Shown piece by piece: positions 1-37,644 of a DNA stretch of 37,644 nt. Position 1 is the stretch's first letter; each line of letters starts with the position of its first letter. The translations under genes and the position numbers were made by a program. The notes below the pieces were generated by a model. It was not told the origin of the DNA. It worked only from the letters and a program-made list of their open reading frames with translations, and did not search any database. The stretch is from Oscillospiraceae bacterium (GTDB taxonomy: Bacteria > Bacillota > Clostridia > Oscillospirales > Oscillospiraceae). The stretch lies in contig JAILFJ010000142.1 in the NCBI GenBank assembly GCA_024697625.1, positions 1 through 37,644 of the forward strand, written 5' to 3'.

Positions 1-94
1 TATTTCTGGGCTTGCAAACTTAACCGCCAGATTTGTATTACTAACTTCTGTTTTTAACTCTCGTTTTCGGCGCTTTCTTTTGCGAATTCAGTTC

Positions 95-160
95 AACCGG
101 AACTTACTCTTGCAAACCGGAACCTCACTTTGCAATTGAGCGGAAACCGGAGTGTGACGC
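95..160. repeat. Short tandem repeats resembling an IS21-type transposon end
   Basis: Two adjacent 20-nt units at 95-114 and 115-134 both begin AACCGGAAC and end TTGCA (15 of 20 positions agree), and a further AAACCGG lies at 154-160. Multiple short direct repeats with this CCGGTT/TTGCAA flavour are typical of IS21-family termini, so the window may open at the edge of an insertion sequence whose body lies to the left. No transposase is visible here and the exact tip cannot be placed. This is a pattern-based guess. Confidence 0.3.
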
Positions 161-187
161 AGACTTATGGCGGTTAGAAACGAAAAG

Positions 188-224
188 CAATACAAATCCG
201 GAATTGAATTCCGGATTTGTATTG
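188..224. repeat. Perfect 37-nt palindrome overlapping the -35 box
   Basis: Positions 188-205 and 207-224 are exact reverse complements (18-bp arms) around a single central G at 206. The right arm shares its last three bases with the -35 hexamer of the promoter for the ATPase gene. No T-run follows on either side, so it does not look like an intrinsic terminator. An operator for a dimeric repressor is the most economical reading; a transposon-derived palindrome is the alternative. Confidence 0.6.
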
Positions 225-250
225 ACCTGAAATCGTTTATGCGATACAAT
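222..250 (+). promoter_or_regulatory. Sigma-70-type promoter for the AAA_14 ATPase
   Basis: TTGACC at 222-227 and TACAAT at 245-250 are separated by 17 nt. Transcription would start near 257, giving a leader of about 20 nt before the ATG at 280, with a GAGG ribosome binding site at 267-270. The -35 hexamer is partly buried in the palindrome 188-224, so binding there would block the polymerase. Confidence 0.6.
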
Positions 251-279
251 AGGCAAAAAAGGTTGCGAGGAAAACAATA

Positions 280-1494
280 ATGTATATCGCAAGAAAAATT
301 GAACAACAGGCGGTATATCTTTCAGAGCATTTTCCTGCTGTCGTTATTGCAGGAGCACGTCAGACCGGTAAAACGACCTTGATCAGGAATCTGATCGGAA
401 TACGGGAAGGCATGACGTATGTTACGCTGGACTATCCGCGGATTCGTGAACTGGCGCGAAATGATCCGGAACTCTTTCTTCAGCAGTATCCGGCACCTGT
501 TATCATTGATGAGGTCCAATATGCACCGGAACTGCTGCCCTATATTAAGATCCGTATTGATGAGAATCGGAAGAACGGACAATACTTTCTGACAGGTTCA
601 CAGATGTTTCGTCTCATGAAGAATGTCAGTGAATCTCTGGCCGGGCGCGTAGGGATTCTCTCATTATATGCCTTCAGCAGAGCAGAAATATATGGCACGG
701 ATGAGACTCCGTTCCTCCCGGGCAATGTATTGAAAACCAAACGGGAAGAAACGGTGATAAGCGTCTTTGACCGCATTTTCCGCGGATGCATGCCACAGAT
801 GGTTATTGATCCGGAGCTTTCTCCCGAAGCATATTTTGGCGAGTATATTCAGACTTATATCGAACGGGACATCCGGGACCTGATAGAGATTAAGAACGAA
901 TCAAAGTTTCTGAGGTTTATTTCCTGTGCTGCTGCGAGAACTGGCCAGGAAGTGAATCTGTCTGACATGGGAAAGGATGCAGGAATTGATGCCAAAACGG
1001 CCGACAGCTGGCTGTCGCTGCTTGTCACTTCCGGCTTGGTATATCTTTTGTCTCCATATTCAAAAAATACAATAAAGCGCATTGTAAAACGGCCAAAGCT
1101 TTATTTTATGGATACGGGACTTGCATGCTATCTGAGCCTTTGGAATAATCCACGTGTGCTGGAGAATTCCGCGATGGCGGGGGCAATGTTTGAGACCTAC
1201 GTGGTTTCGGAAATCATAAAAGAGTATTCGAATAAAGGAATCGATGTCCGAAGCCGTCTGGCATATTACCGGGACAACAATGGACGGGAAATTGATCTGA
1301 TGATTATAGAAAACGGTACGATTTATCCGATTGAGATCAAGAAAAGTGCCGATCCGGGCAGAGATGCCCTGAAGAATTTTTCTGTCCTGGAAAAGCTGCC
1401 GGATCATATTGGCGAGGGGGCTGTAATCTGTCTTTCTCCGCTGGCGTATCCCCTGGACAGTAAAAACAAGGTCATTCCGATCGGTATGATATAA
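280..1494 (+). CDS. AAA_14 / DUF4143 family ATP-binding protein
   Basis: A 404-residue predicted P-loop ATPase of the AAA_14 plus DUF4143 type. Walker A is GARQTGKT at residues 25-32 and Walker B is VIIDE at 74-78, followed by the VQYAPELL segment typical of the family. A DUF4143 half follows, and the C-terminus carries a PD-(D/E)xK-like arrangement: D339 in REID, then E352 and K354 in IEIKK. That pattern is usual for the family, whose cellular role is unclear; links to mobile elements, toxins or surface systems are often suggested. No signal peptide or membrane segment is seen. The gene has its own promoter and ends 48 nt before a DUF6273 gene, so the two may be co-transcribed. Its sequence is AT-richer than the housekeeping genes at the right (25 G/C in the 60-nt row 1201-1260), consistent with transfer. 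Family assignment is firm, function open. Confidence 0.85.
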   Translation: MYIARKIEQQAVYLSEHFPAVVIAGARQTGKTTLIRNLIGIREGMTYVTLDYPRIRELARNDPELFLQQYPAPVIIDEVQYAPELLPYIKIRIDENRKNGQYFLTGSQMFRLMKNVSESLAGRVGILSLYAFSRAEIYGTDETPFLPGNVLKTKREETVISVFDRIFRGCMPQMVIDPELSPEAYFGEYIQTYIERDIRDLIEIKNESKFLRFISCAAARTGQEVNLSDMGKDAGIDAKTADSWLSLLVTSGLVYLLSPYSKNTIKRIVKRPKLYFMDTGLACYLSLWNNPRVLENSAMAGAMFETYVVSEIIKEYSNKGIDVRSRLAYYRDNNGREIDLMIIENGTIYPIEIKKSADPGRDALKNFSVLEKLPDHIGEGAVICLSPLAYPLDSKNKVIPIGMI

Positions 1495-1956
1495 ACATTC
1501 ATCACAGGATACATCAGATACAGAATAAGGAGGACAAAGGACATGGCGGAGACAGCAAAAACAATAACCTGTATGGAAGTGGAGTTTAAGCCGGGGGCAC
1601 ATCTCTGGCTCGGAAATGAGAAAACCCCGTGGCGGGTGTTGCATGTTGACTGGGAGGCGGAGACGGCGCTGCTGATTGCGGAAAAGCCAGTCTGCAAAAG
1701 GGCCTATCATGAAAAAGACACAGAGATTACCTGGGAAGCGTGCGACCTGCGCAAGTGGCTGAACGGAGAATACTATGAGAATACCTTCTCCGAGGAGGAG
1801 AAGGCGGCAATCCTGGAATGTGAGCTGAAGAACTCAGACAATCCGCAGTACGGAACCGAAGGCGGAAACGACACCAGGGACAGAGTCTTTCTTCTCAGCA
1901 TCGAAGAGGCTGAAAAGTACTTCAAGGATGACAGAGACCGCGCCACAGGCGCATGT

Positions 1957-2112
1957 TGGTGGCTCCGGTCGCCGGGCAGGTACGGCTTCTACGTCGCGCT
2001 CGTCTTCGGCGACGGCAGCGTCTACGACGTCGGCAGCGTCAACTACTTCGGCAACTGCGTGAACTTCAGATACGGTGTTCGCCCCGCTTTGAAAATCAAT
2101 CTGAAATCTGAT
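1957..2112 (+). other. DGR-like variable region in DUF6273 copy 1
   Basis: The 21 nt at 1957-1977, encoding WWLRSPG, are identical to 9884-9904 and 24181-24201. The block that follows differs in length and content between copies, and the shared flank GAAAATCAATCTGAAATC resumes at 2091. Of the 35 codons from 1978 to 2082, 29 end in C, many being TAC, GTC, GGC, AGC, GAC and AAC. That is what adenine-directed mutagenesis of AAC codons in a template repeat leaves behind. No template repeat was found in the window. Confidence 0.55.
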
Positions 2113-2229
2113 ATCTTCTAATCTTTTATCTCTTCTCAATCTTCAGAATCTATAATCATCAAAGTCCCTGAAATTTATGTCAGGGATGGGATAGCAACTG
2201 GCGTGTTGCCATTTATAAAAGAAATTGTG

Positions 2230-2436
2230 ATCCCGGAGAGTGTTACGAGTATCGGAAAAAGCGCATTTTCAGGGTGCAGCAGCCTCACGAGCGTGACGAT
2301 CCCGACGGGCGTCACAAGTGTCGGCGAGAGCGCGTTCTCAGGCTGTAGCGGGCTCATGAGTATCACGATCCCGGAGAGTGTTACGAGTATCGGAATAAGC
2401 GCATTTTCAGGATGCGGCAGCCTCACGAGCGTGACG
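2230..2436 (+). repeat. Three LRR_5 repeats, 69-bp units, in copy 1
   Basis: Three consecutive 23-residue units start with IPESVTSIG or a variant and carry SAFSGC followed by SLTSVT or similar, the BspA-type leucine-rich repeat. Two degenerate units follow to about 2570. Confidence 0.8.
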
Positions 2437-4480
2437 ATCCCGGAGGGAATCGTAGAGCTGAGTGGAAGCTGCTTTGCGTTTGCAAAAAATCTGACAGGAA
2501 TTCAGTTCCCGGCATCCCTGAAAAAAATCGGGAAAGAGGCCTTTGCAGGATGCTCCATCTTGGAGAACGTCACAGGAGTGAACGAGGCAATCACTTACGG
2601 GAAAGACGTGTTCCGAGGATGCGGGAAGCTGAACTACACGCCGGAGATGTTCCGCAACACGGGAAAGCTCTGTGACTCCTTTGCCGAGCATCTGGACAGC
2701 TGCGGAGCGGAAGAACTCGCCTGGGTCCTGATGTATCAGAAAGGCGCCGTATGGAACCGCGCCCTGTCCGGACAGATCACCAGGGAAAATGCGCCTGCTG
2801 TTGCAGATGCACTGCTTGGACTGACAGAAAAAGCGAAAATCAAAGCACAGGAAACCGTCTGTCGCTTTATCCTTGCGACTGCAACAGTAATCGGGAAAGA
2901 GCGGACAGAGAAGCTCCTGGCTCTTCTGAAGAAGGGTAAGACCATGAAGTTCCCCGAGGAACTGCTGGTATGCAGGGAAGATCTGTTCTCAGATGAAATC
3001 CGCCCTGCGATGGCAAAACAAGCCTTTGAGATCTCTGATGCGATCTTGAAGCAAAAAGTCGATGCCATGTCCGGACTGCCATCCTTCTCACATGTCCTGG
3101 CGGCAGCCGGAGACTATGCCAGAATGTATTATAGAGGATATGTTGACCCCAAGGACTATAAAAAAGGCTTCCTGAATTCCTATACCAAAACGGAAGACGC
3201 GGAGCGGTTGGCAGATGCGCTGGATCATGCATCCCTGATGGCCGTGCTGCAGGATTGGAGGACGGTTGAGCCGCAGTGGCTTGCCCCCTATGCGGCATTT
3301 GCAAACGACGAAGAACTCACAGCACTCATCGGCGAGATGAAAGCCTGGGAAAAAGACAAGAAGCTGAAGGAGCAGATCATCCGGGTCCGTGGAGCGATCC
3401 TGCTGAACGACACCGTGACAGCTATGCGCTATGCCGACTCTCTCGGCCTGCTGGAGCATTATGCGGAAAGGAAGACCTGAGCCTGACCCTGTCGGACGAG
3501 AGCGGAAAAATCCTGAAGTCCGTTCCCAAGAAGGGGGCGGAGCCGGAGGAATATGACGCGGTGAGCAAAGCGTTCTCCGCCATGAAGAAAGATATCCGGA
3601 CAACGGCAAAGACGAGGAATGATAAGATCTTTGCGGACTTCCTGAGCGGACGCAGCCGCCCGGGAAAGGACTGGAAGAAGGCCTATCTGAAGAACCCGGT
3701 GCTGCGGACTCTGGCAAAGCTGGTCGTCTGGGAGCAAAACGGGCGTACCTTTATCCTGGACGCCTCCGGCGCGGCACGGGATGTAGACGGGAATGCATAC
3801 ACCGTGACGGATGAGCCGGTCAGAGTGGCACACCCGATGGAGATGACACCGGAGACCACGGAAGCCTGGCAGCAGTACTTCACATCCCACGGCCTGAAAC
3901 AGCCGTTTGAGCAGGTCTGGGAGCCGGTAGCGGATGCCGCGCTGGTGAAGCCGGGACGCTATGACGGCTGTACAATCCCGCTGTACATGCTGATGAACAA
4001 GGAGAAGCACGGCATCACCATGGAGGGACAGAGCCAAATCACACTGGCCGGCTGCTCCGCCGGACTGAGACTGGTGGAAGGACATCATGACTGGGTCAAC
4101 AATGACTTTGAGGTGACCAACTTCCGTTTCAGCGAGTTCACCCGCCAGGTGAACCACATTGTCGTCCATCTGGACAAGGGGACCGTTGCCGGGCGGATCA
4201 GAAAGGACGACATCTCTGCTGCCCGGTGGTTCGACCGCTTCACACTGGCGCAGATCACGGAGTTCATCCGGCTGGCCCAGGAGAACAGCGCGGTGAACGT
4301 GCTGGCCCAGCTGCTGGAGTACAAGAACGAGCACTTCGCGGACTTCGACCCGATGGACGAGTTCACGCTGGATCTGATCTGACGAAGCAGAAGCCGGGCA
4401 GAGCTTCCGTGAAGAGCCGAAGAGCGTCGGAGCTGGCGTTCCAATGAGAAAGAGAGATCAGCATCGTCACCTGGGCTGAA

Positions 4481-4556
4481 GAAGCAGCATGACCTGAAGG
4501 TGAACGAAGGCCTGGCCGGCCAGTGCCTCCAGAATCGGAAGATCGCCAGGGACTCT
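4481..4556 (+). pseudogene. 76-nt relic of a MoxR ATPase gene
   Basis: Positions 4481-4556 align without gaps to 8346-8421 inside the intact MoxR gene, with 61 of 76 bases identical, and it encodes a version of its QHNLKVTESL to NRKIAKDF segment. No neighbouring MoxR sequence is recognisable, so it is a deletion scar rather than a gene. The rest of the 204-nt gap between 4382 and the TIR gene shows nothing I recognise, apart from the GAAGGA ribosome binding site at 4575-4580. Confidence 0.75.
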
Positions 4557-4586
4557 GGCGAGTAACAGAAGAACGAAGGATATGCA

Positions 4587-7499
4587 ATGAACGTGAACGA
4601 ATCATCTTCCGCTGCAGCCTCCGACTCGAAAGCATATACTTACTATGCTTTTGTCAGCTATAAATCTGAAGATGCAAAATGGGCGCGCTGGCTCAAGCGT
4701 CAGCTTGAGCTTTATCGCCTGCCTGCAAAAACCCATAGACAGCATCGGGATCTGCCGCGGCGATGCAGTCCTGTTTTCCTGGATAAGACCAATCTTACGC
4801 CGGGCATATTGGATGATGAGCTGCGAAGCGAAGTACAGTCTTCCAGGTATATCATCATCGTGTGTTCCCGCCATGCGCATGACAGATCTTTCTATCTGGA
4901 CAACGAGCTGCGCTATTTTCTTGAGGGGAGCGGGGATCCGACACGCATCATCCCGTTTATTGTGGATGATTCCGATGATCCGGTCAATGAGTGTTTCCCC
5001 GGGGAACTGGCAGAACTGTGCAGAGAGAAAAACATCGTCGGTGTCAGCGTAAAAGACGAAGGCAAACGGAAGGCGCTTCTCAAGGTGGTGGCCGCGATGC
5101 ACGGCCTGAAGCTGGAGGAACTGGAGAGCGAAGATGAACGCCGCAGAAGAAGACAGGGTCTCTGCGCATCACTTCTGGCTGTGCTGCTGCTCACGGCCTC
5201 TCTCCTGTGCTGGAATTATTACCGTGTCAGGAGAGAGTATTATCTCGACTATACAGAGGTTTACGGAGTCCCTGTGGGAATCCATAAACTGCAGCGGAAG
5301 GAGACCGGGACAACAGCGCATTACGTATTCGTCTCAAGCCGGGGCAGACTGCGTGAGCTGTGCTATGAGAATTCAGCGGGACAGCCCATCATGGAACAGC
5401 AGATCAACCGGATTGACCGTTTTTCGAAAGCGACGTTCAGCTACGTGGACCGTGCACTTGCAGCCGTAAGCCATTATGATGAAAAAGGAAAGCTGATTCT
5501 CGAGCTCCGTTACGCAAATCAGAATACGATCGACCTGATGCGGAACGTTGTGTCCGGAGGATCGGACGTCGTCAGTGCCGCACCGCTCCGCTCACAGTCC
5601 ACAGAGACGCTGCTTGCCACGGAAACACAGAGTCGGAAGAGCAATGTGATCCGTTATCTTGTTACCTACAGCAGTGAGGGATATGTGCAGGAAGTCCATT
5701 ATGCGGCGGATACATACAACCGGGTCGGTCAGGATGCGGACGGCATCAGCGGCATACGGTATAAACGGGATGAAAAGGGCCGCATCAGAGAACAGTATTA
5801 TCTTACCTTCATCGGCTCTGCGGATCTGAACGCCGTCAGAGCAGACCGCTTTGCGGTGATCGGAAAACGGGACGGCGAAGCCTGCAGAGTGTTCTGCTAC
5901 AATGCAGACGACGATCTGACCGAGATCGCCTTTCTTGGGAGAGACGGGGAACCTGTCCTGAACACGATGCTCGGCTGTGTCATGCATCTGGACCATGAGG
6001 GGCATAACGAGGTCAGGGGAAGCTTCCACACGGCAGACGGAAGCATGTATCGGAATGCCAGGGGATACGCCGGCTGGGAAGCCGTCCGTGACCGACACGG
6101 CAACGAGATTAGACATACCTTCCTCGACACGGAGCATAAGCCGGTTTCAATCAGCGAAGGATACGCGGGTTACGAGTGTATCTATGATGAGCACAGCCGT
6201 CTGATCAGGGTGAGCACATTTGGCCCGAATGGTGAGCCGGTCCCTTATCGGAAGGGGATTAACGGCTGGGAATCCGAATATGATGAGCGCGGCAATGAGA
6301 CCAGACGCTGTTTTCTCGACGTTGACGGCAGCCCGATCCTGCATCAGGACGGAGCTGCCGGCTGGGAAGCTGTCTATGACGGTCACGATAATCTGATCCG
6401 ATACAGTTACTTCGATACCGATGGCAGCCCGACCCTGTACCGGGATGGATATACGGGCTGGGAGTCCGTCTTCGATGAGAATGACAATGAGATCAGGCTG
6501 ACTTACTTCGGAACGGACGGTAAACCGATCCTGACCCGGAACGGTCATGCCGGCTGGGAATCCGACTTCGATGAGCGCGGCAACGAAGTGAGACGCTGCT
6601 TTCTCGACGTTGACGGCAGCCCGATTCTGAACGGAGAGGGATATGCCGGCTGGGAGTCCGTCTGTGACGGGCGCGGAAATGAGGTCAGGCATGTTTTCCT
6701 GGATACGGAAGGGATGCCCGTACGGACTCCTGAAGGCTATGCAGGCTATGAAGCCACGTACGACGAACGCGGCAATCAGATTCGACTTGTGTTTTTCGAT
6801 ACCGACGGCAGACCGACTCTGCATCAGGATGGAGCTGCCGGCTGGGAAGCAGCCTGGGATGTACGCGGAAATGAAATCAGACACAGCTTCTTTGACGCTG
6901 ACGGGAAACCGGCTCTGATTGCAGACGGCTACGCAGGCTATGAGTGTATTTATGACGAACGCGGCAACGAGATCCGGGGAGGTTACTTCGGCACGGACGG
7001 CAGACCGATCCTGAATAAAAGCGGCTATGCCGGCTGGGAATCCGTATATGACAGCAGAGGAAGGGAAATCCGGTACAGTTACTTCGGCACGGACGGCGAG
7101 CCGATCCTTCAGAGAGACGGCTATGCCGGGTGCGAATCCGCCTATGACGATCGGGGAAATGCGATCAGGATCAGCTTTTTTGGCGTCGACGGGAAACCGG
7201 TTCTTTACCGGGATGGCTACGCAGCTGTAGAGTACAGCTACGATGAGCGCGGCAATGAAATCAGGCTCAGCTTTTTCGATACCGAGGGAAACCCGGTCCT
7301 TGCTTCTGACGGCTATGCATGCAGGGAAGCTGTCTATGATGAACGCGGCAATACCGTCAGGGTCAGCTACTTCGGTACCGGAGGAGAGTCGGTCATGACA
7401 GCGTACGGATATGCAGCTGCCGAACTGCAATACGACGGCTCGGATGAATGTATCGGTGTCATCTGCTTTGACGAACGCGGGCAGGTGATTCCGTCCTGA
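4587..7499 (+). CDS. Membrane-anchored TIR protein with 15 tandem RHS/YD-like repeats
   Basis: A 970-residue protein. Residues about 18-150 form a bacterial TIR domain: YYAFVSYKSEDAKW opens it, VFLDKTNLTPG is the BB-loop-like segment, and E107 in YLDNELRYF sits where TIR NAD hydrolases have the catalytic glutamate. A run of arginines (185-189) precedes one membrane helix at about 191-209, so the TIR domain is cytoplasmic and the remainder is probably outside. After a divergent stretch, residues 494-970 are 15 tandem 32-residue units of the form YAGWESVYDERGNEI...F.TDGKPIL, reminiscent of RHS/YD repeats but without an RHS core or toxin tip. Inference: an external repeat stalk senses a ligand and the internal TIR consumes NAD or makes a nucleotide signal. 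The ATG at 4587 is fixed by GAAGGA 6 nt upstream. The MoxR gene follows after 121 nt. Confidence 0.8.
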   Translation: MNVNESSSAAASDSKAYTYYAFVSYKSEDAKWARWLKRQLELYRLPAKTHRQHRDLPRRCSPVFLDKTNLTPGILDDELRSEVQSSRYIIIVCSRHAHDRSFYLDNELRYFLEGSGDPTRIIPFIVDDSDDPVNECFPGELAELCREKNIVGVSVKDEGKRKALLKVVAAMHGLKLEELESEDERRRRRQGLCASLLAVLLLTASLLCWNYYRVRREYYLDYTEVYGVPVGIHKLQRKETGTTAHYVFVSSRGRLRELCYENSAGQPIMEQQINRIDRFSKATFSYVDRALAAVSHYDEKGKLILELRYANQNTIDLMRNVVSGGSDVVSAAPLRSQSTETLLATETQSRKSNVIRYLVTYSSEGYVQEVHYAADTYNRVGQDADGISGIRYKRDEKGRIREQYYLTFIGSADLNAVRADRFAVIGKRDGEACRVFCYNADDDLTEIAFLGRDGEPVLNTMLGCVMHLDHEGHNEVRGSFHTADGSMYRNARGYAGWEAVRDRHGNEIRHTFLDTEHKPVSISEGYAGYECIYDEHSRLIRVSTFGPNGEPVPYRKGINGWESEYDERGNETRRCFLDVDGSPILHQDGAAGWEAVYDGHDNLIRYSYFDTDGSPTLYRDGYTGWESVFDENDNEIRLTYFGTDGKPILTRNGHAGWESDFDERGNEVRRCFLDVDGSPILNGEGYAGWESVCDGRGNEVRHVFLDTEGMPVRTPEGYAGYEATYDERGNQIRLVFFDTDGRPTLHQDGAAGWEAAWDVRGNEIRHSFFDADGKPALIADGYAGYECIYDERGNEIRGGYFGTDGRPILNKSGYAGWESVYDSRGREIRYSYFGTDGEPILQRDGYAGCESAYDDRGNAIRISFFGVDGKPVLYRDGYAAVEYSYDERGNEIRLSFFDTEGNPVLASDGYACREAVYDERGNTVRVSYFGTGGESVMTAYGYAAAELQYDGSDECIGVICFDERGQVIPS
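6066..7496 (+). repeat. 15 tandem 96-bp (32-residue) repeats
   Basis: Units begin YAGWE or AAGWE, carry YDERGNEIR in the middle and end near GKPIL.RDG. Units 3 and 6 (about 6258 and 6546, 288 nt apart) share RRCFLDVDGSPIL, and the HQDGAAGWEA junction recurs after units 3 and 8. This higher-order similarity points to duplication of blocks of several units. The last unit is incomplete and divergent. Confidence 0.85.
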
Positions 7500-7620
7500 T
7501 ACTGTTCTCCCATGAAAAACAGACATTGTCTGCTTTCTAATGAATTCCAGTATGAGTCTGCCTGGGTGATCGGGCTGGCCCTGCAGAAGATAGAAATACA
7601 GGAAGTGAGAAGGAACAACT

Positions 7621-9132
7621 ATGAACATCAAAGAAGCCAAAGAACAGATCAAGAACGCTATGACGGCGTATTTTACCAAGGACAGATTCGGAAACTATGT
7701 GATTCCGGTGGAGAAACAGCGGCCGGTCTTCCTGATGGGCCCTCCGGGCATCGGCAAGACCGCCATCATGGAGCAGATCGCCCAGGAGCTGGGCGTCGGG
7801 CTGGTGAGCTATTCGATGACCCACCATACCCGGCAGTCCGCGCTCGGCCTCCCGTTTATTGAGACGAAGAACTACGGCGGGAAGGAGTACAGCGTCTCGG
7901 AGTATACCATGTCCGAGATCATTGCCTCGGTCTATGACATGATGGAGGACACCGGTCTGAAGGAGGGCATCCTCTTTCTGGACGAGATCAACTGTGTCAG
8001 CGAGACCCTGGCGCCGTCCATGCTGCAGTTCCTGCAGTACAAGGTCTTCGGCCGCCATCGGGTGCCGGACGGCTGGATCGTCGTGACTGCAGGCAACCCG
8101 CCGGAGTACAACAATTCGGTCCGTGACTTCGACATTGTCACATGGGACCGCCTGAAGCGCATCGACGTGGATCCGGATTACGACGTCTGGAAGGAGTATG
8201 CCTATAAGTACGGTGTGCACGCGGCCGTCATGACCTATCTGGATATCAAGAAGGCGGACTTCTACAAGATCGAGACCACCGTGGACGGAAAGAGCTTCGT
8301 CACGGCCCGCGGCTGGTCGGATCTGAGCGACATGATCCGGCTGTACGAGCAGCACAACCTGAAGGTGACCGAGAGCCTGGTCGGCCAGTATCTGCAGAAC
8401 CGGAAGATTGCCAAGGACTTTGCCGTGTACTATGACCTCTTCAACAAGTACAAGGCGGACTACCAGGTGGATAAGATCCTTGCGGGCGAGCCGGTGGAAG
8501 TCATCAAGGGCAGGGCAAAAGCCGCCCGGTTTGACGAGCGACTGAGTCTGCTGGGCCTGCTGCTGGATGCGGTGACCGGAGAGCTGCATGAAGTCTGCAA
8601 CGAGGAAAATGCGCAGAAGAGTCTGCTGGAAGTATTGAAGGCAGTGCGGCTGGAGCTTGTCAGACCGGGAAGCAGGCCGGACGAGGTGCTGGACCGCCAG
8701 ATCACCAAACGGCAGAAGGACCTGGAGACCGGAAAGCGCGCCGGTTCGCTCTCGGACGATGACCGCTTCGCCATCGACAGCACGATCTCGGCACTGGATG
8801 AGGAGCGGGCCATCCTGATGGAGAAACAGCCCGAAAACGGCCAGGCAGCCTTCGCCCTGCTGAAGGGAGACTTCGACAGCCGGACGAAGCAGCTGAAGAA
8901 GCATGCGGACGAGGCAGGGAAAAAGCTCTCCAACGTGTTCCGATTCTGCGAGGACGTCTTCCAGGACGGGCAGGAGATGGTGATCCTGGTGACGGAGCTG
9001 ACCATCAGCTATTACGGCGCGCACTTTATCAGCCGCTACGGCTGCAAGGAATACTTCGACCATAACAGGGAGCTGCTGTTCTATGAGCGTCAGAAGGAGA
9101 TCATCTCGGAACTGGAGAGCCTGGAGCTGTAA
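7621..9132 (+). CDS. MoxR-type AAA+ ATPase
   Basis: A 503-residue cytoplasmic AAA+ ATPase of the MoxR/AAA_5 group. Walker A is GPPGIGKT at residues 40-47, Walker B is LFLDEIN with D121 and E122, and N159 in TAGNPPEYN is the sensor-1 position. The C-terminal half (about 260-503) is helical and charged. MoxR ATPases usually act as chaperone-like remodelers together with a vWA-domain protein, and associations with DUF4132 (MolR-type) proteins are known. Here intact and broken DUF4132 genes lie on both sides, but no vWA gene is present in the window. The start is supported by GAAGGAA at 7609-7615. A 76-nt relic of a second copy lies upstream of the TIR gene, so this ATPase was once duplicated. 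Confidence 0.85.
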   Translation: MNIKEAKEQIKNAMTAYFTKDRFGNYVIPVEKQRPVFLMGPPGIGKTAIMEQIAQELGVGLVSYSMTHHTRQSALGLPFIETKNYGGKEYSVSEYTMSEIIASVYDMMEDTGLKEGILFLDEINCVSETLAPSMLQFLQYKVFGRHRVPDGWIVVTAGNPPEYNNSVRDFDIVTWDRLKRIDVDPDYDVWKEYAYKYGVHAAVMTYLDIKKADFYKIETTVDGKSFVTARGWSDLSDMIRLYEQHNLKVTESLVGQYLQNRKIAKDFAVYYDLFNKYKADYQVDKILAGEPVEVIKGRAKAARFDERLSLLGLLLDAVTGELHEVCNEENAQKSLLEVLKAVRLELVRPGSRPDEVLDRQITKRQKDLETGKRAGSLSDDDRFAIDSTISALDEERAILMEKQPENGQAAFALLKGDFDSRTKQLKKHADEAGKKLSNVFRFCEDVFQDGQEMVILVTELTISYYGAHFISRYGCKEYFDHNRELLFYERQKEIISELESLEL

Positions 9133-9140
9133 CAGAAAAG

Positions 9141-9208
9141 CCCGGTGGGGTAACCGGTTCACACTGACACAGATCCCGAAATGCATCCGACTGGCCCAGG
9201 AGAACAGC
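9141..9208 (+). pseudogene. 68-nt relic of a DUF4132 gene
   Basis: Positions 9141-9208 align without gaps to 4222-4289 near the 3' end of the first DUF4132 gene (56 of 68 bases identical), encoding a damaged RFTL.QI...IRLAQENS segment. It begins 8 nt after the MoxR stop codon. In the remaining 9209-9469 I see no gene, no convincing promoter and no hairpin; the stretch 9220-9260 is locally AT-rich. Confidence 0.7.
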
Positions 9209-9469
9209 TTCAGCCAACGGAATTATATTTTTCTGAAGATGGTCTGTTTAAGGACTTTTAGAAACTTATAAGAGCCAACGTGCGGTCAAAGCCAGATGGC
9301 AAGCTGCGACAGATATTTCCGCCACGGGCACACCTGGCATCTGAGAAAAAAATAGTCTATACCTTCCTGCCGCTTCCTATGGCAATCTTCCTGTAATGCA
9401 TCCGAGTGAACGGCCACTGGGACAACTGTGCCGACAGGCTGAATTTCATAACAGAGGAGGACAGAGAAC

Positions 9470-12400
9470 ATGACAGAGACAGCAAAAACGGTGACGTACA
9501 GGGAAGTGGAATTCAAGCCGGGAGCACTTCTGTGGCTTGGAACGGAGAGAATGCCCTGGCAGGTACTGGAGGTGGACCGGGAGGCGGAAACGGCGCTACT
9601 GATTGCAGAGAAACCGGTCTGTGAGAAAGCCTACAATGAACAATGGGCATACACCACATGGGAGCAGTGCAGCCTGCGGGCATGGCTGAACGGGGAGTAT
9701 TATGAGAAGCCCTTCTCTGAAGAAGAAAAGGCGGCAATCCTGGAGTGTGAGCTCAGGAATCCGGACAACCCGAAGTATGGGACCAAAGGCGGAAACGACA
9801 CAAAAGACAGAGTCTTTCTTCTCAGCATCGAGGAAGCGGAGAAATACTTCCAGGATTACAAAGACCGTGGCACGGGCTCCTGGTGGTGGCTCCGGTCGCC
9901 GGGCGACTACGGTAAGGGCGCCGCATACGTCTACGGCGGCGGCAGCATCAACTACGACGGCGCTAACGTGTACAACAGTCGCGGCGTGCGCCCTGCTTTG
10001 AAAATCAATCTGAAATCTGATCTCTTCCAATCTTTCATCTTATCCAAATCTCCTGAATCAATAATCATCAAAGTTCCTGAAGTGTATATCCGCGATAAGA
10101 AAGTGATTAGTATTCTGCCAGATATCAAGGAGGTAACGATCCCGGAGAGTGTGACGAGCATCGGGACGAGCGCATTCTCAGGATGCAGCGGGCTTACGGG
10201 CATCACAATCCCGGAGAGCGTGACGAGCATCGGAGAGAGCGCATTCGAGGACTGCAGCGGGCTTACGAGCATCACGATTCCGGAGAGCGTGACGAGCATC
10301 GGGACGAGTGCATTCTCAGGATGCCGCGGGCTGACGGGCATCACCATCCCGGAGAGCGTGACGGGCATCGGAGAGAGCGCATTCGAGGACTGCAGCGGGC
10401 TTACGAGCATCACGATCCCGGAGAGAGTGACGAGCATCGGAACGAGCGCATTCTCATGGTGCCGCGGGCTTACGAGCATCACGATTCCGGAGAGTGTCAC
10501 GAGCATCGGGACGAGCGCATTCAAGGCCTGCAGCGGGCTTACGAGCATCACGATTCCAGAGGGTGTGAAGAGCATCGGAGAGAGTGCGTTCTCAGGCTGT
10601 AGCGGGCTCGTGAGTATCACGATCCCGGAGAGTGTGACGAGCATTGGAGTGAGCGCATTCAGGAACTGCAGCGGGCTTACAAGTGTGACGGCACATAAGG
10701 ATCCGACAGGGAAGGGTGCAATAGAAACCATCGGGAATAATGTTTTTTCGGGATGCACATCCCTCAGAAAGGTCAGCCTGCCGGTAAAGATCCAGACACT
10801 TGCAGGGAAAAGAATCTTTGACAGCTGCACGGAGCTTGTCGGAATTCTGATCTCCTTCGATGACGACAGCGGAAAACGGAAGCCGATTGCCTACTCCGAA
10901 AAGACAAACAGCTGCAGTCTCGACGAATGTGACAGACCGGGCTACTGGAACTGGTACGATCTGGAGATCCTCAACAACGGACCGCAGTTCAAGTATAAGC
11001 TCCCCATGCGGCTGCTGGGCATGATCGGCCGCCTGATGGACCCGGTGGAACTGAGTGAAGAAAACAGGGGCATGATGACGGAGTTCCTTACGAAGAACGC
11101 GAAGAAACTGTTTGCCCTTGCCGAGGAACTGGACGAGCCGGATGTGCTGTCTGCGATGTTTGAAAACGGCATCATCAACAGCGGGAATCAGAAAGCACTT
11201 CTGAAGCTGATCAGCGCCTCAGAGAATCCCGCAATTGCGGCCCTGGCATCAGCCGAAGTGAAGACGGCAGAGCCGAAAGAGGCCGAGGAAAAGAAGACAA
11301 CGCCGGAAGACAGCCGATGGACAAAACTCTTTCAGGAAGCGGGCGGAGAGAAAGAATTCCGGAATATGAAGCTGATCGGAATGAAGATTCCGACCGTGAA
11401 GCTGAAGAACGGGGAAGATGCACCGGAAGCGCTGCTGAAGTATATCCTGGTGAGCTATGGAAAACAGCTGAAAGAGGAAATGCAGATTGACCGGGAAGCC
11501 GATGCCGCGGCCGAAGAGCTGTCCCGTGATTCACTGTGCGAAGCAATCGATGCGCTGAGCAATCATCTGGACGGACCGAGTTACCCATCCATGCTCCCGG
11601 TCATCTGTCGTTACGGGAATGCTCTGCAGATCAAGGAACTGCTGAAAGTGCAGAGAGAATGGGCAAATTGGGACAAATACGGCATCAAGGGGAGAAAAGC
11701 GCAGGAGCATCTGGGCAGGGCACTCGCACTGAGCGATACCCATGAAGCGGTCATCTGGCTGAATAAAAGAGACCAGCTGGGAGAATTCGCCAGGATACGC
11801 GGGATCTCCGAGGCAGAAGTCTACGAAGAGTATCTCTTCGACTTTGGCTTCGACGAGCATGGACGGAAAGAGTACGACCTGGGAACCACGACGGTCAGGG
11901 TCAGCCTCAACTCTGAACTGAAGCTTTCTCTCTATGACACCGCAAAGGGGAAGAATGTCCGAGGTCTGCCGCAGAAAGGCGTGGACCGGGATCTCAGACA
12001 GAAGGCTGCGGACGATCTCAGCGACCTGAGGAGCAATCTCAAAAAAGCAGTCGGCCTGAAAACCGACCAGCTGTTCGGCGATTATCTGCAGGCACGGAGC
12101 GTATCTGCGGAACAGTGGGCCAGGAGCTATCTGAAGAATCCCGTTCTTCGTGCGATCGCAGGTCTTCTGGTCTGGTCGCAGGGGAAAAGCAGCTTTATCC
12201 TGACCGAGTCGGGGCCGGTTCAGTCTGACGGAACGCCGTATACGCTGGGGGCAGACCCGATTCTGCCTGCACATCCATTGGACCTCACAGAAGCAGAAAC
12301 GGAACGCTGGCAGCACTACTTCAACGAGAAGGGGCTGAAGCAGCCTTTTGAGCAGGTGTGGGAACCGGCCTACAATGCCGCGGAAATCCGCACAGACCGA

Positions 12401-12868
12401 TATGCCGGGATCCCGGTACGGTTCAAGTATCTGAAGAACCGGACAAAACACGGAATCGACGCGGGAATCTATTACACCTATGAGGATATCACAGATTATA
12501 TCCGACTGAAGGACTGCGAGATCGAATATGAGATCGATGACTATGAAAAAGATTCTGATTACAGCGACAACAGCGCACTTCTGGAAACAAAAGCGATTCT
12601 GGGCGCATTTACTTTTGAGAAGTTCAACCGGCAGGTCAACCACATTGTCTATCTGCTGGATAAGCTGACGGTCTATGAGCGAGTCGGAAAGGATGATCTG
12701 TCCGTTCAGATCTTCCTTCCGAAGTTCACCCTGCCGCAGATCATGGACTTCATTCAGATTGCGTCTGAAAACAAGGCGACAAATGTACTGCCCATGCTGA
12801 TGGAGTATAAGAACGACCACTTCGCGGACTTCGACCCGATGGACGAATTCACGCTGGATCTGATCTGA
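9470..12868 (+). CDS. DUF6273-LRR_5-DUF4132 multidomain protein
   Basis: An intact 1132-residue protein. Residues about 5-185 are DUF6273 (a C-type-lectin-like fold is suspected), containing WWLRSPG at 139-145, a variable block and VRPALKINLKSD. Eight exact-length LRR_5 repeats span about 224-407. A helical region follows, then the DUF4132 signature at about 765-910 (YLFDFGFDEHGRKEYDLG, then YLKNPVLRAIAGLLVW) and a C-terminal region ending DEFTLDLI. DUF4132 occurs in MolR-type proteins that accompany MoxR ATPases; its biochemical role is unsettled. There is no signal peptide, so despite LRR repeats typical of surface proteins the protein looks intracellular. AGAGGAGG at 9453-9460 sets the start. 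The next gene begins 30 nt later and probably shares the transcript. I infer a recognition module (DUF6273/LRR) joined to a MoxR-dependent switch. Confidence 0.85.
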   Translation: MTETAKTVTYREVEFKPGALLWLGTERMPWQVLEVDREAETALLIAEKPVCEKAYNEQWAYTTWEQCSLRAWLNGEYYEKPFSEEEKAAILECELRNPDNPKYGTKGGNDTKDRVFLLSIEEAEKYFQDYKDRGTGSWWWLRSPGDYGKGAAYVYGGGSINYDGANVYNSRGVRPALKINLKSDLFQSFILSKSPESIIIKVPEVYIRDKKVISILPDIKEVTIPESVTSIGTSAFSGCSGLTGITIPESVTSIGESAFEDCSGLTSITIPESVTSIGTSAFSGCRGLTGITIPESVTGIGESAFEDCSGLTSITIPERVTSIGTSAFSWCRGLTSITIPESVTSIGTSAFKACSGLTSITIPEGVKSIGESAFSGCSGLVSITIPESVTSIGVSAFRNCSGLTSVTAHKDPTGKGAIETIGNNVFSGCTSLRKVSLPVKIQTLAGKRIFDSCTELVGILISFDDDSGKRKPIAYSEKTNSCSLDECDRPGYWNWYDLEILNNGPQFKYKLPMRLLGMIGRLMDPVELSEENRGMMTEFLTKNAKKLFALAEELDEPDVLSAMFENGIINSGNQKALLKLISASENPAIAALASAEVKTAEPKEAEEKKTTPEDSRWTKLFQEAGGEKEFRNMKLIGMKIPTVKLKNGEDAPEALLKYILVSYGKQLKEEMQIDREADAAAEELSRDSLCEAIDALSNHLDGPSYPSMLPVICRYGNALQIKELLKVQREWANWDKYGIKGRKAQEHLGRALALSDTHEAVIWLNKRDQLGEFARIRGISEAEVYEEYLFDFGFDEHGRKEYDLGTTTVRVSLNSELKLSLYDTAKGKNVRGLPQKGVDRDLRQKAADDLSDLRSNLKKAVGLKTDQLFGDYLQARSVSAEQWARSYLKNPVLRAIAGLLVWSQGKSSFILTESGPVQSDGTPYTLGADPILPAHPLDLTEAETERWQHYFNEKGLKQPFEQVWEPAYNAAEIRTDRYAGIPVRFKYLKNRTKHGIDAGIYYTYEDITDYIRLKDCEIEYEIDDYEKDSDYSDNSALLETKAILGAFTFEKFNRQVNHIVYLLDKLTVYERVGKDDLSVQIFLPKFTLPQIMDFIQIASENKATNVLPMLMEYKNDHFADFDPMDEFTLDLI
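9884..10021 (+). other. DGR-like variable region in DUF6273 copy 2
   Basis: The flank at 9884-9904 is identical to the other two copies and GAAAATCAATCTGAAATC recurs on the 3' side at 10000. Between them, 22 of the 29 codons from 9905 to 9991 end in C (TAC, GTC, GGC, AGC, AAC). The encoded residues are mostly Tyr, Gly, Asn, Ser and Asp and differ from copies 1 and 3, while the framework Gly and Val positions are kept. Confidence 0.55.
10139..10690 (+). repeat. Eight LRR_5 repeats, exact 69-bp units
   Basis: Eight units of 23 residues (IPESVTSIGTSAFSGCSGLT and variants) fill 552 nt with no indels. Units alternate between SAFSGC/RGLTGIT and SAFEDC/SGLTSIT, giving a 138-bp super-period at the start of the array that suggests expansion by duplication of unit pairs. 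Confidence 0.9.
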
Positions 12869-12898
12869 GAGGGAAGAAGACAATTGGAGGAAAGAAAG

Positions 12899-14632
12899 AT
12901 GCAGGAAAATGTAGAGCTTGTTCAGAATGGATTTCGTATTCTGCTCAGGACAATGTCGGGATACATCGGACAGAAGTTCAGCGCAGCATATCATAAAAGA
13001 TGGTGGGATGAAGTCCTGTCAGCGCTGAATGATCAATATGATCTGCCCTATGACGGAAGCTATGAGGAACTGACGGATTCTCTGGACATCGCCAACTGCA
13101 TCCGCCTGATTGATCGGAAGTGGAACGAGATTTTCAGAAACTGCCTGAAACCAAGCTGCCGCGCATGGGCCAGAGAACTGATGGGCGTACGGAATATTGT
13201 GGCACATAACGGCCAGAAGGATCTGGATCAGCCGATGGCGGAACGGGCGCTGGACACCATGGCACTTCTCTGCGCTGAGATGGACCGGGAGAGCGCCGAG
13301 GAAATCCGGGTGCTGTACCGCGAGGCAAGATCCAGGGCAGACGATGAAAGCAGGACAGCCGCGGAGAAGATACAGTATGCCGGCCTGGCCCAGCCGGAAT
13401 CGGAGTCCCGACGCGGAGCGCTGACAGAGGGAAGCCTGCTGAAACTGGACGGAACCGAAGTGGTACAGAAGACGACCCTGACAAGAAAGGTGACCTACGG
13501 GGGAAAGACCGTTGTCTATCCTGTGTTCCGCGTCCGGCTGGATGCCCTGTTCTACAATGATCAGAATGACAGAATTGCGACCTGGATTTCCAGATATGAA
13601 TCTGAAAACGGACAGGACTCGCTTCAGGGCCTGAACCGGGAGATCTATAACCAGATCATCGAGAACTTTGTCGTTGACAGCAACCCGGAGTCCATCCAGA
13701 AGACGCAGAAGAACATCTCCCTGGTCGGGCAGCGGGAGCCGGGCGTCACGCTGGCAGATGGGCGTATCGTAGACGGAAACCGCCGCTTTACCTGTCTCAG
13801 ACGGATACAGCGGGAGGTATCAGAGCCGATCTACTTTGAGACGGTCATTATGGATATGGACATTCAGGAGGACCGCAGGCAGATCAAGCTGCTGGAGCTC
13901 GCTATTCAGCACGGCGAAGAGAAGAAAGTCGAATATGACCTTGTCGACTATGCTATCGGCACTTACCGCGACATCGTCCAGACGAAACTGCTTACCGTCG
14001 AGGAATACGCGGCGACGGCCAACGAATCCGCGGCAGAGGTGAGGAGACGGCTGGAACTGGCCGGGCTGATCGATGAATTCCTGAATTATGTGCGGATGCC
14101 GGGGCAGTTCTACATCGCGCGAGAGTATCAGATCACAGACCTGTTTCAGGAGATGATGGCGCCGCTTCACCAGCTGAAGGAACAGGAGAGAAACGAACTG
14201 AAACAGATCGTCTTCACAAACACCATGATGAAAGCAATCCCGGATCAGAGAAAATACATCCGGGATCTGAGAAATCTGATCCGGACCGGCACATACGAAG
14301 AGTATTTTGAGGATCAGAAAAAGCTCTGCGGAGCAGTAAACAACCAGTTCGGAGAGGCAGAGATCCATTCCAGAGCTGATGCAGACCGGTTTGCAGACCG
14401 GCATTCCGAGCAGGCAGAGGAACTCCAGCTCTCTCTTCAGAGAGCGCTGCTCCGTTCACGGTCACAGCAGATGAAGGCGAAACCGTCCGAAAACGTATCC
14501 AAGTGTATCAACCTGATGATGGAAGTGGATTCCCGGATGTTTGGCAGACTGGGCGAAGAAGAGCGGGGAGTTCTGAAAGCGGAGCTCGACCGACTTGGAA
14601 GCATTGTGAGCGGCTTCAGAGAGATGCTGTAA
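12899..14632 (+). CDS. Swt1-type HEPN plus ParB-like domain protein
   Basis: A 577-residue protein, first gene of a compact three-gene cassette. Residues about 5-140 match Swt1-type HEPN domains, with WWDEVL, a LIDRKWNEIF helix and the Rx4H motif RNIVAH (R98 to H103), the catalytic signature of HEPN ribonucleases. Residues about 205-320 look like a ParB/sulfiredoxin-type fold, with DGRIVDGNRRFTCLRR at 288-303 corresponding to the nucleotide-binding loop. The remaining part is helical. An HEPN RNase tied to a ParB-like nucleotide-binding or nuclease module fits a conflict-system effector, though activity is inferred. ATG 12899 was chosen over TTG 12884 because that TTG lies within the GGAGG ribosome binding site (12886-12890). 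The next gene starts 14 nt after the stop. Confidence 0.75.
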   Translation: MQENVELVQNGFRILLRTMSGYIGQKFSAAYHKRWWDEVLSALNDQYDLPYDGSYEELTDSLDIANCIRLIDRKWNEIFRNCLKPSCRAWARELMGVRNIVAHNGQKDLDQPMAERALDTMALLCAEMDRESAEEIRVLYREARSRADDESRTAAEKIQYAGLAQPESESRRGALTEGSLLKLDGTEVVQKTTLTRKVTYGGKTVVYPVFRVRLDALFYNDQNDRIATWISRYESENGQDSLQGLNREIYNQIIENFVVDSNPESIQKTQKNISLVGQREPGVTLADGRIVDGNRRFTCLRRIQREVSEPIYFETVIMDMDIQEDRRQIKLLELAIQHGEEKKVEYDLVDYAIGTYRDIVQTKLLTVEEYAATANESAAEVRRRLELAGLIDEFLNYVRMPGQFYIAREYQITDLFQEMMAPLHQLKEQERNELKQIVFTNTMMKAIPDQRKYIRDLRNLIRTGTYEEYFEDQKKLCGAVNNQFGEAEIHSRADADRFADRHSEQAEELQLSLQRALLRSRSQQMKAKPSENVSKCINLMMEVDSRMFGRLGEEERGVLKAELDRLGSIVSGFREML

Positions 14633-14646
14633 TGTGAGGAAGAAAT

Positions 14647-17544
14647 ATGGATCTGAGTAATATATCCATTGATCAGCTCGGGCTCTCAAGACGTTCGAAA
14701 AACGCGCTCCACAGGGGGAGCATCAATAATGCGGCTCAGCTGATAGAGCTGACGTGGGAACAGATTTTCGGGCTGCGCAACGTCGGACAGAAATCTGTTG
14801 AAGAAATCATGCTGAAAATCGGTGAGCTGAAAGAAAACCCCGCTGCCTTCATGGAGAACGCTGAAACCGGCGAAAGGACGGACAGCTCAGAAGAAAACGT
14901 CCTCAGACGGCTCAGAGAGCATCCGGTTTCCATCGGGGAACTCAGCATGCTGCCAACGCAGGTATACAACCTGCTGTTCTTCAGCGGATACCGCTCGCTC
15001 GAGCAGATTGTCTTTCTCGGGATAAACGAACTGATGCAGATTCCGGGTATGACAAGAGGCGCAGCCGAGGAGATTGCGGAACAGTGCCGCAGATATCTGG
15101 AGGAACACACAGACGAGTTTCAGAACGAGGATGAACGGACGGAAATGCCGGATCTGTCCATCTTCGAGGCGATTCACCTGCCGCAGTATCATGACCTGAT
15201 TCTCAGCAACGCCAGGGAGATCGACGTGGAACTCACCAGGATACCGATGTCCGCACGCGCGCACAACGGGCTGAATGCGAGCGGATACCGGATGATGAGC
15301 GATATCATATTCCTGAATGAGCAGGATCTTCAGAAGACCAGAGCGCTGGGAACGAAAACCATCCGGATCATCACAGAGGCAGTCAGAAAGTATCTGACAG
15401 AAAACGAAAGCAGGCTCCTGCCGGGCGGCGCTGATGCGGCTGCGGAAGCGCAGAGAATCGATGATGAACGACTGAGAACGATGATTCCTGGCCTCTGGCA
15501 GGAACACGGATTTGTCGGCTACAGCCTGAAGGAGATGAGAGATGCGCTTCAGCTTCCGGAGCAGGTCGAAGAGGAGCGGCTGAAAAAGGTGATCGGAGCG
15601 CTGCTGGCGGCCGGTGAGCTGGAATATGTGGACTTCCGGTGCTACCGCGTATACGAAAAGTTCACGGATGAGCTGGACCGGGCAGAGGGAATCAACGAGC
15701 GCAGCAGAGAAATCCTGCGGAAACGTCTGGAAGGCAGGACGCTGGATGAGATCGGAAAGGAGTATGACCTGACCCGAGAACGCGTTCGCCAGATCATTGC
15801 GAAAACCGCCAGGAAAGTTCGCCGGTGGCACGCTGATGCGACCGGAAAGGAATACTTTGACGAGGATTATTACCGCTACTTCTGTGAGACCTACTCGTTT
15901 GAGCGAAAGGATGCGACCGAGTGGCTCGGAATCCCGGAATCGGTTTTCCGCTATCTCGATATGATGGATGCCGGAAAAGGCAGGAAGGATCTCCGGGAAG
16001 CGCTGGAAGATGTCCGGGGGCTGGATGCGGGGCTCCGCCTGAAGATCAAGAATTACCTGAATCGAAACAGGGTTTTCATCGACGGCGTATGGGTTGAGAA
16101 AACGCGGTCGGAACTCGAAAGAATCGCAGTAAAAAAGATCTGCAGAGATGCCATGCCCTTCAGGGATTTTGTCAGTCAGTATAACGGCTTTCTGAAAGAG
16201 CGGGACATTGAGGACGAAGATCTTCTCATTACAGAGGCAGTCATCCGGACGAGACTGGGCAGAATCCGGGAAGAACGCTGTGTGCTCTGGAGCCTGGGAG
16301 GAAAGCTGCGCTACTATGACATTGACGGCCGCGATTACCAGGAACTGTACGACACCCTGGACCTGAATTCCTTCGAGAATATCGAAATCTCGACGAAAAA
16401 GCTGTTCCGGGAGTATCCGGAACTCATGAGAAAATATGACATCAGGGATCACTATGAGCTGCATAACCTGCTCCGCAAGACAGTGAAAGACGGCGATTTT
16501 CACGAATTCCTGTGCTGCGATATGCCCAATATCCGATTCGGAAGCTTCAATATGGATTCTGCCATGTGGGAGCTGATTGTGGAAAACGCGCCGATCAGAG
16601 TAACGGAGCTGGCTGAGATCGTCAGCGACATGTATGGCTTTGAGCCCGGTATTACCACAGGAACCTATCTTAAGCCTTTTTCGGCATATCTCCACCAGGG
16701 CGTATATACCGTGGATCAGAAGCCCATGGCGACGGAGCATCGGATGCAGCTGCAGGCTGCGCTGACCGAGGACTTTTACTATCTCGATGAAATCCGACGG
16801 ATCTATGCGGGGCTTTACCCGGAGGCTGACCTGAACGAGATCAATACCTATAACCTCAAGCAGATGGGCTTTACCGTCCTGTCCCGATATGCTTTTCAGC
16901 ATTACCCGTCCCTGGACGCATACTACAGAGATATTCTGACGCGCTCTGATTTTCTGGATATCACGCCATATAAGAAACGCTATACCGGTGCGGTTTTTTA
17001 CCAGACGTTTCAGAGCCTTCGGGAAAACCTTGATCTCATTGAGTTTGAGCCGAACCAGTTCATCCACATCCGTCAGCTGCAGAAATCCGGAATTACAAAG
17101 GAAAATCTACAGGAATTCTGTGATGATGTGTGGAACTGCGCGGAGAACGGAACCTTCTTCAGCATCAGGTCGCTGAGAAAAGCCGGGTTTGACTCCGAAC
17201 TGTTCGACCTGGGGTTTGAAGATCTGTTCTATGCCGCTGTACTGCAGTCGGACGAAAGATTTTCATCCGGGCAGGTCTATGGCACGACGGTGTTTCTGAA
17301 AGACCGGAAAAATGTTACGATCCGCGGCCTCATCGAAAGCCTGGTGAAGGAGCAGAAAAGCATGGACATGCTGGATCTGCTGACGGTACTGCAGGAAGAA
17401 TTCGGCTGCCATCCGGAGAATCGATCTGACATACTGGGGAAAATCACGGAGTCAGATCTGTACTATGACGGGACATTGGATCGCCTGTATACCAGCAGTG
17501 AGGCGTTCTACAGAGAACTGGACGAAGCGGAGGGGAGCAGATGA
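14647..17544 (+). CDS. Triple alpha-CTD-like plus sigma-region-4-like DNA-binding protein
   Basis: A 965-residue protein with three N-terminal helix-hairpin-helix modules resembling the RNA polymerase alpha C-terminal domain: residues about 1-62 (GLSRRSKNAL, LRNVGQKSVEEI), 95-152 (PTQVYNLLFF, IPGMTRGAAEEI) and 195-252 (SARAHNGLNA, RALGTKTIRIITE). A winged-helix-like stretch (about 278-340) leads into a sigma-70 region-4-type helix-turn-helix at about 350-394 (TLDEIGKEYDLTRERVRQI). The 570-residue C-terminal part has no domain I can name; repeated helical segments look like further winged helices. It may target promoters or bind RNA polymerase to regulate the cassette or redirect transcription, but a nucleic-acid-sensing role is equally possible. 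Its stop overlaps the next start by 4 nt (ATGA), so translation of the two is coupled. Confidence 0.75.
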   Translation: MDLSNISIDQLGLSRRSKNALHRGSINNAAQLIELTWEQIFGLRNVGQKSVEEIMLKIGELKENPAAFMENAETGERTDSSEENVLRRLREHPVSIGELSMLPTQVYNLLFFSGYRSLEQIVFLGINELMQIPGMTRGAAEEIAEQCRRYLEEHTDEFQNEDERTEMPDLSIFEAIHLPQYHDLILSNAREIDVELTRIPMSARAHNGLNASGYRMMSDIIFLNEQDLQKTRALGTKTIRIITEAVRKYLTENESRLLPGGADAAAEAQRIDDERLRTMIPGLWQEHGFVGYSLKEMRDALQLPEQVEEERLKKVIGALLAAGELEYVDFRCYRVYEKFTDELDRAEGINERSREILRKRLEGRTLDEIGKEYDLTRERVRQIIAKTARKVRRWHADATGKEYFDEDYYRYFCETYSFERKDATEWLGIPESVFRYLDMMDAGKGRKDLREALEDVRGLDAGLRLKIKNYLNRNRVFIDGVWVEKTRSELERIAVKKICRDAMPFRDFVSQYNGFLKERDIEDEDLLITEAVIRTRLGRIREERCVLWSLGGKLRYYDIDGRDYQELYDTLDLNSFENIEISTKKLFREYPELMRKYDIRDHYELHNLLRKTVKDGDFHEFLCCDMPNIRFGSFNMDSAMWELIVENAPIRVTELAEIVSDMYGFEPGITTGTYLKPFSAYLHQGVYTVDQKPMATEHRMQLQAALTEDFYYLDEIRRIYAGLYPEADLNEINTYNLKQMGFTVLSRYAFQHYPSLDAYYRDILTRSDFLDITPYKKRYTGAVFYQTFQSLRENLDLIEFEPNQFIHIRQLQKSGITKENLQEFCDDVWNCAENGTFFSIRSLRKAGFDSELFDLGFEDLFYAAVLQSDERFSSGQVYGTTVFLKDRKNVTIRGLIESLVKEQKSMDMLDLLTVLQEEFGCHPENRSDILGKITESDLYYDGTLDRLYTSSEAFYRELDEAEGSR

Positions 17545-18533
17545 TAACACAGCAGCAGGTTGAGAAGCTGAACTCTGAGATTCAGAAGCTTCACCATCGG
17601 CAGGAGCTTGCGGGACAGGTCGGACCGGACTGGTTTGAGCCGGGAATGATGGAATACCTCGACCAGTCTGACGGATTCTACGATCCGGCCTCAGGCAGCC
17701 TGATCCTCCGCTTTGAAGCCAGAGGAACACGATATGACGGAAGAACCGAAGTAATTGAAAAGGTCCGTCTCGGAGATCCGATCCGGATTCTCCGGGATGC
17801 GGAAAACCCCTACAACCCGAATAACTTCACCATGGAAACGGAAAAAGGGAACAACGTGGGGCATATGCCGGCAGAACTCTGCAACGCGCTGGCGCCGTTC
17901 CATGATGAAGGGAGGCTGATCATCGACAGTGCCGAGGTCAGCTATGTCGAACCGATTTCCAGGCGCAGCAGACACGCAAAGCAGGCGGTCCTGTTTGTAA
18001 GGCTCTGCGGGCGAATCCTCAGTGCTGCTGATGCTCAGAGCATGCCGGACGCTGAGACAGCCGGATTCCGGGAGCTTCCTTCAGCGGAGCAGCAGAAACC
18101 TAAGCCGATTGCCTATACAGGGGATGAAAAACATCTGTTTGTATCGTATTCACATCATGAAGCGGATCTTGTGCATCCTCTGATTCAGGAGATGACAGAA
18201 AGGGGCTTCCGCATCTGGTATGATGAAGGAATTGAACCGGGAGCCGGGTGGGATGACAATATTGCGGATCAGATCGCCCGCTGTGATCTGGTGATTGCCA
18301 TGATATCTCCTGAATACCTGGAGTCGGAAAACTGCAGAGATGAGCTGAACTATGCGCGGGATGAAGGAAAGAGGATCATCCTGGTGTATATCGAAAAAAC
18401 AGAGCTTCCCGCAGGCATGAAACTGAGATATAACAGGCTCTATGCGCTGCATCGGTACGAGCTGCGGCAGGATGATTTCTACCGAAAGCTGCTCTCCGTC
18501 AGCGGGATCGATGCCTTCCGGCGCCCGACGTGA
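17541..18533 (+). CDS. HIRAN-TIR domain protein
   Basis: A 330-residue protein joining a HIRAN domain to a TIR domain. HIRAN covers about 53-135 (RFEARGTRYDG, then LGDPIRILRDAENPYNPN and GHMP); HIRAN modules recognise DNA ends or damaged DNA. TIR covers about 197-320 (HLFVSYSHHEADL at the start, IWYDEGIEPGAGWDDNI as the BB-loop region, SPEYLESENCRDELNYA around the predicted catalytic glutamate E268). Bacterial TIR domains of this kind often cleave NAD. No membrane segment is seen. It is translationally coupled to the preceding gene by an ATGA overlap and closes the cassette. A plausible role is abortive NAD depletion triggered by an aberrant DNA structure; this is inference from domain content. 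Confidence 0.8.
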   Translation: MITQQQVEKLNSEIQKLHHRQELAGQVGPDWFEPGMMEYLDQSDGFYDPASGSLILRFEARGTRYDGRTEVIEKVRLGDPIRILRDAENPYNPNNFTMETEKGNNVGHMPAELCNALAPFHDEGRLIIDSAEVSYVEPISRRSRHAKQAVLFVRLCGRILSAADAQSMPDAETAGFRELPSAEQQKPKPIAYTGDEKHLFVSYSHHEADLVHPLIQEMTERGFRIWYDEGIEPGAGWDDNIADQIARCDLVIAMISPEYLESENCRDELNYARDEGKRIILVYIEKTELPAGMKLRYNRLYALHRYELRQDDFYRKLLSVSGIDAFRRPT

Positions 18534-18540
18534 TACGGGG

Positions 18541-18647
18541 CTTCTGGAAACAAGGCAGCGAACGTACTGCCCATGCTGATGGAGTATAAGAACGATCATT
18601 TCGCGGACTTCGACCCGATGGACGAGTTCACGCTGGATCTGATCTGA
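18541..18647 (+). pseudogene. 107-nt duplicate of the DUF4132 gene 3' end
   Basis: This stretch aligns without gaps to 12762-12868, the last 107 nt of the intact DUF4132 gene including its TGA. It encodes NKAANVLPMLMEY and ends DEFTLDLI. It begins 8 nt after the TIR stop codon and ends 24 nt before sbcD. The HEPN/sigma-like/TIR cassette therefore lies between two copies of the same gene end. It is not expected to be translated. Confidence 0.85.
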
Positions 18648-18671
18648 CAACAGAGAAGGGAGCACACTGAT

Positions 18672-19817
18672 TTGAAGCTGATTCATCTGTCCGACCTGCA
18701 TCTGGGGAAGCGGGTCAACGAGTTCAGCATGCTGGAGGACCAGAAGGATATCCTGCAGAAGTGCCTGAACATCATCGATGCAGAAAAACCGGATGCCGTC
18801 ATCCTGGCGGGGGACATCTACGACAAGTCCGTACCGCCGGCGGAGGCGGTGACGCTGTTTGACGACTTTCTCTGCAGTCTTGCCGAGCGCCGGCTGCAAG
18901 TGTTCGCAATCAGCGGCAACCACGACTCGCCGGAGCGGATCGCGTTCGCCTCCAGGCTGCTGGACACAAGCGGCATCCACCTGTCGCCGGTGTATAACGG
19001 AAGGATCGAGCCCATCACCCTGGAGGACCGGTTTGGCCCGGTGAACTTCTGGATGCTGCCCTTCGTGAAGCCCACCCACGTGCGCCGGTGGTTCTCGGAG
19101 GAGGAGATCGGCTCCTACACCGATGCGGTCCGGGTCGCCGTCGAAAAGATGGAGATTGACCCTGAGCAGCGAAACGTCCTGGTGACACACCAGTTTGTCA
19201 CCGGCGCGGAGCGGTCGGACTCCGAAGAGAGCTCGGTGGGCGGCTCGGACAACGTGGATTCCTGGGTCTTCGATGGCTTCGACTATGTGGCGCTGGGGCA
19301 CATCCACGGACCGCAGAATATCGACTCGGAGCGGATCCGCTACTGCGGGACGCCGCTGAAGTATTCCTTCTCCGAAGCGTCCCATGAGAAGTCCGTGACC
19401 GTGGTCGAGCTCGGAGAAAAGGGCAGCCTGGACGCCCTGCGGGTGCGTACGGTACCGCTCGTCCCGAAACGGGATCTGCGCGAGATCCGCGGGACCTATA
19501 TGGAACTGACCGCGCGGGAGAACTATATCGGGACAAACAGGGAGGACTATCTCCATATCACCCTCACTGACGAGGAGGAGATCCCCGAGGTGATGAGCAA
19601 GCTCCGTGTGATCTACCCGAATCTCATGAAGCTGAGTTATGACAACCGCCGCACTAGAACGCAAACCGAGATCGGCCGTGCGGAGGATGTGGAGCGAAAG
19701 AGCCCGCTGGAGCTTTTCGGGGAGCTGTATCAGAAGCAGAACGGCGGCCCGATGTCGGAGGAACAGCGAGCCTATGCAGAAGAACTGATCGAGAAGATCT
19801 GGGAGGACAGAGCATGA
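18672..19817 (+). CDS. sbcD: Exonuclease subunit SbcD (Mre11-type)
   Basis: A 381-residue metallophosphoesterase, the nuclease subunit of the SbcCD complex that cleaves hairpins and blocked DNA ends. Metal-ligand motifs are all present: SDLHLG (D8, H10), AGDIYD (D48), SGNHDS (N83, H84), THQFV and GHIHGP. The start is a TTG at 18672, since MKLIHLSDLHLG is the normal family N-terminus and no ATG lies nearby; GGGAG is about 10 nt upstream. It overlaps sbcC by 4 nt (ATGA). In most Firmicutes sbcCD is a housekeeping repair operon; here it directly follows conflict-type genes and a DUF4132 relic, so it may be part of the island or the chromosomal anchor it grew beside. Confidence 0.93.
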   Translation: MKLIHLSDLHLGKRVNEFSMLEDQKDILQKCLNIIDAEKPDAVILAGDIYDKSVPPAEAVTLFDDFLCSLAERRLQVFAISGNHDSPERIAFASRLLDTSGIHLSPVYNGRIEPITLEDRFGPVNFWMLPFVKPTHVRRWFSEEEIGSYTDAVRVAVEKMEIDPEQRNVLVTHQFVTGAERSDSEESSVGGSDNVDSWVFDGFDYVALGHIHGPQNIDSERIRYCGTPLKYSFSEASHEKSVTVVELGEKGSLDALRVRTVPLVPKRDLREIRGTYMELTARENYIGTNREDYLHITLTDEEEIPEVMSKLRVIYPNLMKLSYDNRRTRTQTEIGRAEDVERKSPLELFGELYQKQNGGPMSEEQRAYAEELIEKIWEDRA

Positions 19818-22800
19818 GACCGCTGAAACTGACGATGTCTGCGTTCGGCCCCTATGCGGGAAGGACCGAAATCGACTTTGAGAAGCTCGGGAAGAACGGG
19901 CTGTATCTGATCACCGGCGATACCGGGGCAGGGAAGACGACGATCTTCGACGCCGTGACCTATGCCCTGTACGGCGAGCCCAGCGGCAGCGCCCGCGAGA
20001 CCGGCATGATGCGCTCCAAGTATGCCGATCCGGATACCCCGACCTGGGTGGAGCTGGTCTTCGCATATGCGGGAAAGGAATATTGGATCCGCCGGAACCC
20101 GGAATACGAGCGCCCGGCGAAGCGCGGCGGCGGTGTGACAAAGCAGAGCGCCGAGGCCGAGCTCCGTTTTCCGGACGGGCGGCGGGTGACGAAGGCAAGG
20201 GAGGTCACGGCGGCGGTCCGGGATATCCTGGGCATCGACCGGAATCAGTTCTCGCAGATCGCGATGATCGCGCAGGGGGACTTCCTCCGGCTGCTGCTGG
20301 CCGACACGAAGGAGCGTCAGGCCATCTTCCGCGAGATCTTCCACACGACCTACTACCAGATCTTTCAGGACCGGCTGAAAGAAGACCTGAGAAAGCTGAA
20401 CACGGAGTGCGACGGCGAGCGCCGGAGTATCCGCCAGTATATGAGCGGCATACGCTGCTCCGAGACCGAGCTGCGCCGTGCCGAGGTTGAGAGGGCCCAG
20501 GCGGGCGAAATGCCCACGGAGGAGGTCTGCGCCCTGCTGGAGGAGCTGATCGGCCGGGACTGGGAGGAATCGGTCCGCACGGAGAACAGCCTGGCCGAGA
20601 CCGCGAAAGAAGTCAGCGCGGCGGAGCTGAAGCTCAGCTGGGCCGCGGAGCGCGAGAAGACAAAGACGGCGCTGGCCTCCGGGGAGAGGACCCGGGAGCT
20701 CCGGGAGGCGGAGCTGAGCGAGGCGGCCGGTCGGCTGGAGCAGGCGGCGGAGAGCCAGAGGCAGGCGGACAGCCTGAAGGAAGAGATCGCCGCCCTGCGC
20801 CTGAAGCTCCCGGATTATCGGAAGCGGGAGGAGCTGCGCAGAACACAGAGGGCGACGGAGGAGAAGAAGTCCGCCGCGGCGGAGCTCCTGCAACGGAATA
20901 CGGAAGAGAAGGAAGCCCGCAGCCTGGCGCTGCAGCGGATGACGGAGGAGAGAAAGACGCTGGAGGGCGCGGACGCGGAGAAGGAGCGGCTGCTGCGGGA
21001 GAGGGAAGGCCTGGAGACCAAATCCGGGAGCCTGAATGAACTCCTGCACACGATCACGGACTATCGGAAGCTGCAGAATGCCCAGCAGAAGGCGGAGAAG
21101 GACCTGACCGCCCTGGAGGAAGCGCTTCAGCAGGCGCATCTCCGGTCGGACGAGGCAGAGACCCTGACAGACCGGGCGACGAGGATCCGGACAGAGTTCC
21201 CGCGCTACGATGAAAAAGCGAAGCTCTCGCAGGAACTGGCCGATGCGCAGACGGAGAGGAAGACGCTCGAGGAGAGCCTTGGCGCGCTGAAGACAGAGCT
21301 GGAAACGGATGAGAACGGTCTGCGGCTTGCAAAGGACGAGCTGCAGAGCCTTGCGGATGCCGGAGAGAATCGCCGGAGGCTGACCGCGGAGTGCGATCAG
21401 CTCCGCCGGAAGAGCGGGGATCTGCGGGAGCTGCAGACAGCGCGGACACAGCTGGAGGAGCTCGGGAGAAGGGCGGATGCCGCGCAGCAGCGTTATCTCA
21501 CGGCGAGCGCGGTCTGGCGCGACGCAAACGCTCGCTGGAGCGCGATGAATCAGGCTTTTATGAACGAGCAGGCCGGCATTCTGGCGGCAGAGCTGGCGGA
21601 GGGAAAACCCTGCCCGGTCTGCGGCTCGGTCCATCATCCCGCTCTGGCCCGGATCTCGGCCCAGGCACCGGGGGAGGCGGAGCTGAAAGATGCGAAGCAG
21701 CAGGAGGAGAAGGCGCAGCAGGACGCCAGCAGCGCAAGTCTGGAAGCGGCGCGGCTGAACACGGAGCGGAACACCAGACACGAGGAGCTGGAGAAAAAGA
21801 GCCGGAGCCTGCTGGCCGAAGTAGCCTTTGAGGAGCTGAGCGCCGTACTGCCGCAGCTGATCCTGGACACGGAGACGGAACTGACAGCGGCGGAGCGGCA
21901 GATCCGGCAGGAGACAGAGCGGGAAGAGCGCAGGGAGAAGCTCTCCGCGGCCATCCCGGGCCTGGAGGAGGCGCTTGCCGGAAAGAAGACCGCGCTGCAG
22001 ACGGCGGAGCAGAGGAGCGCCTATCTGCAGGCCCGGACCGAGAGCCTCACGCAGCAGATCGGGGCGATCCGGCTGCTCTTCGGCACGAAGGAGGAGGCAC
22101 AGCGGGAGTGCGAAAGCCTCGAACAGCAGGTCCGGCAGATCCGGGAGCGGCTGGACCGGGCGGAGCAGGCCTGCCGGAAGAGCCGGGAGGCATACAGGAC
22201 CGGAGAGGGCCGGCTGCGGCAGCTGCGGGAGCATCTCGAAAAGAGCGTCGATCTGAGCGCCCCGGAGAAGGCCGCCGCGGAGACGGAGCGGGAGCTTGAG
22301 ACGGTCGGGGCGAAACTCGGAGAACTGGCCTCCGCCCTCCGGACTGCAGAGGAGCGGATCGGAAAGAAGCGGACGCTGGACGCGAGGATCCCCGAGGAAG
22401 ACGCCGCCCTGAAGCGGGCGGAAGCGGAGATCGGGACCCTGGAGAAGGAGCTGAGCTCGCTGCAGACGCAGATCGAGGGCACGGAGAGGCAGGTCGAAGA
22501 GCTGTCCGGGACCCTGCGCTTCGAGACCGAGCAGGAGGCCGCCGAACACCAGGCAGAGCTCGAAACGAGGCAGGCGGCTATGATGAAGGAGATCGACGAG
22601 GCCCGGAAGAATCATCAGCGCTGCAAGGAGGAGGCTGATCTGATCCGGGGACAGCTCACACAGCTTCGGGAGCAGCTGAAGCAGTTTGAAAATCTCCCTG
22701 ACGACGCAGTTCTACAGGAGGAAAAGGAAAAACTGGAGGCGGAGAGAGCGGAGCTGGAGGAGGTAAAGCGGGTCTGCGGCATCCGGCTGGATACCAACCG

Positions 22801-23407
22801 CGGCATTCTGGAGAGCATGAAGAGGGAGAGCGAGGCACTGGAAAAACTGGAACAGAAATACTCGTGGCTGAAGGCGCTGTCGGACACGGCAAACGGCACG
22901 GTGTCCGGCAAGGAGCGGATTATGCTGGAAACCTACGTCCAGACGACCTTCTTCGACCGGATCGTCGCACGGGCGAACACCCGGTTCTTTGTGATGTCCA
23001 ATGGACAGTACGATCTGAAACGCAGCGACACCGCGGAGAATCTCCGATCGCAGAGCGGTCTGGAGCTGAGCGTGATCGACCATTACAACGGCACGGAACG
23101 CAGCGTGAAGACCCTGTCTGGGGGCGAGTCCTTCAAGGCATCGCTCTCGTTGGCCCTCGGCCTTTCGGATGAGATCCAATCCTCAGCCGGAGGCATCCAG
23201 CTTGACACCATGTTTGTGGACGAGGGCTTCGGCTCGCTGGATGAGGAATCACTGCAGCAGGCAATCCGGGCGCTGACCGGCCTTGCGGACAGCAACCGGC
23301 TGGTCGGGATCATCTCGCACGTCTCGGAACTGAAGGAGCGGATTGACCGCCAGATCGTGGTGACCAAGGAGAAGAGCGGCGGCAGCCGGGTGGAGGTTGT
23401 CGTCTGA
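19814..23407 (+). CDS. sbcC: Exonuclease subunit SbcC (Rad50-type ATPase)
   Basis: A 1197-residue SMC/Rad50-type ATPase, partner of SbcD. The N-terminal Walker A GDTGAGKTT begins at residue 35, followed by FDAVTYALYG. Two long Glu/Arg/Ala-rich coiled-coil arms flank a zinc hook CPVC at 600-603, which is expected to dimerise two complexes through a metal ion. The ABC signature LSGGES starts at 1101 and Walker B has D1136-E1137 (FVDEGFGSLD). Length and order are normal. The G+C-rich, heptad-like coding generates very long antisense open frames that are not genes. The last 44 nt of this gene recur at 26268-26311. Confidence 0.95.
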   Translation: MRPLKLTMSAFGPYAGRTEIDFEKLGKNGLYLITGDTGAGKTTIFDAVTYALYGEPSGSARETGMMRSKYADPDTPTWVELVFAYAGKEYWIRRNPEYERPAKRGGGVTKQSAEAELRFPDGRRVTKAREVTAAVRDILGIDRNQFSQIAMIAQGDFLRLLLADTKERQAIFREIFHTTYYQIFQDRLKEDLRKLNTECDGERRSIRQYMSGIRCSETELRRAEVERAQAGEMPTEEVCALLEELIGRDWEESVRTENSLAETAKEVSAAELKLSWAAEREKTKTALASGERTRELREAELSEAAGRLEQAAESQRQADSLKEEIAALRLKLPDYRKREELRRTQRATEEKKSAAAELLQRNTEEKEARSLALQRMTEERKTLEGADAEKERLLREREGLETKSGSLNELLHTITDYRKLQNAQQKAEKDLTALEEALQQAHLRSDEAETLTDRATRIRTEFPRYDEKAKLSQELADAQTERKTLEESLGALKTELETDENGLRLAKDELQSLADAGENRRRLTAECDQLRRKSGDLRELQTARTQLEELGRRADAAQQRYLTASAVWRDANARWSAMNQAFMNEQAGILAAELAEGKPCPVCGSVHHPALARISAQAPGEAELKDAKQQEEKAQQDASSASLEAARLNTERNTRHEELEKKSRSLLAEVAFEELSAVLPQLILDTETELTAAERQIRQETEREERREKLSAAIPGLEEALAGKKTALQTAEQRSAYLQARTESLTQQIGAIRLLFGTKEEAQRECESLEQQVRQIRERLDRAEQACRKSREAYRTGEGRLRQLREHLEKSVDLSAPEKAAAETERELETVGAKLGELASALRTAEERIGKKRTLDARIPEEDAALKRAEAEIGTLEKELSSLQTQIEGTERQVEELSGTLRFETEQEAAEHQAELETRQAAMMKEIDEARKNHQRCKEEADLIRGQLTQLREQLKQFENLPDDAVLQEEKEKLEAERAELEEVKRVCGIRLDTNRGILESMKRESEALEKLEQKYSWLKALSDTANGTVSGKERIMLETYVQTTFFDRIVARANTRFFVMSNGQYDLKRSDTAENLRSQSGLELSVIDHYNGTERSVKTLSGGESFKASLSLALGLSDEIQSSAGGIQLDTMFVDEGFGSLDEESLQQAIRALTGLADSNRLVGIISHVSELKERIDRQIVVTKEKSGGSRVEVVV

Positions 23408-23515
23408 GCTGTTGCTGATAAACAAGACAGTATCAGATGAATGCAAATACACGTGCACAACGCAACAAAAACTTCCGAAATAATCGAGTTTTGGTTATCG
23501 ATACCCTAAACTTGA

Positions 23516-23697
23516 TTTTTTGAGGTGGTCACGGGAATCCGCAGATGCGGAAAATCCAGTCTGTTAAAACTGATGCAGAGGCATCTCGTTGAAACAGGAA
23601 TTCAGCAGAATCAGATCATCGCCAGGAACACATCATTGAGAATATCGTTTACTTTGAACTACTGAGAAGTGGCTATGATGTTACGGTTGGAATAGAA
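23516..23697 (+). pseudogene. Relic of a second AAA_14/DUF4143 ATPase with internal deletion
   Basis: In one frame 23522-23620 reads EVVTGIRRCGKSSLLKLM and onward, the N-terminal P-loop of an AAA_14 ATPase of a different subtype from the one at 280. From 23629, in another frame, it reads HIIENIVYFELLRSGYDV, the conserved C-terminal DUF4143 segment. The roughly 300 codons between are gone, with the junction around 23621-23629. A TGA lies in frame just upstream of the P-loop (23513-23515). The remnant runs into the DUF6273 gene leader. Apart from it, the 335-nt gap 23408-23742 holds the AGGAGG of the next gene (23729-23734) and nothing else I recognise. Confidence 0.75.
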
Positions 23698-23742
23698 TTG
23701 TACAATATTCTGGACAACAACATAACGCAGGAGGAGAGCAGC

Positions 23743-26118
23743 ATGACGACAGCATCTGATACTATGACGACCTATAGGGAAATGGAATTCAAGCCGGGTG
23801 CATTGCTGTGGTTCGGAACAGAGAGAACACCGTGGCGGGTGCTGGAGGTCGACCGGGAGCATGAGACGGCTCTTCTGATTGCGGAGGAACCGGTCTGCAA
23901 CAGAGCCTACCATGAAAAAAGGGAGAATACTACCTGGGAGCAATGCTCTCTGCGAGCCTGGCTGAACGGAGAATACTGTGAGAAGATCTTTTCCGCTGAA
24001 GAGAAGGCTGCGGTTGTTGAGACGGAACTTGAGAATCCGAATAATCCAGAGTACGGTACGGAGGGCGGAAATCTGACGAAGGATAAGATCTTCCTGCTCA
24101 ACATCGACGAAGCAAAAAAATATTTCAAGGATAACAAAGATCGTGCGCCCAGCCCCAGGTGGCCCAGCACATCCAGATGGTGGTGGCTCCGGTCGCCGGG
24201 CTGCAGCAGTGACTACGCCGTGAACGTCTACGACGGTGGCTACATCTACTGCAGCGGCTACGGCGTGGACGGCAGGCTCGCGGTTCGGCCAGCTTTCAAA
24301 ATCAATCTGAAATCTGATATCATACAATCTTTCATCTTATTTGAATCTCCTGAAACCATGATTATCAGAGTTCCTGAATTACTGATCCTGGAGGGCAGGG
24401 CAGTCAGTTCATTCCCGGATGTGGAGACAGTTAGAATTCCGAACAGCGTGACGAGCATCGGCAGGAGCGCATTCTACGGATGCCGCAGTCTGACAAGCGT
24501 GACAATCCCGGAGAGCGTGAAGAGCATCGGCAACAGCGCATTCTACGGATGCAGCAGTCTGACAAGCGTGACAATCCCGGAGAGTGTGACGGACATCGAA
24601 AACAGGGCATTCTCAGACTGTAGCAGCCTGACGAGCATGACGTTATCAGAATCAACGCTGAAAAAAATAGGAACAGAAATGATTCGGAAAGAGCTGCTAA
24701 AGAACGAAATCATATTATCGTATTTACGAGGGGAAAGCATATGCCAGGCGTTGGAGAAAGAGATTGTAAAATTCCTTTGCTTGAAAGAGCAGAAAAAGGA
24801 ATGGTTTCGAGAGCTATATAGAAAAAATGAGATCGGAGCACTAGAAAGACTTTTGTCTCTGCAGAAAAAGCTCGAATTGGAAGAACTGGAAACATACATC
24901 GAGCAGGCGGAAAAAGATTCAAATACAGAGATGAAAAGCATGCTTCTCCAATTAATGGCCGGTCGATACTCCGATGCACAAGTAGAATTACTTCATAATG
25001 AAAAAGACGAGAAAGAGCTTGGTATACGGGAAAAGTCCCTTGCTGATTGGAGAAAAACTTTTACAGTCTCAATCGCAGGCGGTGTTGCGAGGATCGGCGG
25101 CTATAGGGGGCCCGCTACAGAATCAGTCGTTGTCCCTGCTAGAATTGCTGAGTATCCGGTAAAAGAACTTGGAGACAAGGCTTTTTCCGCCAGAAGCGGA
25201 ATAAAAACTGTCATTATTGAAGAAGGCGTGGAGAGAATTGGCAAAAGGACATTCTGGGGGATGCATGACCTGAAGGATTTATACTTGCCTGATAGTATTT
25301 GCAACATTGAAGACTATGCCATTCAAGGGAAAAAACGAACGATCCATGCATCAAAGGGAAGCGTTGGAGAGGCATTTGCAATAAAAAATGGAATAAGATT
25401 TAAGGAAGAAAAGAAAAGCACCGAGAGAGCCGAACAGAACGTTTCTCCAGAACCTTTAGTGCCTTGTGACTCGAAGAAATCTTGGAGTTACGCAGTTCTC
25501 CCTGATGGAAGTTTATGCCTCACATCTTACAAAGGAAATGATACTGATGTAACTATCCCTGAAAAAATTGGAAAGAGGCCTGTAACGGTGTTAGGAGACT
25601 ATGTAATGGCGGCAGAAAAAGCAAGTCAGCAAAAGACACTAAGCCAGAGAAGAGAAAAGGTCAAAAGCGTAGTAATACCGGAAGGAGTCCGGAAAATCGG
25701 AGCCTTTGCGTTTGCCTGTTGTAAAGAGTTAGTAAGCATTTCGCTCCCATCGACAATAGAAAGCATAGGCCCAGGAGCTTTTTATCGGTGCGAAAGCCTT
25801 CTTAGCATCCGTCTCCCGAAAGGCTTGACAGAACTGAAAAGCGGATTTAGCGAGGCATATTATTCTCCGTCTATAATGGGGACATTTCAATGGTGCCGGA
25901 ATCTTGTGAAAGTGGAAGGCTTATCTGATATAGCAAGTATTGGCGACAATACATTCCATTTCTGTGAAAGAATAAAAGAGATTAAGCTTCCAACTTGTTT
26001 GAAAGCAATAGGGAATAATGCTTTCTTGGGATGCCCGGATATTACTATTCGCGCTGCAGCAGGCTCTTTTGCCGAGCAGTACGCCAAAAAAAATAATATC
26101 CCCTTTGTGGTGGACTGA
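23743..26118 (+). CDS. DUF6273-LRR_5 protein with a distinct C-terminal half
   Basis: A 791-residue protein. ATG 23743 is chosen because AGGAGG lies 8 nt upstream; a TTG 45 nt earlier in frame belongs to the ATPase relic. Residues about 8-190 are DUF6273 with WWLRSPG at 147-153, a variable block and VRPAFKINLKSD. Three regular LRR_5 repeats follow at about 232-300. The rest is unlike the two paralogues: a Glu/Lys-rich helical segment (about 310-425), then two more scattered LRR-like regions ending in a SFAEQYAKKNNIPF cap, a common end of BspA-type LRR arrays. There is no DUF4132 domain, signal peptide or anchor. Sequence from about 24640 is AT-richer (25 G/C in row 24901-24960 versus 37 in 23821-23880), suggesting a fusion of a local 5' module to a foreign 3' part. 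Function unknown; recognition is a reasonable guess. Confidence 0.8.
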   Translation: MTTASDTMTTYREMEFKPGALLWFGTERTPWRVLEVDREHETALLIAEEPVCNRAYHEKRENTTWEQCSLRAWLNGEYCEKIFSAEEKAAVVETELENPNNPEYGTEGGNLTKDKIFLLNIDEAKKYFKDNKDRAPSPRWPSTSRWWWLRSPGCSSDYAVNVYDGGYIYCSGYGVDGRLAVRPAFKINLKSDIIQSFILFESPETMIIRVPELLILEGRAVSSFPDVETVRIPNSVTSIGRSAFYGCRSLTSVTIPESVKSIGNSAFYGCSSLTSVTIPESVTDIENRAFSDCSSLTSMTLSESTLKKIGTEMIRKELLKNEIILSYLRGESICQALEKEIVKFLCLKEQKKEWFRELYRKNEIGALERLLSLQKKLELEELETYIEQAEKDSNTEMKSMLLQLMAGRYSDAQVELLHNEKDEKELGIREKSLADWRKTFTVSIAGGVARIGGYRGPATESVVVPARIAEYPVKELGDKAFSARSGIKTVIIEEGVERIGKRTFWGMHDLKDLYLPDSICNIEDYAIQGKKRTIHASKGSVGEAFAIKNGIRFKEEKKSTERAEQNVSPEPLVPCDSKKSWSYAVLPDGSLCLTSYKGNDTDVTIPEKIGKRPVTVLGDYVMAAEKASQQKTLSQRREKVKSVVIPEGVRKIGAFAFACCKELVSISLPSTIESIGPGAFYRCESLLSIRLPKGLTELKSGFSEAYYSPSIMGTFQWCRNLVKVEGLSDIASIGDNTFHFCERIKEIKLPTCLKAIGNNAFLGCPDITIRAAAGSFAEQYAKKNNIPFVVD
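24181..24318 (+). other. DGR-like variable region in DUF6273 copy 3
   Basis: The leading 21 nt match the other two copies exactly, even though the sequence just upstream has diverged and gained an insertion (PSPRWPSTSR). Of the 29 codons from 24202 to 24288, 21 end in C. The 3' flank AAAATCAATCTGAAATC returns at 24298. Islands of identity around a divergent core are what recurrent homing or gene conversion would leave. Confidence 0.5.
24436..24642 (+). repeat. Three LRR_5 repeats, 69-bp units, in copy 3
   Basis: Three exact 23-residue units (IPNSVTSIGRSAFYGC.SLTSVT and variants). The nucleotide unit is close to those of the other two genes, so the arrays share a recent origin. Confidence 0.85.
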
Positions 26119-26267
26119 GGAGACAGACAAAGCTGCAATAAGAAGATCAGCATCGGGTTGGTGACTCCGAAGTTGTAATAACGCATTCAGAAGACACTAA
26201 TCTAAAAGCTCCAAAGCGCCTGCGGGCTTGTCTTGATAAACAGTGATTTATATAACGATGTAACTGT

Positions 26268-26311
26268 CCAAGGAGAAGAGCGGCGGCAGCCGGGTGGAGG
26301 TTGTCATCTGA
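26268..26311 (+). pseudogene. 44-nt duplicate of the sbcC 3' end
   Basis: Positions 26268-26311 equal 23364-23407, the last 44 nt of sbcC including the TGA, with a single G/A difference. A short TTGATAAACA-like motif lies just before this copy and a related TGATAAACA just after the original. The third DUF6273 gene and the ATPase relic thus lie between two copies of the sbcC end. The rest of 26119-26267 has no gene that I can support. Confidence 0.85.
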
Positions 26312-26349
26312 ACATAAAGTGTCTATACAGATCGGTCCAAGGTGATGGC

Positions 26350-26377
26350 TTGCTTTTTCCGGGATTCTTGCTAAAAT
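26350..26377 (+). promoter_or_regulatory. Candidate promoter for the APC permease
   Basis: TTGCTT at 26350-26355 and TAAAAT at 26372-26377 with a 16-nt spacer. The leader would run about 45 nt to the ATG at 26431 and include the inverted repeat at 26384-26398. Confidence 0.45.
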
Positions 26378-26383
26378 GAACCC

Positions 26384-26398
26384 GTACCGGAACGGTAC
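26384..26398. promoter_or_regulatory. Operator-like inverted repeat GTACCG-GAA-CGGTAC
   Basis: Perfect 6-bp arms around GAA, positioned at or just after the predicted transcription start of the permease. It could be a repressor site; chance or a small RNA hairpin are alternatives. Confidence 0.35.
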
Positions 26399-26430
26399 AA
26401 AAAACATCTGGGAGGAAAACAGGAAAAACA

Positions 26431-27864
26431 ATGGAAAACAAACTGGAGCGAAAATACGGTCTCTTTACGGCAATCTGCATGGTTGTCGGGATTGTCATCG
26501 GCTCGGGCGTCTTCTTCAAGGCACAGACCATCCTTCAGAAGACGGAAGGAAACATGCCGCTCGGCATCCTTGCATGGATCATCGGCGGCCTGATCATGAT
26601 TTTCTGCATCCTGGCATTTGCGTCCATGGCCCAGAAGTATGAGAAGGTCAACGGCGTCGTCGACTATGCCGAGGCGACGGTAGGGCCGCGCTACGGCTAC
26701 TATATGGGCTGGTTCATGACCATCATCTACTATCCCACGCTCACCGTGATTCTGGCCTGGCTTACCGCGCGCTACTCCCTGGTCTTCATCACCTCCTGCT
26801 GGCCGGACTTTCCGCTGGTCATTCCCGCCGCACAGGGCGGCTGCGTCATCGGACCGGAGTGCATGGTCCTGATGATGGTGTATCTGGTCTGCGCGTACGT
26901 CGTGAACGCGCTCTCGCCGAAGCTGGCGGGCAAGTTCCAGACCACCACCACCGTCATCAAGCTGATTCCCCTGGGCCTCATGGCCGTGGTCGGCATCCTG
27001 GTGGGGCTCCTCGGCGAGAACCACATGCTGGTGTCGAACTTTGCCACCGCCTCCGCCGGACAGGGCGGAACCGCGGCGCCGCTGCTGGCCTCGGTCTGCG
27101 CGACCTCCTTTGCCTATGAGGGCTGGATCATCGCGACCACCATCAACGCCGAGCTCAAGGATGCCAAGCGGAATCTTCCGAAGGCGCTGATCCTGGGCGG
27201 AATCATCATCATCGCAACCTATATCTGCTATTACATCGGCGTGGCCGGCGGCGCCTCCGTGGACGTACTGATGGCCGAGGGCGCCACGAGCGCATTCGTC
27301 AACATCTTCGGCGGGCTGCTCGGCAATATTCTGAACCTCTTTGTCGCCATCTCCTGCGCCGGCACCATGAACGGCCTGATGCTGGGCTGCTGCCGCGGCG
27401 CCTACTCTCTGGCCGCCCGCGGCGAGGGACCGAATCCGGAGCTCTTCGTCCAGGTGGACCGGAAGTCCAACATGCCGTCCAACTCGGCCATCCTCGGCCT
27501 GCTGCTCTGCGCCTTCTGGGGTGCCTACTTCATCTTCGCCAGCGTCATCGAGCTCTGGGGCGGCGCAAAGGTCTTTACGGGTACGGCCTTCGAGAGCGTG
27601 GTGTTCAGCTTCGATGCCTCGGAGCTGCCCATCGTCACGATCTACGCCATGTATATCCCCATCTTCATCTGCTGGATGCGCAAGGCGACCGATGAGAGCG
27701 CCATGCGCCGCTACGTGATCCCGGTTCTGGCGATCCTGGGCTCGCTGTTCATGGTCTATGCCTGCCTGGTGGGCCACAGGATGGAGAACTTCTGGTATCT
27801 GATCGTCTTCGCCGTCGTCATGCTGATCGGCAAGGCGGTCGGACGTAAAAACAGCAAAGCCTGA
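26431..27864 (+). CDS. APC-family amino acid permease
   Basis: A 477-residue integral membrane protein of the amino acid-polyamine-organocation superfamily, with about 12 hydrophobic helices. The first helix has the family signature GIVIGSGVFF at about residues 20-29, and helix 6 carries the SFAYEGWIIATTINAELKD segment expected of the substrate pathway. Import of an amino acid, possibly by exchange, is likely; the substrate cannot be read from the sequence. AGGA at 26421-26424 precedes the ATG by 6 nt. It seems to be a single transcription unit with its own promoter, and the following transporter gene starts 89 nt after its stop. Confidence 0.9.
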   Translation: MENKLERKYGLFTAICMVVGIVIGSGVFFKAQTILQKTEGNMPLGILAWIIGGLIMIFCILAFASMAQKYEKVNGVVDYAEATVGPRYGYYMGWFMTIIYYPTLTVILAWLTARYSLVFITSCWPDFPLVIPAAQGGCVIGPECMVLMMVYLVCAYVVNALSPKLAGKFQTTTTVIKLIPLGLMAVVGILVGLLGENHMLVSNFATASAGQGGTAAPLLASVCATSFAYEGWIIATTINAELKDAKRNLPKALILGGIIIIATYICYYIGVAGGASVDVLMAEGATSAFVNIFGGLLGNILNLFVAISCAGTMNGLMLGCCRGAYSLAARGEGPNPELFVQVDRKSNMPSNSAILGLLLCAFWGAYFIFASVIELWGGAKVFTGTAFESVVFSFDASELPIVTIYAMYIPIFICWMRKATDESAMRRYVIPVLAILGSLFMVYACLVGHRMENFWYLIVFAVVMLIGKAVGRKNSKA

Positions 27865-27953
27865 GCAAAGCCCGGCCCAAAGCGCTTTCCCTGCCGTGCG
27901 GAAGCACAGAGAAGAAGAGCCTGCAGAGCTCAAGAGAAAGGAAAACTGTCTCT

Positions 27954-29321
27954 ATGAAAACGAAACAGCTCAGACCGATCACCAACAAGCTGCTCTGGAT
28001 CTTCGCGATCGGCCAGTTCGGATGGAGCCTGCTGTCCGGCATCGTCTCCAACTGGATGGTCTACTACTACACCGGCAGTCCGGACGCCCAGAACCCGAAT
28101 ACGGGGATCTTCGCCTCCGGCATCACCCAGAACCCGATCCTCTTCAAGCTCACTCTGTTCGGGCTTGTTCTGGCCGTGGGGCGTATCTTTGATGCGATCA
28201 CGGACCCGCTGATTGCAGGCTGGTCGGACCGAAGCAACTATAAGGGAGGCCGCCGCATCCCCTTCATGCGCACGGTGGCGATTCCCTTTGCCCTCGTCAC
28301 CATCGGCCTCTTTACCGTGCCGCAGACCGGCAACATCGCGGTCAACGACGTGCTGCTGTTTGCGATGCTGATGGCCTTCTATCTGGTCATGACGATCTTC
28401 TGCACGCCCTACAACGCGCTGATCGCGGAGCTCGGCGACACGCAGGAACACCGCATCAACGTCTCGACCTACATCTCCTTCACCTTTATCGCCGGCCAGA
28501 GCATCTCCTTCATGCTGCCGAACGTGGCGGGCATGCTGGAGGGTGCGGTCGGACAGGCGGGCTCGATCCGCCTCGCGGTGGCGATCATGAGCACGATCGC
28601 CTGCATCGCGATGCTGGTCCCGTCCTTCTACATCAAGGAGCGCGAGTACATCGACTCCAGGCCCAGCGAGACCCCGGCCTTCAGCTCCCTGCTCAAGACC
28701 TTCTCCAACGGGCAGTTCCGCCGCTTCGTGTACAGCGACGTGATCTACTTCTTCGCGCTGACCCTGTTCCAGACGGGCCTCGCCTTCTACGAGACCAAGC
28801 TCATGGAGATCGAGGATACCTGGACCTTTGTCCTGACGGCGACCATGACCTTCATCAGCGTCCTGCTGTACCCGCTGGTGAACAGGCTGGCGCCGAAGCT
28901 GGGCAAGAAGAGGCTGATCATCACGGGCTTCTTCGCCTATGCGCTGGTGTTCCTGATCACCTCGATCTGCGGCAAGGGCCTGTACTGGGGCTTCATCGTG
29001 GCGGTCTGCGCCTCCGTGCCCATGGCGATCCTCGGGATCCTGCCGCAGGCCTGTGTGGCCGACGTGGCGGAGCTCAGCCGCCTGGAGACCGGAGAGGACC
29101 GCAGCGGCATGTTCTTTGCGGCCCGCACCTTCGCCTTCAAGATGGGCCAGGCGCTCGCCATGGTGGTCTTCACCTCCATGACCGTGGCGAAGACCGCGGC
29201 CAGCTATCGCAGCACCGCGGTGGTGGCCACAGTCACCTGCCTGATCGGCGCATGCCTCTTCTTCCTGTATAACGAAAAAATGATCCTGTCCAGGATCGAA
29301 GAGCTGAAAAAGAAGGCCTGA
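27954..29321 (+). CDS. GPH-family (MelB-like) sugar:cation symporter
   Basis: A 455-residue transporter of the glycoside-pentoside-hexuronide:cation symporter group within the MFS. The diagnostic cytoplasmic loop is present: FDAITDPLIAGWSDRSNYKG at about 79-98, with D80, D84 and D92 at positions where MelB-type carriers place cation- and sugar-linked acidic residues. About 12 membrane helices are visible. It probably imports a glycoside or uronide with Na+ or H+. AAAGGA at 27937-27942 lies 11 nt before the ATG. The 89-nt gap to the APC gene has no clear terminator or promoter, so co-transcription is possible. A strong hairpin lies 26 nt after the stop. Confidence 0.88.
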   Translation: MKTKQLRPITNKLLWIFAIGQFGWSLLSGIVSNWMVYYYTGSPDAQNPNTGIFASGITQNPILFKLTLFGLVLAVGRIFDAITDPLIAGWSDRSNYKGGRRIPFMRTVAIPFALVTIGLFTVPQTGNIAVNDVLLFAMLMAFYLVMTIFCTPYNALIAELGDTQEHRINVSTYISFTFIAGQSISFMLPNVAGMLEGAVGQAGSIRLAVAIMSTIACIAMLVPSFYIKEREYIDSRPSETPAFSSLLKTFSNGQFRRFVYSDVIYFFALTLFQTGLAFYETKLMEIEDTWTFVLTATMTFISVLLYPLVNRLAPKLGKKRLIITGFFAYALVFLITSICGKGLYWGFIVAVCASVPMAILGILPQACVADVAELSRLETGEDRSGMFFAARTFAFKMGQALAMVVFTSMTVAKTAASYRSTAVVATVTCLIGACLFFLYNEKMILSRIEELKKKA

Positions 29322-29347
29322 ACGGCCTGAATCCATCCAGAAAACAG

Positions 29348-29379
29348 CGAACCCCGCTGCCGGGAGGCAGCGGGGTTCG
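29348..29379. terminator. Bidirectional intrinsic terminator
   Basis: A perfect 14-bp stem (29348-29361 with 29366-29379) around a GGGA loop, between the convergent transporter and MoaB/Mog-type genes. AAAA at 29341-29344 gives a U-tract on the minus-strand transcript; the plus side has only a weak one, so it works best for the minus-strand gene. Confidence 0.75.
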
Positions 29380-29406
29380 TCGGTCAGCGGGACGGATCCT
29401 GGAGCT

Positions 29407-29946
29407 TCAGTGTTCTCCGTGCCCGCCGTGTTCATGATGGCCGTGATGGTGGTGCCCGTCGTGGTCGGTGGAGCCGTCGGCGCACATCATGTCCATCCCG
29501 TGGCAGAGCGCGTCCATAACGGCAGCGAGGTTCTCCCTGGCTGCCTTCTCGCTCCCCGGGAGGTTGACGATCAGAGTTTTGCCCCGGATCCCGGCCGCAC
29601 TCCGGCTGAGACAGCCGCGGGGAGTGATCTGCAGGCTGGCCCATCGCATGGCTTCGGGAATGCCGCGGGTCTCGCGCTCGACCACCGAGAGGGTGGCCTC
29701 CGGCGTGATATCCCGCTGCGAGAAGCCTGTGCCGCCCGTCGTCATCACAAGATGGATCTTCTTCTCATCCGCACACGAGATGAGCTCAGCCCGGATCTGA
29801 TCCATCTCATCCGGGATGATCGAGGTATACACGACCTCGAAGCCCGCCTCCTCCAGCATCGCCCGCACAGCCGGGCCGCTGGTATCCATGCGCTCGCCCC
29901 GGGAGCCTTTGTCGCTGACGGTGATGACCGCTGCAGTATATTTCAT
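29407..29946 (-). CDS. mogA: MoaB/Mog-family molybdenum cofactor protein with His-rich tail
   Basis: A 179-residue protein of the MoaB/MogA family, which adenylylates molybdopterin before molybdate insertion. Seen: AAVITVSDKGSRGERMDTSG at the N-terminus, TTGGTGFSQRDITPEAT at 69-85 (the pterin/nucleotide loop) and GKTLIVNLPGSEKAARENL at 122-140. The last 19 residues contain ten histidines, an unusual extension that may bind or store a metal ion. The start is set at 29946, where MKYTAAVITV matches the family and AGAGG lies upstream; a longer in-frame extension to 30147 would run through the promoter. No other molybdenum cofactor gene is in the window. Confidence 0.88.
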   Translation of the reverse strand: MKYTAAVITVSDKGSRGERMDTSGPAVRAMLEEAGFEVVYTSIIPDEMDQIRAELISCADEKKIHLVMTTGGTGFSQRDITPEATLSVVERETRGIPEAMRWASLQITPRGCLSRSAAGIRGKTLIVNLPGSEKAARENLAAVMDALCHGMDMMCADGSTDHDGHHHHGHHEHGGHGEH

Positions 29947-29997
29947 GATGTTGCCGCCTCTCTGTTCAGAATTGCATCTGTGAACTGCTGTGGATGC

Positions 29998-30026
29998 ATC
30001 ATAGCACAGAAAGCCCCCCGGGTCAA
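29998..30026 (-). promoter_or_regulatory. Promoter for the MoaB/Mog-type gene
   Basis: On the minus strand TTGACC (30026-30021) and TATGAT (30003-29998) are spaced by 17 nt. The leader to the start codon at 29946 would be about 45 nt. It is divergent from the promoter at 30148-30176. Confidence 0.65.
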
Positions 30027-30147
30027 TGCCACGGACGGGGTTGTGCCGCAGACGGCCCGAAAAGAGAGATTCCGGGAGAAAGCAGGGGAGGGGAAGAGGC
30101 AGCCTGCGGGAAACTGAAAACTTTTTCTTAAATTTCGGCAGCCGCAC

Positions 30148-30176
30148 TTGAAGAGCCCTGCAGCCCGTTGTATACT
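30148..30176 (+). promoter_or_regulatory. Promoter for the permease-HlyD-MacB operon
   Basis: TTGAAG at 30148-30153 and TATACT at 30171-30176, spacer 17 nt. The first ATG (30210) is preceded by AAGGAA at 30197-30202. The 263-nt divergent region otherwise shows no extra conserved structure. Confidence 0.65.
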
Positions 30177-30209
30177 CATATGAATTAATCTGCGAAAAGG
30201 AAGCGGAAA

Positions 30210-31112
30210 ATGAGGAAGACGCGTCAAAAGCGCACAGCGGAAGGACGGGCGGAGCGCAGGCAGGATTTTATCCGGAGTCTCTGCTTTCTGTTCCCGAGCC
30301 TGGCGGGTGTGGCCGTGTTCTTCATTGTCCCCTTCGGCGTGGTGGTGTACTATTCGCTGATTGACGGCGTGGGTTCGCGGAACTTTGTGTTCCTGGACAA
30401 TTTTACGAGGCTTCTGCACAACTCCGCATTCCTCACCGCGTCGAAGAACACCCTGCGGTTTTCGGCAGTGGCGGTGCCGCTGGCCGTGATCCTGGCGATT
30501 GTTCTGGCCCTCATGCTGGAGGCGCGCATCCCGCTGAAGAGCCAGTTCCGCACCTTCTTCCTGAGCCCGATGATGGTGCCGGTGGCCTCGGTCGTGCTGA
30601 TCTGGCAGGTGCTCTTCAACTACAACGGTACGATCAATGAGTTCCTGATGCTCTTCGGCGCGGAGCGGATCGACTGGCTGCAGAGCGACCACTGTCAGTG
30701 GGTGGTGCTGATTCTCTTCCTGTGGAAGAATCTGGGCTACAACATGATTCTCTTCATGGCGGGGCTGTCCAATATCCCGAAGGACCTGCTGGAGGTCGCA
30801 GACGTGGAGGGCGCCTCCGAGGCATACAAGTTCTTTGCCATCAAGCTGCGCTACCTGTCCCCGACGGTCCTTTTTGTGACGATTCTCTCTCTCATCAACT
30901 CCTTCAAGGTCTTCCGCGAGGTCTATCTGCTGACGGGGGACTACCCCTATGAGGAGCTCTATATGCTCCAGCACTTCATGAACAACACCTTCCGTTCACT
31001 GGACTACCAGAAGCTGTCTGCGGCGGCGGTGATCATGGCCGTCGTGATGGTGGTGCTGATCGCCCTGCTCTTCAAGATCGAGGACTGGTTCGGAAAGGAC
31101 GTGGAGGGATGA
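30210..31112 (+). CDS. MalF-type ABC transporter permease
   Basis: A 300-residue integral membrane protein with six predicted helices, of the carbohydrate-type binding-protein-dependent permease family (MalF/UgpA-like). The cytoplasmic EAA loop is recognisable as EVADVEGASEAYKFFAIKL at about residues 197-215, though it departs from the usual EAA...DGA...LP consensus. It would pair with the following MalG-type protein. Neither a solute-binding protein nor an ATPase is encoded next to it; a shared MsmX-type ATPase elsewhere would be normal in Firmicutes. Its stop overlaps the next start (ATGA). Confidence 0.85.
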   Translation: MRKTRQKRTAEGRAERRQDFIRSLCFLFPSLAGVAVFFIVPFGVVVYYSLIDGVGSRNFVFLDNFTRLLHNSAFLTASKNTLRFSAVAVPLAVILAIVLALMLEARIPLKSQFRTFFLSPMMVPVASVVLIWQVLFNYNGTINEFLMLFGAERIDWLQSDHCQWVVLILFLWKNLGYNMILFMAGLSNIPKDLLEVADVEGASEAYKFFAIKLRYLSPTVLFVTILSLINSFKVFREVYLLTGDYPYEELYMLQHFMNNTFRSLDYQKLSAAAVIMAVVMVVLIALLFKIEDWFGKDVEG

Positions 31113-31984
31113 AGAAGAAACGCTACTTCTCCCGAGGCGTCATGTTCCTGCTCTGCCTGATCTTTGCGGTGGCCTTTCTGCTGCCGACGGTGCTGACGTT
31201 TACAAACTCGTTCATGTCCGAGGCGGAGATCAAGTCAAACTACGGCATGATCTTCTCAACGACCACCGGCGGATACGTTTCGAAGACCGTGAACCTGAAG
31301 TTCATCCCGGATCAGGTTACTCTGGAGCAGTACATCTCCGGCCTGATCAAATCACCGGACTACCTCCTCAAGTTCTGGAACAGCGTCATGCTGGTGATAC
31401 CGATTGTGATCCTGCAGGTATCGGTGGCGTCGGTGGCGGCCTACAGCTTCACCCGCTGGCGCGGAAAGATTCGGAGCGGCATCTTCTTTTTCTACGTGAT
31501 CCTGATGCTGATGCCCTACCAGGTGACTCTGGTGCCGAACTATCTGGTCAGCAGCTGGCTGGGGATCCTGAACACCCGCTGGAGCATCATTCTGCCGGGC
31601 ATGTTCGCCCCCTTCTCGGTGTTTCTGCTGACAAAGTTCATGCGCCGCATCCCGTATTCGCTGATCGAGGCGGCCAAGGTGGACGGCGCGAACGAGTGGG
31701 ACATCTTTACGAAAATCTGCCTGCCCCAGTGCCGCTCGGCGCTGTACTCGATCGCGATCCTGGTCTTCATCGACTACTGGAATATGGTGGAGCAGCCTCT
31801 CATCCTGCTGCAGGACGCGGATTCGCAGCCGCTGTCGGTCTTCCTGTCCTCGATCAATGCAGGAGAGATCGGCCTGGCCTTCGCAATGGCGACGGTCTAT
31901 ATGGTTCCGTCCCTGCTGCTCTTCCTGCACGGAGAGGAGTATCTGGTGGAAGGGATCGCAAATTCCGGAAGCGTAAAGGGCTGA
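31109..31984 (+). CDS. MalG-type ABC transporter permease
   Basis: A 291-residue partner permease with six helices. The EAA loop is well conserved (EAAKVDGANEWDIFTKICLP), where the ATPase docks. Start ATG 31109 overlaps the preceding gene, showing translational coupling. The protein is somewhat longer between helix 1 and helix 2 than typical MalG, with an external loop of about 60 residues. Substrate unknown; the linked HlyD- and MacB-like genes make simple sugar import less certain. Confidence 0.85.
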   Translation: MKKKRYFSRGVMFLLCLIFAVAFLLPTVLTFTNSFMSEAEIKSNYGMIFSTTTGGYVSKTVNLKFIPDQVTLEQYISGLIKSPDYLLKFWNSVMLVIPIVILQVSVASVAAYSFTRWRGKIRSGIFFFYVILMLMPYQVTLVPNYLVSSWLGILNTRWSIILPGMFAPFSVFLLTKFMRRIPYSLIEAAKVDGANEWDIFTKICLPQCRSALYSIAILVFIDYWNMVEQPLILLQDADSQPLSVFLSSINAGEIGLAFAMATVYMVPSLLLFLHGEEYLVEGIANSGSVKG

Positions 31985-31998
31985 AGTCTGATAGCATT

Positions 31999-32015
31999 GT
32001 CTCCCGCCGGGAGAC
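31999..32015 (+). other. Intercistronic hairpin
   Basis: Perfect 7-bp stem GTCTCCC / GGGAGAC with a GCC loop, starting 15 nt after the MalG-type stop and lying 10 nt before the AAAGGA site of the next gene. No T-run follows, so it may be an mRNA processing or stability element rather than a terminator. Confidence 0.4.
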
Positions 32016-32042
32016 AGAGAAGCGAAAGGATTTCTGGACGAT

Positions 32043-33980
32043 ATGGAGAAAACGAAAAACAGAGAATGGGTCAAGAACGCCGCGATCATCTTTCTTGCGG
32101 TGCTTCTTGTGCTGACCTTCTTTTCCAATACCATCATGAACCGGAGCCTCCCTGAGGTGGCGACGCAGTCCGTCACGGGCGGCAATATTGTCGCGCGCGT
32201 CCGGGGGACGGGAACCGTGACCGCAAACGGCGCACAGCAGGTGAAGGCCGAGGGTACGCGCCAGATCCAGAGCGTCCTGGTCAAGGTGGGCCAGAAGGTA
32301 GAGACGGGCGACGTGCTGTTCACCCTCGGCCAGGGAGCGAGCGAGGAGATCGAAGCAGCGGAAAAGAACCTGCGCACGCTTCAGGCCAGCTATGACCGCA
32401 CGGCCGCCAATGGGCCGATTGCAAACTATTCAGCAGATTATCTCCGTTGGCAGCAGGCAAAAACCAAGAGGGACGAGGCAAAAAGAGCACTGGATATCGC
32501 AAAACAGGCAGCAGAAGCAGTGTCTTCACTAAGTGAACAGATTAGTCTGGCAGAGGCTAAACGAGATGCGGCAAAGGAAGAATATGAGTATCGTAAAACA
32601 GAAGCAGCTGCCAGAAAAGCCGAACTCGATGCCTTGCTGAGCATCTATAATATTACAGAGGAAGAGCTGGAAGCTTTGGAAGCTAGACTTGCAGAGCTAT
32701 ATGCTCTGGCACCTTCTGCTCCTGACACTTCGGCGTTGTATGGAGAGATTCTTCAATTAGAAACGGATATCAGTGTTCTGCAGTCTGTTGTGGATGAGTT
32801 ACCAACACTGCGGGAGGAAAGAGACAATTTAGCCAGAGATCTGGGCGAATCTCTCGATGAAGAGAACAAGAAGACCCTGAATGACAGGCTGAAAACTGTA
32901 TTGCAGGAGATCGAGGATGCGGAAGCTAAAGAGCTGGAACTGCTGGCTAAGAAAGAGCTCCTCCAACAGAAACGGGAAGAGTATGCTAGAATGAGCGAAA
33001 GCCCGGAAGATCCTAATGCTGCGGAAATTGCTGAGATTGAAGCAAGACTGGGGGGCGTACAATCTGCCGAAATTGAAGCTGCTATCAAAGCACTTGCAGA
33101 GGCAGAAATAGCACTGGATGATACACGTTGGGATTATGAACAGGCAGAGAATACTCTTTCATCGCTGATGAAGGCGCTTACAGAGGAAGGAAGAGTAGAA
33201 TCACAGATATACAAAGAGAAGAAAGAGGCTTATGATCAGGCTGAACTGGAGTTGGCGAACGCTTATGAGAGCCTGTCTTACCAGATGGCTTCACTGGCAC
33301 AGCAGCAGACTGTGCAGAACGTAGAGCTCAAGAACATCAGCGAAGACATCGAGGCGGCGAAGAAAAAGCTCGCCGATCTGATGGGCGGAGAGGACAGCCA
33401 GATCACGGCCAAGGTCGCCGGCACGATCCTCACCGTCGATGCCACCGCCGGCGACACCAAACAGAAGGGCGATATCCTCTGCTCCATCGAGGTCCCGGAT
33501 ATGGGCTACAGCCTGTCCTTCTCGGTGACAAACGACCAGGCAAACCGGCTCCGCATCGGGGACACCGCCACAGTCTCCAACTTCTACTGGGGCAGCGAGA
33601 TCACCGCTACGCTGAGCAGCATCAAGATCGACCAGAAGAACCCCCAGACCAACAAGCTGCTGACCTTTGACCTGACGGGGAATGTCACGGCGGGCTCCGA
33701 GCTCACCATCTCGGTCGGACAGAAGAGCGCAAACTATGACATCATCGTCCCCAGCAGCGCCATCCGCAGCGACTCGAACGGGAGCTTTGTGCTGAGAGTG
33801 GATGCCAAAAACTCTCCGCTGGGCAACCGCTATATAGCACGGCGCGTTCCGGTAGAGGTGCTCGCCAGCGACGACAACAATTCGGCCGTCTCGGCTGACC
33901 TCGGGAACGGGGATTACGTCATCACCACCAGCAGCGCCCCGGTCAAGAACGGGGAACAGGTCAGGCTTTCGACCTCATGA
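32043..33980 (+). CDS. HlyD/MacA-like membrane-fusion (adaptor) protein
   Basis: A 645-residue secreted-side adaptor with one N-terminal membrane helix at about 13-31. A lipoyl-like half (about 45-105: GTGTVTANGAQQVKAEG, VKVGQKVETGDVLF) is followed by a very long Ala/Glu-rich coiled-coil region (about 100-440), then the second lipoyl half (ITAKVAGTILTVDATAGDT) and beta-barrel domains to the end. Such adaptors work with MacB-type ABC exporters or act in envelope assembly. AAAGGA (32025-32030) sits 12 nt before the ATG. It overlaps the MacB-core gene by 4 nt (ATGA). The coiled-coil coding region is AT-richer (29 G/C in row 32701-32760) than the 3' part (37 in row 33421-33480), a sign of a mosaic gene. 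Confidence 0.85.
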   Translation: MEKTKNREWVKNAAIIFLAVLLVLTFFSNTIMNRSLPEVATQSVTGGNIVARVRGTGTVTANGAQQVKAEGTRQIQSVLVKVGQKVETGDVLFTLGQGASEEIEAAEKNLRTLQASYDRTAANGPIANYSADYLRWQQAKTKRDEAKRALDIAKQAAEAVSSLSEQISLAEAKRDAAKEEYEYRKTEAAARKAELDALLSIYNITEEELEALEARLAELYALAPSAPDTSALYGEILQLETDISVLQSVVDELPTLREERDNLARDLGESLDEENKKTLNDRLKTVLQEIEDAEAKELELLAKKELLQQKREEYARMSESPEDPNAAEIAEIEARLGGVQSAEIEAAIKALAEAEIALDDTRWDYEQAENTLSSLMKALTEEGRVESQIYKEKKEAYDQAELELANAYESLSYQMASLAQQQTVQNVELKNISEDIEAAKKKLADLMGGEDSQITAKVAGTILTVDATAGDTKQKGDILCSIEVPDMGYSLSFSVTNDQANRLRIGDTATVSNFYWGSEITATLSSIKIDQKNPQTNKLLTFDLTGNVTAGSELTISVGQKSANYDIIVPSSAIRSDSNGSFVLRVDAKNSPLGNRYIARRVPVEVLASDDNNSAVSADLGNGDYVITTSSAPVKNGEQVRLSTS

Positions 33981-35095
33981 GGAAGAAAAAGCATTTCGTA
34001 AAACAGTCTGTTCTTCTGAGCATCTGCGCCGCGTCGCTGGCGCTGGCAGCGGTCTGTGCCGGTATCTGCGCATGGCTCACGGGGCTCCTGAGCTCACAGA
34101 AGGAGGCGGAGCGCTGGCAGGGCGACGGTGAAACGGGATTCAGCCAGGTCTCCTGTTTTCTGCCGGTGGATGCAAAAATCACCCTGAACCAGATCGGCAG
34201 CTTCCGCACGGCCATGATGAAAAAGCTGCAGGATGCTTCGCTGGATGTCCGGGGTGAGGAACAGCTTATGTCAGACGCCTGGAGCACCTCGGCGGAGCTC
34301 AAGGCGGTCTCGGACCACGGGAACGGAACCGCCGCCTGCATCGCAGTGGGAGGGAGCTTCTTTGACTTTCATCCCCTGCGGCTGCTCAGCGGCGACTATA
34401 TCCGGCAGACGGACCTCATGCAGGACAGGGTGCTTCTGGACGAGAATCTGGCCTGGCTGCTCTTCGGCGGGACGGAGCTTCAGGGAATGTCGATTAAGCT
34501 GAACGGCGTTCCGTTTGCAGTGGCCGGAGTGGTCGAGCGTGAACAGGACTTCGCCAGCAGGAAAGCCGACGAGACGGAGCTGAGACTGTTCATGCGCTAT
34601 GACGCGCTGCTGCAGATCGACGACAGCGCGAAGATCGACTGTTATGAATGCGTCGTGGCAGAACCGGTCAGAGGCTTCGCTGTGAACGCGGTCCGGGAGA
34701 AGTTCCCCATCGGGCGGGGTGTCATCCTGTGCAATACGACACGGTATGAATACCAGAAGCTGATGAATCTTGTGCGCGACTTCGGCACCCGCAGCACGCA
34801 GGCAACAGGGGTGGCCTACCCGTACTGGGAGAATGCGGCCCGGATCATTGAGGACTGGGCAGGGCTTTGCTGCGTGCTGGGCACCGCGCTGGCGGGGCTG
34901 GCGGCGGCCACGGGGCTCGCGGTGCTGATTCCGATCCTGCAGAAGGGCAGAACCCGGCTGGAGGAGGATATTCTTCCGGATGCCGTGGAGAGGGCGGAGG
35001 AAGCCGTCCGCGTGCGCCAGCGGAAGCGTTGGGAGCGGCAGCACCCCGACAGCAGGGAAAAACCGCCATCGGACAACGAAAGAAAGCAGACCTGA
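33977..35095 (+). CDS. MacB-core (MacB_PCD-like) membrane protein lacking the FtsX core
   Basis: A 372-residue protein with an N-terminal membrane helix (about 11-36), a large extracytoplasmic domain resembling the MacB periplasmic core (GGSFFDFHPLRLLSGDYI, VLLDENLAWLLFGG, VPFAVAGVVERE) and one further helix at about 295-321, then a charged, basic cytoplasmic tail. True MacB/FtsX permeases have four helices; this one has only two, so it is unlikely to be a complete transporter subunit. It may associate with the co-encoded HlyD-like adaptor and permeases as an extracytoplasmic scaffold or sensor. Translation is coupled to the adaptor gene by the ATGA overlap. A strong hairpin follows 12 nt after the stop. 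Confidence 0.75.
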   Translation: MRKKKHFVKQSVLLSICAASLALAAVCAGICAWLTGLLSSQKEAERWQGDGETGFSQVSCFLPVDAKITLNQIGSFRTAMMKKLQDASLDVRGEEQLMSDAWSTSAELKAVSDHGNGTAACIAVGGSFFDFHPLRLLSGDYIRQTDLMQDRVLLDENLAWLLFGGTELQGMSIKLNGVPFAVAGVVEREQDFASRKADETELRLFMRYDALLQIDDSAKIDCYECVVAEPVRGFAVNAVREKFPIGRGVILCNTTRYEYQKLMNLVRDFGTRSTQATGVAYPYWENAARIIEDWAGLCCVLGTALAGLAAATGLAVLIPILQKGRTRLEEDILPDAVERAEEAVRVRQRKRWERQHPDSREKPPSDNERKQT

Positions 35096-35107
35096 AGAGA
35101 ACAGAAA

Positions 35108-35141
35108 GCGGGGGAGAGACCGGATCCGGTCCCTCCCCCGC
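35108..35141. terminator. Bidirectional terminator hairpin
   Basis: GCGGGGGAGAGACC and GGTCCCTCCCCCGC form a 14-bp stem with one mismatch around GGATCC. It lies between two convergent genes (MacB-core on plus, clpB on minus). No long T-run is present, but stem strength and position support the call. Confidence 0.7.
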
Positions 35142-35156
35142 AAAGCGTTGTGTGGG

Positions 35157-37644
35157 TCAGTATGCAGTCAGCTCGCCGTCGCGGACACCGACCGTGATGA
35201 CCGAACCGGCCTTCAGGTCGCCCCGCAGAATGGTTCTGGCGACAAGTGTCTCTACGCTGCTCTGCAGCACCCGGCGCAGCGGACGCGCACCGTACAGCGG
35301 GTCGTATCCCCGCTCGATGATCAGCTGCTTGGCCTCCTCCGTCAGCGCGAGGTCCAGGCTCTGTTCGGCAAGGCGCTCTCTCAGCGACTCCACCATCAGG
35401 TCGATGATGCTGTCCAGATTCTGGCGGGTCAGAGGCTTGAAGAGGATGATCTCGTCCAGGCGGTTCAGAAACTCCGGACGGAAGGACCGCCGCAGCTCCG
35501 ACATGACCGCGTCCTGGGCCTCCTGACGGATGTTCCCGTCCTGATCGATCCCGTCCAGAAGATAGGGACTGCCGAGGTTCGAGGTCAGGATGATGATGGT
35601 GTTCTTGAAGTCAACCGTGCGTCCCTGCGAGTCGGTGATGCGCCCGTCGTCCAGAATCTGAAGCAGAATGTTGAAGACGTCGGGGTGCGCCTTCTCGATC
35701 TCGTCGAAAAGCACCACGCTGTAGGGCTTGCGGCGCACGGCCTCGGTGAGCTGCCCGCCCTCGTCGTAACCGACGTATCCCGGAGGCGCTCCGATCAGGC
35801 GGGAGACGGAGAACTTTTCCATATACTCGGTCATGTCGATGCGGACGATGTTGCGCTCGTCGTCAAACAGGCACTCGGCCAGAGACTTGGCCAGTTCCGT
35901 CTTGCCGACGCCCGTGGGGCCGAGGAACAGGAACTAGCCGATGGGCCGGTTCGGGTCCGCGATGCCGGCGCGGGAGCGGAGGATGGCCTCCGTGACCTTC
36001 TGTCCGGCCTCATCCTGGCCGACCAGACGCTTGTGCAGGTACTCGTCCAGGTGCAGGATCTTCTCGCGCTCGCCCTCCATCAGGCGGGCCACCGGGATGC
36101 CGGTCCACTTGGCGACGATGCCGGAGATCTCCTCTTCGGTGACCGTGTCGTGGACCAGAGAATTCTGGTTCCGCTGCTCGGACAGGGCTTCGGCCTCCTG
36201 CAGCTGCTTCTCCAGAGCGGGGAGATCGGAGTACTTCAGGCGCGCGGCCTTTTCATACTCATAGTTCAGCTGGGCGTTTTCAATGTCGGCGTGCATGCGC
36301 TCGATCTCGCCCTTCAGGCGCTTGACGTCGTCCACGCTGCTCTTCTCGGCCTCCCAGCGGGATTTCATCTCATTGAACTGGTCCTTGAGATTGGCCAGTT
36401 CTTCCTGCAGCTTTTCCAGACGCTCCTTACTGAGGTTGTCGTCCTCTTTCTTGAGGGCCATTTCTTCGATTTCCATCTGCATGATCTTGCGGCGGATGTC
36501 GTCCAGCTCTGCCGGCATGGAGTCGATCTCGGTCCGAATCAGAGCGCAGGCCTCATCCACCAGGTCGATGGCCTTGTCGGGGAGAAAACGGTCGGTGATA
36601 TAGCGGTTGGAGAGGGTCGCGGCGGCGACCAGAGCGTTGTCGTGGATGCGGACGCCATGGTAGACCTCATAGCGCTCCTTCAGACCACGGAGGATCGAGA
36701 TGGTATCCTCGACGGTCGGCTCATCCACCTGCACCGGCTGGAACCGGCGTTCCAGAGCGGCGTCCTTCTCGATGTACTTGCGGTACTCGTCAAGCGTCGT
36801 GGCGCCGATGCAGTGCAGCTCGCCGCGGGCCAGCATCGGTTTCAGAAGGTTTCCGGCATCCATGCTGCCCTCGGTCTTGCCCGCGCCGACGATGGTGTGA
36901 AGCTCATCGATGAAGAGGATGATGCCGCCTTCGGACTTGCGGATCTCTTCGAGGACCGCCTTCAGACGCTCCTCAAATTCGCCTCGGTACTTGGCCCCGG
37001 CGATCAGGGCGCCCATGTCCAGGGAGAAGATGCTCTTGTCCTTCAGACCTTCCGGGACATCGCCCTTGACAATCCGCTGGGCGAGGCCTTCGGCGATGGC
37101 GGTCTTGCCGACGCCGGGTTCACCGATCAGGACCGGGTTGTTCTTAGTCTTGCGGGAGAGGATGCGGATGACATTCCGGATCTCGTTGTCACGGCCGATC
37201 ACGGGGTCGAGCTCATTCTCCCTTGCCCGCTTGACCAGATCCGTTCCGTACTTGGTAAGGGCATCATAGGTGCTCTCGGGGTTATCCCCGGTGACAGGAG
37301 AGGACTTCACCTTGGAGAGTTCTGCCGTAAACGCGTTTTTCGTGATGCCGTGGTCGGAGAAGATCCGCTTGATGGCGGCGGTGGGAGATGCGAAGATGCC
37401 GATCATCAGATGTTCGACCGAAACATAGGAGTCTCCCATGGCCTTGGCGGCCTTTTCGGCAGCGGTCAGGATCCTGTTTGTCTCCGGAGAGAGATACGCA
37501 TCCGAAGTGCTGCCCACCTTCGGCAGAGCGGAGATGGCGGTGTCGAGTTCTGCGAGCACGGCATTGCAGTCGACTCCCATTTTCCCGAGCAGGGAGGGGA
37601 TCAGACCGCCGTCCTGATCGACCAGGGCGTAGAGCAGATGCTCC
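35157..37644 (-). pseudogene. clpB: clpB chaperone gene, in-frame TAG before NBD2, 5' end off window
   Basis: ClpB is the hexameric AAA+ disaggregase that works with DnaK. The reading frame enters from the right edge within the N-domain ([20 protein letters not shown]) so about 30 residues are missing. NBD1 has GEPGVGKTA and [13 protein letters not shown]; the middle coiled-coil domain follows; NBD2 has [23 protein letters not shown] and the sensor region [16 protein letters not shown] at 35936-35934 interrupts the frame between DPNRPIG and [12 protein letters not shown], where ClpB normally has Ser; TCG to TAG is one base change. The frame is otherwise open to the TGA at 35159-35157, with no frameshift. 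If real, the product stops after the middle domain and lacks NBD2. Sequencing or assembly error, recent mutation or amber readthrough are the options. The only nearby restart is Met at 35834, inside NBD2 after its Walker A. Confidence 0.88.

Follow-up and report, generated by a model that had tools for sequence, protein, structure and literature searches.

The window, a stretch of 37,644 nucleotides from an Oscillospiraceae bacterium (assembly GCA_024697625.1, contig JAILFJ010000142.1), carries three DUF6273 genes, termed w1, w2 and w3, each with a putative variable region (VR) that is divided below into a 5' flank, a core and a 3' flank:

1543–2121, + strand: w1 DUF6273 reading frame, with a stop directly after the domain (PF19789)
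1957–1977, + strand: w1 VR 5' flank, 21 nt, the same in w1, w2 and w3 (flank match)
1978–2076, + strand: w1 variable core, 33 codons, 28 C-ending, containing an 18-nt near-duplication
2077–2112, + strand: w1 VR 3' flank, VRPA codons plus the conserved AAAATCAATCTGAAATC tract
2203–3480, + strand: LRR_5 reading frame downstream of w1 (Pfam)
3492–4382, + strand: DUF4132 piece in a frame differing from the LRR frame (ORF 3276–4382; PF13569, 1.4e-30)
4587–7499, + strand: neighbouring TIR-domain protein, 970 aa (PF13676, 8.9e-11)
7621–9132, + strand: neighbouring MoxR-like AAA ATPase (AAA_5, 1.6e-8; bpMoxR 26.7 bits, slightly below the cut-off of 27)
9470–12868, + strand: w2 DUF6273-LRR_5-DUF4132 protein, 1132 aa (Pfam)
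9884–9904, + strand: w2 VR 5' flank (flank match)
9905–9985, + strand: w2 variable core, 27 codons, 21 C-ending, residues 146–172 of 1132
9986–10021, + strand: w2 VR 3' flank
12884–14632, + strand: neighbouring Swt1-like HEPN protein (PF18731, 1.4e-24, scanned from 12911)
17541–18533, + strand: neighbouring HIRAN-TIR protein (Pfam)
23698–26118, + strand: w3 DUF6273-LRR_5 protein without a DUF4132 match (Pfam, scanned from 23746)
24181–24201, + strand: w3 VR 5' flank (flank match)
24202–24282, + strand: w3 variable core, 27 codons, 21 C-ending
24283–24318, + strand: w3 VR 3' flank

DUF6273 was matched in all three genes (5.3e-30 in w1, 3.6e-29 in w2 and 8.5e-29 in w3), as a first-pass annotation of this DNA had claimed. 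That annotation also described fusion to LRR and DUF4132 modules beside MoxR and TIR genes; LRR_5, MoxR-like AAA and TIR domains were indeed found, but DUF4132 is confined to w1 and w2. The w1 gene (1543–4382) looks broken, with a stop after the domain and a further frame break later. All three VRs lie near the N-terminus of their genes, a placement that is unusual for the VRs of diversity-generating retroelements (DGRs).

The 21-nt 5' flank TGGTGGCTCCGGTCGCCGGGC stands at 1957, 9884 and 24181 on the + strand of the window, and the 17-nt 3' flank AAAATCAATCTGAAATC at 2092, 10001 and 24298 of that strand, three copies of each, reproducing the reported arrangement of an identical start flank, a differing centre and a common 3' flank at every place. 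Counted from flank to flank, codons ending in C make up 30/38 in w1, 22/32 in w2 and 22/32 in w3, and the listed core counts stop before the VRPA codons. The C excess reported earlier is real, although its exact figures (29/35, 22/29 and 21/29) differ slightly from the recount because the block ends were drawn differently. Across the whole frames of w1, w2 and w3, C-ending codons account for 39%, 32% and 24%. The richest 27-codon stretch of each is the block itself, with 25, 21 and 22 of 27 codons ending in C, compared to only 14–18 of 27 in the richest stretches of five other window genes.

Two DGR cassettes are present elsewhere in the genome

A search of the genome for a DGR-type reverse transcriptase (RT), the check suggested by the first-pass annotation, recovered two (RVT_1 genes); each is accompanied by a bAvd-like gene and a template repeat (TR) rich in AAC. 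Both contain GNQTSQ and YMDD, which are RT motifs. For the RT on C24 the top PDB chain was 8ub7_A (9.3e-43; runner-up 7.5e-18), which we take to be the Bordetella phage DGR RT. The C24 accessory gene matches the bAvd family (PF22296) at 40.6 bits with a cut-off of 40, and that of C38 was assigned to the family from its 53% identity to the C24 gene. One bAvd-TR-RT cassette has its VR gene directly upstream, while the other sits at a contig end and its matching VR is on a different contig. Contigs 166 and 38 were considered as a single locus; as the compared ends share no word of 15 bases or more, their adjacency is only a guess. Among viral contigs, the RT search gave 4 loci from 5 candidate stretches, and the RT of phage nd12, one of the two nearest phage RTs, is 44.6% identical to the C24 RT.

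In the first TR/VR pair, 20/31 template adenines are changed as against 1/53 other bases (p 1.4e-10), and in the second 19/33 as against 1/54 (p 1.9e-9); adenines in the VR opposite a non-A template base number 0/11 and 0/14. Each TR has one textbook VR and, judging from these sequences, DUF6273 VRs are targets of this genome's DGRs. There are 17 such VRs on seven contigs, of which 15 further dispersed ones, the window's three included, have no exact template. Apart from C166 (53874), the class B copies fit their own template less well, as at C166 50690 (15/33 and 18/54, p 0.18). In total, DUF6273 is matched 28 times in the genome (the two templates included), compared to at most 5 times in each of 101 other genus members searched.

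An adenine-directed imprint in the window VRs

The three window VRs and four other copies in the genome form class C, seven copies in all. Upstream of the block, pairwise differences at codon positions 1, 2 and 3 are 0.21, 0.17 and 0.43, whereas within it they are 0.46, 0.41 and 0.20, and C at the third position rises from 27% to 78%. The 34 positions invariant in all seven copies comprise 13 G, 17 C, 4 T and no A, while 42/53 variable positions contain A; upstream of the VR, 59/178 invariant positions are A (five copies). Other changes must also have occurred in class C, since 11/53 variable columns lack A and one A stands among the 33 invariant positions of the five copies of equal length; a probability of 0.0035 calculated on that subset was set aside for this reason. 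The 3' flank is kept at the DNA level (third-position difference 0.22, compared to 0.43 upstream). A comparison of the 3' flanks, where a DGR target would have its initiation-of-mutagenic-homing site and cis hairpin, revealed no shared hairpin at the VR end. The block pattern in the seven copies is more than chance.

Ordinary protein divergence combined with local codon bias might be proposed instead, given that codons for Gly, Asp, Tyr, Asn and Ser can end in C. However, third-position differences drop exactly where first- and second-position differences rise, opposite to the upstream part, and both this genome and genus g8 possess real AAC-codon templates of the same framework, leaving this explanation with hardly any credibility. 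In the control to the following comparison, non-VR DUF6273 domains do have a slight excess of differences at template A. Of five foreign TRs compared, the one on contig 27 of genome G457 performed best and served as a surrogate template. Against it, differences in the window VRs fall on 62/111 A and 28/150 non-A positions (nominal p 3.9e-10), with 2/51 VR adenines opposite a non-A base; eight non-VR DUF6273 domains of the same genome differ at 169/288 A and 187/387 non-A positions (p 0.005), with 55/174 adenines opposite a non-A base. The surrogate comparison as a whole counted 6/7 class C copies (C75a, mis-anchored, was omitted) and 8/9 controls (C14 was omitted); in another template comparison, C75a differs at 21/37 A and 9/50 non-A positions. 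The other four foreign TRs gave a weaker signal, and none for some VRs: w2 yielded p 0.12, 0.03 and 0.09 against templates L107, L108 and L117, and the window VR pool differs from the G500 TR at 57/102 A and 57/159 non-A positions (p 1e-3). The adenine mutagenesis suggested earlier is supported by the inverted codon positions, the A-free invariant positions and the A excess against the surrogate.

Exchange among paralogues, by gene conversion or cassette shuffling and without an RT, could also have made the differences between shared flanks. The dispersed copies do have the same flanks, and the VRs of C11 (5407) and C88 (805) are nearly identical, which gene duplication would explain equally well. 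Exchange reshuffles blocks, however, and by itself gives neither variation at the first two positions of NNC codons nor A-free invariant positions; we regard it as very unlikely. Taking these lines of evidence together, we put the probability that a DGR wrote the three blocks as variable regions at roughly 0.87. Against this reading stand the lack of a class C template, the weak signal of the other TRs, the class C changes outside the adenine pattern, the weak A excess of the controls, the broken appearance of w1 and the N-terminal position of the VRs.

The template of the window VRs

A template repeat rich in AAC codons had been predicted for the window blocks, and the two TRs in the genome fit that description, but neither is the template of these blocks. 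One or both present cassettes might nevertheless write the window VRs, as they share the domain and a similar framework. Measured against the C24 template, the window VRs differ preferentially at A (59/102 A, 48/162 non-A, p 5e-6), and w2 has the 3' end GGCGTGCGCCCTGCTT in common with this template and with the template's VR. Yet non-A differences from the two templates amount to 48/162 and 77/162, compared to 1/53 and 1/54 in the textbook pairs, and all class C copies need gaps against the C24 template, making this proposal improbable.

A third template, for class C, was not found in the assembly: own-genome patterns gave 22 matches, none new, and a second pattern returned the C24 template only. 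Among 102 genomes of the genus, the pattern gave this genome's own matches and one with two mismatches in G040, taken as chance. It matched in 4 of 19 genomes in the genus of G457 and in 4 of 400 family genomes, G428 among them; these genus and family searches used patterns anchored in the 5' flank and would overlook any template that begins further on. The exact class C pattern had no match in viral contigs, and no exact class C template was found among the relatives searched, the nearest being the TRs of G457, G274 and G500 (genus g8). Relatives of the w2 domain were found at 2 loci from 44 candidate stretches in genome contigs, in 0/7 candidate stretches in viral contigs, and in one phage record at 27% identity.

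By their sequence features, the window VRs are orphan DGR targets in the present assembly; the genes that carry them join DUF6273 to LRR and, in w1 and w2, to DUF4132, with TIR, MoxR-like and HEPN genes nearby. Within a DGR origin, it is nearly an even question whether they are frozen targets, written by a DGR since lost (or from a template since changed) and now evolving ordinarily with a fossil imprint. The unfound template, the class C columns that vary without A and the state of w1 would all fit, and passages of PMC7517822 put on record a cyanobacterial remnant VR copy without a nearby RT. Pointing the other way, the same genome holds two DGRs with fresh-looking TR/VR pairs. A third cassette may also simply be missing, because the assembly is 89% complete in 181 contigs and one known cassette lies at a contig end.

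A proposed mechanism and its implications

In the DGR origin that we favour, and by extension from studied DGRs, the RT and its bAvd-like partner would copy an AAC-rich template RNA, misreading adenines. The resulting cDNA would replace the VR at the end of the DUF6273 domain, which in a structural model suggestively resembles C-type lectins, so that residues change and framework bases stay. The source of the window VRs would be the third, class C template, which may be absent from the assembly or may have been lost or altered since. The domain may bind changing ligands, with the LRR and DUF4132 parts, and perhaps also the neighbouring MoxR-like, TIR and HEPN proteins, carrying the output.

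More tentatively, and with doubt somewhat outweighing belief, the genome may hold an anticipatory receptor repertoire in a single-celled bacterium: at least 17 DGR-written lectin-like sensors drawing on several templates and mounted on three output chassis, namely Ser/Thr kinases, LRR-DUF4132 proteins with TIR, MoxR-like and HEPN neighbours, and a protein whose start looks export-like. The LRR-DUF4132 class would be written in the front part of the gene, not at its 3' end. Little is known of the role of DGRs in cells, as against phages. Here, one diversified module would occur on several signalling chassis in a single genome, with clean template/VR pairs usable for testing, and retroelement diversification would be tied to LRR-DUF4132 proteins with TIR, MoxR and HEPN neighbours. 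The locus also raises the question of homing when the variable region is away from the 3' end of the gene.

Comparison with known systems

DGR-diversified MoxR ternary conflict systems, as sketched in parts of PMC7159879 and PMC10907252, similarly place a diversified lectin-like domain near MoxR-like ATPase and TIR genes, and by analogy with them a conflict-system role for the window genes is plausible. Unlike in those accounts, the window target is not a vWA fusion, and no vWA or VMAP match was found in the eleven window proteins scanned with Pfam, which include the MoxR-like ATPase. PADLOC matched neither w2 nor the HEPN protein and gave weak partial matches for TIR, MoxR and some others, and a literature search pairing DUF4132 with MoxR found nothing.

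DGRs with DUF6273 targets are described in sections of reports on gut phages nd4 and nd12 (PMC10743442) and Faecalibacterium prophages (PMC11792537). As in the gut-phage DGRs outlined there, the VR lies at the end of DUF6273, a lectin-like domain by model, and target 1 of nd4/nd12 has an N-terminal DUF6273, as here (PMC10743442). Unlike those phage receptor-binding proteins, the targets here are cellular LRR-DUF4132 proteins and kinases, many and dispersed, with chromosomal-looking neighbours.

Cyanobacterial DGRs, according to portions of PMC7517822, have remote variable proteins with lectin-type VR copies, often joined to Ser/Thr kinases and in some cases to TIR. Dispersed VR copies in domains of lectin type, here by model, are common to both, and cyanobacteria also have remnant copies without an RT. 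In the cyanobacterial cases covered there, however, the VRs are found towards the 3' end of genes and belong to another lectin-like family, whereas in the window class the VR is close to the N-terminus and is followed by LRR and DUF4132 parts.

Three DUF6273 genes of the window carry variable blocks

The first-pass annotation had proposed that three DUF6273 domains in the window contain variable regions (VRs) of a diversity-generating retroelement (DGR), which would be written by a reverse transcriptase (RT) from a template repeat (TR). The three blocks lie where it placed them:

1957-2112, + strand: block of w1 (gene 1543-4382)
9884-10021, + strand: block of w2 (gene from 9470)
24181-24318, + strand: block of w3 (gene from 23698)

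Three copies of the 21-nt 5' flank are present, as are three of the 17-nt 3' flank, and every block sits at the end of its DUF6273 domain. The reported excess of C-ending codons was recovered as well: 30/38, 22/32 and 22/32 codons between the flanks (w1, w2, w3) end in C, compared to 39%, 32% and 24% of all codons in the respective reading frames, and the counts ahead of the VRPA codons are 28/33, 21/27 and 21/27. The w1 core (1978-2076) exceeds the other two by 18 nt and contains two adjacent 18-nt units (GGC AGC GTC NAC NAC NTC) with 3 bases different; template slippage and separate A changes could be their source.

The genome contains two DGR cassettes

The assembly (3.55 Mb, 181 contigs, 89% complete) does hold DGR-type RTs: contigs 24 and 38 have one RVT_1 gene each, and both proteins contain GNQTSQ and YMDD. 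NCBIfam matches (group II intron, Drt3a) all fall below cut-off. Among PDB chains, the contig 24 RT best matches 8ub7_A, the Bordetella phage DGR RT, at 9.3e-43 (second chain, 7.5e-18). At each RT, a small gene is followed by an AAC-rich repeat and then the RT. The contig 24 small gene matches the Pfam accessory family bAvd (40.6 bits, cut-off 40), and its contig 38 counterpart is 53% identical to it. The cognate DUF6273 gene lies directly upstream of the contig 24 cassette; the contig 38 cassette is near a contig end.

Between the contig 24 template and its VR, 20/31 A but 1/53 other core positions are changed; between the contig 38 template and a contig 166 VR (53874), the numbers are 19/33 and 1/54. 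A in the VR stands opposite a template non-A in 0/11 and 0/14 cases, respectively. Both are textbook examples of a DGR template and its VR.

The window blocks bear an adenine-directed imprint

We compared 17 VR copies: one in class A (contig 24), nine in class B (contigs 11, 88 and 166) and seven in class C (the window, contig 87, and contigs 75 and 56). The predicted AAC-rich TRs exist, but neither is the template of the window blocks: compared with the contig 24 template, the VRs of w1, w2 and w3 together are changed at 59/102 A and 48/162 non-A positions, and compared with the contig 38 template at 65/99 and 77/162.

Despite this mismatch, class C clearly carries what its substitution pattern indicates to be a DGR imprint. 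Pairwise differences at codon positions 1/2/3 are 0.46/0.41/0.20 in the block versus 0.21/0.17/0.43 upstream, and C occupies position 3 in 78% versus 27% of codons. Invariant block positions comprise 13 G, 17 C, 4 T and 0 A, while A is present at 42/53 variable positions and absent from 11. In the five equal-length copies, 1 of 33 invariant block positions is A, compared to 59/178 upstream. The 3' flank is conserved in DNA, with position-3 differences of 0.22 (12 codons) versus 0.43 upstream; in seven non-VR domains, this stretch gives 0.62. Class B shows the block pattern of class C at lower contrast (0.43/0.44/0.34 inside the block; 0 A among 18 invariant positions; 30/69 variable positions without A).

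Related templates occur in other genomes

RT relatives at 1e-40 or better were found in 23 of 400 family genomes searched, and 25 of the 28 RT loci read have a block with at least 9/35 codons AAC or AAT. One genome (G170) has four such RT matches and is a possible multi-DGR relative. The best of five foreign templates tried, the other four being weaker, is that of G457 contig 27, whose RT is 60% identical over 218 residues; it aligns gap-free to 5/7 class C copies. Relative to it, the window VRs are changed at 62/111 template A and 28/150 non-A positions (nominal p=3.9e-10, as positions and copies are not independent), with A opposite a template non-A in 2/51 cases. For controls, 8/9 DUF6273 domains without a VR from the genome that holds the window, these values are 169/288, 187/387 (p=0.005) and 55/174. 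Against other foreign templates, w2 gave p=0.12 (locus L107), 0.03 (L108) and 0.09 (L117), and the window pool differed from the template of G500, in the same genus as G457, at 57/102 A and 57/159 other positions (p=0.001). In G500, a VR, a bAvd-like gene, a template and an RT share a single locus, which shows the CCG GGC start known from the window class. Pattern searches of the own assembly, genus and family genomes and viral contigs found no exact class C template.

DUF6273 is attached to several architectures

This genome yields 28 DUF6273 matches, including the two template repeats, compared to at most five in any of the 101 further members of its genus that were searched. Expansions occur elsewhere too: G457 has 11 matches and a MAG labelled Chloroflexi (G502, RUG13159) has 36; a kinase-DUF6273-Sel1-like protein was seen in the latter (locus L094).

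Among class C proteins scanned, w2 and those of contigs 75 (17389-21867) and 56 combine DUF6273, LRR_5 and DUF4132, while w3 has DUF6273 and LRR_5. The w1 gene appears to be a disrupted version of w2: a stop follows DUF6273, and the LRR and DUF4132 pieces lie in different frames. The class A protein, with a signal-peptide-like start (by eye), has LRR_5, CarboxypepD_reg and a C-terminal DUF6273. In class B, each of the three scanned proteins is a Ser/Thr kinase whose DUF6273 is C-terminal, and kinases with C-terminal DUF6273 VRs lie at the loci read on contigs 88, 11 and 166 (L101, L103, L104); an FHA protein adjoins one on contig 88. Near-identical VRs occur on contigs 11 (5407) and 88 (805). 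Also on contig 88 (L102:5892-12888), two proteins, the first a kinase, have two or three tandem DUF6273 domains; these copies, without VR imprint, served as controls.

The window class, with its VR near the N-terminus, is unusual, because passages in the literature place DGR VRs usually at C-termini (PMC8144416) and describe 5' VRs as rare in phages (PMC10743442). Neighbouring genes in the window encode TIR, MoxR-like, Swt1-like HEPN and HIRAN-TIR proteins. Between the HEPN and HIRAN-TIR genes, a 965-aa protein (14647-17544) contains stretches that resemble the RNA polymerase alpha-CTD and one that resembles sigma-70 region 4.

Comparison with known systems

The analysis showed the cassettes, the true pairs and the imprint, together with a suggestive resemblance of the modelled domain to C-type lectins. 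The window VRs would have been written by retrohoming from a template absent from the assembly; the DUF6273 head may bind changing ligands and act through LRR/DUF4132, perhaps with the MoxR-like, TIR and HEPN neighbours. The chances that these VRs are live or frozen are about even. A comparable arrangement is published for cyanobacteria (PMC7517822): a diversified lectin module is carried by kinases there, and both remote copies and remnants of it exist. Sensors diversified by a DGR and located close to MoxR and TIR genes are also described in other systems (PMC7159879, PMC10907252). Among the titles and passages covered by the literature searches, none linked DUF6273 or DGRs to LRR-DUF4132 proteins.
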